Assembly: GCA_947179485.1 (NCBI GenBank)
Contig: OX359245.1
Span: 75,007,067 to 75,071,066, forward strand
Direction: 5' to 3'
DNA from: Allacma fusca
Lineage: Eukaryota; Arthropoda; Collembola; Symphypleona; Sminthuridae
Length of the DNA: 64,000 nt
A program made the translations under genes and the position numbers. Below the pieces are notes generated by a model that was not told where the DNA came from, did not search any database, and saw nothing but the letters and a program-made list of their open reading frames with translations. Within the stretch, counting starts at the first letter, position 1, and every line of letters starts with the position of its first letter. This document shows positions 1 through 64,000 of the stretch, one piece after another.

Positions 1-996
1 TGCTCATAAAAGGGATAATGTCACAAAATGCGTTTCTTTTCAACATTTTTCAAAATTTGTTTCACTGGCCTATGTCAAAATTTAAAGTGACAATTCCCGA
101 GAACGAGAACCAAGTCGAGATTTTTTAGGATTGTCGACGTTACATTATTTCTGTCAGGCACAATTTGAGGAAAGATTGACACAAGCAAAAACATGTACTG
201 CAACATGAGTACTCACACTGAAAAGTATTCCCTTTTTTCGAAAATTAAAATTAGCAGTTGCGCTCAAGTTAATATCAACATTTAAATAAAATAACCACAG
301 GGAATATTCATGTAGTCAAGGTTTCAACAATATATATACAGCTGGAATAAAATATTTAGCGAAAATGATTTACAAATACTTTAAAACTTGATTACACTCT
401 ACACATTCCTTCATTTAAATTACCGGGTTTTTATTTTATTTTAACTTTTTGTGCCCATCGTTGTATCGGTCTTACCATTGTAAGCAGCACCATTCCAGGA
501 GTCGGATTTTTGTGGAAAGTAGGGAAAATTCGTCCTAGGAACAAACAATTTTTGGCACAGGAAATACCGATTGGAAAGGATTGGTTTTTGTGAACAGGGA
601 TGCTTAAAATTCTATGACCTTTATATCAGCTAGGAGTTTTAAAACTATTGTCATGTTTCAGGGATAATTGTTTCGTAAAAAGGATTTCGAAACTCGCTGA
701 TCTTTTCAGCAGGAATGTGACGTCTTGCAGGGAAATAGTTTTTTACGACTTCCCTGCAGAGACTTAAAATACAGCAGCACAATTTGAAAACCATCGTTCC
801 GGGGGATTTACAAAAATCTAAACTCTGCAATCTTAGAAACAACATCTAAAACTACTTTCACAAAAGTACAGTCACATTGTCACTAAACAATTACAACATA
901 AAACAACATTACATTCCGGATGGACTGCATCATTTAATTTACAATTATGGATATTGGCAACCCACAGTACTCCCTTTTATAATATCATGTTCCATC
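1..996. other. Intergenic, no gene seen
   Basis: AT-rich sequence with no coding frame I can support. The part around 690-830 resembles 8040-8165: both carry a 'ttttcagcagg' word, a 'gggacttaaaattcagca'-like word and a run of shared bases. This suggests an old dispersed repeat present twice, but I could not classify it. Confidence 0.5.
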
Positions 997-1541
997 CACT
1001 GATCGGCGCACTCACGAGTTTTGAGAGCAAAACTCGCACTCAACTCGCACTCAGAACTCAAAATTTGAGTGCCGAGTGTGAGACCCGCGGCATTCTGAGC
1101 AGAACTCATTTTGTGAGGCCGAGTGCCATAAATATAGATTACAGTCATTGAGCGAGAGTGTGAGGGCAGTATTTGGAACTCAAATATTCCATAACTGAAT
1201 GCATGTTGCCCCCATCTACACTTACAAATTCAGTACATTTTGCCAGCATTTAGCGTTTTGATGATTTCGTTTCCGCTAAAAATGTGAGCTATCGTCAGTA
1301 CAGTGGACGGCTTCAGCGTTATTCTTTGGCGGATTCCTTGAAATGGCGCTAATTTTAATTTGTTACTGAGAGTTCCTGAGTGCGAGTTTGAGTGCAAGAT
1401 TTCATCATGGTCACTCATGAGTGCGAGTGCGAGCTCTTGTTTGATTCAGAATTTGAGTTCCTGAGTGAGTTCTGAGTTCCGTTTAGAGACTCCTAGCACT
1501 CTTGAGTGCGAGATCGAGTTCAAAAATTTTGCCGATCAGTG
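997..1541. mobile_element. Short hAT-like element with GAGTGCGAG arrays
   Basis: A 545-bp non-coding element. It begins CACTGATCGGC and ends with the exact inverse GCCGATCAGTG. It is flanked on both sides by the same 8 bases, GTTCCATC (989-996 and 1542-1549). An 8-bp target duplication is the hallmark of the hAT superfamily. Inside both ends are degenerate arrays of the word gagtgcgag or its inverse, around a core at about 1180-1370. No transposase is present, so it would be non-autonomous. It sits 47 bp beyond the stop codon of the receptor gene at 1589-2918, probably in its 3' untranslated region. Confidence 0.8.
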
Positions 1542-1588
1542 GTTCCATCACACTGAATTATTTAATATTCTCATCATTACCCGCACTT

Positions 1589-2918
1589 TCAATCAATACC
1601 AAGCAAAAGAGTGGTTATGCCTCGTACTGCGAAATCAAGAAATAATGGGGTGGATTCTCTTTCAATTGCGTGGAACGGGCCAATCTTGATACCAACTGGC
1701 ACAAATGCAACAATCCTTTTCTTAGACCACGACGCTTTCCTACTATCCATGAAATTTAACCTGGACGACAGCACAAGTTTAATATCCTTTGTGAATTCTG
1801 GCAAAGAAAATGCGTTCCCGAACCCAGCAGCAAAAATAGCAGACGCATATATGGACATTGAAATAAAGAAAAGAGCAACAGGAAGGTTATGAGAAAATGC
1901 TCTGATAGCTCCATAACCCGTCGTAACCGAAGCCACGAGCAAAGCCAGTTTGTAATAATACAATGCAGTTGAGAAACCATCATTAAATATCTGAATAATT
2001 CGCTGAACAGCAACACATTGCGAAAGCATTTCCACCGGATCAATATTTTGGATGTGAGGGTCTCTACAAAAATTTGAAATAATAAGGAAATATGGCTCTG
2101 AAATTAGTTGTTGCAAAACTTTAGCATGATCTCACCTCAATGAATTAATAGCCTGGCGCAATGCTGTGTTCACATTTTCAATAAATAGAATGCAATTGTT
2201 CACAAACACTTCTGTCGGCATGATGTACATGAATGCCAGAAATAGTTCTTGCAACCAAAGTATAACAAATGTCAACGGGTTCTGCACGGACTTGTGAAGC
2301 AACTGGTAAAGATGGAGTTGTGTACAGAAAATGGCTGAAAGGATTCCCAAACTCGTACAAGCTGCAATAGCGGTATATGGCAACAGAATCGCGAACTTCT
2401 CTCTACCGGTCAATTTGTTATCCAATTTTAACATTGTACGCGATCCTATGAACACAATCCCATTAGTATTCACCGAAATATGCAAATTATTAATACAATA
2501 AGCTATACTGATATAAACCAAAACGTTTCCAATTACCCATCAATTTTAAGTTCGATTTGTCTCCAAAGAATATAAAATTAAAAATGGTTACCGTGATATC
2601 ACCGTTTATAAAAACCATCAGAAATTGATTAAAAATTGCATACGTAAATATATATGAAGACAAGGCATGAAGAGCAATATCAAGAGCTAATGTGCCATTG
2701 TATGAGAATATTTTTAAAACGAAAAAATACCAAGCCATGCATACTATCAAAGCCCCATACAAAAATAAGAGAAAAGAAATAATTTGACGTTTTTTATCTC
2801 CAACACGCATTTGAACTGTTTCTCCTTCCTTTAGACTGAGTTCAAATGGCAGTACATAAAGTCTTGCTGCTACGTTGATCGAGTAAAGGTAAATCTTCAA
2901 ATCTGTTGCGAACAACAT
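1589..2918 (-). CDS. Multi-pass receptor-like protein, three exons, apparently intact
   Basis: Coding exons are 2918-2537, 2445-2136 and 2063-1589. Both introns are short and bounded by GT and AG (donors GTAATT and GTGAGA; acceptors CATAG and TTGTAG). The frame stays open across the joins and gives about 388 residues. The start is the ATG at 2918; paralogs have an ATG two codons earlier, which here is TTG. I count six strong hydrophobic segments, two per exon, plus a hydrophobic C-terminus. The family block PVGVKIGPFHTIEREST, just before the C-terminus, is conserved. Length, segment number and clustering fit an arthropod chemoreceptor-type (gustatory receptor-like) membrane protein. I do not see the classical TYxxxxxQF motif, so function is inference. 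It is the only family copy here without an obvious lesion. A hAT-like element lies just downstream. Confidence 0.75.
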
Positions 2919-4500
2919 ACTCAAGTTTTGCGTATCTATTTAGAAGGAATTGAACTGAAAGCTGATTGAAGCGACTGATTGGATAAAGTTGTATTCAAGT
3001 TGTTTGTTAATGGAAGAGCCAAGAAATGTGACGTAAAAGTCAAGGCCGTAGACAAGCAATTAAACTGGAACTTTGTATATGACTTCGTACTTGAGTTCTT
3101 CGCTTGGGGTGAAAATTGTGGTGACTGTCATTGTAATGAATTTTAGCAGACAATTAAGACAATTATATTATTCTAAACGGAAATAATTAATTCGTGTAAT
3201 TCCGTTCATATAACGGAATGGGAAGTAAATTATAAGGTCTAAGTCGTTAGAAAGCAATTAAACTGTTTTTGAATATGACTTAGTTGAGTGATCGAGGTTG
3301 CACTAAACATTCCTCTAACGTAATTGGTCGTAATTGCATCAATTAAAATTTTTTGTCCAACTAAATCAAAAATATTGAATGTGAAATTGATTCCTTCCTG
3401 GGAAATCTAATTGGCAAGCAATTATTTTATTTTTGAATTTGACGTAATTAGTATTTATTGCAAGGTTAAATTTGAACGAACTTTGAAAGTTAAATTGTTA
3501 AAATATTCTTTTGGCCCTAATAACTTCTGTTATTATTGATGGTGTTTGGGAATTATTGTATTTAGAATTTGGATTCCTTTAGAAATTACTGGTTTTATAA
3601 AGCTATGGGTAAACTAGCATAGCCATGACGTAATTTTAATATTAATAAATATATTATTATTATTATTATATTATACAGCGGTAATATTCTGTACATCCGC
3701 CAATGATCACAGAGCTAATCCGGTTAATCCGAGAAAATTATATGTCGGAATGCCGCAGCTTGTCCCACGACTTTGTCCTTGTCCCTAAATTGTTGATCTT
3801 ACTGCTTGACTTCGCTGATATTGACTTTGGAAGGCAGAGACTCATCAACAGGATCTAATTGTTGAATTTAAGTTCTTGTGTCTGTCAGGCCTACTTAATA
3901 GTCATTGATTAACTTACATGTACGTTGACTAAATTGTTTTATGGATTAGCTTACTGATCTATCAATCAGACAATTTCGACAGTTACCTTGATGTTTCAAT
4001 GTCCCGACGTATGTGTTTACTATGTGCTCTAACTTGTATGAACTATGTGAAAAATGAATTAAAAATATTTTGTAATAAGCTGTAAACATATTTGGTTAGA
4101 AGAAGTAGAACACTGAAATTTCTTCTTGAACACAGTTAGCTGCATTTTAAAAAAGATATCAGAAAATTTGGTGTCAATTTTGGGAGAGAAAAATAATTCG
4201 ATTCTTGAAAAGTTGGGGGAACAGTCACATAGCCTGTCACCCCTTGACGTTTTTGAGGGACATTGTCCTCTCTGTCTCCCTCGATTCCGGAGTTCCTGCT
4301 TAGTTACATATAAGACATGACAAAACCGTTCTATAGCTTTTCGTGAAGTTGAATTACTTGCATTGGCAGCTCTTCAAGTTTCGCAATTTTCGGTTCACAC
4401 ACAACCTGCAATTTAAATATATGTAGATTTAAGAGATAATTGCTTCGATCTTCTGGGGGTAATTCTACTTAATTTGAATTAAATGCATCAATAAATCTAA
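2919..4500. other. Upstream region of the intact receptor, no gene seen
   Basis: No supportable coding frame. Compared with the upstream region of the plus-strand paralog (29543-30864), this spacer is about 1.1 kb longer, so it probably holds an insertion that I cannot delimit. A TTATTATTAT tract lies near 3650. Function beyond a possible promoter is unknown. Confidence 0.4.
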
Positions 4501-4950
4501 GTTACTAGTTAGTACTAGTTAACCAAATAAAGCTCAAATTTTGACATTTATATTAATTGGATTTAATCGGCAGCTGGTGGATGCATTTAAACTAAAACGA
4601 AATATATCGATTGTAATAGTCGTATGATTTGCTTACAAGTGTTTGATGAAAAATATTGGAATCGGAGTTAATGCACTAAACATTACTTGTTTTAATATTT
4701 TATTGAACACTACCTATAAGGGCTGTTCAAGTGACTGGCAAAATTGGTTCCTTATAAACATTTCCCCTTTCAACCTGAAGCTGAATTTGAATGCCTCCTG
4801 AAACTCAGGTTTGAACTTGAATAGAACAAAAAACCGATGTTTCCACAGATATAAACTCTATTTTGAAATGGATTGCGCCTAGGAATTCAAGTTTGAAACT
4901 GTATTTTCAACCTGAAACTTGAATAATAGTTTGTAATCAGATATGAATAA
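4500..4950. repeat. Inverted copy of 28670-29060 (duplicated upstream block)
   Basis: Read in reverse, this stretch matches 28670-29060 in order. It shares the words GTAAGCAAATCA, TAAATGCATCC-like, GTGCATTAACT, then CCCTTATAG, then an array of TCAAACTTGAA-like words. It lies upstream of the minus-strand receptor at 1589-2918, as its partner lies upstream of the plus-strand receptor at 29543. The two genes are therefore inverted segmental duplicates. The array part starts AAGGGCTGTTCAAG, which looks like a hAT-type end, but no second end or target duplication is visible. Confidence 0.6.
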
Positions 4951-5354
4951 ACATCCCAGAATGTGTTTTGAAATTTAGAATGAGAAACTTCGAGTCCCAC
5001 AATCAATATCATCAGCTCTTGGTTATTTATATTTCGATTTACCAGGGAAAATTTATGAAAATCATGGAACCCTGCACGTTCGTATACTTCTCCGCGATTT
5101 CCCGTGTAAACCAACGCGACAGTGGCTCAACGTTATTCGGGGTTTTTCCCGATTTTTAACAATGACTTGACCCAGAAACATTAATGTAATTATGGAAAGC
5201 TTTTTTTTGTAGCTTTTATAAGGATTATTGTAATGGTTGGTCATATTTGTTTCGGATGGCTGAGGGAAAGCTTCATAAAATCTAAGGAAAATGGAATCCA
5301 AAGGAATTGCACCTGCAAATGTGCCTTTCATCACCAAAAACGCTTCCAGTTTTT

Positions 5355-5455
5355 CTACTTTTCAATAACAGTATCATTCACTTCATTATATATCTGAATT
5401 AGCAACTGAGTAGCAACACATTGTGAAATTAATTGCGTCGGGTCCTGCGTTTGTA
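5355..5455 (-). pseudogene. Receptor exon 3 relic (first codons only)
   Basis: The reverse strand encodes QDPTQLISQCVATQLLIQIY followed by NEV, which matches the start of exon 3 in the other receptor copies (NPVQLISxCVTAQLLIQMYNEG). Homology stops after about 27 codons and a stop follows. No acceptor-linked exons 1 or 2 are visible nearby. It is a truncated remnant, not a gene. Confidence 0.65.
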
Positions 5456-5469
5456 TTGTACTTGTTGTG

Positions 5470-5891
5470 TTTGATCTTTGTTAATATTAAAACGGTTAAC
5501 AAGCATAATGATGTGAGTAAGTGAACGCTACAGAAAACGTAGACCTATTTCCTCATTATTTAGAAAATATTCCATCAAACGAGAAGGATGAAATTTCTCT
5601 ACGTGCACTTACGATTACCTGAAATTGATCACGGAAACGTTTTTAATATTTGGAGCTTGTAATTAAAAAAAACATTGTTCCGCATATTAGACAAGTCTGT
5701 GTTGTCCTTTGAGTTTGCCATAATTTGACATGAAATTTTTACTCGGGCTTGTTTAAGCAATCTGATTTGAAGGAAGTTTTTATAATCTATTGTTTCCTTC
5801 GCAAATGTGTCATCAACACAGGTATTTTTTTCAGTTCACTTCCTGAATATGTTTCAATCAACAGTGTAAATACTTTAATTCACACAAGATA
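5470..5891. repeat. Duplicated non-coding spacer module of the receptor cluster
   Basis: This carries the words tttcctcattatttag, aatattccat and gtgcacttac. They recur in the same order near 13930, 14150 and 33130. The following part (about 5690-5890) matches 15240-15460 and 33270-33400 (tttgtcctttgag, then aattcacac). These are copies of the spacer that lies 3' of receptor genes, so they record segmental duplication of the locus. No coding content was seen. Confidence 0.6.
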
Positions 5892-5899
5892 CCCTTATT

Positions 5900-6698
5900 C
5901 AAGAATGGAAATGGGAATCGGTATCGGGATCGGAATTATATTCGAAACTTTGAGGATTTTAATTCATAATGGAATCCCCAATAATTTCCAAAAGTATTTT
6001 AATCCAAAATTGGATTCAAAAACATTTTTGGAATCTGAATTGGTATTCAAATATTTTTTACTGAATTCCGATTAAAATAAAGTAATGTTTTCAATGGCAC
6101 ATTCTTATTTCATCAAAAGTACACTTAAATATAAAATTAAAATTTCCGAAAATTTTTACTTACAATGTACCCCTTATCAAAGAGCATTGGCGAACGCTTT
6201 CATCATCCGAAATGAACATGATTCCGCATTCGAGAGTCGAATTATTAGCACTTGAATGGCTTTTAACGGTTGTGCTCAAAACTATTTTTTTTCGTACAAG
6301 TTAATTACTCAAGTAAATTAAATCGTTGACACTACAGATTTTGTTAGGTAACTAAAAATGGTCCGAAAGAAAATGAGAAAAGTTGGAGTTCAAGCATCAG
6401 TTGAACGTGTTTTTTAGCTCTTAAATTGATACTTAATGACTTGCGGGAAAACTGGTTTCCCAAAACATTGATGATATGTTTCTACAGTTGAACTTTTTCC
6501 TTAATCGAATTCTTTGTATTTTCAGTACACTAGCAGTATTCAAATAAATATTCAAATCGGAATTCATAATGAGCGAATTTTAATCCGCATTAGAATCCAT
6601 ATTTTTCAGTATTGCTGTAGTTATTTTAAATTAAAATTTTTTTCCTTGAATATTTTAATTCGAATTAAAATTCATATTTTTCCCACTTCCTATCCTTG
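5900..6698. mobile_element. Short hAT-like element with GGAATCGG/AATTCG arrays
   Basis: A 799-bp non-coding element with imperfect inverted ends: CAAGAATGGAAATGGGAA on the left and its diverged inverse on the right. It is flanked by CCCTTATT (5892-5899) and CCGTTATT (6699-6706), an 8-bp target duplication with one mismatch. It interrupts the spacer module that is uninterrupted near 13340 and 33380. Both ends carry degenerate arrays (ggaatcggtatcggg on the left, aattttaatccgcatt-like on the right). No transposase frame is present. Confidence 0.7.
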
Positions 6699-6869
6699 CC
6701 GTTATTACTGCGAGATTGCAATTAAAATATAAGTATTTTTCCACAACGTACACGAGAGTTTTCCTTTTGGTTAATTGTACAATTGAAATTCGATTTCAAC
6801 GTGTTTAAAGGAAGATTTCGGAAGCCATTATTTCCAGTATTATCCAGCCATTATTATAGCGTTAGTTCA

Positions 6870-7620
6870 GTTTTGATCTCCTCCGCATGCCTTGGATTTG
6901 AAACGGCGTTCCCAAACACAAGAAAAATAATGTACTATTGAAATGTGCTAATGCAATTGATGTTACTGTTAAGAGCAGAGCAAAACCAAGCTTACAAAAA
7001 AAAATAGTCGAATGCCACCATACGAATCATGATCGCAATAAAAAGTATAAACAGTTTGTAAGCGTATAACGCCATTTAGTAACCCTCACTCTACATCTGA
7101 ATTAGCATCTGAGCAGTTACAACATGAGAAATCAGTCGCACCTGGTCCTGTTTTCCTAGTGAAACTACGGAGTCGATCGTAGTTTTTCGTTGACAAGGGC
7201 AAACAACAGACCATTACTACACGCATCTTTAGGCCATTCCATAACACTTTACTACCATCTCTATTATTTGGGACTCCATTTTTCTTCGACGAAAGCAAAG
7301 TTAAAAATAGCCAACGTAATTCGTAAGAAACAGATCAAAGTGTCCAAAACGTTTGTTCAAATTTAAGGGCAAAAAAGGCACGTAAAGCGAAAGTATTACT
7401 GGTGATTGTCGATGTACCAGAACATTTTGAAAATCACAAAGTACCAAAACGAGACCTATTCGAATAGTCATGTACAGAAACAAAGCAAGCTAAATTGATC
7501 AACGCTTTGTAAGGCGCATTTCAACTCCTTTAGGTTAGATTCAACTGGCAACAAGCACAGTTTTGAAACTACATTGAGATATATATACAAATCTGTAGGA
7601 CCCCATGTAATATTAAAAGT
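6870..7620 (-). pseudogene. Decayed receptor gene (exon 1 and exon 3 pieces)
   Basis: On the reverse strand, 7610-7300 holds a diverged exon 1: GPTDLYIYLNVVSKLCLLPV resembles the family start RPTDLKLYLYMIQVAAKL, and a second piece, FLYMTIRIGLVLVLCDF, resembles the first membrane segment. Then 7180-6870 holds exon 3 pieces: VRLISHVVTAQMLIQM, a following YKL segment, and the inverse of the family's AFSIPG region near 6890. Exon 2 is not found. Several stops and frame changes separate the pieces, so this is an old pseudogene. Confidence 0.6.
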
Positions 7621-7722
7621 GTCTTTTTGTTGAAAAACGACTGGAACGCTGAAATTATTATTACCTCCGAAGGTAGACTGTAAGCAAAATAGTACTTGAT
7701 AAACTATTTTTAACGTATTCAC

Positions 7723-9225
7723 TTACTGGACTTGGTTTTAACAGAATTAATTCGACAGTGACTTCAGTTTAATTAAAAACAAATAATTGCCGTTTACTGA
7801 AGAACCCAAGTAACAATAATAATTAAAAATCTAGCCCTTTCCGCATAATAGACGACTGCTTTTGCAAAGGCTCTATTTAGCATACAATAAGTTCATTCTG
7901 TTCGGAATATCAAAATAATTGTTTGAGTTGTGGAAAAATACCTGAAAATGGTTTTGTAACGCATCTGGGGTTGGATTTGTGTTGGACGACGGGAAGGGAT
8001 TTGCAATTGCATCTTAGACGCAAATTATTTTTGTCACAAGGAATTTTGAAAATCTTTGAACTTTTTAGCAGGGAATTTTAAAATTGTTGAAAACCTCCCC
8101 GCGGGGACATAAAATTCAGCATAGAAATTCAGAAATGATTATCCAGGGAGATTTCCAATTGCTATAAAAACCCACTATTCTAAGCGTATCATAATACTCG
8201 GGCTCAATGGTTCCAGATAAAATTAAATTATCCGTTATACTCGCAAAACGTTGGTACGTTATGTTAATATGGATGTTGTTGCGGTTCGTTATTACTGTGC
8301 CCACGGAGGAAAATTAATGGAAACCAATATAATTGAATTTAATAAGGAAAATTAAGGAATTGGGAGAGAGTGAGATGATGGGGAATGTGTAGAAGTGTAG
8401 AGATGCACTTGCTTGCTGTGAGGGATTGCGGGTTTGTGTCTCAAATACGGAAATAAGATGCGTATGTTGATATAAAGAGTTACTCACGCGGTATACTTTA
8501 TTTTACTATAGTGCGTAGATAGATACACTTTGTCCTCTCTCTCACACGTTCTTGTGTCTGCTTGGCTGTAGATCTGAAGTTACTCTCCTCTGCTGCGCCT
8601 TCGGAGGCACGCGTTTTTATACGGAGGTGAGCACCTTTGTGCCCACCTCCAGTATTCACTTTAGTTTTCATTTTAACCAATAATATTAAGTTAAGGCAGA
8701 TACCTAACGTAATTTCATATGACTTTACAACTGGGTAGTATAGGTATGTATGCTGATGTAATTATTACATGTATTGAAAATCATAAAACTAAATATCGGT
8801 TAACAGTAATTATTTCAAAACAAATACCGTACCCAGAATGTTATGCCGACCAATGTGTACGACGATTATTCCTCAAACACAAGCTGAGCACTATCCACGA
8901 ATAGCGAGTACCAAGTATTACCTAACCGCTGCAAATTCAACCTTTTTTAGTAGAAACTCCTTAAGCGATTCGTTATTCGAGTGCTTAGGTTAGAATAACC
9001 CAGCCGGATTTGGGTGGAAAATAACAGCAAAATCATAAAATCCTAATTCCATAAAAGAGGAAACTGTAGTCCCAAATCAAATATTTTCGGACAAGGAAAC
9101 TTAAAAAGTATATTTTAGATACTTCATACTCATTATTTGTAAGACTGGATGTAGCTGGGATTTTATAGAATATTCACATCTCATTGCGAGTGTGTATAAT
9201 GTGTTTGACTATATTCGCCATTTAA
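7723..9225. other. Intergenic, no gene seen
   Basis: No receptor homology or supportable frame. The stretch 8040-8165 resembles 690-830. The stretch 8465-8700 has LTR-like composition and is listed separately. Confidence 0.45.
8465..8700 (-). mobile_element. Possible solo LTR relic (ends uncertain)
   Basis: Read on the reverse strand this stretch has a TATAAAAA box (near 8615), a GC-richer transcribed-leader-like part with acacaagaacgtgtgagag, an AATAAA near 8500, and an end TATCAACA at 8465. That layout is typical of a long terminal repeat of an LTR element. I see no partner LTR, no internal genes and no clear target duplication, and the 5' boundary is not determinable by eye. If real, it is a fossil solo LTR. 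Confidence 0.3.
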
Positions 9226-9605
9226 TTAATACCAATTAAAAGATTTGTTATTGTTCTCACTACCAAATCCATAAATATAGGCGTTGATTCCCTTTCGATT
9301 GTGTGAAATGGATCAATTTTGACATCGCTTGAACTCTTTTTTTACAACATGAAACGTTTTTTGGATTCATGCACTTCAATCTCGACAATAGCACCAGTTC
9401 AATTTTGTTCTTCTTCGAATACTCCAGTGCTGGCATATACTGATATTACAAGTAAGAACATAGCAATATTAAGGTTATGAGAAAATACGCGGACGCCAGC
9501 ATAACCCGTCAGGATAGAAATGATCAGTGCAGCCAGTTTGTAGACGTATAACACTAAAATTTCAACCCTGTTTAATACATATAAACATAATACATAATAT
9601 TGCAT
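9226..9605 (-). pseudogene. Second, decayed copy of receptor exon 3 (tandem exon duplication)
   Basis: Reverse-strand peptide LVLYVYKLAALIISILTGYA followed by GVRVFSHN matches the middle of exon 3. Further left the frame changes and there are small deletions, then the FHTIERESTP and TNLLIGIN ends are recognisable in other frames. The first codons and the splice acceptor of exon 3 are missing. It starts only about 90 bp beyond the stop of the exon 3 at 10175-9695, so it looks like a tandem duplicate of that exon that decayed. Confidence 0.7.
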
Positions 9606-9694
9606 TACTTCTAAGCCATCAAAAAGTTAAGTATTTGCAGAATATGTGCATGCAATTGTGAATGCGCATAATGTGTTTGACTACGTCCGCACAT

Positions 9695-11038
9695 TCAATT
9701 AATACCAATCAAAAGACTGGTTATGGTTCTCACTACAAAATCTAGAAACACAGGAGTTGATTCCCTTTCTATTGTGCGAAAGGGGCCAATTTTGACACCA
9801 ACTGGGACGATCGCTGGAATTCGTTTTTTACACCATGAAACATTTTTGTGATTGATGTATTTCAATCTGGACAAAAGTGTCAGTTTAATTTTGATCTCCT
9901 TCATAACCTCCAGCAAGGAAAACGCATTCCCAAACACAACAACGAAACCAGTACTACAATATATTGAAATTACAAGTAAGAACATAGAAATACCAAGGTT
10001 ATGTGAAAATGTTCTGATGCTACCATAGCCCGTCATGACCGAAACAAACAGCGAAGTCATTTTGTAGACATATAAAACCAATGAGTAGCCCTCATTAAAC
10101 ATTTGAATTAGCAGTTGAGCCGTAACACATTGTGAAATGAATTGCACCGGATTGTCTCTTCGGAGTGGACGATTTCTGTAAAAAGTAAAACGCATAGCAA
10201 ACGTAACGATAAAATGGGTTACAAAACAAAAACTAAAGCTTACCTCAATGACTCAACTCTCTGTTTCAAGACTCTGTTCGTGGTTTCAAGAAACAAAGTG
10301 CAATTGCATACAAATATTGTGGCCGCCAAACAGTACGTAAGCGCGAGGAATAATTCATGTAACCAGAGTATCATAAATGTCAATGGGTTCTGCAACGATT
10401 TGTGGAGGAAATTGTACAGATGGAAGTTTGTGCAAAATATGGGTACAAGGAGTCACATACTCAGGGAAAGTACAACAACTGTGAATGTGAACAGAATCAG
10501 AAGCTTCTCCCGGTAGGTCAGGTTCTTGTCAAGTTGGAGTTGCAGAACGGAACGTGATCCTGTCGATATTGTCAAGCAATTATTCATGAATTTTATTATG
10601 ACAAATTACGATTACACAAACCATAAACCGTATTTTATATTTACCTTCAGTATTTGAACTCCAGTTTTCTCCCAAAAATGGAAAGTTAAAAATTGTCACC
10701 ATAATATCCGTATTTCGAAAATACATTTGGAATTGAAGAAAAACTGTATACGCGAAAGGAACAGAAAACATGGCATGAACAGCAATGTTCTGTGCGGACG
10801 TTGTTTTTTAATCGTGTTCGAAAAGCTTTAAAATCAGGAAATACCAAGCGAGACAAACTCGAAAGGCCCCATATAAAAACCAGATAAAGGCAATACGTTT
10901 GCGATTGTTTTTTCCAACGCGTAACTCTACACTTTCTCCCTCCTTCAGAATAAGTTCAAAGGGCAGTAACCAAAGTTTCGCTCCTACTTGGACCATATAG
11001 AGATAAAGTTTCAAATCTTTTGGACTCAACATACTCAT
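9695..11038 (-). pseudogene. Full-length receptor pseudogene, two in-frame stops
   Basis: Exons map to 11038-10645, 10559-10244 and 10175-9695 with family-typical GT/AG sites (donors GTAAAT and GTAAGC; acceptors GACAG and TACAG). Lengths 394, 316 and 481 keep one frame across the joins (397 codons). The start ATG at 11038 gives MSMLSPKDLKLYLYMVQVGA. Exon 1 has TAA where paralogs read DDTT after LFEHD. Exon 2 has TGA after LSLSM. Exon 3 is fully open with PVGVKIGPF and ends LLIGIN. Splice sites and phases remain intact, so inactivation looks recent. Upstream sequence (11040-11280) resembles that of the 17189 and 23279 copies. Confidence 0.8.
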
Positions 11039-12899
11039 GGTTGGTATTTGTTTTGCAGAAAATTACAGGATTGAGCGATGGTTTAGAAACACTAGTGAAG
11101 GATGTACTGGTAGTAAACTCTAGAAATGAAAGAAATATTCTTAATTACCGAAATTAACTTGATCGACTACTATACCAGAAATACATATAAAATTAAAAGA
11201 AAAATCAGTTCTGGGTTTACTTCCTCAATACAATAGAATAAACAAGTAATTACACTACAATTAGCAAAACAAATTTTTGTTGCTCATGCCCATAAGGTCA
11301 AGTCTTCTGATTGTGAGTCAGAGGGGGAAGGGCAATTTCAAAATTGCGAGTATAAACAAACATTTGCAAATGTGTGTCAGAATCTGGACAGTGCTGGACG
11401 GCAAAGAGAAACCGATACTCGCATCCTTATCCTAATTGAGATTATCACTATTTCTGGTATCTATAATTGCCCATACCAATATCCATGTCAATGTTTTATA
11501 TACCGCACTATGAACTGTAATCAGATACCATGTACCTCTACCCGTAATGTCTCGAATAATATTCGAAAATGGTACTCAGATATCATAGCGTCGTGCCCGC
11601 ATTTGTACCCGAATTCTTTATCCAGATTTGTTTAAATACAATACATGACATAATGTATCAGAACTGAGGCAGTACTTTTAACTATAGATAGAGTTGTATT
11701 TGATTTTGTGTACCTTGTAAAAACTGGAAACGTTTTCAATAAGAAATTATAAGAATGGACTAGACGAAGATCTTTAAAACAAATTGAATTTCTACACAGT
11801 ACCACGCTCTGCAGAATGCCTCCATGCACTAATTGCAAGTATTTACAAGTTGCAGATTATTTCTCTCATCATTCCAAAGAAGGAATGGAGTCAAGATTTG
11901 CATTTCCCAATTTTCTGCAATTTACTCTAAAACACTTCAATTTACATGCCACTGTTTTTATGCTCTTGGAATACCTGTAAAGGTTAAAATATCGGTCCAA
12001 ACACGTCAAACATAAAATAAACCCATCTATATTTGCAAGATTTTACGGCATTTTAATGACCTACCAAACTCTAAACTAATAACCATTGAACTGTCAAGAA
12101 AAATGAATTAATCAAATCTTTCCAAATTTCACAAAACTTTGAAACATTTCTATAAAGCAAAAGCAGCAGACCTGGAATGTAAATAGTAAAGCAAATTTTT
12201 ACTGTTATAGCAACCAGCATTAAAGTAATTTGAAAAGAACGGAAAGAAACTGCTAAAAAGTAGGGAAATTTCCCCCGCAATTTTGTTGTTTATAAGCTGA
12301 TGAGCGAAGCGTTTGATTGATATTATATTTATGTCTGATGTCTGTTACCAACAAAGTCAAGCGTACTGTTCTTAAACATGTTAAACCTCGAAGAATCATG
12401 AAATGTGAAGGTAAGCCATAAAAATATTACAACACAAAACAAAAAACGGCGAAAGTGTTTTTTAACAATCTTCTTAAAACATCAGCCATTTCAAGAAATT
12501 TCACGTTTAATAATTACTATATTTATGGTATATATGGCAATATCTCAAGTTTTATTTTGATTTCTAAGGTTATTGCTATCGTTTAAAATATTTATTACCA
12601 GATCTCCACGAGTTCACCTTCTGACTTGTGCTTTAATTATTACTTTGTTTAATTGATTGTCCGTAGGTCCACTTGAAGATTGTCAAAAAATTGATTCACA
12701 CAGTTCCCGAGCTGTGATGAAAGGATAGTGGGATAGTTCTTAAGTTTCAATCTGAATTTGTTACGATTCCAGTTGAACTGTAATATAGCTACATACATCT
12801 ATAATTATAATATTTCCTTTAGTTGTATAAACAGTAGGTACTCGGGTTTTGAAATTACATTAACATAATTAATTATTTATTGTTCAGTACAATAATAAC
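11039..12899. other. Intergenic with a degenerate GATACC-type array
   Basis: 11040-11280 is the duplicated receptor upstream block (shared words ttacaggattg, tttagaaacact, gtttacttcct with 17221-17460). About 11372-11634 is a degenerate array of words such as gatacc and tacccg resembling the subterminal arrays of the short hAT-like elements; CAGAATCTGGA on the left and TCCAGATTTG on the right are roughly inverse, but I see no target duplication. The rest (11650-12870) is featureless to me. Confidence 0.4.
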
Positions 12900-13040
12900 G
12901 GGTAAAGATACCGGGAATGTTACGCAGCAACAATTTACATGCCATTGACGATAAAAATACAGCAATATTAGTTTTAGAAAATACTGTGATGCTACCATTA
13001 ACAGGCGCGACAGAAGGTAATATAAATTCTCCGTTTGAAA
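12900..13040 (-). pseudogene. Receptor exon 3 relic
   Basis: On the reverse strand the peptide PVNGSITVFSKTNIAVFL lines up with TGYGSIRTFSHNLGISMFLL of intact exon 3 copies. At nucleotide level, gaaaatactgtgatgctacc is close to the 10010-10030 region. Only this short middle part is recognisable. The call is tentative because the match is short and diverged. Confidence 0.45.
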
Positions 13041-13239
13041 ATGCAAATGGTAGTCGAGTTCTCATAATAAGGTTATTGAATAAATGGTTGAGTGAATACG
13101 CGTTTCAGATATAAATTGTCACTGTTATATGCTATTTGGGGCAAGTTCTGTATAAACCTTAAATGATGAGTAAAAAAGATGATGAGTTTATTGAGAATGA
13201 AAGCAGGTTAATGTAATAGAAGGGTAGCAAATAAACTGT

Positions 13240-14287
13240 TTCATACCCACATGTTCATAAATGAACCATCAACGTGGAAACAATATTTTCGGATTCAAGT
13301 CCTGAATATGTTTCTGTATACTGTGTGCACATTTCAATTCACACAGGATACCACTAATACAGGGGTTTGCAATTAACTATTGTGTTATTTAGGTTTTAAT
13401 GAGACTGAAAACAGGTGAACATAAAAGAAAAAACACTTCCTATTTACATAGCAAACATTCCGCATAACGAGAGAGGAAATTTTCCCAGGTGAAATTCATG
13501 TCTAGATGTAAATTTTATTACACAATTACCTTGAACTCACGGAAGCCTTTTTTGAATAATTGGAGCACGCAACTTATAAAAAATTCCCTTCCGTGTGTTA
13601 TAATTCCCTCCAATTTCTTCCATCACAAAATGAACTTGGCCATAGGAGAAATAATTGAACGGTAACTTCAGTTAAATTAAAACAAATGTATGCCGTTTAC
13701 TGAAGAATACACATAAAAATAATACCTTAAAGTCAAAACTGTTCCGTGTATTAGACTAATGCTTGGTTATGTGAATGCTCTAATTTGCTAGCAATAAGTT
13801 AATTATGTTCCGAATACCAAAATAATTAGGTTTGCGATTGCCTGGTGTGAAAAAACAGCATCGTTATTAGCCTTCAAAAGTGTCAAGGTATAAACAAGTG
13901 AACATAACGGAGAAAAAGATGACAAATTTCCTCATTATTTAGCAAATATTCCATAATACGAAATTTGTAAAATTGTTTGGGTTTGGGTATGCTCTAATTT
14001 GCATGTAATTAGTTAACTGTATTCCTAATATCAAACTGGTTAGGCTTGTGATTGCATGGTGGGGTAAAACAGCTCCGGATGCTATTGTAAATTCCCTACA
14101 AAATTGTCAAAGTGTAAACAATAGATAACAACGGAAAAAGAAGACCGATTTCCACATTATTTAGCAAATCTGACATAAAGCAAGAATGGTAAAATTTCTC
14201 CAGGTGCACTTACGCTTAGCTGAAATGTTTCACTGAAAGTTGTTTTAACAATTGGAGCATGCATTTAACAAATAATTTCGTTCCGCG
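13240..14287. repeat. Spacer module of the receptor cluster, partly in tandem
   Basis: The same non-coding module as near 5470-5890 and 32830-33690. The block with cctcattatttagcaaat occurs at about 13930 and again at about 14150, and the block with gttccgtgtattag near 13740 is shared with 32940. Two partial copies therefore follow one another here. No coding content was seen. Confidence 0.55.
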
Positions 14288-14289
14288 TA

Positions 14290-15233
14290 CAGTGAATTTC
14301 CCATATTGTGGTTTCCTCTTAGATGCCATTCACTCTTTACTGGCATCAAAACACACCCCGCTGGAGATTTACATTGTTAAAGGTATATAATGTATAGTTG
14401 CACCCGCTATAATGATATTCCCTCTATAATGTCACTATTATGTGTTACGGTGGCTGGAACAATGCAAAATTATAATGGCAGTTGGCATAACACTAGCTAT
14501 AAATAATGGCTACAAAAGTATAACATGATGTTATAAAACGTGCGGGAAGTAAATATTTGTTGTCTATTGGTTCAATTTTATTTTCAAATGTTAATACATA
14601 CCATGTAATTAATAATTGCGGTATACTGAAGCTCTAGTATGATTAGCTGAATTTACGCAATAGGATCAGCGACAAAAGCTAAAACGAACAGTTATGCTAC
14701 AAAACATTAACATTTTCACCTCTCACTTCTAATAAATTGAATAGTTATATTGAACATTTAATACGAGTAAAACAAGAGTTAACTAAAACCTCAAAGTGAA
14801 ACAAGCAGCCGAGTACTCAGTGGAAGTAATTTGTAATTCCATAATCTGAAGATGAAAATTCGGTTTCTGGAAGGACTCTGTATTCGTCATATGATGATTT
14901 GGAAATTGTACATGCAACAAAAATCTGAATTTATTCGTAAGGAGCTCCGACAAATCGGTCTGGAATGGTGTACTTGCAGTCGAAACGTTTGCTACTACTG
15001 GCATTATTACCAGTGTGTATCAATCTAAAGTTACTGGATATTTTAAACTCAATGAAGCTTAGCATACCTCATAATTTTACGTGTTCAGTACGAAATAAAT
15101 TATTTTATTTCGTTAGTTATTATTTATAAATATTAATAGTTTGTAGTTAGCCATTATTAAAATACTGTGGCATCTCTATATAGTGGCAGGAATTTGAAAC
15201 TCCCTTGGAAACCACTATATAGGAAATTCACTG
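14290..15233. mobile_element. pogo/Tc1-like element with TA duplication
   Basis: A 944-bp element. Both ends read CAGTGAATTTCC inward and stay similar for about 27 bases (ending gtggtttcc), in inverted orientation. TA flanks both sides (14288-14289 and 15234-15235). The paralogous spacer near 33280 reads straight through (cgtataagacaaa), giving the empty site. TA duplication and CAGTG ends fit the Tc1/mariner superfamily, pogo-like group. No transposase frame is visible, so this is a non-autonomous copy. Confidence 0.75.
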
Positions 15234-15852
15234 TAAAAGACAAATTTATATTGTCCTTTGAGTTTGATATGATTTTACGTAAAGTTTTTACTCGGACGTT
15301 TTTAGGCAACTTGAATTAAAGAAAGCTATCATAATCCAGTATTAAATTTACTTTGAAAATGTGTCATCAACACAGGTATTCTTACAGGGTTCGCTACCCG
15401 AATATTTTTCAGTCTACAGTGCTTGTACATACTTCAATTCATTTAACATAATTTTATTACTGCGGATTGTAACTAACAATTGAGCATTTTCCCACAATGT
15501 GCTCGAGTGATTTCGTTTTGGCTTGCTATGCTATTGAATTTCACTTCGATGTTTTTAAAGGAAGATTTTGGAAATCAATATTTTCAGCTTTGTAATGATG
15601 GTATTTATGCTTATTTTCTACATTCTCTAAATCTGCACCAAAAAAGGAACCTTAGTTGAAGGTTCTTTATGAAATAATGAGTTGGAGCATGCAATGAGCA
15701 ATAAAATCCGTTCTCCATATAATACTATGGTACGTGCAAATGGCCGGGTTATGCTCATACCCGGCGGGTATATATCAAATTTCAATTCCCTTTTGTGGAA
15801 TTTATATAACTTACTCTGGGTGTATACAATACGTTTGACTACACCAGCGCAT
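15234..15852. repeat. 3' flank of the 15.9-kb receptor, paralog of the giant element's target site
   Basis: Non-coding. It matches 33270-33697 followed by 62495-63010, i.e. the two sides of the giant LTR element joined. The bases ccatataatactatgg at 15715-15730 correspond to the uninterrupted target, with ATAT at 15717-15720. Shared landmarks include aaaaaaggaacctta and tatgcaatga-like words. Confidence 0.7.
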
Positions 15853-17189
15853 TTAACTAATACCAATCAAAAGACTAGCTATGGTTCGTGCTACAAAATC
15901 CACAAATACACGTGTGGATTCCCTTTCGATTGTGTGAAAGGGACCAATTTTAACACCAACTGGGACGATCGCCAGAATTCGTTTTTTGCACCACAAAACG
16001 TTTTTGCGATTGATACAATTCAACCTGGATAATAGCCTCAGTTCAATTTTGATCTCCTCCATATACTCCGGAATGGAAAAGGCGTTCCCAAACACAAGAA
16101 CAAAAACAGTACTCACACACATTGATGTTCCAAGTAAGAGCAAAGAAAAACCAAGGTTATGAGAAAATGCTCGAATACCACCAAAACCCGTCATTATCGC
16201 AACAGCAAGTGTAACTAGCTTGTAAGAGTATAACGCAAGTGAGTAACCCTCATTATACATCTGAATTAGGAGCTGAGCAGTTACACAATGTGAAATTAAT
16301 TGAACCGGGTTCTGTTGTCGTAGTGGACGATGTCTGTGAAAATTATAAAAGTTAGTAAGCGTAACAACAACATGATGTTACAAAATAGTATCTTTAACTC
16401 ACCACAAAGACTCAATTCTCTGTTGCAATGTTCTGCTCGTGATTTCAAAAAACAAAATGCAATTAGTCAAAAACAATGCTCCTGCCAAACAGTACATGCA
16501 CTCCAAGATTAATTCTTGTAACCAGAGTATCACGAATGTCAATGGGTTCCGCAGCGACATGTAAAGGAAATGGTACAGATGAAGTTTTGTGCAAAATATA
16601 GTGACAAAAATTCCCAGACTCGGACAAACTACAATAACCATGTATGGGAGCAGAATCACAAATTTCTCCCGAAACGTCAACTTCTTGTCAAGCTGGAGTT
16701 GGTGATGAGAACGAGATCCTGTGGTTATTTTGATGTAATTATTGATGGATTTTGTTTAGATTGATTACGATTACACACACCATAAACCGAAATGTTATAA
16801 CCACCTTTATTTTTTGAGCTCCAAGTTTGTCCAACAAATGCATAGTTAAAAATTGTAACTGTGATACCAGGGCTCCGAAAATACATCCGAAATTGTAGGA
16901 TAAGTGCAAAGGCAAATGCAAGAGCAAACATGGCTTGTACAGCAATGTCCTGTGTGGATGTTGTGTCATCATATGCGAAAAGTTTTAAAATCAAGAAATA
17001 CCAGGCGAGATACACTCGAAAGGCCCCATACAAAAACCAGGTGAAAGAAATAATTCTGCTCTTAGATTTTCCTGCACACATCTCTACTCTTTCTCCTTCC
17101 TTGAGAATAAGTTCAAAAGGGTGTAAACCAAGTTTCGCTGCTACTTGTATCATATAAAGATAGCATTTCGTATCTGTAGAACGCGGCAT
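15853..17189 (-). pseudogene. Receptor gene with a stop formed at the exon 2/3 junction
   Basis: Exons 17189-16805, 16718-16403 and 16333-15853 (385, 316 and 481 nt) keep the family's phases and give 394 codons including the stop. Each exon alone is open. The start is MPRSTDTKCYLYMIQVAAKL and the end is the PVGVKIGPFHTIEREST block followed by LLIGIS. The codon split between exons 2 and 3 is arginine (AG plus A or G) in the three other full copies. Here exon 2 ends TG and exon 3 begins A, which makes TGA at about codon 234. The first donor is also weak (GTGGTT). The gene is therefore probably broken, although no single exon shows it. Alternative splicing could avoid the stop, but I see no better site. 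Confidence 0.7.
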
Positions 17190-17889
17190 ACTTGTACTTT
17201 GCTTTTTTTTGTAGTAAATTACAGGACTGGGCGTTGATGTTTAGAAACACTTGAATCTGACTGGAGTGACTGCTGGAGACTTAAAATGACAACTGATGTC
17301 TGAAACGTAGAAGGACCTGAACTAGAGGCTTAACAGGTTCAAAATTTGATGAACAATACCAATATTCTAGGATATTAAAGTAACAATTTAACCGGAACTA
17401 CCCCAGGAAAACAGGAGAAAAAAATAATTGCGAGTTTACTTCCTAAAATGTTGTTCCAGTATTTACCTGAACAAGCTCAATTAATATTATTAAATACTAT
17501 TTTCGTTATTGGCACTTTTGATTACAATCATTTTATCAAACGTTATTACTAAAAAATACCGTGCTTAAATATTTAGGATTATACAAATCTGTTTACTCAT
17601 ATTCCGTGAATATAATACTATTATACTATGGAAAACATAAAAAATCTATATTCACTGCAAATATGGGATATCACCCGAAATTGTGCGCTACAGTATGAAA
17701 ATAAGGAGGGAAACATTATGATTGCGACATTTTTTATAAATGTTTTCCAAGTTGGTAGTATGGCAACACTAAGTCAAATTTTTCCCCAGATTTTCAAAAA
17801 TGTGTTCCATTGGCATGTTAGATTATTTTAATACCCGTCAAAAGATGTTTTCAAGAGATGCTGAATCTATTTTTCAAAACACTTCACAA
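17190..17889. other. Upstream block of the 17.2-kb receptor, no gene seen
   Basis: 17221-17460 resembles the upstream sequences of the 11038 and 23279 receptor copies (ttacaggactggg, tttagaaacacttgaa, gtttacttcct), so it may hold the shared promoter and 5' leader. I could not identify a specific promoter element. The remainder is featureless. Confidence 0.45.
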
Positions 17890-18072
17890 GTTAACCCGAT
17901 GGTTCAAATTCATGCTTTGCATGTGATTGGCTATAACTCATAAATTGTGATGAGAATATTAAGAATTTTTTTCCAGGTTTTGTAATATCATGTGTAAATT
18001 TTCTGTTCATGATGGGTAAGGCCCAAATGAAATAAAACTGACCCTTTGTTTGGTCGATTGATGATGATGATG

Positions 18073-18175
18073 TATTTGGGGACGCGTTTTCCTTGCCCGA
18101 ATACACAAAAATTGTCAAAATTGAACTGTCACTATTATACATGCTGAAATGTGCCGATCGTAAAAGCATTTCTTG
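18073..18175 (+). pseudogene. 103-bp receptor exon 3 fragment inside the Polinton fossil
   Basis: This plus-strand stretch matches 30622-30724 of the plus-strand receptor with about four differences in 103 bases (roughly 96 percent by eye). It encodes the segment from FGDAFSLPEY to CADRKSIS. Homology starts and stops abruptly: the left neighbour is a gatgatgatg tract, the right neighbour is the MAKVMRVV frame. No other receptor sequence adjoins it. It is therefore a transferred scrap, not the remnant of a resident gene. Confidence 0.8.
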
Positions 18176-18997
18176 TTTTCCACTTTGGTTTCCTTGTGAG
18201 TCTATGACATATGGACGCTCCAATACTTTCACAACAGCATATTTTGATAAATTTTGGCGTCTTTAGATTTTGTTTTACGACTCCTTGGTGAACATCGAGC
18301 TTTGAGGACACCTTTTCAGTTAAATTGTTTGCTATAGGAGCGGAAAGGCTTGGTTTAATTACGTGATTAGGAGTTTCACTGGCGGTTTCCGCCTCTGACA
18401 TGGGTTTATGTTCATTGACTGACGTGTTTATTTCGCTTTTATATAGTTTCATAAGCTCTTCATAAAGAGCGGGAGAAACAACTCGCATAACTTTAGCCAT
18501 TACTGTGCATATAATAAAACAATTTCACTCGTAAACACTTTTAAAAACACTCGCTAATATGGCTTTCACTAGGTTTTGGTTTCGCAAAAGCAGGCGTTTG
18601 GCCGCCTCTTTATCGTTCGAATTGATTCTAATTTTCTTTACGAATTTACAAACTTTTGAGTTTTTCTTTTTACAAACCAACAGCAGCACGGCCAGCACCA
18701 CGTCTGTGACGGATGTTGTTTCGCGTTTGTACTGAATTGTTTATGCTTGCTCGTTGAATATGGCCTCCACCAGACTGGGGTTTTCTACGTTTCGGCTTTG
18801 CCGCGCCCTGACTCTGTCCCACCTTTAGTGGAATTAAATATGACGTTCCTTCCGATCCAAGACCTGCGCTACAACCACCAGCCATTAAAGTTCCCTCCAC
18901 AGACCCACTTCCGAATTGTAACTGATTTAATTTAGGCTCCAGGAAGCAGGCGTTGTCGTTACACTCTACTTGGTGCATGACCAAACTGTTATTGATT

Positions 18998-20600
18998 TTA
19001 GAAACGGGGTTTGAAGTGTAAAAATACACTTGTTTCAGATTTGCTTAAATCCCAAGGTTGAAAATGTTCATCGACGACATCGACGCGTAAAATCGAAACT
19101 TGTTCGCAGTTGAGCGGGACGTATGTGACTGGATAAAAATCTTTTTCTACTTCGACATTTATTTGCTTACTCATTTGAAGCTCGGCAATCACAGGCACAT
19201 GCTGACTGTTAAAGTATTGATTTTCCACACAGTTTAATAAAATCAATAGTCGTTTTGTGCCTGAATCTACGGGAATAATTTCATCTTCACCCTCCTCAAT
19301 TTCACGGAGAATTTCCTCCTGAACAACAATTTCGTAGCCCACTTGAACACGCGTACCATTCTCAAAGCGAGTTTCAATGGGTATTTCAAAGTAACGTTTT
19401 ATTGGTGCAGGAAGATCAATGGAAAAGTTTCGTGGTATATCATTCACAAACATGTCACCATTTCCATATTGAAATTTAATGCCAAATTCCGGAAACTTTT
19501 CATTCTTAAATGTGTTGTTTAATTCCTGTAAGACGTCTGATACCTTTGTAGTTGCAGGTTCCTTCATAGGCAAGAATAGAATATTAGTGTAGCCAAGACG
19601 AAAATATAAGGGATCGCCTGAATATATGCGCTTAAATTCCACATCGTTGAAAGCTGCTAATGCTACTTCCTTTTCAATTTCAAATTTTTCCCGGTTAAAT
19701 CCCAGGCATCTTACAATTGGTTCAGGCAATGTGATGTAGTCAGATTAATGACCACCCTTTTCCCCAACGGTAATAGTGCATAGGTTTTTAGAATCAAATT
19801 CAAAATTGACAGTGAAGCCCGAGTCAAGTAGTCGACCTGACAACGCTGTAAAGAAACGTTTAAAATTTGTTTCTTGATGCTTGTAGAATACGGGCATTCC
19901 TTAGAACTGTTGATCAATTATAACCAAGATGCTTTTATAGTTATGCTTCACGCTGGAAATGGTGAATTGTGTTTGAGCTGGTAGCTTCTTATAAACATCC
20001 TCGGAAACAATGTCTTCGGCAGAGTATCTTCCGCGTAAAAAATGTTTCCGCTTAAAACCTAGGAGAGCAGCTAGATTTGCAGATAGTTCCAACACTTCAT
20101 CCGGCGCATCAAAGTTTTGAACGACTGTTACCAAGAATTTATTGTCGGGTAATGCTCGAGTTGGAAAAGAAACTTTGATATTGCTTGCCGATTATGAGTC
20201 ATTGAGACGGCTTATATACTGTGCGAAACTGGGATCAGTGTTTTTTTATTTTAACAGCAGGAGGTAGATAGCCTGGAAATATAGGCCCAGAAGGAATATC
20301 GGTATCTGCTTGTATTGCACGACGAGTTACACGAGGACGCACCACTTTCTTTACAAGCTTTGTTTTTCGCACGATCTGGACTTTGGGCTGAGGAGTATAT
20401 CTCAATTTCATAATGCCGACGTCGTACATACCACGTTCTAATATTATTGGACGAGATAAACCATTTACAATGTTACCAACTAAACCAACACCGTTTGGAT
20501 TAGACTTGTTCGGTACGACCGCGTAGAAATTCGTCAAGGCGGAGGGTGAGTTGCCGCGGGAACCACCCAACTTGTATTCTGTATGCACTGACATGTTCAC
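18998..20600 (-). other. Minor-capsid/penton-like remnants of the Polinton fossil
   Basis: The start at 20600 has NFYAVVPNKS and later LSRPIILERGMYDVGIMKL, resembling the N-terminal part of Polinton minor capsid (penton-like) proteins, where a short segment precedes a 'PI.L.G.wevgl' region. The piece at 19729-18998 ends DLSKSETSVFLHFKPRF, like the C-terminal LHF(R/K) end of that family. Assignment is from memory of the family and needs a profile search. Broken. Confidence 0.5.
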
Positions 20601-20602
20601 TG

Positions 20603-22222
20603 CTACTGTAGATCGGCTGATAATGCTGCTGCGGTTACTATTTTTCTCTCTGTTTTATTATCCTGTTCACCACTTGATTGCTCACTAGATGGACCGGGTA
20701 CCTCTTCCTTGCCACCGTCGATTTTTGCGAGTTTCAACTCCTCGGAATAAAATTGACCAGTAATGTCTTCAGGGGGTTCCCCTAAATCCTCCAACAAATA
20801 CGTATATTATTTTTTTTATTTGGGGCTTATACTCCGATTTCTTGCCCTTAAGGCCTTACAGAGTTTTCTTTACCTCCTTTATTCTCTTTTTAATTTATTT
20901 ACAAATTGGAGCCATTCTGGCCCATTAGCTGCGTACTGTGAAGTGGGGCGGCCGCCCATTCCACACTTACTCAACCACAGGCCTGCATGTAAACTCGTCA
21001 TCATATGACTAATAACCGAAGGTAGAGGTCTAGGCCCTCGCTACGTGTGCAGTCCGCTATACATTAGCACATACAGTTTCAAAGCACATACCCGGTGTCA
21101 CACACAGCATCCCCAGTCTTGCAAGCATGTATATCATCACACACATACGCAGACTTAGCTATAGAGAGAGAGAGTGAAATGTGAAGCTACAGGTAGAGAC
21201 AGAGGATATGCAGACAAGGGAGGAGACACGGGACATGCCACGGACACAATCTTATCCGAGATATCAGCAGTCGAAGTATATACAAATACACCAATTCATC
21301 TTACGAATCATTATCAGTGTACGGCACACACTACTCCTGCTGATACTCTTCCAAGAATGCGCAACATGCCTCCAGACCTCAACAAATACGTATATGGATA
21401 CGTATCTTGAACCTTTGCAATGCAAAAGACTTCACGAGACCATGACTCACTATAGCCTGCATACGCAACGACGCTCGCTTATAAAATGAATCTATTAGAA
21501 CGTTATTTTTGTATTATTACATAATATCTCACCCTTTTCAAATAAATTTTTTGCGCGGGAAATTCGAACCAAATCGTTTACTTTGAATTTTGGCGCGCGT
21601 CTCGACGGATCCGATTTTTCATTTAAATATTTTCCATACATTCGCGGCCAAATTTCGTATTTATCTCGAACTGTAACCGCATTTGGAGCCATCCCTATGG
21701 TTCTATGAAAACTATTATTATAATTGTCCCGAAAATCTTGCTGAACGTTGAAAATTTTATTCTGAGTCATTTAACGTTGCAATTTTGTAAACAGTGTTCG
21801 TATTATTCTCTCAGCCATCGCTGCATTTATATGACTATACACATGATATGGTTTAATATCATTTTCCTTCTGAAATTTTCGAAAATGTTTCGACGTAAAT
21901 TCCGCCCTTGATCAGTATACAAATACATAGGCTTAGCATTTGCCTCCTTCATAATGGAACTAAAAGCCTTTATCATTGATTCGCTATCCTTGGACTTTAT
22001 CATCCTTGCATAAGCCCTCTTGCTGAAACTGTCAACAACAATCAATATAAACGTGTTACAATTGTTCCAAGGAGCAATATTCGCAATATCCTTCAAATCC
22101 GCTGACCAGGTTTGATTAATAAAATTGACCATTATCTTCCGTCTCTTAATCCTATGACGAACGGGTCGATTTAAAGCATAAGAATCAAGTTGTAATAATT
22201 CCCTTTCAATAGCTCGTTTATC
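20603..22222 (-). other. Polinton-type integrase remnants, with an insertion at about 20800-21490
   Basis: Pieces: LDSYALNRPVRHR then WSADLKDI and ILIVVDSFSKRAYA, then YLYTDQGRN (catalytic-core landmarks of a retroviral-type integrase), then RTIGMAPNAVT and KVNDLVRISRAKNLFEKGE (C-terminal landmarks), and at 20797 the end-like piece DITGQFYSEELKLAKI. The stretch 20800-21490 between the last two pieces is unrelated non-coding DNA and looks like an insertion. Part of the broken Polinton fossil. Confidence 0.6.
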
Positions 22223-23152
22223 CTAGTAGAAATACTAAAACGCAGCAAAATAACTGGTATTAAACTTCTCACTACCGAAATTCACATCCTTCTATACGCC
22301 GACGCCATGATTCTCATGGCCACAACTGTAAGAGAACTACAAAAACAAATTAATTTATTACGCGAATTCTTTAAAGCAAATCATCTTAAGGTTAATCTTG
22401 GAAAACCAAAATATTTGTCTTTAGAAGATAAGGAAGACTGAAAGATTTTACTGGGATAACGAAGCAATTGAATTGGTGAATAGTTACACATATCTTGGAG
22501 TTCCTCTTAAATACAATGGGAAATTTACGCTGGCAAAAGATCACTTCGTGGGAAAAGCTAAAGCAAAGCAATCACAACTGTTCCAACTGATATATAAGAG
22601 CCGCATATCTAACATCAAGACCTGTACTAAGCTTTTTAAATCCTTAGTGAACTCAATACTCTTGTATTGCTCACTCATTTCGGCATTAGAATATCTAGAT
22701 GAAATCGAAAGTTTTCAAGCCAGATTTCTTCGAAGACTATTAAATGCAAGCAATCTCACACCGGACTATATACGTCGACTGGAAACAGACACTCCCAACA
22801 TAAAATCCGCCTTTTTTAAAGCGACTATGCAATTCATTAGGAGACTACTAACAAAACCTGACACAACACTAAGTTACATTGCCCTCCGTGAACAGCGCAT
22901 GAACGGAACAACGGAAACATACAACTGGTGGAAAAGGGTTGAATGCGTTTTTAGAGAGCATTGCAACAAGAACATGACCCAAGCAGCATTGACTACCTGA
23001 AGGCAAATTATTCTAGTTATCGGAACTTACAATCTGTGGTTAGTAAACGAAGATGTGCGAAAGATGGTAGAAGGGAGAACGATGAAACACTACTGCCAAA
23101 TAAAAACGAAGATCCGACTCCGTGAATTCTACAACATAGATCTCACATAGGT
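22223..23152 (+). mobile_element. 5'-truncated LINE (non-LTR reverse transcriptase) fragment
   Basis: The plus strand encodes the end of a reverse transcriptase. LLYADAMILMA (near 22285) is the catalytic YADD region with alanine in the last position. Then HLKVNLGKPKYL, and after a frame change NSYTYLGVPLKYNGKF, followed by the long C-terminal stretch to QAALTT (22997). The last about 150 bp look like LINE-derived tail in other frames. The left edge abuts the Polinton integrase remnant and the right edge lies inside receptor exon 1. It is an inactive fragment with no endonuclease. I cannot place the clade. Confidence 0.7.
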
Positions 23153-23279
23153 ATTCACTACGCAACTCTACTCTTTCTCCTTCTATGAGATTAAATTCAA
23201 AAGGTAATAAACAAAGTTTCGATGCTATTTGAACCATATAAAAATAAAGTTTCAAATCTGTAGGATGTAGCTTACTCAT
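23153..23279 (-). pseudogene. Receptor exon 1 stub cut by the LINE
   Basis: The ATG at 23279 begins MSKLHPTDLKLYFYMVQIAS and reads to about EGERVELR, the first 40 or so codons of exon 1. It then runs into LINE sequence. The rest of exon 1 and exons 2 and 3 of this copy are absent from the window. The upstream sequence (23285-23480) is the duplicated receptor upstream block, so this was a normal gene copy before interruption. Confidence 0.75.
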
Positions 23280-25583
23280 GGTTTTCTCTTACAAAAAACA
23301 ATTACGGAACTCGGTGTAGATGAGTAGAAACACTTGAATGTGAAAACAGTAATTGTAGTAAATTTCACGAACTTTAGCAATAATTTTAGAAATCAAAATA
23401 AAACTTGAGCTATTAGTACACTAGAAATATAAAATTAAGAAACTAATCGCGAGTTTATTTCCTTACGTTAACTACAAAATAAACTAGATCGTGAAAAGCA
23501 CTAGTTCCACTAATTGTGAAATTAACAGGAAGCGAAGTACCGAACATTCTGTTCCGTGTTTTACATGAATAGTTATTTTTGTGAATATAACTTGTTATCA
23601 AATCTACATTTGGACTTGTTTAAGCCAGACATGAAATCAATGAAAGGTGTTCAAGGGATTCTTATATTTCCTGGTTTGCTGACCGTGTTTGAGAACATTT
23701 TTTAGATCATCACACGTTCAGTATTTGAACTGAATTACGCTGCGGATTAGTTTTTGCTTTCCCGATGCTTTTTAAAAATTCATTACAACGATGATGCTAC
23801 AATAATAAAATAGAAGCGATTCAAATCTGCATTATGAAATTTTTTGTAATGCTTTTGCAATTATTTTAATTAAATTATTCGAATAAGCAGCTAACGTATG
23901 TTTTTTAATTTATACGAAGCATCTGGGTTGTGGTTGTTCATTGTTGCATACTGATTTGTATTTGAACTCTTCCTGATTTAAGATTGCTGACTACGTGTGC
24001 TAAGTTTTAACAAAATCGAATGACAGATTACTGACTCTTCAACATACCGGATTATTTACGAAACGGTTTGACCGATTGAGTTTGTCTATAAATCCACGTA
24101 AACGCTATGCCCGGAGAGACAGTGCTCCAAGTTTTAGTGTGTAAAATATAATAATGGTTTCATAGCTGTGTCCGTAAAAACCCAGGTAACTCCGAAATGG
24201 TCGAGTTGCCTGAGCTCATTCATTAATTCCTCCAAGTTTTATCCATAGAGACAATGCGTGCCATGTTTCAACAAAATCTAATAAGGTGTTGTTGTGGTTA
24301 TCGTGGTCACAGACAGTCACACAGATAGGACCAACTCATAATGGGCTCTATAGCGCTGCCCCTGAAAATTTTAGAACCACACGTAATGCACAAAAATTAC
24401 TTATTTTCCTTGGAATTATTTGTGACCAAATTAATTGTAAATACAATTAGTTAACACGGAAATCCCAAAACTGTAATTGAGTTGTGATAAATTGAATTCC
24501 ATTTATTCTAATTGTCGATTTTGTGACTACCGGGCTAAGAAATAGGTGATGAGATTTTTGACTTTAAAATTCATGAAGGTAATCACTATAAATGTCAATA
24601 ATAATTACGAATTGTTTGTAAATTTAATCATTGGTTTAATAAAATCTCTAAAATCTCTTTTTCTCTAAAATAAAAAATAAAAGTTTTACTGTAAGGCGGG
24701 ATACGTAGATGTCGGTAGTATGTATGATGCTAAAGATGAGGCTTTTCCTTTCCTTTTTAACTAGGAGTACGTGGTATTAGAAAATCCCCGTGTTGCATCC
24801 CATTTATTTAAAGCTCCATTTTGGAATTAGAAATTGGAAGTTTGTAAATTCAATTCAATTTATTAGGCATGGAATGTATTTCAGCAATTTTTCAAATTAT
24901 TGCGAAAAACGCATTCTTATCAGTTCTTAGCTTAGAAGTGTTTTACATGCTTCTTGTAAATCGGAACAAACGCAATCAATGTTGATAGATTCGTTGCTGT
25001 TTTTTCCATTTCAAGCATATGCAGTTACAATCGTTTTTCTTAAAAATTCATTGTTGAAGGTGAGACCCCGCCATTTTTCGTGACTTAAGTCAAACAAATA
25101 ACAAGTAACGCTCCAAATCATGTTATTGAAGCATTACCGTGTTCAAATGTTTAGTAGTTTACAAATATCTTTGGTTAAATTCTCACAATGTGATAATAAA
25201 TATGATAATAAAATGAACTTCCTCCATCCTGGTAGTGGAAATATGCATATACCCCTGTACATGCTCGATTTTTATATTGTGACATGAACGAAAGCACCAA
25301 AAAAGACGAAACCAACGGCAAATGAGGTGTTTCATGGTCAACCGTGCATATAGCAACTGCTTTATCAGATTATTATCAGAAGCAATCATTTTTGTGCAGA
25401 TGGGAACATTTTGATACTACACGAAAGTTCACATCATTTTGTCTCGTTACAGACGAAATTGTGTAGTAAGTACAGTTATTATAGATAATTACTCTTGGAT
25501 ACAAAACTCGTGAATATTATGAACATTACCGTTACTGAAGCGGAATGACGTATGGAGACATTTTGTGAAATTTTTTGCTCAAA
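23280..25583. other. Intergenic, no gene seen
   Basis: 23285-23480 is the duplicated receptor upstream block. About 24000-24370 resembles the 3' tail of a LINE or similar repeat: a 'caaaatcgaatgac' and 'acggtttgaccgattgag' style followed by 'cacagacagtcacacagatagg', a phrase common in such tails. I cannot classify it. The rest is AT-rich and featureless. Confidence 0.4.
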
Positions 25584-25591
25584 TTCGAAAG

Positions 25592-28492
25592 TAGAGCTTC
25601 CAATGTGTTCAACATTTTTGTTCCGTAGGAAATTCCGTTCCGTTCCGTTCCGTTCCGAAACCTTCAAATAATATTGGTCCCGGTTCCGTTCCGGCTGTCG
25701 GGACATCGGAACATTTGAACTGACACCGTTCGGAACAAAGGAGTAAAGTATTTGTTCCGTTACAGGTTGTGTTCCGTTCCGTATTATGCTAGTTTTTCCG
25801 TTCCGAACCCGTTCCGTTCCGAAATATCCCGGCATTGTTCACAACATGTACGTGAAATGCGTGCACAAATTACTGGCAACTTAATATACATGATATACTT
25901 TTAATAGATTGAATGCTAGGGATTGCTATTATTTAATTATATAAAATAATATTTAATAATAATTAGGCCATATGAAAAGAACTACTGTGCAGTATTATAT
26001 AATTATTATTAATTATTTTTTAGCAATAAATATTTGTAGCGTGTGGATTTCAATGGCCTAACAGTGTTAATTTCCTGCAAGCTTGCTTCATTGCTGCTAA
26101 TATGTAATTTCGATTTCAGAATTTTCATTTCGAGAAAAATCGCCCATGCGCATGTTTATTAAACAAATTAGTTATTCTGTTGATTTTCATGGAAAACGAT
26201 ACTCGCATTACATATAAGCATTTGCGTATATTAAATCTGTGTTCATCCAATTTCGTTATTTTGGCAAAAAACTGCTTACAAGCCAGAGCTGCTCTCAGGT
26301 ACCAAAAAATCAGGATCCGCACCTGAACCCGACCCGTATCTGACATTTCAGGTAAAATAATTTCTTCGACCCGAACTTGCTCAGTCGGATCCGAGCCAAT
26401 ACTTTACTTGTCAGGTATTTTTCGTCGGGTATTTCTAGAATACCCATACCTGAAAAATTACCTGAAGCTTGGATCCGATGTAAACCCGACCCGAACCTGA
26501 CCCGAACCTGAACCCGCACTTGGCTTTCAGGTATTTCAAGCTATTGAACTTTAATATTATTGGTAGCTCTAAAAGTTTGAGTAAACGGACTAAAAATGCA
26601 GGTGAATTTATCAGTCTCACCACAGTAAGTGAAATGGCTGTACGCTGCTGATTTCTTTACTGGCTTGTGGTCTTGTCTTCAGTCATCTTGACTTTGATTT
26701 AATTCTTTAATGGCTTCGGCTACTTCTTCACTCATGTTGAAAACTCAGTTTCCATTGAAACCGTTGGATACCCGTACTTGAAAAATTACCTGAAGTTCGG
26801 ATCCGATGTAAACCCGATCATATTCCGACCCGATCCTGAACCCGCACTTGATATTCACGTATTTCACCCGCTGATTTAATGTTAATCTTATTGCTAGCCT
26901 AAACTGGGCAAAATATTTGCATACCTTAAATTTTATTCTACATATTTTTAGATTCTTTCGTAGAGCCTACAGTTTAGCCTACATTCATAGATCCCTCCTG
27001 AGATTTGACCTACCTACAACCTGCATACAACACTCCCGAGATTTGTCCCTATACCTACTACCGATATGCGTCTTTTTCGGGATTGAACGACAGAGTAATA
27101 TTCTTTAAGATCCTCTCTTATTTCGAAGTTTTTGTGTACGGATAATTTTAGACAATAAATTTACACACTGATTCTGTTGAATCAACTTTTCACTTTGCAA
27201 CACGAAATGAAAATAAAATTGAAATCGTTTGCACCGCAGCAAGTTAATAAAAGTAAAAAAACATGTTCAAGAAACTCTAGATGGGGGTCTATTCAGCATT
27301 TTGGAATGTCAAAGGCTCGAACATACATATCGTGAACCAAATTCTAAAAAGTACCATCTTCAATGGATACCTCAAACGATATATATTTTTTTCTCGAAAT
27401 ATACAGTCTACATACAAGTGCCTACAAATTATTAGAAAATTTGAGCATAACCTACAATTTTATCAACTTAGTAAATATGTAGGGTATACCGTCAGCTTTG
27501 TTTTAGAAGTTTATGAGTAAATGAACTAATAATTACAAGTGTATTTATGAGTCTCACCACAGTAATTGAAATGGCTGTGTGCTATTGATTTTTTCTCTGG
27601 CTTATGACGACCATGTTTTGAGTCATCTTCACTTTGATTTAATTCTTCGATGATTTCGGCTACTTCTTCACTTATATTGAAATCTTACAGTTTCCATTCA
27701 AACACGCTTAAAGCTTGTGCTAATTATATCGAAATTATGACTTAATTATGACGAAATTGTTAAATAAAAAACCATTGCACTTTAACTCTCATCGATAATC
27801 ACTGTATGACGGTTTGCTAAACACTTCGGTATGTATTCACTGTTTTTCCCAAACCAAGTGCCCTTATAAATATTGCATGCAGAATGGAAGGTTTATTCAC
27901 GTGAAGTTTGATTTTTTTGGCGGAAATAATTACCTGCAAATTACCTGAAATGTCAAGTTCGGGTTCAGGTAATTCAAATACTGTGACCCGAACTTGAACC
28001 CGATAAATTGTTCAGGTATTTTATTTTACCCGAACTTGACGGTAACCCGACCTGAATTTTCAGGTGCGGATCTTACACCTACCCGCACTCGACCCGATAT
28101 TCAGGTACTTAATTTTAGTTAACCCGAACCCGAACCGACCCGACGGGTATTTTTCAGGTACTACCTGATACCTGCAAGCAGCTCTGTTACAAGCCAGTGC
28201 GATAAGAAATGTGTTTCCATTCTAGTTGAACGATGGCGCAACACTTCAGAAATTGTACCGGGATCGGTTCGGAACGGAACAGAACGATTCCGCTTTCCGA
28301 TGTCATAAATTATATGGGACATTTTTCGTACCGACGCTCTGAACCGTCCCGGTCCCAATATTATCGGTACAAGTGCTCATGTTCCGGTTTTGTCCCGATT
28401 CAATGACGGAACCAAAAAGAATGTTCCGAAATTGTTCCGTTCCGTTTCCGAACACGGAACTTCGGGATTTCGGAAACCCGAAGGAAGCTCTA
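25592..28492. mobile_element. hAT-like element with GTTCCG arrays (outer of a nested pair)
   Basis: Starts TAGAGCTTCC and ends with the inverse GGAAGCTCTA. It is flanked by identical 8-base copies TTCGAAAG (25584-25591 and 28493-28500). Both ends carry arrays of GTTCCG and its inverse (25620-25840 and 28240-28480). About 1.9 kb of its 2.9 kb is a second hAT-like element inserted inside, so the original was about 990 bp. No transposase frame. Confidence 0.8.
26284..28186. mobile_element. hAT-like element with CCCGAACCTG arrays (inner of a nested pair)
   Basis: Starts CAGAGCTGCT and ends with the inverse AGCAGCTCTG. It is flanked by identical 8-base copies TTACAAGC (26276-26283 and 28187-28194). 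Arrays of cccgaacctg occur at both ends and again near 26770-26870. A block beginning agtctcaccacagtaa occurs twice in direct orientation (about 26617-26760 and 27552-27705), so the interior is itself partly duplicated or contains a further insertion. One reverse frame in that block reads EEVAEIIEELNQSEDDSKHG, possibly a captured or transposase scrap. Confidence 0.8.
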
Positions 28493-28669
28493 TTCGAAAG
28501 TATTACAAGTTGCATTTAAATTGATAAGTACGTTTTATCTAAGTTTTATGTGCGGTTTACTTTATTTACTTCGTATATGCAGTCATACTTGTAACCTAAT
28601 GTTTTGTAATTGCAATTTAAGTAGCCTAAAATTGCAACTGCCTCATGTAAAATAAGTACAATTGAACCG

Positions 28670-29060
28670 AACTTGCAAGTTGAATTAGTGGTTTCAAACT
28701 TGAATTTCATGTTCAAACTGGAGCCTCATTTTCAAACTTAAGTTTCATTTTCAAACTTGAGTTTCATATTCAAACTTGAGTTTCCAGTTGCGTTCAAGTT
28801 TGACTTTAAGCCCATAGGGGACATATTTTGACGGTTCCTTGAGCAACCCTTATAGCAAAAGTAGACAGTAATAATATAATAAGTAATGATTAAAATAGTG
28901 CATTAACTTCCATTTTTGATAATGAACTGTAAGCAAATCACACGAGAATGGCATTCAATATATTTGAGTTTAAATACATCCTTTGGCTGCCAATTCGATC
29001 CATTAAATATAAATGCCAAAATTTGCTTAATGAAGCATAATCAATGTATTGTTTGATGTT
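28670..29060. repeat. Inverted partner of 4500-4950
   Basis: The TCAAACTTGAG-like array (28690-28800), the word AACCCTTATAG (28843-28853) and the following 200 bp match 4500-4950 in reverse orientation. It lies about 0.5 kb upstream of the plus-strand receptor. See the partner entry for the interpretation as an inverted segmental duplication. Confidence 0.6.
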
Positions 29061-29542
29061 TGATATTTCTAAATAGGATTTAGAAAGAAAATAATAATCC
29101 ACGGTGTTATTTAAGTCAAATTCTGACTAATCCAAATAAATACTCTCATGAACAACAAAAATAGGAAATAGTCAAATCGCTTGGAAATCATTAATTGGCT
29201 TCCTTTCAAATTGATACAACGTTCAAACAGAAATACAACAACAAAATAAAATAGTGTTCATAAAAGCAAGACTTGTTCAAACAGCGAACAGAATGTTCTG
29301 TATAGTTTACTTTTTTGGAATTAAAGTAATTACTTGAGTTAAATTGTAGAAATTTAATTATTTTCTCGCGAATATTTTCACTACGCTATATTTCTGGTGC
29401 TTTTAGGGTTAAATTGTTCTCTACTTTCCCAGACACTTGATATTTTTCATAAACTTTTATACTAGTACGGCTTTCAAAGTCCAAGAGCCTGTATATATCA
29501 GCACCCAGTTTTGTACCTTTCTATTAAAAAAATAGCACTAGT

Positions 29543-30864
29543 ATGTTGCGTCCTACGGATTTGAAACTGTATCTCTATATGATACAAGTTGCAGCAAAAC
29601 TATACTTGGTACCTTTCAGACTAATTCTGAAGGACGGAGAAACGGTTGAGATGCGAATTGGAGGACAAAAACAGAAATTGTTTTCCTTTGTCATATTTGC
29701 CTATGGAGGTTTTCGAATATGTCTCGCTTGGTATTTCCTGATTTTAAAACTTTTAGCCTATGATGACACAACAACCACTCAGAACATTGCTATACATGCC
29801 GTTTGCACTTGCATTCGGGTATGCAGTTTTTGCTCAATACCGAATGTATTTTCGGACCCCTGATATCACGGTTACAATTTTTAACTTGACATTCTTAGGA
29901 GAAACATGGAATCCAAAAATCGAAGGTAAAAATCATATATCAAATTGTAAAATCGCAATGAATCATAATATCAATAATTGAACCTTACAACATCCACAGG
30001 ATCGCGTTCTCTTCTCCAACTCCAACTTGACAAGAACTTGACTTTTCGGGAGAAGTTTGTGATTCTGCTCCCATGCATAGCTGTTGTACTTTGTCTGAGT
30101 TTAGGAATATTTGTGAGCATATTGTGCACCAATCTACATTTGTACCGCTTCCTTCACAAGTCCCTGCGGAACCCATTAACTTTTACCCTACTCTGGTTGC
30201 AAGAGTTAATCTTGGAGTACGCCTACTGTTTGATAGGAGGAATGTTCTTGAGTAGTTGCATTTTATTTTTTGCAAACATGAACAGGACATTGCATCAGCG
30301 AGCTGAGTCATTGAGGTGAACTGATATACTATTTAGAGAATCAAATTTATTGTTGTTTACGGTAACGGTTTTAATTTCAATAGGCATCATCCATTCCGAA
30401 AAGAGAACCTGGTGCGATTGATTTCACAATGTGTTACTGCTCAGCTTCTAATTCAAATATTTAATGAGGGGTACTCCTTAGTGTTATACGTTTGCAAACT
30501 TACTCTACTGATAATTTCGATCCTGATGGGTTATTCTGGTGTCCGAGTATTTTCTCATAACATTGTTACTGCTATTTTCTTCCTTTTAATGGCAATATAT
30601 CTTAGTACGTTATTTATTATTGTATTTGGGGACGCGTTTTCCTTGCCGGAATATACGAAAATTGTCAAAATTGAACTGTCTCTATTATACATGCTGAAAT
30701 GTGCCGATCGTAAAAGCATTTCTTGGCGTAAGAAACGAATTCCCGCGATCGCACCAGTTGGTGTCAAAATTGGTCCGTTTCACACAATCGAAAGGGAATC
30801 CACGCCAGTATTTCTAGATTTTGTGGCACGATCTATTACCAATCTTTTAGTTGGTATTAATTAA
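29543..30864 (+). pseudogene. Receptor gene with one 2-bp deletion in exon 1
   Basis: The only family member on the plus strand. Exons 29543-29925, 30000-30315 and 30384-30864 (383, 316 and 481 nt) have clean GT/AG sites (donors GTAAAA and GTGAAC; acceptors CACAG and AATAG). Exon 1 is 2 nt shorter than its paralog at 17189 (385 nt). The missing bases fall after AIHA: paralogs continue MFALAFA, and here the frame shifts after catgcc. Exons 2 and 3 are fully open and the C-terminal block PVGVKIGPFHTIEREST is intact, ending LLVGIN. It is a very young pseudogene or a disabled allele; an assembly error at this spot is also possible. Confidence 0.8.
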
Positions 30865-31004
30865 ATCTGTTGACATTGACAAATATACGGTGGGATTTAC
30901 GTGTTGTACTAAAGCACAACTTTAATATGTAGCAATATTATCCATGTTTGTATAAATGTTTTGATTGTGTGTAACAGTTTCAGTATTATTGTAATGTATG
31001 TAGT

Positions 31005-31010
31005 AATAAA
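31005..31010 (+). promoter_or_regulatory. Candidate poly(A) signal of the plus-strand receptor
   Basis: AATAAA lies 141 bp after the stop codon of the receptor copy at 29543-30864, a plausible distance for 3' end formation. It is a short motif in AT-rich DNA, so it could be chance. Confidence 0.35.
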
Positions 31011-31352
31011 AACATGATGAAATATGCATATGTTTGCAAATGAAATATACTACCTAAAACGTACATATACATTTGGATTGAAATAAGTGAACGTGATGTA
31101 ATGAGTACAGACACCTAGAAAGATTTTTGTATAGTCAATTAATAAATTCCTTTAAATTACTCAGCAACTCCTATGCAGCTACAACGTAAAATTAATATTT
31201 ATATACTATCCATTCTTCCAATTTAAGCGTGTCTACATTTGCGACTTGGTGTAAAATGGTCTTGTGAGTCAAATTTACGCGCGATTTAAATGATTATACC
31301 ACTGCGCAGCCAGAAATAGCTTACAACTGTTTCTACAGTCTTACTACTGTTT

Positions 31353-31382
31353 CTACACAGCCAGCAATTGCTGGCTGTGTAG
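31353..31382. repeat. Perfect 30-bp palindrome
   Basis: The 30 bases from 31353 to 31382 equal their own reverse complement, centred on AATT, with arms CTACACAGCCAGC. A related partial arm, cgcagccagaaa, lies near 31296. It could form a cruciform or an RNA hairpin without a loop. It is not linked to any gene I can see. Confidence 0.85.
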
Positions 31383-31844
31383 TGCTCACTGGAAATTTCT
31401 TATTTTTAATAATTGTTAACATTTCGTCATTTTAATTTGCATTTATTGTACCTTGAAAAATTCGCTGATTCTTTAAGAAAAATGTTTTCGGCTGCTTGTT
31501 GGTGTATTTGATTTTAATTTTTGACTAAACTGGTATTTGTAATAAGAAATTGTCTTTCTCCCACATTTCTGTGCTGCAGCTTTCATTGCTGTTGCAAAAT
31601 TTTCAAGCCTCCGAATTTATTTCCTTGAAATCCGTCTAAAATTTGCTACAAGACATTTTGGAAACTTTTCTGAACGATCCTGTTTACATAAAAAGAGAAT
31701 TTGTGTGAACGTCGTTAATATTTCCTACTAAAGAGTGCAAAAAGATATTCAACAAACCGTTTTGACATTATACACACAAGTAACTCAAAACTATATCAGA
31801 AATACAAGGAAACACACACTTTTTCCGGGGTTACTGCCTGGAGG

Positions 31845-32699
31845 TAGAGCTACTTTTGGGATCGGAATACACCCGGGATTTGGGTTCGGGATCGGGAACG
31901 GGTTCGAGTTCGGGTGTCTAATTAATGTTCCCAAATACTTTGGGACCAGGTTCAGGAACATGCTCAGCAGACCCGGGATTTCGGGATCGGGACCGGGTTT
32001 GGGAACGGGTTCAAGCTTGATGAAGATATTTGTTTTCCCGTCGGGAACCGGGAACATCTCCTTTCCCACACCCGTTACACGCTTCACGTTCCCGGGAACA
32101 ACGCATCCATCTAGCGGGGGAAAAAATACAAAGTATGCACGGCTTTTCTCGTTAAAGTGTTGAGATAATAATTTTACGTAAGCAAATTGAGCCGTTTCGC
32201 ATATAGTCAGTTGGGATCGCATCGTAGTGATTTCCACCTACTCTAACTTGCTAGATGAAAGGCATTGCAAAACTCATAGTGGGGATCGTTTAAGCAGTCT
32301 TCCTGCAGCTTTTTCGGCAACGCAGCCCAGCCTTTTGATGACCATTGTTAATAGTGCCTACATCTATTGTTGCATGGTACGCATGCATAAGTATTGCTAA
32401 ATCAATAAAAATGTAAAGAAAAAAATTGATTTAGACTAACTGCACTGGTCCCGAGAACGAGTCCGGGTTAAAGGGATTCGAGATCGGGATTGGGAGCAAA
32501 TTTTATCTGATTTCCGGTTCGGGATCAAGATCGGGTTTGAGATCAACGATTCAAGCATATTTAATATCTGGGTTTTTGTGCACTCGATCCCAGTATTTCG
32601 GGAACGGGTTCGGGTGTGAGTCCGAAAATATTAATGACCCGATTTTTGGGATCGGGTTCGGGAATGGGATCAAACCTTTCGTTCCCACAAGTAGCTATA
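31845..32699. mobile_element. hAT-like element with GGGTTCGGGAACGG arrays
   Basis: An 855-bp element that starts TAGAGCTACTTTTGGGA; its right end reads inward TATAGCTACTTGTGGGA. It is flanked by CCTGGAGG (31837-31844) and CCTGCAAG (32700-32707), an 8-bp duplication with two mismatches. GC-rich arrays of gggttcggg and gggaacggg lie at 31850-32110 and 32440-32680 around a unique core. No transposase. Confidence 0.65.
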
Positions 32700-32829
32700 C
32701 CTGCAAGTCTGTTCGTTAAATTACTCAATTGCGCCGTTTTTTCAAAACTCGTCATTTTTTGTCTATATACTGTCCCGTTATGAAATACTCGCTGTCCCAA
32801 AATAAAACGGGGCAAACATTCCCCTCCGT

Positions 32830-33697
32830 CCCATAATGGTCATAGCATAACTAATTTCATGGTTACATCAATTAAACAAAAACAACTGAATTTTGTTTAC
32901 TAAAGAATACATTTAAAAATAATAATGTAAAGTCAAAACCGTTCCGTGTATTAGAAAAATGTTTGGTTTTGTGAATGCTCTATTTTGCACAAGTTAATTG
33001 TGTTCCAAATATCAAAATAATTACGTTTGCGATTGCCTAGTGTGGAAAAACAGTTCAGGATGCTATTCGAAATTATAGTCAACGTGTCAAGGTATAAACA
33101 TTTGAACACATCCGAGAAAAGGAAGACTGATTTCCTCATTATTTAGCAAATATTCCATAAAACTAAAAGGGTGAAATTTCTGCTTGTGCACTTACACTTA
33201 CCTGAAATTGCGCACGAAAACCGTTTTAGTAATTAAAGCATGCAATTAACAAAAATTTCATTCCTCGTATAAGACAAAACTATTTTGTCCTTTGAGCTTG
33301 ACATAGTTTGACACCAAATTTTGGTATTACTATTGGATTCACTTCGTGAAAATGTTTCAGTCTAGAGTGTAAATTGTTCAATTCACAAAACCTAGCATTA
33401 ATACTGGCAATTAACAATTGAGCAGTTTTCCACAATGAACTCGAATGATTTCATTTTGATTTGTTATCCTAAAGACGTTTTACATCGATGTATTCAAAGG
33501 AAGATTTTGTAAACTATTATTGTTTATGATATTTACGAAAATTTTCCACCTTGCGCTAAATTTGAACCAAAAAAGGAACCTTAGTTTAAAATTCTTTATG
33601 AACTAATGAATGTATTTTCAGCTTTTTTAGCCCGTTACCCACAAAACGTTTGTAATAATCCGAGTATGCAATGAACAATAAAATCCCTTCCACATAT
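32830..33697. repeat. Receptor 3' spacer copy, left of the giant element
   Basis: A copy of the spacer module also seen at 13700-15850 (shared words gttccgtgtattag, cctcattatttagc, aaaaaaggaacctta, tatgcaatgaacaata). It continues without loss at 62495 on the other side of the giant LTR element and leads to the receptor exon at 63418-63011. Confidence 0.65.
33694..33697. other. 4-bp target duplication (left) of the giant LTR element
   Basis: ATAT here and at 62495-62498 flank the element exactly. The paralogous spacer at 15717-15720 has a single ATAT in the same context, which supports a true target duplication, the size gypsy-type integrases make. Confidence 0.8.
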
Positions 33698-34279
33698 TGT
33701 TATGTACGGTATTACCCGGATATTGATGTTGCGTGGGTAATAGACAATGTAGCCTAGGTTCGGGTGTTCCATCCCCTGAATTCCTGGAATCCGATGTTGT
33801 TGGAAACGCATGAATAAATGGAACTATTAAATTCTGTGTGTAGTCCGTTTTATTAACTTTTGGCCAATTTATTGTTCCTAAACTGATACAATTTACACTG
33901 AACAATTAACATTTAACACAAATAGAATTTGAAGTCTGAATCTCTTCTTCTCATGAAATCTCCCGATTTCATGTCGCCCCGCTGGCTACCTGTAGAGATC
34001 CATCCCGGAGGGAATGGACTCTAGGTGCGACTTCTCTTGATGTTGCTTGCTTGAAGTCGAGATTAGAACTTGTACTTAATCTACGTGTCTTAATCTAAAT
34101 CTAATCTTATCCTATTCTTAGTTTATTGTTTATTAAATAATCTGAATCATTTCCTTTCCTTTACTTATGATTATGTTAGGTCAGCGTTTGGTCTCACGTA
34201 GCCTCTGCTTACGACCTTCTAAACTATTTGCTGACTTAGATTATGCTTATTCTACTCTATTTATAATATATCCGTAACA
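33698..34279 (-). repeat. 3' LTR of the giant element
   Basis: 582 bp, bounded by TGTTA and TAACA. It looks identical to 61913-62494 by eye over the whole length. In the element's sense it is the downstream LTR, directly preceded by a polypurine tract. Confidence 0.95.
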
Positions 34280-34289
34280 TTCCTCTTCT
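34280..34289 (-). other. Polypurine tract
   Basis: In the element's sense the bases AGAAGAGGAA stand directly before the TGTTACGG start of the 3' LTR. This is the expected place and composition for the plus-strand primer of LTR retroelements. Confidence 0.75.
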
Positions 34290-36944
34290 GGGTAATTGTC
34301 GACCTCGACAATGTCATCTATCGAAGTTCAAGTTCATATTATTTGTAATTATACTAATTCTATTTTTGTTACCATACTTTGTAGCTTAATCTTGGTCGTA
34401 ATAGTAATGGTTGGTCTTTGTAGCATGGTCGTAATGGTATTCATGGGCATTCTTATTGTTAAGGCATTGCATACAATTTTTATACATGTTCATCATCATA
34501 TGTGTATATACTTTTTGTAATGCTGTACAATATTTGGTGTTATTGTTTGTGTATTTTTCATAAAATCTTAGATATTAAAATCGTTGCACAACAAAATAGG
34601 TGTTACCTTTACAATTTGCATATACAATATTTACATGGAATACATTGTTATTTACATCATCATTTAACTTGATTTCTATTGTTATTTATCGTATCTAAGA
34701 TTAGAAACATCGTAGCAGAATTGAAAATTTTGTACACATGTTTTGAAAAGAATTTGTTTGTAAAACTGTCTTGACTGCTCTCCAAGATCAGCAAAGATTA
34801 CTTGAAGGCAGATATGAAACTATTGACTCTTGTTTCTATTCTCATTTGATTTCTAATTTTCTCTGATATTGAATACTAGTTGTTGAAACACTGTGACTAC
34901 TGTCAATTTCTGTTATTACTAGGGTAGTGGCCTAATGTATTGTTAAAGGTGTATTTAATTATTAAGCTTGTAAAATCCCGTGAGTTTCCTTGTAAAACAA
35001 TTTAACATGTCACAGACAAATCGTTGTGGGGAAATGTGTGATTATCCAATATCACTATCAACGGTTTGAAGTGACGGTCTTGAGCGCAGTAGTGTCGCTC
35101 TTAAACACAATTATTTGAAAAACCGACTCGGAAACCTCCTGAGGTCTCTACAGAAAGTTTGAAGAATCTTTTTATTTTCGCCTGTGAAATTTTTGAGTTG
35201 TTTTTCGGTGGCTAAATTAGGAATTATGTCCTTCTCATGCACAACTGTTGGCAATTTCACCAAATGTGAAAACATCGTGCTCCATGAAGTTCTGTAAGTG
35301 GTTCTTACTACTCCATAAGACATAAAATCATATTGTACCGTGAACTATTTCCTCAATTGAGATAGAAATGTATTTTGGCGATAATCATAAATATATATAT
35401 ATATACCTTGATCTGTAAAAAAATCTTATTTGATGAAATGTGTCAAATTTGTAAGTTAAATTTTCTGTTTAAAATTCCCTTCAGAATTTTGTTTTCTTAA
35501 TATAATTTTTGTCTTGGGAAACTATGGAATTTATCAGAGCTAATAAGACATTTGATCTTTTAAGATTTAAAACTGATCCTTTGTACTGGATAAACGAAGT
35601 GAATTTAATGATTCCGTAAACCTTTATTTTGTCATCTACGATGTGTGTTCACACAGATAGCATCCGTCTTAGACTTTCAACTCAAAATTGTAAAAAGATG
35701 TCAACACTGTTTGCAATGTGATTCTCGTTGCCTCTTGCACCTCTCGATTCACATTGGACTAGTTTACAACTAACAATCAAATATATCCATTACTGTAATT
35801 TTCTTACTTTTTATATTTTTTATTTAAAGTTCCTCCTACCTATTCGTGGTATATTTTTGTTTATTCTTCTGGTCCCTAGATCATTCATGTAGGCCCTTGG
35901 AATAGGTGAAGGTCCTTGTTCTCAAACGACATTAGGATCCTTCTGATCTGGGCACATTCATGTCAATAATTTTGACAAAATTTATTTTCTAACTATCATT
36001 TGAAATGCGATACAATTTGCAAGTAAATAATAAAAGAATTACACACAGAAATTCTTTTGGAAGAATCTATCCTTTGGACTTTTGTTTTACTTAATCTGTC
36101 TTTCTAGGTACCTAAGATATTAGCACGTCTAGCTAAATAGATTTTGTTAAACTGAAGCTAAGAGATAAACTGATCCTGATCGTAGAGAACTTGCTTATAC
36201 AGGGGTCTGATTTTTGCTGGAAATTTGGTATCCCGCTCATCCCAAGCGATGAGTAGGTTAGAAATTTAATTTTATCCTTCTCATATGGAGTTAAATGACC
36301 TAATAAGTCACAAGGCATCACAATCATCACTCATTGGCTGTTGAGTAAACAAGCCTCAAGAAATTATGATATTGCCTAAAATTTTTGTTAGAACTGAACC
36401 TTATCTTGAAACAATTTCATCTTGTTAACAAATAAATCTTTGTTTTCAAAACATAACCTGACTTGATAATGTTGATGTCTAATAAAAACCTAATCACTGG
36501 AATCAATGGGGTGAAAAGGAAATTGGAAAGAAAATGGATAATGAATCCATTGATTGGGTTAATGACTGTGGCGCTGATGCCATTGGGCCATGAAAGATAT
36601 ATTGATTTGAATCACATAATCTTTAGACTGTTTTTCCTTTTACTCCTATTGGAGATCTGCCTCTTTAACTAAGTGGAACTTTTCGTTCGTTATTTGAACT
36701 TTTATTATTTTCATTTCAGTTTTATATTTTTGTTGTATATGAACTTGATTTTCTGTGTTTTCTCTACCTAACCTTATTCTGCTTACAACTACTTATTCTA
36801 CTTATTACTTATCCTATTATTTTGCTAATACTATCTTACAATTAATAAATATTTTTAAATATTTTTCCATACAATTTTTATGGTTTTGCGTATTTTTCTT
36901 CGTTGTTTTCTTTCTTGCGTTGGTCCTTCCCGGTTGGGTCGGTG
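34290..36944 (-). other. 3' non-coding region of the giant element
   Basis: About 2.65 kb without a supportable frame on the element's sense strand. It is AT-rich, with an (AT)n tract near 35390. It lies between the membrane-protein frame and the polypurine tract. Opposite-strand frames such as 34296-34520 have AT-driven composition and are not credible genes. Confidence 0.6.
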
Positions 36945-37676
36945 TTATAGTTGTACGGTTGCTCTGGTTGTGTGTCGGCTGGCTTGTTGTTGTGTATTGG
37001 GCCTCACAATTCTGCATCCGACTAGCTGCTCTATAGAATTTTGGACTAATGCCTGCGTGTCTGCAACATTGTCTAATTCTCTCTCATTCGGTTTTTGTTG
37101 ATCTGATTTCTTTTTCTGCATTCGAATTCGGTACAGTATTACTGTGAATATAAATATCACTACTGTGGTAATACAACCGAATGAACTAATAATGACTACG
37201 GTATAATCCGTGTCTGAAGTTGGAACCTCATTGGATTTCCAATCAATTTCGTTGAATTGCTCCATCCATGGTGGTCTGCTATCCCTCAGCATCGTGGGCT
37301 GTTGGTTTTGTATGAATTGTTGTTGAGGTTGTAGTAAAGCCATTTGTTGGTTCCTTTCCATGATTCTCTGGGCTTCTACGTTCGGGTCGTTCGGGTCATA
37401 CTGCACTATGGCTAGTTTCCCGTCATCCTTGTGGTGTAGTATGTGTACTGTTGGGTCCTTTTGTGATAGCACTGATGCTGTGATAGCTCCGCTTCCGACG
37501 GTTATGGCTGGTACCATGTAATTTGCGAACCATTTTCCAACTTGAGTTCCTAGGGTTGCCATCAGTGGTCCTCCCCATGGTTCTGGACTTGGTTGTGCTA
37601 TCGGCCTGGTTTCGGAAACGTCCATTGCAATTAGAGTTATTGCAAGGCTCAAAAGAATATACCACTTGTATTCCAT
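36945..37676 (-). CDS. Small type I membrane protein of the giant element
   Basis: 243 codons from an ATG. The N-terminus, WYILLSLAITLIAMDV, is a good signal peptide. A short Q-rich outer part follows, then one membrane span (VVIISSFGCITTVVIFIFTV, near residue 165-185) and a basic cytoplasmic tail starting YRIRMQKKK. It is the last frame of the element, the position of env in retroviruses, but the outer part is only about 140 residues, too short for a typical fusion protein. I do not recognise a family. It is probably expressed from a spliced RNA, as env-position frames usually are. Confidence 0.65.
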   Translation of the reverse strand: MEYKWYILLSLAITLIAMDVSETRPIAQPSPEPWGGPLMATLGTQVGKWFANYMVPAITVGSGAITASVLSQKDPTVHILHHKDDGKLAIVQYDPNDPNVEAQRIMERNQQMALLQPQQQFIQNQQPTMLRDSRPPWMEQFNEIDWKSNEVPTSDTDYTVVIISSFGCITTVVIFIFTVILYRIRMQKKKSDQQKPNERELDNVADTQALVQNSIEQLVGCRIVRPNTQQQASRHTTRATVQL

Positions 37677-38242
37677 CCTTGGAAAATTTTGTATCTGTTT
37701 TTGGTTTCGTATTTCTGAGTGGTCTCAAGTGTTTGAGCTCTCTGTGGGTGTTGAGATTATAATGAGTACTCTGGTTTAAGAGTCTCTTATTTATATCAGT
37801 ATATTGTTTGTGTTTTCATCCTCCGGTTGCGAAAGAGAATTCTTTTCCTACTTCCAATGTTGTAATCCGTATGTCCCACTTCCGGTGACATAATCTTTTG
37901 TTAGTATTTCTGTCTTATGAACTCTATGAAATGTGTTAGTAAGTAAAATATTTTTGTTTTGTTTTCTATTTTGTATTTTATTTTTATTTGTTTTTCATTT
38001 CTAACTACTCTGTTATGGTGACCATTATGTAACATCCGCCGTAATCCCAATGGTTGATGCTACATAAGATCTTAAAAATGTTTTATCGTAGATCATCTCT
38101 TGCGAAATAATCTACACTTTACATTCCCTTCGGGAATTTCTTCCGTCATCAGGTAATTTGGCTTCTGCTTTCCCCGCTAGTTCTCCTTCTCTTCCTACCA
38201 TGACCTGGATGGAATGGTCAGGTTATTATCCTCTGTGACGTT

Positions 38243-41200
38243 TTAATCATCTTCCTCGGACGGCCCTCTGAGGGTGCCTGTCTCCTCCTCTCCTTCCGCT
38301 AGTGTTCGGAATGATATGACTGCGAATCTATTCTCGGATAAAATCTCCGGGTCCCATCTTGCCCGTTCCGATCTTTCCCATAATTGATCCATTAACCTTC
38401 TGTGCTCCACAGGGTTTGTTATGGAAAGATAGCTGGTTCTTTGTTGTGTTACTGGATCTCTCCTGAGTTCTTCCTGAATAAAATCATGTCCAAGGTCTCG
38501 AAAAATTATTTCAATTCCTGTCCGACCTCTGAGGGTTCGTATGAGATTTATTATGTCGGGTTCATCTGGTCTTCCATCAATGACAACTGATCGCCATTGG
38601 GGTGTTTGGAATCGATCTATAGCGCTTGGTACCATATGTATTGGTGTTATTCCTGGTCGTCTCTCGTTTCTTGGCGATAATTGATATGGTTTGTAACTTG
38701 GTCCATCTCCACGGTTGCTGATTTGCTCCCGAATCCTGTGAAAGTGTTCTCTTTGCCAGATTCGTATCGTGACAAGTTCGTTTAGGTCTCTGAAAGAACC
38801 TGTTTTCCGGGGTTGTCTTAGGGTGGCTACTCCTCCTTTTAGTTTTCTAGCGTATAGGGTAGTTGGCTTTTGGCCTTCCCCTGCTAGTTTCATTGCGAAT
38901 ATCCAGTCTTCCCATTGTCCTAGTTCTTCTTCTATGTCGTCTATTGGATTGGGTTGACTTCTGCCGCTCTGGTTCATCGCTCCAAATTGTCGCCACTCCT
39001 GAATTGCCTCGTCCTGATGATAAAGAGTTATGAGCCTTTCGGTCATACTCGCAAATTCTTGAAAACTTAGCATGTGTATTGGTATACTTGCTAGTTGTTG
39101 TAAAGCTTTCTCTCCACGTCCGGTGATGGCATCTCCTCTCAGTAGGAAACTATTTATCCACATTTCTTGCTCTCGCCAGGTTGGCTGAGTTCCTATGTCA
39201 AACCACATCTGAGTAATCAATCTGCGTAGCTCGGTTCCTGTTAGCCCTTGCATTACTCCTTGATGTTCCCGACATGTTAGGTATGTTGGTACTTGGTGAT
39301 TGTCAATACCTCTTTGACCATTGAACAGTGTTGTCCAAAGTCTCGGTATCATTTCCCCTGGTGAGATGTTCATGTCTCCTGCCATCGTTTCCAGACGGGT
39401 GTTTTCCATTGGTACGTTTCTTCGACTTTGCCCGTATAGGATGAGCAGGTCTCGCTCCCTTGGGTCTAGTCTGCGATAATCTGTGGGATGGTCCATTGCA
39501 TCATACAGCAATGCCCTTCTTTCCCGGATTAATTCTCCGTGATTGTTGTAGTCTATTCCTGCCTGGTGTTCGGCGTATTCTATGTTTGATTCATGAGCAT
39601 CTGTTCTGGGTTCGCTTAAGGTGCTAAGCGCCCTTCGTAACTGCTCGAGTCGTAGTTGAGGTGGTTGGGTAGGTTGTTGGTGGATGTCAAGTCTCTCGAT
39701 AAATGTCTCCCTGTACATTCTGTTGAGCCATCTCACTAGATTTTGCTCTGGACTGTTGGTTGACCGGTGTGAAATATTATATGTTGGAAATCTCTCTGGG
39801 TCGATGGTAGATTTCTGGTAACAATGAGGACACATGGTGGATCTTTCCCTGGTGTCCATGTTGTTGCTGAAGTAGTTCGTTCTCCTGGAGTAGTGCACTT
39901 CTGTCTGGCTGTGGCGTTCATCTCCGGATATATCTTCCATCACTTGGTCCGGAAATCTTGGCGGTGGTGAGTGGTCCAATGGGTCATTGGCCCTTTCCAC
40001 CATCTTTTTCACTTGAAGTCGTACCGGATCCAGTTGGCTGTATAACTGTGTCTTGTTTGGGTTGGTAAAGATGACTATTTCCGCATCCTCATCTTCCCAA
40101 CTTGGTGCTACCATCCATCCACGGACTCCTATGTAAAATGATACGTGAGCTAAATCAACGAATCTTACATCAGGTGAGTCGGGTTGTGCTAGTGGGTCTT
40201 CCAGTGCTGGAGCTGGTGTGTTTTCCTGGCGTTCTTCCTTGAACTCCACCTTTCGTTGACGTTGTCTAGCTCGTCTGGACTTCAGTTTGTCTTCAATGGG
40301 TGGTATAGGTTGTCCCGTTATCGTGGATGGTCCGGGTGACGGTGACCTTGATCCTCGTCTGTCCCTTGTATCGTTAAATATTACAGTCCTAATGGGTGAG
40401 TATACTCTAACCCTGGGTCGCTCAATTTCTGGCTCTGGACCTCGTCGTCGTCCTCTATACTGGAATGTACAGTTTGGAGCGTTGTCTCTTCCATACAACC
40501 TGTCCAACTCGGGTCTACTCCTTCGGATGTATTGTACCGGAATATCCTTTTGTCTTTGCCAAGCTTCATGTGCTGCTAACTTGGTCTTTGGTCGTATGGG
40601 TGGCTTATGGCCATGTTTGAGTGGGCAGTATTCGCATCTGGTCTGCACCCACTTACTGTCTGTCTCATTGTCTGACGAACTATCTACCTGATGTTCCAAT
40701 GGTGGCTTTTCTTCGTCGTCTAAGACTTCTTCCTTGATTACGTTCAATGATGTTCCCGCTCCTTCTTCTTGAGCTTCCATAGCTTGTTCCGTTGGCACAG
40801 CCGGTTCCTCTTCTGAGGCCAAAACCGGTCCTTCTGCTCCCTCTGTCCTTCGTGGGTGGCTTCTTCCGGGGTCACTTTTCCGTATTGGATCCTGGTTCCC
40901 TCCGAAGTCCATTCCGACGGACGTGCCAATATAGATTACCATTCTGAGGGTAAATCGTACAAGCTGTTGAATAATCCCTGTAGGTCTTCCTGACGATGAG
41001 TGAGCCTCCTCTTCCTCGATTCGTGCCAGCATAAGCTGTAGCTGTTGTTTTAAGAATTGTTTACTATAACTGACGGGTGACCATGCGTTGGTCGGTCCTA
41101 CGAATGCATCTCGCCTCTGCCGTTCTCTGGCTGTTCGTTCCGACGTTCGCTGGAAGAGTGGGTGGGTTTGTGAGACGTTGGCGTGTGCCTTTGTCTCCCA

Positions 41201-44200
41201 TCCCTTGAGTTCTTCTTCTTCGAGATGGTCAACTCCATTGTATACGTGTGGTATGAGCAAAACTATCGTCCAGTTTGCTTCTGTGATTGTCGTTGCTAGT
41301 GCGAAGTGTACAACTTCACCTATTGCAATTTCCTCGGTGGGGTGAACATAGTCTTCCCCTTTTGTGATACTGTGAGGGTTGTTTTGCATCTGGCGTTGTA
41401 GGTTATTTATCTGGTCTTTTGCCAAGATACTTCGCCTGGTGCGTTTATGTATGGTTTTGAGTCCCAAAATTTGGATGACTTTGTCAATGAATTTCCCGTA
41501 TTGTATTTCATATTCCTTCCAAATTTCGTATTTGGTTTGTAATGGTAACTGGATTGGTTTTGTTATTAAGTCCATTGCGACTGATTGTAAAGTTCTGGTC
41601 GTTAGATGGTAACCGTCACGTATTGCTTGTGACATTAACCAAATAGCTTGCGGTAATTTCCGTTGGTCTCGAATCTTTTGTCGTCGTTCCTCTTCCTCCG
41701 AAGTGGGTTCAGGAGCATGTCGTCGCACTCTCCCGTTTTCGGATTCTTCCTCTTCCACTTCCTTGCCTAAAGCTTGATTCCATACTTTGGCTACAGAAGT
41801 TTCGTTGAGGTAATGAGCATTCCTTTGGATATCATCTGGTAATGCTATTAAATTCGGAGATATTTCTGTTGCTGTTGGATCTTTCTTAAGAAAATCTTCT
41901 AGTTCTTTTTCCTCACTGGCGTTGACGGGCATTATCATCCAGATGGGTCGTTGGTCTGGTAGTTGGGACTCAATGAGTACCCAGTCCTGTGGTATTTTGA
42001 CTGTCTTGAGTGGTTTATTCCATCTCCTGACTGCGTCTAGGATTGAGCTGGTATAGACTCCTACTATGACCATTCCCGTGGTACACATGCCTACGGCTCC
42101 TGCTACTCCTCGTACTACTCCATTCTGCCAGAGTCGGTGCGCTGTAGCTGAACCGAAACTTTGGTATCGTACGGCTGAATTTCCGACCGGTGGGCATTCC
42201 CGTTGGCCGTAAGGGTCATAGTGTCCGATTTCCTCTGAGTCTTCCTTATTTTCAAAGTCTAGGCTGACATGGTCAAAGCCTCTTGGACTGGTTAGATTCT
42301 CGGTTTCCAATCGGGTCCACCACTGGTAGTGTGATGCCCGGGTTGTTGGATATGGTCCGTAGTGTCCCGTCAATTCCTTTCTCAAGGTTGATTGTCCTAC
42401 AGCAGATGTAATTAAACCGAACATTAATAAGAATGATAGCCAACTGTTACCGAGGTAAGGTATGGGTCCTCCTCGTCTTCCTCCTCCTCCACGTCCCATC
42501 TCCGGCGTGTGAGGTGGCGTTTGAATTGATGAGGTTGACTGTCTTGGTTCCTCGTCGTCACTGAGGATGACGGTTCCGTCCTGGGGTGAGTTGGCAAAAT
42601 CAGCCAATGAAAGCTGGTGGTGATTAACAATTTCCGTTGTATCTGAAGTTATTGATGATTCTCGATCTTTGGGTCTTCTCTTTGATCTGATCACCTCAAA
42701 ATCCTCTGAACTACTGCTCTGGTCGTTGTGTTGTTCGGCTATAGATAGCTCAGATGTTGCAACTTCGACGTTTTGTGCTGGTGAGGGTGGCATTTCCGTT
42801 GCCATTCCTGTTGAGCTTGCTGTTTCTGGACCATTTCGTTTTTCTTGAGCGAGCAAACGCTCTAGCTCTCCGGATGTGGCTGTTGACGTTGGAATGTTCG
42901 TTGGTTCAAAGTGTGCTGGAGGTAATTCTCTGGTTTGAAGGTCTATTTTTGACTCAGCGCATACCAAGTGAAAGTCGTTATCATTTCTCCACTTTATCCA
43001 TTCCTGGCGGTGGCGTGCTAATTCTTTCATTAATTCTTCCTTTTGCTTTTTCGCACTGTCTGCGTTGACATTTTGTCTGGCAAGGTTGCGGATGATTTCC
43101 CCGAGATCTTTTATTCGGTTTACCATCTCCTCGTGCTTCCCTGCTTTCCTGGAGTCTTCTCCGATTTTTATGGTGTTCGACTGCCATTTCGCCGGTGGTT
43201 GGGTTGGTGCTGTGCTCTGTCCGAATAGCTCTAAGATAGTCATCTGAGCCTCCTTCTTGACCTTCTTCTCCTTCTTTGCACGTTTCTTTGCATGATGTTC
43301 ACATTCCTGTTGTACCACTGGTCCACTATCGGTTGCAATTACTTGTCGTACCCTTTTACATCCTTTCCTACTACAGGTTTGGATGGGTACTGTCTCTTCC
43401 TCTTCTGAGTCTGAAGAAGATTCATTGGCGGTATCTCTGTCCGCTGTTGTAGCTGTGTCCGTGGCAGTTTCCTCGCTCCATAATGTCACAGCTACTGATG
43501 GTGGAGTCACTACAGGTACTTCCACTGGTCTCTCTCTTTGAGCGATGCAAACTGCACGCTGTGGCTTAGGTGGTTCACTATTGACCGGTATTGTTGGCGG
43601 TGGCATCTTTGTGACCGCTGTGTAGCTTAAAGCTGGAGCTGCTATGGGTGCTGTTAGTATTGACTCCCTCTCCATTCGGTCCTTATACTCTCTCGCTGAT
43701 GGCGATAGAAATGGCGAAGGTGGTGGGGTTGACTCTCTCCTGCTCCTTGACCGCGCTGGACTATCATAGCGGCTCCTTGACCTGTCGTCCTCCCGTCGCT
43801 TCTTCCTTTCCGATGACGACTCCGTCTCCCGCTTCCTGGTCCTGCTGTCCTTGGAGCTGTGTCTTTCCCTTGAACTTTCTCTTGAGCTTCTGTGGTGTCT
43901 GCTCGAACTTTCTCCAGTAGTGATGGCCCGCCCGCGGCCTCTCCCGGCTGGTACCATATGTGCCGAGTAGGCTGCGAATCTCGGAGGCTCCCTTCGTCGG
44001 TCCTCCAAGTTTCCTCGTCTCAGATCGGGTCCATAGTTGTCATCAATACGTCTGTTGATTCTATGGGTTACGTCCTCGACCTGTTCTTCATGTTGCGGTA
44101 ACCATTCACTGATGTCGGGGATGTTGACTCGGGTCACTCCACAAATAGGGTCGGCTCCCATCACTTTCCGAGATGAGCTTCGACTGGTCTTGCCTCGTTC

Positions 44201-44437
44201 ATATTGAAGGCTTGGCGTAAATGCCCAAGGATCGTGTTCATAATCTCCCCTTGGATTTCTTTGTCCGGGTACATCCTTCTCCTGTCTGTAGTTCTGAACT
44301 AGCCATGGATCATCTGGCTGTCTATTGCGTGTTCTACAGATAGGGATCTGTCGGCGTATGGGAGTGGGATTAAACTCTTGTCCTTTGAAAAGGTAAACAA
44401 GATCATCTGGCGCTCGTTCGCCTTTGTCTACTTCCAC
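38243..44437 (-). CDS. 2064-codon frame of the giant element, function unknown
   Basis: A very long open frame after integrase. The first residue given is not an ATG, so the true start or splice entry is unresolved. Residues about 170-260 are an Arg/Ser-rich tract (SRSRYDSPARSRSRRES). A zinc-ribbon-like cluster, CSRKGCKR and later CEHHAKK, follows. The middle looks like a secreted or membrane part: a signal-like WLSFLLMFGLITSAVGQ near 665, several N-x-S/T sites, a hydrophobic stretch VVRGVAGAVGMCTTGMVIVG near 780, basic cleavage-like sites GRVRRHAP (near 905) and KRTRRSI (near 1000), and a hydrophobic LRMVIYIGTSVG near 1165. Later there are CEYC and CPHC pairs. The rest is acidic and hydrophilic. 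I do not recognise a whole-length relative. Confidence 0.7.
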   Translation of the reverse strand: MEVDKGERAPDDLVYLFKGQEFNPTPIRRQIPICRTRNRQPDDPWLVQNYRQEKDVPGQRNPRGDYEHDPWAFTPSLQYERGKTSRSSSRKVMGADPICGVTRVNIPDISEWLPQHEEQVEDVTHRINRRIDDNYGPDLRRGNLEDRRREPPRFAAYSAHMVPAGRGRGRAITTGESSSRHHRSSRESSRERHSSKDSRTRKRETESSSERKKRREDDRSRSRYDSPARSRSRRESTPPPSPFLSPSAREYKDRMERESILTAPIAAPALSYTAVTKMPPPTIPVNSEPPKPQRAVCIAQRERPVEVPVVTPPSVAVTLWSEETATDTATTADRDTANESSSDSEEEETVPIQTCSRKGCKRVRQVIATDSGPVVQQECEHHAKKRAKKEKKVKKEAQMTILELFGQSTAPTQPPAKWQSNTIKIGEDSRKAGKHEEMVNRIKDLGEIIRNLARQNVNADSAKKQKEELMKELARHRQEWIKWRNDNDFHLVCAESKIDLQTRELPPAHFEPTNIPTSTATSGELERLLAQEKRNGPETASSTGMATEMPPSPAQNVEVATSELSIAEQHNDQSSSSEDFEVIRSKRRPKDRESSITSDTTEIVNHHQLSLADFANSPQDGTVILSDDEEPRQSTSSIQTPPHTPEMGRGGGGRRGGPIPYLGNSWLSFLLMFGLITSAVGQSTLRKELTGHYGPYPTTRASHYQWWTRLETENLTSPRGFDHVSLDFENKEDSEEIGHYDPYGQRECPPVGNSAVRYQSFGSATAHRLWQNGVVRGVAGAVGMCTTGMVIVGVYTSSILDAVRRWNKPLKTVKIPQDWVLIESQLPDQRPIWMIMPVNASEEKELEDFLKKDPTATEISPNLIALPDDIQRNAHYLNETSVAKVWNQALGKEVEEEESENGRVRRHAPEPTSEEEERRQKIRDQRKLPQAIWLMSQAIRDGYHLTTRTLQSVAMDLITKPIQLPLQTKYEIWKEYEIQYGKFIDKVIQILGLKTIHKRTRRSILAKDQINNLQRQMQNNPHSITKGEDYVHPTEEIAIGEVVHFALATTITEANWTIVLLIPHVYNGVDHLEEEELKGWETKAHANVSQTHPLFQRTSERTARERQRRDAFVGPTNAWSPVSYSKQFLKQQLQLMLARIEEEEAHSSSGRPTGIIQQLVRFTLRMVIYIGTSVGMDFGGNQDPIRKSDPGRSHPRRTEGAEGPVLASEEEPAVPTEQAMEAQEEGAGTSLNVIKEEVLDDEEKPPLEHQVDSSSDNETDSKWVQTRCEYCPLKHGHKPPIRPKTKLAAHEAWQRQKDIPVQYIRRSRPELDRLYGRDNAPNCTFQYRGRRRGPEPEIERPRVRVYSPIRTVIFNDTRDRRGSRSPSPGPSTITGQPIPPIEDKLKSRRARQRQRKVEFKEERQENTPAPALEDPLAQPDSPDVRFVDLAHVSFYIGVRGWMVAPSWEDEDAEIVIFTNPNKTQLYSQLDPVRLQVKKMVERANDPLDHSPPPRFPDQVMEDISGDERHSQTEVHYSRRTNYFSNNMDTRERSTMCPHCYQKSTIDPERFPTYNISHRSTNSPEQNLVRWLNRMYRETFIERLDIHQQPTQPPQLRLEQLRRALSTLSEPRTDAHESNIEYAEHQAGIDYNNHGELIRERRALLYDAMDHPTDYRRLDPRERDLLILYGQSRRNVPMENTRLETMAGDMNISPGEMIPRLWTTLFNGQRGIDNHQVPTYLTCREHQGVMQGLTGTELRRLITQMWFDIGTQPTWREQEMWINSFLLRGDAITGRGEKALQQLASIPIHMLSFQEFASMTERLITLYHQDEAIQEWRQFGAMNQSGRSQPNPIDDIEEELGQWEDWIFAMKLAGEGQKPTTLYARKLKGGVATLRQPRKTGSFRDLNELVTIRIWQREHFHRIREQISNRGDGPSYKPYQLSPRNERRPGITPIHMVPSAIDRFQTPQWRSVVIDGRPDEPDIINLIRTLRGRTGIEIIFRDLGHDFIQEELRRDPVTQQRTSYLSITNPVEHRRLMDQLWERSERARWDPEILSENRFAVISFRTLAEGEEETGTLRGPSEEDD

Positions 44438-44560
44438 CTGCTGCTCCGGAAAATTTATCGACCCGCAAAAGTGCGGTTCTCGTCGTAATATGCGGTAATC
44501 TAATGTTAACTCTCTAGGTTTCCTGAGAGCTCCAATTAGTACTGAATGGGTTACGATTTC

Positions 44561-45005
44561 TCATCCATCTCGTCCTTGGATGATAATCCTGTGGGGTAAC
44601 TTCCCGTCTACTCTGAGAACAACTTCCAGTCGTCCCGTATCTGAGTTTGGTAAAATTTTTGCTTGTGGTATTTCCACTTCAGTTTGACTCACGTATTGGG
44701 TCCAATAACGTGGTCGATCGTCGTCGTCCCTGTCGACGGCGGGTAGGGCGTCTTGGCGTGGAGTCTCGTTGGTTCGAGACCCGGATGCACGTGACCCTCT
44801 GTTCTCTGACATCTGGTTGAAGATAAAATACTTTGCAGTAATCTGATTTAATGATTGTGTACGTACCTACGTATCGGATTCTCCTTCGACCTTGTCGTAT
44901 GAGGTAACTAATGAGATTTATACGGTCTCCAATCCTGAGGTCAATCTCGCTTTGACCAAAACTAACACAGTTTGGTATTGTTGTTAGGTATCTGGTGGTA
45001 CTCAT
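44561..45005 (-). CDS. Two small overlapping frames between integrase and the 2064-codon frame
   Basis: Two ATG-started frames in different phases: 45005-44679 (108 codons, MSTTRYLTTIPNCVSF, ending in an Arg-rich tract) and 44812-44561 (83 codons, MSENRGSRASG, with VEIPQAKILPN). Both are short and unrecognised. They could be exons of a spliced accessory RNA or leader frames. I list them because they fill the gap between two long frames and start close to the end of the integrase frame. Confidence 0.4.
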
Positions 45006-46405
45006 CCGCTTTCAGACTGATCCAAATCTTCTCGTCCTTTGTCTGGTACGAGTTGGGTATCGTCTACTTTCTCCGGTTTCTTCAGCGCTTCCTTCTTGAG
45101 GTGTTTTGACTGCTTCTTCAGCTCCCGGATTTCCTCCTGAACTTGTTGAAGCTCCTGCTGGATCTGTATTCGTCGGGTTCTGAGGATCGCTGAATGTCTC
45201 TCGGTGGTCTGACGTATTTGTTCTAATTCTCTCAGGCCTTCTGGGACTGTCTTTCGTGATGACATCCAATGACCTGTCCTCTTCTGTAGAAAATTCTACA
45301 GGTGTATTAATGGCTTCTGTATGCGTATCTACAGAGTCTTGTCCGTTTTCTTCCGTTGGAACTTCCTGGAACTCTTCGTCCTCTTCTGTAGAATTTTCTA
45401 CAAGGACTTCTCGTTCCGAGGGTTGTTTGAATTGTTGGCTAGACTGTTTGCTGCTCGTATCTGATTTTTCAGAATATTCTTGGCTCTCTCGGTTTGTTCT
45501 ATTTCTCTCTCCACTCGTGCTATTGCCTCTCTGATCCGACTGCCTTGCGCTTGTAGGCTTTGCAGTGTCTGTCTCTGAGCTTCGCTGGGTGGGCTTGGTG
45601 TTGAATTCCACAAAGGGGGACTCTTCCAAGGCCTTTTGCTCATCTGAGTGAAGCAATTGTATTGAACTATCCGCCTCTACTGAGGGCCAAGGCACCTCAA
45701 CTCGTGAAGTCGCTTCTGAAGGTCCTTGATTTCCTGTTTCAATTTCTCCAGGTCTCCCTCTCTCTGTCGTAGGCGGTTGATTAATTCTCGGTTCTGATCC
45801 CGAATTGTAAGAATTTGTCTCTCTACACTCACTGCTGTCGTCCACATCAAATTCTGTTGGACTTATCCCTGAACTACTTAATTTCTTAAGTGTTTTAAAG
45901 TCACTTTCGACAATAAGTGGTTGAGTTTCTTCCTCACCTTCGGATATTACACCTGAGCTATTTTCAGCTGGTTTATTAAATCCGAAATATCTTCTTTGGC
46001 TTTCTGAGTTTCCTGGAGGGTTGCCTTGTGATCTCCCTCGAGTTGTTTCAATTTGTTCAGTATTTCCTGTTGTTCCGAAATCTGATGTAAAATTCTTTGT
46101 TTGAGACGAATTTCGTTCTCCTTTGCCTTGATTAATTGGGCTTGTAATCCCTGGATGATTAGGATTAATTCTCTCTTTGTGTGTGTCATCAGTTACTCTG
46201 GTTGACCCTCGTCTTGTGATTTCTCCACTTGTGGGCAGAAACTTGACGTTTGAGGTTTTGTTTCTTGAATTAGCAGTTCTAAGTCTGCGATTCTCTGTTT
46301 GATGTACTCTTCCTGAGCTGCGTACTTCCAAATTTTTATTTGGACTAAATTCCTCTGTTGTTTCAATCCCCTTATCTCGTCCCTGATTTCCTCTAGGGTG
46401 TTCAT
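45002..46405 (-). CDS. Series of short coiled-coil frames overlapping the integrase tail
   Basis: Five ATG-started open stretches in one single alternative phase, one after another: 46405-46193 (70 codons), 46189-45947 (80), 45847-45677 (56), 45643-45398 (81) and 45265-45002 (87). Each is dominated by L, E, K, Q, R and I with heptad-like spacing, for example INRLRQREGDLEKLKQ, LEKLKQEIKDLQKRLHEL, RIREAIARVEREIEQTE and QELQQVQEEIRELKKQ. The integrase frame they overlap is a low-complexity S/T/Q/E-rich tail here. No known product. They may be overprinted reading frames or a by-product of biased composition. Confidence 0.4.
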
Positions 46406-47831
46406 TTACTTTCGAGCGAGTGAAATATGGGTAATTTTTATCTAAAAATTCCCTATTATCTGAATAATTTTCTGACGAAAATTTTCTTACTTGTGTACTT
46501 GACTGCTTAGTAGTACGTTTTCCTCCTTGAGTGTTATCTTTGTGTTGATTTGGTCCCTGGTTTGATTTCCCTCCTTCACTTGGGGTGATTTGAGAGTGTG
46601 AGTAATTTTTGTCACAAAATTCTCCTCTCTGTTGTACTGGCTGAGTTTGGTCACTTGAACTGTCTGAGTAACTTTCGGATGAAAATTCTCTAGTTATTTC
46701 TTCAGTTTGAGCAGGTTGAACTTTAAAAGTCACCTTCTTGCTCGTGGTTGAACTGTTATCTGGAGTGGTCGAACTCTTAAGAATTGACCGTGGCTGACTC
46801 ACTGTAACTTTTCCACACTTGTTCCAATTTTGTTTTGTTACCAATTCCACTATATCGGAATCTATATCGTAACTATACTCGTCCTCAATGTGTTCTCGCT
46901 GGAGGCACTTCTTAAGCCTTTCCACATGGACTTTCTGTCTCTTTTTAGAATTCCTAAGGTCTTGAATGATATAATTGTCTTTGGCTAAAACTTCTATGAC
47001 TACAAAGGGTCCTTTATAAGGGTGAAGAAAGCGTTCGCTCTTTCCAACTATCCTGGTCGGTGTAAAGACTCGCACTGTGTCTCCGATGTTGAATTTAACG
47101 AACCTTCTTTTCCTATCATACCAATCCTTACTGTAGTCCTGACGTTCCCTTATCTTAGCAATAGCCTTTTCTATTCTAGTAGTGGCTTCCTCAGCACTCA
47201 TAAAATTAGTGTCGACGCTGCTTAAACACAGTTGTAAGTTAAAATCATATATGGGTTGTCGCCTAAACATCATAAAATAAGGAGTTTCTTTGGTCACGTC
47301 ATGGTGACTGCAATTGTAAGCATTTATTAGAAACGGTAAACAACTGCACCATAGTGCTTGCTCTTTTTGAGTATAATGACTCAGCATAGTGCTTATAGTC
47401 TGGACCATTCTTTCTATTTGTCCAACACTATTATGTCTTAGTGCTGTAGATGTAGAATGGTTCATGCCTAATCTGCGAAGTAATGCTTGAGTGATTTCCG
47501 CTCTGAATTCGGATCCTCCGTCACTCAGCAAGTTTTTAAACAGTCCGTATTTTAAAACTACTTTGTGAAGCAAAAACTCTGCTATCCTGTCAGCAGTTTT
47601 ATCTGGAATTGCTTCTGCGATCACGAACTTTGAAACATAATCTTGTGCGATTATAATGTACTTATTCCCTTTTATGCTAATTTGCATGGGTCCAATGAGA
47701 TCAATACATAATGCATCTCCTACATTTTCTATCCTGATTGGATGAAGTAGTCCTGCTGGTTTCATTCTCATGGATTTAGCTGCTTGGCAACTTTCACATG
47801 ACATGACATATTTTGCTACTGAGACGTTCAT
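45012..47831 (-). CDS. Integrase frame of the giant element, with a long tail
   Basis: 939 codons. The first 230 or so residues hold a CxxC pair (CESCQAAK), the catalytic core with acidic landmarks in ALCIDLIGP, NLLSDGGSEF and NSVGQIERMVQ, then the NAYNCSHHDVTKETPYFMMF region. A GPF module follows (LHPYKGPFVVIEVL, ending HVERLKKC near residue 310). These are the parts of a Ty3/gypsy integrase. The remaining 600 or so residues are low-complexity and hydrophilic, far beyond the usual length. Its product inserts the cDNA. It overlaps the RT frame slightly; consecutive Pol frames with ribosomal frameshifting are known in gypsy-type elements. Confidence 0.85.
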   Translation of the reverse strand: MNVSVAKYVMSCESCQAAKSMRMKPAGLLHPIRIENVGDALCIDLIGPMQISIKGNKYIIIAQDYVSKFVIAEAIPDKTADRIAEFLLHKVVLKYGLFKNLLSDGGSEFRAEITQALLRRLGMNHSTSTALRHNSVGQIERMVQTISTMLSHYTQKEQALWCSCLPFLINAYNCSHHDVTKETPYFMMFRRQPIYDFNLQLCLSSVDTNFMSAEEATTRIEKAIAKIRERQDYSKDWYDRKRRFVKFNIGDTVRVFTPTRIVGKSERFLHPYKGPFVVIEVLAKDNYIIQDLRNSKKRQKVHVERLKKCLQREHIEDEYSYDIDSDIVELVTKQNWNKCGKVTVSQPRSILKSSTTPDNSSTTSKKVTFKVQPAQTEEITREFSSESYSDSSSDQTQPVQQRGEFCDKNYSHSQITPSEGGKSNQGPNQHKDNTQGGKRTTKQSSTQVRKFSSENYSDNREFLDKNYPYFTRSKVNEHPRGNQGRDKGIETTEEFSPNKNLEVRSSGRVHQTENRRLRTANSRNKTSNVKFLPTSGEITRRGSTRVTDDTHKERINPNHPGITSPINQGKGERNSSQTKNFTSDFGTTGNTEQIETTRGRSQGNPPGNSESQRRYFGFNKPAENSSGVISEGEEETQPLIVESDFKTLKKLSSSGISPTEFDVDDSSECRETNSYNSGSEPRINQPPTTERGRPGEIETGNQGPSEATSRVEVPWPSVEADSSIQLLHSDEQKALEESPFVEFNTKPTQRSSETDTAKPTSARQSDQRGNSTSGERNRTNRESQEYSEKSDTSSKQSSQQFKQPSEREVLVENSTEEDEEFQEVPTEENGQDSVDTHTEAINTPVEFSTEEDRSLDVITKDSPRRPERIRTNTSDHRETFSDPQNPTNTDPAGASTSSGGNPGAEEAVKTPQEGSAEETGESRRYPTRTRQRTRRFGSV

Positions 47832-50800
47832 TTTTCTCCAAAATAATTTTTGTTGAGTCTATGAAGAGTTTTCTGGAATCCTAAATGTCCTCCGCATAGG
47901 ATCCCATCATGAGCTTTTGATAGTAGGAAATTTCTAAGTACTCGGGGTACGTATAACTTACGTCCATCTTTATGTACTATAGTAAGAATCCCTTCTTCAT
48001 CAATTTCATATCGGCTATACTTTTCTTTGTCCTTCCAATTTAACGTATGCCGCATCTTTATTTTGTCCATGATGAATAAACAGTCTGGATCGTCCCTTTG
48101 CATCTCCTGCATGTTATGTTCCTCTAACATAGTAACTTGCTCTTCATCTTCAAGTATCCTACACACGGGTTTGTGTGTGGAAGAAGTATCTTTGCTCCCT
48201 TCGCACCCCTGTAGTGCGTGAGCTCCTGGAACAAATTTTATTGCTCTATTTAATGACATGTCCTCAGTTTTCTGAGCGTCTTTATCCTTTGGGTCTTCAT
48301 CCTGTGAAAGACATAGTGAATGTGACGTCTTTTTACTTGTCACAACACCCTGCCCTTTCAAAGGTTGAATCTTCCATGATCTTCCATCGGTGAATTTAAT
48401 TTCACCTTCCTGGATATTTTTCCTCAGCTCTTCTACTGTGGTTGCCAGTAGAGAGTAATTATCTTCATTATCTTGATTCTCTGTGGATATGTACGTATGC
48501 GACGGCGGAGGGTTTTTATTTTCCTCCGACTCGCATGCTGCAGATCTTCGTTGGATATTTTTCATCCATTCATCCACATCTCTGGAAATCTTCATCGCCT
48601 TGATCCGCTGTGGGGTATCAAGATCCGGATTGTTAGCATATCCTGGACTTTCTGCATCAGGAACTTGATCAGTCTTCCTGGCAGATTGTGCAGTGTATGT
48701 CTTCAATTGCGAAATAACTTCCTGTTTGAGCTTCCATTCATCTCCTTTTGCTGACGTTGGATTCCTCCAAGTCTCTTCAAATGCAAACCATTTCTCTTCA
48801 TCTGTGGGATCGTGTCCGGATGGAATGTGATTTTCCACACTGAACTTTTCCTGTCTCAGTGTCGGTCGGTCGCATTCCTTTTGGACGTTCCTATCTTCAT
48901 CCGTGAGTACCAATTTCTTGGCCTCTTTAGGACTGGCGGGGTGGGTGGGCGGGTTAGTTGAGGACTTCTTTTGTGTAGTCTCAGCTGCCTGGCTCACCAG
49001 ATCCGCTGTCTCCTGATTCTTCAATGTTTGATCATGGACTTTCGTATCGGAGTCTACAATTATGGCTGGTGGTAGATGTACAGCTTTAGTTTCAGCCTCA
49101 CCTGCCCCATCCATTGTTGTGAATTCCATTGTACTCCGTGTCATCTGTCCTTGGGATTTTGGTGAATTAATGTCAACCTTCCCATTGGCTGGACTTTGTG
49201 ACGTTATTGCTGTCGTTGACTTTGGAGTAGGAGACCAATCAGTCCCCATTCCAATGTCAATGATAGTATTTCTGTCAAAATCTTCATGCTCATTTTGGAC
49301 TTGAGCTTCCTTTGGCGATAAAAATTCCTTCATATCTAACTCATTTATTGTAGCATTGTGAAGCTCTATATCTTGTATTAGTTTGAGATTTTTCTCGTAG
49401 ATATACTCATTGGTATATTTCCAGGTATTTTCATCCTCTTGTGGGTCATCCTCCCGAAATTCGTGGATTGTAATGATGTCATCAACGGATAATTTCCATT
49501 CTTTGAGCGCTGAGTAGCTGTGTGTAACTTCATTAACACGGCTCTTTACGCTCATTGTATGGTTCTCCCAATCCGTTTCCTCCAAATTCGGTTGAGGTAC
49601 TAAAATTTCCACTTGTGATTTGACTTTACGCCTGGGTTGACCTTTCAATCTTCCTGACCATGGATTTTGTCGCTGTGGGATTATGGCTTCCTCTTCGTCT
49701 GAGGATTGACTTTCGTCATCCGTCCAATATTTTCCCTTATAGCTTTCCCTGGTCGTAAGGCTGGCTGCACACGCTGGTGGTGGCATTATTATATTCCCCT
49801 GAGGGATTTGTTTTTGCTCTTCTAACGCAATTTTGTGTTCCTTGACCGGGTCTGGTTCAAATTCAATCACTCGGTCCTCTGTATCTTCCAAATCTTCCTT
49901 TGTATAGGGTAATGGAGCTCTGGATAGAAAGTCTGCATCCAAGTGTAATGCTCCTTTCTTGTATGTGACTTGAAAGTCAAATTCCTGTAGTTTATTTACA
50001 AACTTACTTATTCGGTGGTTTGGATCTTTTTGTAATCTTAAGTAGCACAATGCTAAATGATCTGATCTGATTAAAAATTTTCTCAAATAAAGATATTGTC
50101 TGAATTTGCGAACTGCATATACGACTGCTGCTAGTTCTAATTCTGTGACTGAGTAATTCTTTTCTGACTGAATTAGTGTCCTTGAAGCATAAGCTATTGG
50201 ATGTTCTCCTCCGTCATCTTGAAGTATACAGCATCCTAGTCCTGAAATTGATGCATCTGTATGTAGTATGCAATCCAACTCTGGGTTGAAATGAGCTAGG
50301 ACTGGCTGTGTCATTAATTTGGTTTTTAGGATGTTGAAGGCAATTGTTGCATCTGCACTCCATTGGAAGCATCTTATGCGTTTTTGACCTTCAGATTTCC
50401 CCTTACTGCCAATCCATGATTGTGAGATGGGACTAGCAATTTTTGCGAAGTCCTTGATGTATTTTCTATAGAAACTGCATATTCCGAAAAATCTTCTAGC
50501 TTCTGTTTCGGATTTTGGTATTGGCACATGTCTAATAGCGTCCACCCTTGCAGGATCTGGACTGGTGCCTTCCCTGGATACTTTGAATCCTAAAACAATT
50601 ACTTCAAAATATCCGAATTTGCATTTCTTTGGCTTGAACTTAAAGTTCTTGTTGCTGGCTCTTAACATCAATTCTTCGAGAGATGCTAATTTGTCCAAAA
50701 GATGAATTCCATAAGAGATTACATCATCTAAATATACCATGGCTCCCCTAAATTTGAGTGAGCCCAGCATTTGATCTGCTGCTCGCTGAAAAGCTGACGG

Positions 50801-51712
50801 TGCAATCTTGACTCCCATAGGTAGTCGTTTGAATGCATATAATCCGTCCTGTGTAATGAAAGAGGTTATTATTTGATCATCCTCGTGTATTAATAGTTGA
50901 AAGAAGCCTGATTCCATGTCAAGAGTGTCGAACATTGCGGATTTTCCAAATTGCATAAGTATGTCATCTATTCTTGCTAAAGGGTAAACTTGATCTGTGA
51001 TAGTTTTGTTTAACGCTCGATAATCCACAACTGATCTAAATGTTCCGTCTTTCTTCTTGATGAGAAATAGTGGACTGCTGTAAGGTCCGTTCACTTCCTT
51101 AATGATGTCTGCATCTAACATCTTTTGTACTTCCTCTCGTACCTTTTGTCGCTCCATAGGTGAGCAAGGGAAAGGTTTTGCCTGAACGGGTGGATTATTT
51201 CCCGTATGGATCCGAATGGGATCAATCCACGCTGGTTCTTTCAAATCTCCCTTGTTAAATGCGAAACATTCTGGATATCTTGTCAACAATGCTCGGTACT
51301 TAGCTCTTCCTTCTTCGTCGAGCTCTTCATTGACGTCGAAACAATCGAGCTGTTCTTGTGTGAGCCTTTTATGAGCATCACGTAATTGGTTGCGTTTGAT
51401 TTTTATGAGATCAAAATTTTCCTCAGCATGACCTATAGCTGTACGTCCATACATTGTCTGTGAGCATGGAGCTGGATTAAATACATATGCGAAAGGTTCT
51501 TCATTTGGTACTACACCTGCGGCTACTAAAAGTCGCTTGCTGGTGTATAGTTTCTCTGATGGTTGTAAATAAAAATCCTTTTTAATGCGTTTTGGAATAT
51601 GTATGGGCACTTTCATGTGTCCATAGGCTGGTATTGTGACTGCTTTCCGAGTCCTGCACATCATGTTCTTCGGTCCTTTGACTTCATGAAATGAAAAAAA
51701 TTGACCTGACAA
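47828..51712 (-). CDS. Reverse transcriptase-RNase H frame of the giant element
   Basis: 1294 codons. RT landmarks: KKKDGTFRSVVDYRALNK, FDTLDMESGFFQ, FKRLPMGVKIAPSAFQR and the catalytic YLDDVISYG. RNase H landmarks: DCILHTDASISGLGCCILQ and ELELAAVVYAVRKFRQYL, then LIRSDHLAL and LDADFLSR. This is a canonical Ty3/gypsy set in the first 620 residues or so. About 600 low-complexity residues follow, and the frame ends with an integrase zinc-binding-type start (ILCGGHLGFQKTLHRLNKNY). The long spacer between RNase H and integrase is unusual. Confidence 0.9.
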   Translation of the reverse strand: MSGQFFSFHEVKGPKNMMCRTRKAVTIPAYGHMKVPIHIPKRIKKDFYLQPSEKLYTSKRLLVAAGVVPNEEPFAYVFNPAPCSQTMYGRTAIGHAEENFDLIKIKRNQLRDAHKRLTQEQLDCFDVNEELDEEGRAKYRALLTRYPECFAFNKGDLKEPAWIDPIRIHTGNNPPVQAKPFPCSPMERQKVREEVQKMLDADIIKEVNGPYSSPLFLIKKKDGTFRSVVDYRALNKTITDQVYPLARIDDILMQFGKSAMFDTLDMESGFFQLLIHEDDQIITSFITQDGLYAFKRLPMGVKIAPSAFQRAADQMLGSLKFRGAMVYLDDVISYGIHLLDKLASLEELMLRASNKNFKFKPKKCKFGYFEVIVLGFKVSREGTSPDPARVDAIRHVPIPKSETEARRFFGICSFYRKYIKDFAKIASPISQSWIGSKGKSEGQKRIRCFQWSADATIAFNILKTKLMTQPVLAHFNPELDCILHTDASISGLGCCILQDDGGEHPIAYASRTLIQSEKNYSVTELELAAVVYAVRKFRQYLYLRKFLIRSDHLALCYLRLQKDPNHRISKFVNKLQEFDFQVTYKKGALHLDADFLSRAPLPYTKEDLEDTEDRVIEFEPDPVKEHKIALEEQKQIPQGNIIMPPPACAASLTTRESYKGKYWTDDESQSSDEEEAIIPQRQNPWSGRLKGQPRRKVKSQVEILVPQPNLEETDWENHTMSVKSRVNEVTHSYSALKEWKLSVDDIITIHEFREDDPQEDENTWKYTNEYIYEKNLKLIQDIELHNATINELDMKEFLSPKEAQVQNEHEDFDRNTIIDIGMGTDWSPTPKSTTAITSQSPANGKVDINSPKSQGQMTRSTMEFTTMDGAGEAETKAVHLPPAIIVDSDTKVHDQTLKNQETADLVSQAAETTQKKSSTNPPTHPASPKEAKKLVLTDEDRNVQKECDRPTLRQEKFSVENHIPSGHDPTDEEKWFAFEETWRNPTSAKGDEWKLKQEVISQLKTYTAQSARKTDQVPDAESPGYANNPDLDTPQRIKAMKISRDVDEWMKNIQRRSAACESEENKNPPPSHTYISTENQDNEDNYSLLATTVEELRKNIQEGEIKFTDGRSWKIQPLKGQGVVTSKKTSHSLCLSQDEDPKDKDAQKTEDMSLNRAIKFVPGAHALQGCEGSKDTSSTHKPVCRILEDEEQVTMLEEHNMQEMQRDDPDCLFIMDKIKMRHTLNWKDKEKYSRYEIDEEGILTIVHKDGRKLYVPRVLRNFLLSKAHDGILCGGHLGFQKTLHRLNKNYFGEK

Positions 51713-52208
51713 ATTCTATGTCGGCCTTTTTCTCTCCGACGTAGAGATGAGTGTCCCTAGTCATTGGAACTGTTTGAAATCGGTCACTCCGTATTTCATT
51801 ATTCTTGTAATCCAACGTTATTCCATAACGTGATAAAAGATCTTCACCTATAATCATTCGTGGTTCTAGTGTTTCCATCACTAGACCTTTGAATAAAAGT
51901 TTTTCACCTTCAATCATCATTGTGAATTTGGTAAGGCAAATTGGTTTTACCAATTCCGCATTTGCTACTGCTACACGCAGGGCGCTTGGAACTTCTTTTA
52001 TTTCCGCACATCTTGGTACTAAGTTTCTTTGGATACAGGATCTTGTTGCTCCTGAATCTAGTAAAGCTGGTATCATCATACTGCATATTTGCACTTGTAA
52101 AGTTGATTTGTTGCCGTTTGATAAACGACATGGGTTGAGATCAATAATTTCTAATTCTTCGTCGTCTTTTGACTGACTTTCTACTCTAGTTGCTAAAATT
52201 GCATTCAT
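51684..52208 (-). CDS. Aspartic protease frame of the giant element
   Basis: 174 codons. ALLDSGATRSCIQ carries the catalytic D-S/T-G motif, and MIIGEDLLSRYGI matches the ILGxDxL motif near the C-terminus of retroviral-type proteases. It lies between Gag and RT, as in Ty3/gypsy elements, and overlaps the start of the RT frame by about 28 bp. It would cleave the Gag and Pol polyproteins. Confidence 0.85.
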   Translation of the reverse strand: MNAILATRVESQSKDDEELEIIDLNPCRLSNGNKSTLQVQICSMMIPALLDSGATRSCIQRNLVPRCAEIKEVPSALRVAVANAELVKPICLTKFTMMIEGEKLLFKGLVMETLEPRMIIGEDLLSRYGITLDYKNNEIRSDRFQTVPMTRDTHLYVGEKKADIEFVRSIFFIS

Positions 52209-52228
52209 TCTTTCTTGGATATCTTCAG

Positions 52229-55200
52229 TTACTGGGGGTGCGTCCCCCTCTGTGAGTTTCCCGACGGATATGGGCTAGATTGTCTTTTGTGTGGGCAATT
52301 TCTCCTCAGGTGGCCCATCTCTCCACATCCGAAACACTTTAGGTCGGTTTGAGTGGATTCTAGCGCCAATTGTCCCGGTATCGGTTGTGACTGCTCCTGG
52401 CGGTCTGGTTGATTTCTCCAAGAGTTGTTTCTGTCATTGCTTTGGCTGTTCCGGTCCCTGGAGTTAGTTCTACTCCTGTTGTTATTGTTATTGTACTGTT
52501 GGGGTCGCTGACCTCCCTGGTTATTGTTGGGCTGATAACCCTGGTTCTGGTAACCTTGTGGGTTGGCCTGAATTTGCTGCATGCCAGGGTTGGCGTACCC
52601 TGCATTTTGTCCTGGACCGTATCCTTGTTGCGGTACGTATCCTTGAGATGGTCCATACCCTTGAGTGGGTGTATAACCTTGAAATGGTGCATAACCCTGT
52701 TGTGGTGGGTATCCTTGATTCGGATTAAACCCTTGAGGTGGCAAAAAGCCTTGAGTTTGATTAAATCCTTGGCTGTTATAGCCGTTGTAGGATTGGTTGT
52801 ATCCTTGGTTCATCTGTTGGTCATTCCATTGACGATTTCCCTGGTTATTAGGGTTGTTGTTGTAGTATTGTCGGTTCGGACTTTGTCTGGGTCCGAAATT
52901 TTGGTTCCGCTGCGGGTAACCTTGGTTGTTGGAGCTGTTGCCATCATTTCTGTACTGAGGCCTACTCCTGTCTTGATTATTGTAGAATCTCTCAGGTGTT
53001 GGAGATCTACCTCGGTTTCCATAATTCCTTCGGTCATCGTAACCTTGGTTGTTACGTCCCCTGTCCGGGTAGTTGTTATTGTTGCCGTAACCTGGGCTGG
53101 AATTTCGTGAGTTATTGAAGTTTCCCTGACCTGGACTCCGTCCTCGTTGGTCATTGGGTCTATTTTCGGGTCTACGATAGTCCTGTTGTTCTCTCACTGC
53201 AGCTATTTTCACTACAGTTGTTTCCGCTGGAACTGGTTTCATCCCGGAGGTTAATTTCTCCAACATTTCTTGGACTTTGGCAAATCTTGTCTCAATAGAT
53301 TCCGCGCCGTCCGTCTTTCGGTCTTCATCATACTGCTTGATTCCTTCTATGAAATCTGCTACAGTCCCTGCTGTCCATCCTCGGCAGAAAACTATGTATT
53401 CGGATGTTAAACCTGCGCGTAAGAGTCTGATTTTCTCCAGTTCGGGCATAAATCTGTCGACTCTATTGATTAGTGCTAATTTCGCATCTATGTATGCGCA
53501 TGGATCTTCATCCGTATTCATCTTTCGCTTTTCCATTAGTGTACGTATCATTTGGTCGGTGATACTGTACCTTATTAAAAATTCCTCCCTGAATTCGTCC
53601 CAGTTAATGGTGTCGTAGGGTAGTTCCTCATGTAATCTTCGTTCGGCAATCCAATTTCTGATCCAATCCCTGACGGGTGGGTCAAAGATAATCTGTACGT
53701 ATTGCATCCTGGTTATGATGGTATCTCCTCCGAACCTGTTGGTCTGAAGTTCGGCTGTTGCGAAGGCTGTCTCTGGGTCATCTACACCCGGTTTGAATTC
53801 TACCTTGGGAAACATGAGGGCGGTCATGTCGTCGTCCAGATGTCTCCTTGGAATTATTCGTACTTGTTCTTGGTCTGCAACTTCCTCAATACGTATTCCC
53901 TGATTGCGATTGAGTGGTACGTATGGGTTGATGATGTTAACGTTGACCTGGTTGAAGAAATTATTTCTGTTCACAATCTGTCTATTCCTCCAGTTGTCGA
54001 AGGCCTCGAAGTCGTGAGGGTTACTTGAGTTGCTACTACTGGAGCTGGATGATGAGCTACTTCCTCCGGAACTTCCGGGGTCACTCCTTGCTCTCTGTCT
54101 GCCTCCGATGTGTCTACCTCCTCTTGAGCCTCCTCGACCTGGATTTGACCTTGATTGTGATGGTCGCTGGTTGTGGGAGTTGTTGTTATTAGCTCCTCTC
54201 GGCTGGTTTCTTCTCCCTGATCCACTTGGTCCTGGGCCTGGTGGTCTGGGTTGGTTATTTCCAATTTGACGGCGTGCTCGTAAGGGTTTACGTCTTTTTC
54301 TGACTTGAGTGAGTACTACTTGAGTTTCCGGACTAAGATCTCGGAGTTGGATTCTTGGGAAGAAGTGAGTTTCTCCGGTATTATCCACAAATCGGACTTC
54401 CTCTTGTATCTCTTCGTCTCTTTCGATTGCTCTGAACGCTGCGTCGTAAGCGTCGTCTATAGAAATTCTTATAGTAAATTGACCTGGTACTTCTGGAATA
54501 ATGAAGTCCTCTTCGTCAACTCCAATAAAAATGTGGTCTGTCTCTTCACTAGACTGTGCACTGTTATGCTGACCACTCTCACGTCTTGGAGTGTCTCTCT
54601 CTACTACCTGCTCTTCTTCTTCCTCGCTGGACGTGTCACTCAAGATTTCTACGTTAGGGTCGTGAAGTAATCTATTCAATGCCTCTTGATGGTCGTGTTC
54701 GTTCTCGATTTCTTCCAAGAAGCCTGGTGGTACCCTTTGTCTGCGAACGCCGTTCGGTAGACTGATGTGTCGATGGTAAAGTCTGAAATTGGGTGCGATG
54801 TAACTGGAGATCTGCCCTGGATCTAAAGATCTTCGGGTGATTATATTCCAGAAGGTAAATATCGGGTGTTCACTCAGAACAATTTCTTCGTGTTCAGCTC
54901 TTGTGGCTGCAAATGCTTCAAAGTTTGAATCCCTTGCTGGTCTGAACCTTCGTTGTATGATACCGTCCCTTCTGTTATAGTAGATCAGGCGTCTCACTTG
55001 ACCTGTCCAAGTTGCTTCGTTTTCTACCCCCTGGTTTCTGAATCTGTCTTGTTGTCGTGCGATCTTAGAGTATTGTCTTACTGTTATCCTGCTTGGTACT
55101 AACTCGTCTTCGGTTGCTTCGTTCTCGCTGGTGTATACTCTGCCACTTGGTCCTGTCCAAATGTTAACTCCGTATTGTAAGTCGTCAAGCCAACTGACTT

Positions 55201-58200
55201 TACCTTGACTTGTGGTTGGAGTTGTTGTTACTCGAGATGGTCCTGCTACTGCTGAATTTGGTCTGACGGGGACAGCTGGAGCTGTCGGTGTCGTTGGTCG
55301 GTTTGCTGACCTGGTTATGAACCTTCCGGTTGGTCTAGCTGGTACTGCAAAAGTCGTTGCTGCACGTGTCGTGGATGCAGGTGTTGCTGTCCGTGACCTT
55401 AAGGTGTCACCTTGGACGTACGACTCGTTGCTTCTAGATGTTTGTTCTGAAGGTGGTGGTTGTGGTGCTGTTACAAGCTCTCCACCTTCTATGATGGTCC
55501 TATCGTTGTTGGTTGCTCGTTGCAGGATGTCTCGACCTCGTAAACTGTGGCGGTGTATACCTGTGCGTCCTGTCGGTAGGCTGTTATATAACGAGCCTCT
55601 CGGTGATTGATAGATGGTAAATCTGTCTTGGGGTCTAAATGCCTGATAGTAAGTACCTGTGTCAGAATTTCTGATGGTATTTGCGATAGTTAATGACGGA
55701 TTCTGTTCCCTTATTTGTCTCCCTACTTGCACCAATGTTCTTAAAGCTGTTTCACTAACGTCAAGTGGCGGTGCTCGCAACGCGTGCACGGGTGGGTGTA
55801 CGTAGATTCGACCTCCCGGTGACTGGTAAACTCGGTGTACCTGTTGTTCGTTACCGTTTACCTGGGTGGAATCTGTGTTGACGTACAACTTTGTTGTTGC
55901 TAAATCCCTCTTAACGTTAGCCTGCGATGTATTACCAATTTGGGTGGTCTCGACCTCCTCGGTTGGTGTTTCCAATTCGTCTTGGGTAGGTGGTGACCTA
56001 AATTGCAGGTTAGGTTGAGTTGGTCGATTTCTCGGCGTATTTTCCGTTGAAACCTGTCTGTTTTGACTGGTTGGTGAGATGTGTACTGGGTTAATCTGCT
56101 GTGTTATCTCGTGAGAGTTGCTGTGTCGGCTTGACTGCCTTCTATCGCCTGTTGCAGGTGTTGAGCGACAGGAATTACTGGACCTCGGGGTCACTCTAGG
56201 TTGTGTCGTAGAGCTCCCTGCTGGTGTCTGATTACCTGTCTGGACTGTAGGTGATGTAGTGGGTGCTCTTGGGCTACCTTTCTGAGTGGCTGTCTCGCAA
56301 CGGCTGTTGCTTGGTCTCTCGCGTGTCGTACTCCCTTGTGGACTGGTCCTGGGATTTAAGTTGCTGTTTTCCTCAGCACTATTTACCCTGTAGTGTCTTC
56401 TCACCGATTTCTGGAAAAGTTGTGACCTAGGTGATGAGTAATCTACCTGGTTACTGTCCGTCGCCTGATTACTTGGTCTGGGATGGTCACGATCGGAGTT
56501 GCTCGACTTCCGATTTCGAGGGGTTGTTAAACCTGTTTGAAGTGTCGCTGAGGCTATTGCCTGGGCTATAGCCTTGTTGATTGAGCTTGAGCTGGTATTC
56601 AAGCTTTCCGGTGAAATCCTTCGTGACGTAACGGGTTGTACTGTAGGTTCGCCTGAGATGGTCCTTAGCGTAGATCTAGATGCTGGTTCTAATAAACCCG
56701 TAACCGGATTCCGTGTTACTGGTGGGTTTCTTTGGTCGTACCTAAGGTACCTGCTAATGATGTCGTCAGCACTGGAGTCGATTACACTTTGTTGGGTGGT
56801 CCCGTTGTTATTTGAATCTTGTTCTGGACCTTGCCTACTCTCGTCGCTGACTCGTCTTTCTTGTCGTGGTTGACCAAATTCTAGATTTTCGCTAAGTCTT
56901 CCGGATTGTATCACGGTTGTGTACCTAGGTGTATCGTTGAAGAAAATCTGGCTATCCTGGTGTGCCTGGTGACTTCTCAACGACAATACCCGGTGCTCTA
57001 AAAGGTTTCGGATGACGTCTGTGGGGATGAAAATGTTATCCCTGACGTTCCGACCGTACTCAAAGGCACGTGTACGTAACACTTCCCTTTCTTCCCTATT
57101 CGGATCTCTGTTGTTGTCCCGTCTGTGGGTGACTTCAGCTAATCTAAGGAAAAAATGTGTCCACTGGACTGTACCTGTATAAAGATTTTGAGCTAACCTG
57201 TGATACACCTCTATCAGTTGTCCTTCCAATCCTCGAACTACCAGAAAATTTTCCACTGAGTTCCGTTGGAAGCCTGCGGTGGTCACTAATTGTTGAAACG
57301 AACCTGCTGGTACTATCACACCTGTACCTGTCACTAATTGTACGAAATTTTCTTCCACTCTTTGGATGTTGTCTTGCCCTTCTCTGATCGGTGGTAACTG
57401 ATCCTCGACTGGGCCTTCCTGTTCTGTAGACTCAGACACCCGGCTGAGTGTCCTTTGAAAGCCTACGTCTCCTCTATTGGAAAATCCTGGAGATGGTCTT
57501 GATAGAAACCTGTCTCGTACAAGTTGTTGTATGTCTGGTTGTTGAGAAACTGTAGTATTCGACTGTGTAGCCTTACGGTGGTCACTGATGCTTAAATTTG
57601 ATAACTGCTGATTTAATTGAGTAGTGACCTGGTCACGATCACTCCCTATACTGTTATTAGTACGTGGCAATCCTGTTGGTGAGTCACCTTGTTCGCTCTG
57701 TTCAGTTGACTCGTCCGATTGAGTTATTGCTAAATTGTCCCTAAATGATGAGTGCGTACTGAGATTTCCTGGCTGGATAATCTCTGGTGTACTTGTTGCT
57801 ATAGCAATTGGTCTATTGGAATCTTCCAACTCATCCAATTCCGTTGAGCTTTGCTGATTAACCTGTTGTTCTGTTTGTCCAGTAGCTTTGCTGCACATTC
57901 CTTGGCTTTGTACATCCTGTTGGGGTTGTATGCTCGTATCTTGAGGAATGTCTCCGTTGCCAACTAGGTTTGTCAGGTTGCTGACAACCACATTGTTGGG
58001 TGATTCATTGGTCACGTCTTCCATCTCACTTTCTGGAGTTGCGAATCCTTGCTCGCCCTCCTCTACGCTTGTGTGATTGCTTCCAGGATCCGTGATGATT
58101 TCAAATGATGACGTGGCAGCGCTACTAGTTGGTCTTTCCTCAGGTTGATTGAATTGCGACAGGATTTCCTTGATTGTGGGGTCAGCGTCGTGACTGACAA

Positions 58201-58795
58201 AAACCATATCTCCTCTAGCATTTAGCATGAATTCACCTGTGGCCTCAACCTCCTGGGTTTGTTGGACCTGTTGGCCCTCCAGGTTGGTTACCTCGAGGTC
58301 GCGTAATTCTCGTTGCATAGCTAGTCTATGGAGATTCTGTCCTTGCACCACCTTTGTCTTTGAAAACTTTGGTGTTTGTGCTGTCGATACTGTTGGTGTT
58401 CGTTTAGGACTGGTTGCCGTACCTGTTACAGGTGTTGACACCGTGTCCAAGAACACATCCATGCTTTCATCATTATTGTCAGGATTATCTCCGTGCCCCA
58501 TGGCCTGCGAGCCCGATGGACTTTGTGCAGATAATGCCAGGGTTGTACTGCCGGATTCTTCCATGACTGTAGATGTCGAAGCTGAAGACGTTGAAGAGAG
58601 GTCTACACCTGCCGTTGCTGTATTAGCTTTGGCTTTTGCGGCTTTTCTCTCCTCTTTCCTACGGGCGAGGATTTCCTCCAAGCCTGTTTCATTCTGTGGC
58701 ACTGGGCCTGCCGATCGCGTAGTCCTTCGAGATGGTATTGAAGGTGCAGGTGGTGGTTCCCTTCTTGATGGATGTTGGTTCTTTTCGGGTTCCAT
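52229..58795 (-). CDS. Gag-type frame of the giant element, 2188 codons
   Basis: Starts with ATG at 58795 and ends just before the protease frame. The first 1500 or so residues are low-complexity and hydrophilic, without a family I recognise. A capsid-like region follows at about 1640-1870: RDWIRNWIAERRLHEELPYD, FREEFLIRY, KMNTDEDPCAYIDAKLALI and LRAGLTSEYIVF resemble retrotransposon Gag capsids. Near the C-terminus are repeats of QGYxPx (about 52600-52800), N-rich tracts, and a CCHC knuckle, CFGCGEMGHLRRNCPH. Typical gypsy Gags are 300-600 residues, so this one is several times longer. Confidence 0.85.
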   Translation of the reverse strand: MEPEKNQHPSRREPPPAPSIPSRRTTRSAGPVPQNETGLEEILARRKEERKAAKAKANTATAGVDLSSTSSASTSTVMEESGSTTLALSAQSPSGSQAMGHGDNPDNNDESMDVFLDTVSTPVTGTATSPKRTPTVSTAQTPKFSKTKVVQGQNLHRLAMQRELRDLEVTNLEGQQVQQTQEVEATGEFMLNARGDMVFVSHDADPTIKEILSQFNQPEERPTSSAATSSFEIITDPGSNHTSVEEGEQGFATPESEMEDVTNESPNNVVVSNLTNLVGNGDIPQDTSIQPQQDVQSQGMCSKATGQTEQQVNQQSSTELDELEDSNRPIAIATSTPEIIQPGNLSTHSSFRDNLAITQSDESTEQSEQGDSPTGLPRTNNSIGSDRDQVTTQLNQQLSNLSISDHRKATQSNTTVSQQPDIQQLVRDRFLSRPSPGFSNRGDVGFQRTLSRVSESTEQEGPVEDQLPPIREGQDNIQRVEENFVQLVTGTGVIVPAGSFQQLVTTAGFQRNSVENFLVVRGLEGQLIEVYHRLAQNLYTGTVQWTHFFLRLAEVTHRRDNNRDPNREEREVLRTRAFEYGRNVRDNIFIPTDVIRNLLEHRVLSLRSHQAHQDSQIFFNDTPRYTTVIQSGRLSENLEFGQPRQERRVSDESRQGPEQDSNNNGTTQQSVIDSSADDIISRYLRYDQRNPPVTRNPVTGLLEPASRSTLRTISGEPTVQPVTSRRISPESLNTSSSSINKAIAQAIASATLQTGLTTPRNRKSSNSDRDHPRPSNQATDSNQVDYSSPRSQLFQKSVRRHYRVNSAEENSNLNPRTSPQGSTTRERPSNSRCETATQKGSPRAPTTSPTVQTGNQTPAGSSTTQPRVTPRSSNSCRSTPATGDRRQSSRHSNSHEITQQINPVHISPTSQNRQVSTENTPRNRPTQPNLQFRSPPTQDELETPTEEVETTQIGNTSQANVKRDLATTKLYVNTDSTQVNGNEQQVHRVYQSPGGRIYVHPPVHALRAPPLDVSETALRTLVQVGRQIREQNPSLTIANTIRNSDTGTYYQAFRPQDRFTIYQSPRGSLYNSLPTGRTGIHRHSLRGRDILQRATNNDRTIIEGGELVTAPQPPPSEQTSRSNESYVQGDTLRSRTATPASTTRAATTFAVPARPTGRFITRSANRPTTPTAPAVPVRPNSAVAGPSRVTTTPTTSQGKVSWLDDLQYGVNIWTGPSGRVYTSENEATEDELVPSRITVRQYSKIARQQDRFRNQGVENEATWTGQVRRLIYYNRRDGIIQRRFRPARDSNFEAFAATRAEHEEIVLSEHPIFTFWNIITRRSLDPGQISSYIAPNFRLYHRHISLPNGVRRQRVPPGFLEEIENEHDHQEALNRLLHDPNVEILSDTSSEEEEEQVVERDTPRRESGQHNSAQSSEETDHIFIGVDEEDFIIPEVPGQFTIRISIDDAYDAAFRAIERDEEIQEEVRFVDNTGETHFFPRIQLRDLSPETQVVLTQVRKRRKPLRARRQIGNNQPRPPGPGPSGSGRRNQPRGANNNNSHNQRPSQSRSNPGRGGSRGGRHIGGRQRARSDPGSSGGSSSSSSSSSSNSSNPHDFEAFDNWRNRQIVNRNNFFNQVNVNIINPYVPLNRNQGIRIEEVADQEQVRIIPRRHLDDDMTALMFPKVEFKPGVDDPETAFATAELQTNRFGGDTIITRMQYVQIIFDPPVRDWIRNWIAERRLHEELPYDTINWDEFREEFLIRYSITDQMIRTLMEKRKMNTDEDPCAYIDAKLALINRVDRFMPELEKIRLLRAGLTSEYIVFCRGWTAGTVADFIEGIKQYDEDRKTDGAESIETRFAKVQEMLEKLTSGMKPVPAETTVVKIAAVREQQDYRRPENRPNDQRGRSPGQGNFNNSRNSSPGYGNNNNYPDRGRNNQGYDDRRNYGNRGRSPTPERFYNNQDRSRPQYRNDGNSSNNQGYPQRNQNFGPRQSPNRQYYNNNPNNQGNRQWNDQQMNQGYNQSYNGYNSQGFNQTQGFLPPQGFNPNQGYPPQQGYAPFQGYTPTQGYGPSQGYVPQQGYGPGQNAGYANPGMQQIQANPQGYQNQGYQPNNNQGGQRPQQYNNNNNRSRTNSRDRNSQSNDRNNSWRNQPDRQEQSQPIPGQLALESTQTDLKCFGCGEMGHLRRNCPHKRQSSPYPSGNSQRGTHPQ

Positions 58796-61700
58796 ACCTG
58801 TAAACGTCCTAACTTTTTCTGGATGGGCTGAAAAATGCTAAGGCGTTTCGTAGAGTTTGGTTTTATGAATTTGTTTGACGGTTGTGAGAGTTCTTTTGTC
58901 AATTCCAAACCTGAAAACCTTCTTAAAACTTATGCCAAATTTTAACTTAAACCGTTTCCTAAAATTTTGCCTTGTATGCCTATGCTTATGTAACCCTAAT
59001 TGTTAAACTTAATTTGCCAATTGGTGATGATAACTTGGAGAGGGAAAAAAAAAATTTTTTGTGCTTATGACCTAAGTGTTCAATCCCTGAACATCCCTAA
59101 CCTTAGCTGTGAATCGTCTTAAAACTTAGTCTCTATAATTTTAACGTTTCTAATGAGTACCTCCTGGTGTTACCACCTGAATTTCCTTAAAACCTAAACT
59201 TTCTAATCTTAACTTTCATTAGCTTATCCTCCTTAAGCTTATTCCTGTCTTACAACCTAGCTGTTTTTAAACTTAATTCCCTTAAACTTAAACTCCCTAA
59301 AACTTATTCCCCTTAAAACTTAATGTCCTTTAAACTTAACCTTCTTTAAACTTAGTCTCCTTAATCCTATCCTCCTTAAAACTTAAGCTCTTAAACTTGC
59401 TCACCTTAAAACTTAATCCTCTTAAACTTACTTATTTGCAATGGCTAGTTGCGTCTAACTCCTTAAATTATCAGTCTTTTTGTCAATCAACACTCCTCAC
59501 GTTCGGGCCGGTGTTGCCTAAATTCCCTAAATACTCCTGTAATGATTCCCAGAATTAATAAGGACTGTATTCCTCGCTACTAAATACCCTTCTGTCCCAA
59601 AGGATATGTTTCGCGTCCTAATTCGTACCTAAGAACTTCCTTGAACCGATCCTACCATCAGCAAGGCTTGTATCTGTTGTAGACAGCAAAAACTGAAAGC
59701 ACCAGAATTTACTGAATTCCTATCCCTATAACCAACTCTCAAAAGCCATGAGCCTGTGGTTTCTTATGCCAAATCTCTCTACTCTAGCAAAATCCTTCGA
59801 GAATGGCTAATCTTATGATGCACTCAAAACCATGAGTCATCTATGGAAGAAGTAATAAATAAGAAAGTCCCTATGTATGGCCATAGCTGGAAACCGCATA
59901 CATAGATTTTAAAGTGAACCTCCGTGCTTTGGAATGTCCCCTGTTATCCTATCCACTAAACCATGGACCTCCTTACTAGTAATAGTCATTGCTGTTACCT
60001 ATCCGCTAGCTCGGGCACATTACAAACATATACCTATATCGGTGCGTCAATCATAGCCTCTCCGATTACCTCTAGTAGGTCACAGGCTTATCGGTACTTT
60101 TGTCGGCACTCCATCCGATCACCTCCGTGCTTGGAATGACTCGAACCCTACTAAACCATAAGGTCCCTCATAATCTTCCTAGCCTCTCGGATCCTACGTA
60201 TACTAAAACTTATACACAACAATGATTCCGCTCACATTTCGGCCCTTGAATCCCTAAAACTACGTAGATGAGAATTTTCTTATATGTATGCTTATATACT
60301 ATGCCAATGTGTCCACGCTCAATGTACCTCGGCCCTTTGGACTAAATTTTGTACAAACCTTAATTAAACTGTCCTAATCACCCCGGCGCTCATATTCGGC
60401 CCTTCCGAACAAATTTTGTTTACCTTACATACTATAATCTTTAGATGGTCTGATCTACCTATGCTCTCTACTTGAGCTATATAGGTTTTGATTTGCAAAA
60501 TGACTAACTGAAATCTGATATGCTCCGTGCTCACATTCGGCCTTCCGGATTGACTTTGAAATCCTAATATTTGCCAAAACCATGACAAATTATTTCCTAA
60601 TTACCCAGCGCACAAAACGGCATTTCTGGTAGAAATGGAAAGATGGAAGAAGAAAAGATTTTTTGTGAAAAGTTTATGATAGATCCTATTGTTACCCGTG
60701 TAAACCTACACATCAGGTAAAGAAAGTAATTTTCAGCGAAAGAGTTTTGATTGGGTTTTGCCACCTAGCCATGGGGCTCTTAATTACGTAATTTGGAGAT
60801 AAAGACTTTAAAGGCATTTGCGCTCAGTAACGGCCCTTCAAATGTACTTATACTAGAAGGAGAAAGATGTAGAGAAAGAAGAGAGTGAAAGATTATTTTT
60901 GAGTTATTTACTGAAAAGATAGATCGTATTTTGCTTTAAACTGAGCTTGGAAAGTGAATTTTGAGAGTCTTGTATTAGTAAAAAAAGATCCTAATTAAAT
61001 GAAAGATTTTAATTGTGTTTTGGGTTCCTATCCCCTAGCCTGGGGTTTCCCAAAACTTTGAAAAGTAATTTGAAGAGTTAAAGAATTTCAACGCTCAAAA
61101 CGGCCTTTTTGAAATTAAGAACTTAAAACTTACGAAGAGAAAGATTACTATTATACTGCGCACAGAAACGGCCCTTCAGCCGGAATAGTTCCCTTTACAA
61201 TACGAACACTGTTTATGCCTCCGCTCACAACGGCACTTAAGGCGTCTAAAAAGATAGAAGAAGACTTATGTTACTGGAAGAAGCTAATTTTGGTGAAAAT
61301 TTTTATGCACACACACCTACTATGTACTCTGAAAACCACAAAATACATATACATATATGCGCAATTTTCTAATTTAAACATATGATTTGTATCTAAACTC
61401 TGGTTAATTACTCCTGAATATTAGCTACGCGTCGTAACTACATGACAAAATTAATATGCTCCTAATCATGAAATTCATGAACCTTAAAGAAAATTTTGTA
61501 TTACCTTATTGGACGTCCTCTTCCCCTAATTTTCCGGTTGGAAAGAGTCCCAATTTCACTGGTCACTTAAAATAATATTTCCGGCCGTAAAAATAGTTCT
61601 TTTTATAGTGCCGCACTAGGACTTCTGAACTGTTATTTGAATCCGCGCGTGATGATAATGGCCAATTTTCTTTCTTGAGGTAACATTGTTGCATGTTATG

Positions 61701-61912
61701 ACTGCCTTTCACGAGAAGTTTCGGGTGGCCCTGGAGAGAAATGAAGCATTTTCTCCTTGTCGAGCCCCATACTTCCATCCCATGAATTTTGAAAACTACG
61801 ACTTTACTTGCTACAAAGTTTAGTCTTTGTTTCAGGGTCATCCGCAGGTCCCCGACCTACGGATCCTCCGGGTCCTTACCAAATAAAACCCGAAGGCCTG
61901 GCAGAAACATCA
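58796..61912 (-). other. Leader of the giant element with two repeated word families
   Basis: 3.1 kb between the 5' LTR and Gag without a convincing long frame. About 59190-59450 is an array of roughly a dozen words close to TAAGTTTTAAG (sense), about 20 nt apart. About 59490-61245 holds at least nine copies of a word with the pattern GAAGGGCCG, 3-6 bases, TGAGCG (sense). Some copies form a small hairpin, for example TTCGGAAGGGCCGAA near 60395-60410. I see no clear tRNA-type primer binding site directly beside the LTR; the nearest TGG-starting stretch is about 31 nt in. The leader may hold packaging or translation signals. Confidence 0.6.
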
Positions 61913-62494
61913 TGTTATGTACGGTATTACCCGGATATTGATGTTGCGTGGGTAATAGACAATGTAGCCTAGGTTCGGGTGTTCCATCCCCTGAATTCCT
62001 GGAATCCGATGTTGTTGGAAACGCATGAATAAATGGAACTATTAAATTCTGTGTGTAGTCCGTTTTATTAACTTTTGGCCAATTTATTGTTCCTAAACTG
62101 ATACAATTTACACTGAACAATTAACATTTAACACAAATAGAATTTGAAGTCTGAATCTCTTCTTCTCATGAAATCTCCCGATTTCATGTCGCCCCGCTGG
62201 CTACCTGTAGAGATCCATCCCGGAGGGAATGGACTCTAGGTGCGACTTCTCTTGATGTTGCTTGCTTGAAGTCGAGATTAGAACTTGTACTTAATCTACG
62301 TGTCTTAATCTAAATCTAATCTTATCCTATTCTTAGTTTATTGTTTATTAAATAATCTGAATCATTTCCTTTCCTTTACTTATGATTATGTTAGGTCAGC
62401 GTTTGGTCTCACGTAGCCTCTGCTTACGACCTTCTAAACTATTTGCTGACTTAGATTATGCTTATTCTACTCTATTTATAATATATCCGTAACA
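61913..62494 (-). repeat. 5' LTR of the giant element
   Basis: 582 bp, TGTTA to TAACA, apparently identical to 33698-34279. In the element's sense, TATAAATAG (62480-62472) lies only 14 nt from the LTR start, so U3 would be very short if this is the promoter. Two AATAAA words follow at 62349-62344 and 62342-62337. Confidence 0.95.
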
Positions 62495-63010
62495 ATATAA
62501 TACCATGGTAAAAGTAAATGACCCGGTAATACTCGTACCCAATGTTTATATACTCAAATTCAAATCCTTGAGCTCGTTTTGTGAAGGAAATTATAAAACA
62601 ATCTAGATTGGATAATAGGGCCTGATCTCTGTTATCGAAAATCGGTTACGGTTTATTTTTAAAACAACGACAGTCTGAAATTCGTAAAATAAAACTGCTA
62701 AGCATACACTGTAATACAAATCAAACAATTTTTAATTATTACAAAGAGCTGTTTGAGTATTTACATTAAGAAACCGCTTAATGGCAAGTGAATAATTTAT
62801 GTAAATTAGTTATAGAACATTATTGGTCATATTAGGTGACTTTATTGATTGCAGGTTGGAGTTATTTGTGTTAATTATAACTAATTACGATTGTAAGAAG
62901 CAGGTAGCATACAAACTATAGCCGTGGTATATGCCCGCACTGCTGTGTATTTGGGGTATAAATACATTTCAATCTGGGTGTAAATAATAAGTTCCACTAC
63001 ACCCGCACAT
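62495..63010. repeat. Receptor 3' spacer copy, right of the giant element
   Basis: Starts with the right copy of the ATAT target duplication (62495-62498) followed by aataccatggta. This matches the 15720-15735 context of the paralogous spacer. It leads into the 3' end of the receptor exon at 63011. No gene. Confidence 0.6.
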
Positions 63011-63418
63011 TTAACTAATACCAATTAAAAGACTAGCTACGGTTCGCACTACAAAATCCACAAACACAGGTGTGGATTCTCTTTCGATTGTGTGAAATGG
63101 GCCAATTTTAACACCAACTGGGACGATCGCCTGAATTCGTTTTTTATACCACGAAACGTTTTTGCGATTGGTGCATTTCAACCGGGATAATAGCGTCAGC
63201 TCAATTTTGATCTCCTCCGCATACCCCGGAATTGAAAAGGCGTTCCCAAACACAAGAAAAAAAACAGTACTCACATATATTGATGTTACAATTAATAACA
63301 AAGCAAAACCAAGGTTATGAGAAAATGCTCGAATGCCCCCGTAACCAGTCATTATCGCAACAAGAAGCGTAACCAGTTTGTAAGCGTATAACGTCATTGA
63401 GTAACCCTCATTATACAT
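63011..63418 (-). pseudogene. Receptor exon 3, cut by a hAT-like insertion
   Basis: Reverse-strand MYNEGYSMTLYAYKLVTLLV through PVGVKIGPFHTIEREST to LLIGIS: the last 135 codons of exon 3, open and closest to the 15853-17189 copy. At 63418 receptor homology ends exactly where a CAGAGCTCC hAT-like end begins. The first 25 or so codons of exon 3 and exons 1 and 2, if they survive, lie beyond the right edge of the window. The gene is disrupted. Confidence 0.8.
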
Positions 63419-64000
63419 CAGAGCTCCGCACGGGTCGGGTAATTTTTGATACCGAACTTGAACCGGAACCGTACTTGAATTTTCGGCTAAAGGCGGAGTC
63501 AAATCCGGACTTGCTCGTTCAAGTACGAGTACAAAATCCGATACTCTGAGTGCGGGTTAAAGTACAATGTAGGCGTACTCGTACTCGGACCGAATTTTCA
63601 AGTATTTTTTAAAAACCGGACCGACCCGTACTTGAACTCGTACTTGGACCGTACTCGAGGTTCAAGTACTTTTTCAATTACTTTTTTTAATTTTAGTTTA
63701 AATGAGTTAGCCGCAATTAATTTATCAGAATAAAATTATTCATTGTTTTTGCTATTATTGCTAGCCTTTATGTAGTACGCGTATCTTCAACGAGCAAAAT
63801 TATCTGTTTTGCTGATAAATTTCCAAATAATTCATCGTCTGACATCACCGGTGTAGCTGATGTAGTCGCATTTCTTTACCCAATGATAGTTAACTCTGAG
63901 TTTTACCCATGAAATGTTTGAAACAAATAGACAACAACATGACATAGTGTCAGAACTGCCAGCTGTGTCATTAAAAAAGTTGATATTAAAGTCTTCCATA
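63419..64000. mobile_element. hAT-like element, left end only (continues past the window)
   Basis: Begins CAGAGCTCCGCACGGGTCGG, the same YAGAGCT start as three other elements here, followed by an array of words such as cgtacttgaa and ccgaacttg (63430-63680) and then unique sequence. The expected 8-bp duplication would be TTATACAT (63411-63418). The right end is outside the window, so class and length are provisional. Confidence 0.65.

Follow-up and report, generated by a model that had tools for sequence, protein, structure and literature searches.

Two identical LTRs bound a stretch of 28.8 kb in the genome of a springtail. Do they delimit one transposable element, and if so, what fills it? 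The locus lies in a window of 64,000 nucleotides (the whole stretch of DNA that was analysed; contig OX359245.1 of assembly GCA_947179485.1, positions 75,007,067 to 75,071,066), and all coordinates below are positions within it. An initial annotation had proposed an apparently whole gypsy-type retrotransposon in an arthropod genome, and the host is indeed an arthropod, the springtail Allacma fusca.

Extent, termini and genomic copies

The element occupies 33698-62494 on the minus strand (28,797 bp). Alignment confirms the two identical 582-bp LTRs that had been reported, with TG...CA ends. The 5' LTR (61913..62494, minus strand) runs from TGTTAC to ATAACA and carries TATAAA at LTR position 15 and four copies of AATAAA; the 3' LTR (33698..34279, minus strand) shows no difference from it. 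The ATAT duplication, also part of the original claim, was found on both sides of the element (62495..62498, without strand, with its partner at 33694-33697). A purine-rich AGAAGAGGAA is located immediately upstream of the 3' LTR. Adjoining the 5' LTR is a putative primer-binding site (61895..61912, minus strand), which reads TGATGTTTCTGCCAGG in the window's copy and TGGTGTTTCTGCCAGG in two of the 17 other copies compared there. At this putative tRNA-binding site, TGRTGTTTCTGCCAGG stands behind the LTR, and we take it to resemble the end of tRNA-Val. Self-priming was considered and rejected, as a search for it returned two 7-base matches and nothing more.

The interior comprises 27,633 bp (34280-61912) and contains a single minus-strand coding block, from 58795 to about 36945, in which the codon signal runs from gag to ORF-G. 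On either side of this block are a 3.1-kb leader (58796..61912, minus strand) and a 2.7-kb 3' region (34280..36944, minus strand), both without coding signal. A coding frame in the leader was rejected, as its one ATG frame (92 aa) is cut or absent in all three other copies compared over the first 1.5 kb. The leader does have a dispersed motif, GGCCG-(variable)-GAGCG. Comparison of the window with itself (blastn, word 20, E 1e-10) identified no second LTR pair or other long repeat in 34280-61912. Short tandem repeats do occur in this interval.

From one copy alone, an assembly chimera or a set of several nested elements could not be ruled out. We identified at least 19 LTR pairs, including that of the window, in the 392.7-Mb assembly, for which the best 40 of 282 candidates were scored. 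Seventeen of the 19 span 28.6-28.9 kb, and they are located on five large contigs. A matching 4-bp duplication accompanies 18 of the 19 (one pair is without it), and the insertion sites are RTAY, mostly ATAT. The genome search proposed in the initial annotation thus yielded 18 more pairs, 16 of them of 28.6-28.9 kb, which rules out chance pairing and upholds the reading of the locus as one element of 28,797 bp. These 16 pairs, together with the lack of an inner LTR pair, refute nested insertion. The published assembly was built with HiFi reads and has a QV of 58.7 (PMC10427803), and we regard a chimeric or composite origin as scarcely credible.

The LTRs are identical within each of the 19 pairs (11,054 bp summed), in line with the very recent insertion that had been claimed for the window's copy; because these pairs come from 40 scored candidates of 282, the sampling favours young insertions, and older copies and solo LTRs are underrepresented. 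Between copies, the LTRs differ by 0.9-5.9%. The copies recombine with each other: the fraction of four-gamete conflicts is 0.20 for sites less than 50 bp apart and climbs to 0.52 and 0.51 for those more than 1 kb apart. The source of this recombination may be template switching between co-packaged RNAs. Paternal genome elimination has been proposed for Allacma fusca (PMC10427803).

Gag, Pol and the damage in the window's copy

The Pfam domains follow the order protease, RT, RNase H and integrase, as in Ty3/gypsy (Metaviridae) LTR elements, and the closest relative of solved structure is Ty3 Gag-Pol (E 2.7e-75), so the assignment to the gypsy type stands. The TG...CA ends of the LTRs and the 4-bp duplication, within the 4-6 bp typical of this group, agree with it. 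Near its C-terminal end, the gag frame (52229..58795, minus strand; 2,188 aa) has a zinc knuckle and a stretch with weak similarity to Retrotrans_gag, and its Pfam support (E 0.00037 and E 0.1, respectively) is weaker than that of the other domains. The N-terminal extension of Gag is about 1,600 aa long. Gag is 2,188 aa in all four copies compared, with a pN/pS of 0.13.

The protease (RVP; 51684..52208, minus strand) is in the -1 frame relative to gag in four of four copies, which suggests a -1 shift. Inspection of the gag/pro overlap by eye revealed no canonical slippery heptamer. RT and RNase H, an insert of about 650 aa and the integrase zinc finger follow (47828..51712, minus strand), in a frame that is broken at both ends in the window's copy. 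The integrase core, a p58_C domain and a tail of about 600 aa complete Pol (45012..47831, minus strand). The p58_C match (PF22938 Integrase_p58_C, E 1.5e-7), presumably a GPY/F-type module, is at the integrase C-terminus; the Pfam search gave no chromodomain (PF00385, a chromovirus trait) at this end. Values of dN/dS for the RT, RNase H and integrase cores are 0.01-0.05. An RT tree was built with 120 rows, namely the query and 119 of 120 listed matches, with no Burro sequence among them; none of its starred sets contains the query.

The initial annotation described the element as apparently whole, with a complete Gag-Pol order. The domain order holds, with the weaker evidence for gag, and the copy is structurally whole. 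It is not intact: the pol frame is broken twice and ORF-G has one in-frame stop. Conserved recoding was considered at these three sites (at pro/RT, within the zinc finger of the integrase, and at the ORF-G stop) and rejected, because the other copies compared are open there. Pro-Pol is a single open frame across the stretch compared in eight of eight other copies, and the -1 relation of gag and pro is the only one common to all four copies compared.

Additional genes behind and over the integrase

A large share of the element's size consists of genes and extensions that were absent from the first description. The largest, ORF-G (38243..44812, minus strand), encodes 2,189 aa from the first ATG in open copies. 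All of the 16 other copies compared keep an uninterrupted frame of 2,207 codons behind pol, with a dN/dS of 0.11 (120 pairs) and a dS between copies of about 0.10. ORF-M (36945..37676, minus strand) is 243 aa long in the window's copy; in 16 other copies it has 243 aa (four copies) or 248 aa (12 copies), with a dN/dS of 0.22. It has a start that by eye resembles a signal peptide, one strong transmembrane stretch and a short tail, and its Pfam matches, to membrane-segment families, are weak and all under the cut-off.

ORF-G has no known domain in Pfam, which would be expected if the extra frames were captured host filler without a role in an otherwise ordinary, bloated gypsy element. The exact conservation of ORF-G length and its low dN/dS across 16 copies contradict this, as does the codon signal that extends from gag to ORF-G. 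For ORF-G and Gag the results already speak against filler, and we consider this explanation highly improbable. The size of the element is under selection, given the constant length of Gag and the open, constrained ORF-G.

A protein search of 7,976 candidates sharing most words with ORF-G found no relative, nor did the Protein Data Bank; the candidates were 0.55-1.75 times as long as ORF-G, and thus shorter relatives would escape. A single weak PHROGs match (E 0.0089, 24 residues, function unknown) was taken as chance. Structure prediction without alignment for two stretches of ORF-G was not confident (mean pLDDT 34.8 and 37.4). We identified no relatives of RT-Pol, ORF-G, integrase or ORF-M in viral contigs.

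Six small frames, all on the minus strand, form a chain between integrase and ORF-G. The first, sORF1 (46193..46405, 70 aa), overlaps the integrase tail in a different frame, and sORF2 (45947..46189, 80 aa), sORF3 (45677..45847, 56 aa) and sORF4 (45398..45643, 81 aa) share its frame. The stop of sORF5 (45002..45265, 87 aa) overlaps the start of sORF6 (ATGA). Beyond the tail, sORF6 (44679..45005, 108 aa) is equally long in all but one of the 16 other copies and has a dN/dS of 0.09 in the 59 codons upstream of the ORF-G start (17 copies). For the five short ATG frames over the integrase tail, dN/dS is 0.03-0.21 when computed in their own frame; computed in that of the integrase, it is 0.90-2.68 or undefined.

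These overlapping frames could be spurious, with the signal due to the integrase frame: they are short, the route of their translation is not evident, and five of 20 listed antisense ORFs also have ratios below 0.3, so that a low ratio by itself can occur without a gene. However, variable columns in sORF1-4 fall on codon positions 1, 2 and 3 as 5, 6 and 29 (nine copies), against 5, 4 and 2 in the stretch that separates sORF2 from sORF3, and the seven other listed alternative-frame ATG ORFs on the sense strand all have ratios above 1 or undefined (1.28 for the one overlapping ORF-M). We therefore think it improbable that the frames over the tail are spurious. A literature search for overprinted genes in gypsy elements returned no paper.

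Proposed cycle and relation to known elements

Judged from DNA sequence, the locus is very probably one member of a family of giant Ty3/gypsy-type LTR retroelements that has recently been active in Allacma fusca and carries a second selected gene set. We propose that a transcript of about 28 kb would be translated into Gag and, through a -1 shift, Pro-Pol. RT and RNase H would copy the transcript, and integrase would insert the product at RTAY (mostly ATAT) sites. Beyond this ordinary cycle, the second set comprises the 1,600-aa Gag extension, ORF-G, ORF-M and the series of small proteins whose frames first overprint the integrase tail and then follow it. Our guess is that it serves particle building or passage from cell to cell, rather than gene regulation.

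Errantiviruses 17.6 and 297 have an ATAT-type duplication. Gypsy, 17.6, 297 and their kin also resemble the springtail element in their arthropod hosts and in extra ORFs in the env position, but the springtail element is several times longer, has overprinted small ORFs and lacks a recognisable Env. No Env or fusion-protein family was matched by ORF-G or ORF-M in Pfam. For ORF-G, an envelope role lacks support from Pfam, protein search, Protein Data Bank and hydrophobicity alike, and we set it aside; ORF-G or ORF-M may nonetheless be a strongly diverged Env.

Could the family be infectious, a retrovirus-like agent able to move from cell to cell or from animal to animal, whose copies entered the germ line recently from a population in circulation, with ORF-G and ORF-M as a surface or entry module? 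LTRs identical in every pair, yet differing by up to 5.9% among copies that have an ORF-G dS of about 0.10, would fit such a history, as would the strong recombination and the transmembrane stretch of ORF-M. The same pattern would arise if old copies were selectively lost, or from scoring just the best 40 candidates, and ORF-G, without Env-like relatives, is also cysteine-poor (16 in 2,105) with just two hydrophobic regions, both weak. We hold this possibility tentatively and rather doubt it. The same guarded standing applies to its fullest form, a giant arthropod retrovirus-like agent whose transmission or particle module is unrelated to any known Env. This module would consist of ORF-G with its 2,189 aa, a membrane protein of small size and the chain of short proteins, most of which are coiled coils. 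Five of the chain are overprinted on the tail of the integrase, and stop-start reinitiation may serve their translation. The copies would behave as a recombining population of which only very young insertions are visible.

The size comparison drawn in the initial annotation, with plant Ogre and planarian Burro, agrees with the sections of a review that treat these elements (PMC6431247). Burro, a giant Gypsy element with an interior of up to 25 kb and a total above 30 kb, is described there as having recognisable ankyrin, BIR, MATH and other domains, and an env that sits between gag and pol in the same reading frame. The springtail element is similar in being Gypsy-like, with a very large coding interior, many copies, a long Gag-containing polyprotein and extra ORFs. 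It differs in its 582-bp LTRs and in carrying its additional genes downstream of the integrase and across its end; the Pfam search recognised no extra domain in it, ankyrin, BIR and MATH included. Its 27.6-kb interior exceeds the Burro figure in those sections. Ogre, as presented in the same source, is likewise a very large Ty3/gypsy element with an extra ORF, and owes its size largely to its LTRs (1.9-6.5 kb; interior 11-13 kb), unlike the springtail element with its shorter LTRs and no coding signal upstream of gag. Members of the MDG1/412 group, in the part of PMC11952523 consulted, share the gypsy type, the lack of Env, small accessory ORFs and one single-pass membrane protein. Their sORFs are upstream of gag, with sORF2-like membrane proteins of 63-107 aa, whereas ORF-M is 243-248 aa long and downstream of pol; counterparts of their sORF1 and sORF2 were not found in the non-coding leader. 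A literature search on giant LTR elements, springtail elements and arthropod retroelements, mostly at title and abstract level, gave no giant arthropod LTR element among the matches listed.

An arthropod LTR retroelement can thus maintain a 27.6-kb interior under selection while being recently mobile. An interior of this size bears on transcript length, RT processivity and packaging limits, all of which are discussed in the giant-element sections of PMC6431247. The family provides a natural data set of many copies for the function of a giant retroelement protein, the origin of overprinted genes, and the combination of youth and diversity among copies.

Anatomy and family of the giant element

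The element is located at 33698-62494 on the minus strand of the window (28,797 bp) and is bounded by two identical 582-bp LTRs with TG...CA ends, flanked by an ATAT duplication. The LTR pair and the duplication, put forward in the initial annotation, were borne out by comparison of the LTRs and by a self-comparison of the window (blastn, word 20, E 1e-10), which detected neither a further LTR pair nor any additional long repeat within the 27,633-bp interior. Short tandem repeats are present there. The coding signal spans 58795 to about 36945, with an interruption of ~0.6 kb, and was not detected in the 3.1-kb leader 5' of gag (58796-61912) or in the 2.7-kb 3' region (34280-36944).

Pfam domains for protease, RT, RNase H, integrase zinc finger, integrase core and p58_C were identified, along with weaker matches to Gag zinc knuckle (E 0.00037) and Retrotrans_gag (E 0.1). 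The domains of the complete Gag-Pol proposed initially are present (gag more weakly), but the pol frame of the window copy is broken, with one frame change between protease and RT and a second inside the integrase zinc finger. ORF-G, a giant frame behind pol (38243-44812, minus strand), has an in-frame stop close to its start. The window's own copy is damaged. Elsewhere in the assembly, Pro-Pol is a single open frame in all eight copies examined (6.8 kb read) and ORF-G is open for exactly 2,207 codons in 16 of 16. The protease frame lies -1 to gag in the four copies read, window included.

The initial annotation proposed a check for other copies in the host genome. We searched the Allacma fusca assembly (392,743,791 bases, 91 contigs) with the LTR and scored the best 40 of 282 candidates. 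These revealed a family of at least 19 LTR pairs (38 candidates, the window's pair among them; the other two were without a partner among the matches listed), and 17 of the 19, the window and 16 others, have lengths of about 28.6-28.9 kb. Each of the 18 pairs fetched besides the window's consists of two identical LTRs, and the flanking four bases match in 17 of these (15 ATAT, one ATAC and one GTAT). With zero differences over 11,054 LTR positions in the 19 pairs, the 95% upper bound on mean within-pair distance is 0.00027, which corresponds to fewer than about 45,000 generations if 3e-9 changes per site are assumed for each generation. The very recent insertion suggested earlier is consistent with this bound and with the identical LTRs of the window copy. 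LTR distances among copies are 0.9-5.9%, with a median of 3.3% (153 pairs from 18 copies, excluding the one without a matching duplication). Because scoring was confined to the hits closest to the query, older copies may have gone uncounted. The assembly publication describes HiFi reads and QV 58.7 (PMC10427803).

Two shorter copies, C12:55188626-55212511 (about 23.9 kb) and C5:51834410-51854872 (about 20.5 kb), have identical LTRs and ATAT duplications. They may be internally deleted forms, perhaps moved in trans or else deleted after insertion. The copy at C1:3376825-3405528 has no matching duplication, though its LTRs agree across a 577-bp run, and could derive from recombination between insertions.

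The window copy sits among copies of a host gene family (9675-11093, 15833-17251, 29526-30866 and 62973-63419; DNA 74-88% alike), with perhaps one more at 1589-2939, based on protein likeness judged by eye. No Pfam family was identified for these genes, and the one spliced reading searched had no match. An integrase core (rve, E 4.3e-8) adjoins frames without Pfam match at 18998-22222, which from its likeness we take to be perhaps a decayed Maverick/Polinton-like element.

Large coding frames and recombination

Gag (52229-58795, minus strand) is 2,188 aa long and gap-free in four of four copies, with pN/pS of 0.13 overall, 0.08-0.23 up to codon 1,600 and 0.02-0.06 in the remainder. Across eight copies, Pol dN/dS is 0.01-0.05 in the cores of RT, RNase H and integrase; an insert of ~650 aa separating RNase H from integrase gives 0.14-0.43, and the ~600-aa integrase tail gives 0.39-1.11. 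The ratio for ORF-G is 0.11 (dN 0.0109, dS 0.0998; 0.05-0.22 along the frame) and that for ORF-M, a membrane-protein frame at 36945-37676 on the minus strand, is 0.22 (16 copies each). Much of the element's large size is accounted for by Gag, the Pol insert and integrase tail, ORF-G and ORF-M. A Pol search returned 304 proteins, with match coverage of at most 45% of the query among the 120 matches listed. For ORF-G, a search of 5.8 billion proteins yielded no match in the 7,976 candidates scored, and none was identified in the Protein Data Bank or Pfam.

Four-gamete conflicts in ORF-G become more frequent with distance, from 0.20 for sites less than 50 bp apart to 0.39, 0.48, 0.52 and 0.51 in the wider classes (397 informative sites, 16 copies), and a copy's nearest neighbour shifts along the frame. 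This recombination probably stems from switching of templates between two RNAs packaged together, with gene conversion between insertions as a possible alternative.

Overprinted small frames and a leader motif

Four consecutive ATG frames (sORF1-4; 70, 80, 56 and 81 aa) occupy one shared alternative frame of the integrase tail, with lengths equal in nine of nine copies, window included. Their own-frame dN/dS values are 0.03, 0.06, 0.21 and 0.12. Read in the integrase frame, sORF1 gives 2.68, sORF2 and sORF4 give 1.07 each, and sORF3, which has no synonymous change there, is undefined. Variable columns fall 5, 6 and 29 times on codon positions 1, 2 and 3 of sORF1-4, and 5, 4 and 2 times on the same positions in the gap between sORF2 and sORF3. 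For sORF5 (87 aa in the window), the ratio is 0.16 in its own frame versus 0.90 in the integrase frame (last 55 codons of 17 copies, in some of which the start falls outside the stretch).

As a control, we considered ATG ORFs of at least 40 aa whose length is kept in at least three quarters of copies, window copy left out. On the sense strand, ratios lower than 0.3 belong to sORF1-4, ORF-M and sORF6 (the next small frame, 44679-45005, before ORF-G). Seven alternative frames, three of them within the pol stretch and four within the ORF-G/ORF-M stretch, have ratios that exceed 1 or are undefined; one of these four, over ORF-M, gives 1.28. Counting against the signal, five of the 20 antisense ORFs listed are also below 0.3, which we explain by their phase relative to a conserved frame.

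On a crude heptad score, sORF1 (a value reached by 4 of 300 shuffles), sORF3 (0), sORF4 (1) and sORF5 (0) stand above shuffled sequences, and sORF2 (70 of 300) and sORF6 (102 of 300) do not. The latter has a ratio of 0.09 over 59 codons, and its start is absent in one of 16 other copies. Its ATG overlaps the sORF5 stop, an arrangement that fits putative stop-start reinitiation.

The leader carries a degenerate tandem repeat, TTTAAACTTAATCTCC (16-bp period, 59266-59430), a little ahead of gag, and a dispersed motif, GGCCG-spacer-GAGCG, at 60229-61234 that is absent elsewhere in the window. Searched as GCCG-N(2-11)-GAGCG, it occurs six times in the window versus 0.5 expected, always in the sense direction and in the leader. 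It recurs at matching places in four copies (window and three others; first 1.5 kb), with the spacer varying at some; a role in packaging or protein binding is possible.

Affiliation and proposed mechanism

Gene order, the integrase module and RT place the element in the Ty3/gypsy kind, with Ty3 Gag-Pol as the closest solved relative; no chromodomain was identified. The marks tested for plant Ogre and for the MDG1 group are absent, and, unlike errantiviruses, the element has no recognisable Env. Its 27.6-kb interior compares with up to 25 kb for planarian Burro in a review of giant transposons (PMC6431247).

The anatomy gives good support to ordinary LTR retrotransposition and insertion at RTAY sites. 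For the MDG1 group, one account proposes Env-free passage through a membrane protein (PMC11952523), which offers a functional parallel rather than kinship. Given the extra genes behind pol and the presence of a membrane protein, our first guess is that these genes act in particle building or in passage between cells.
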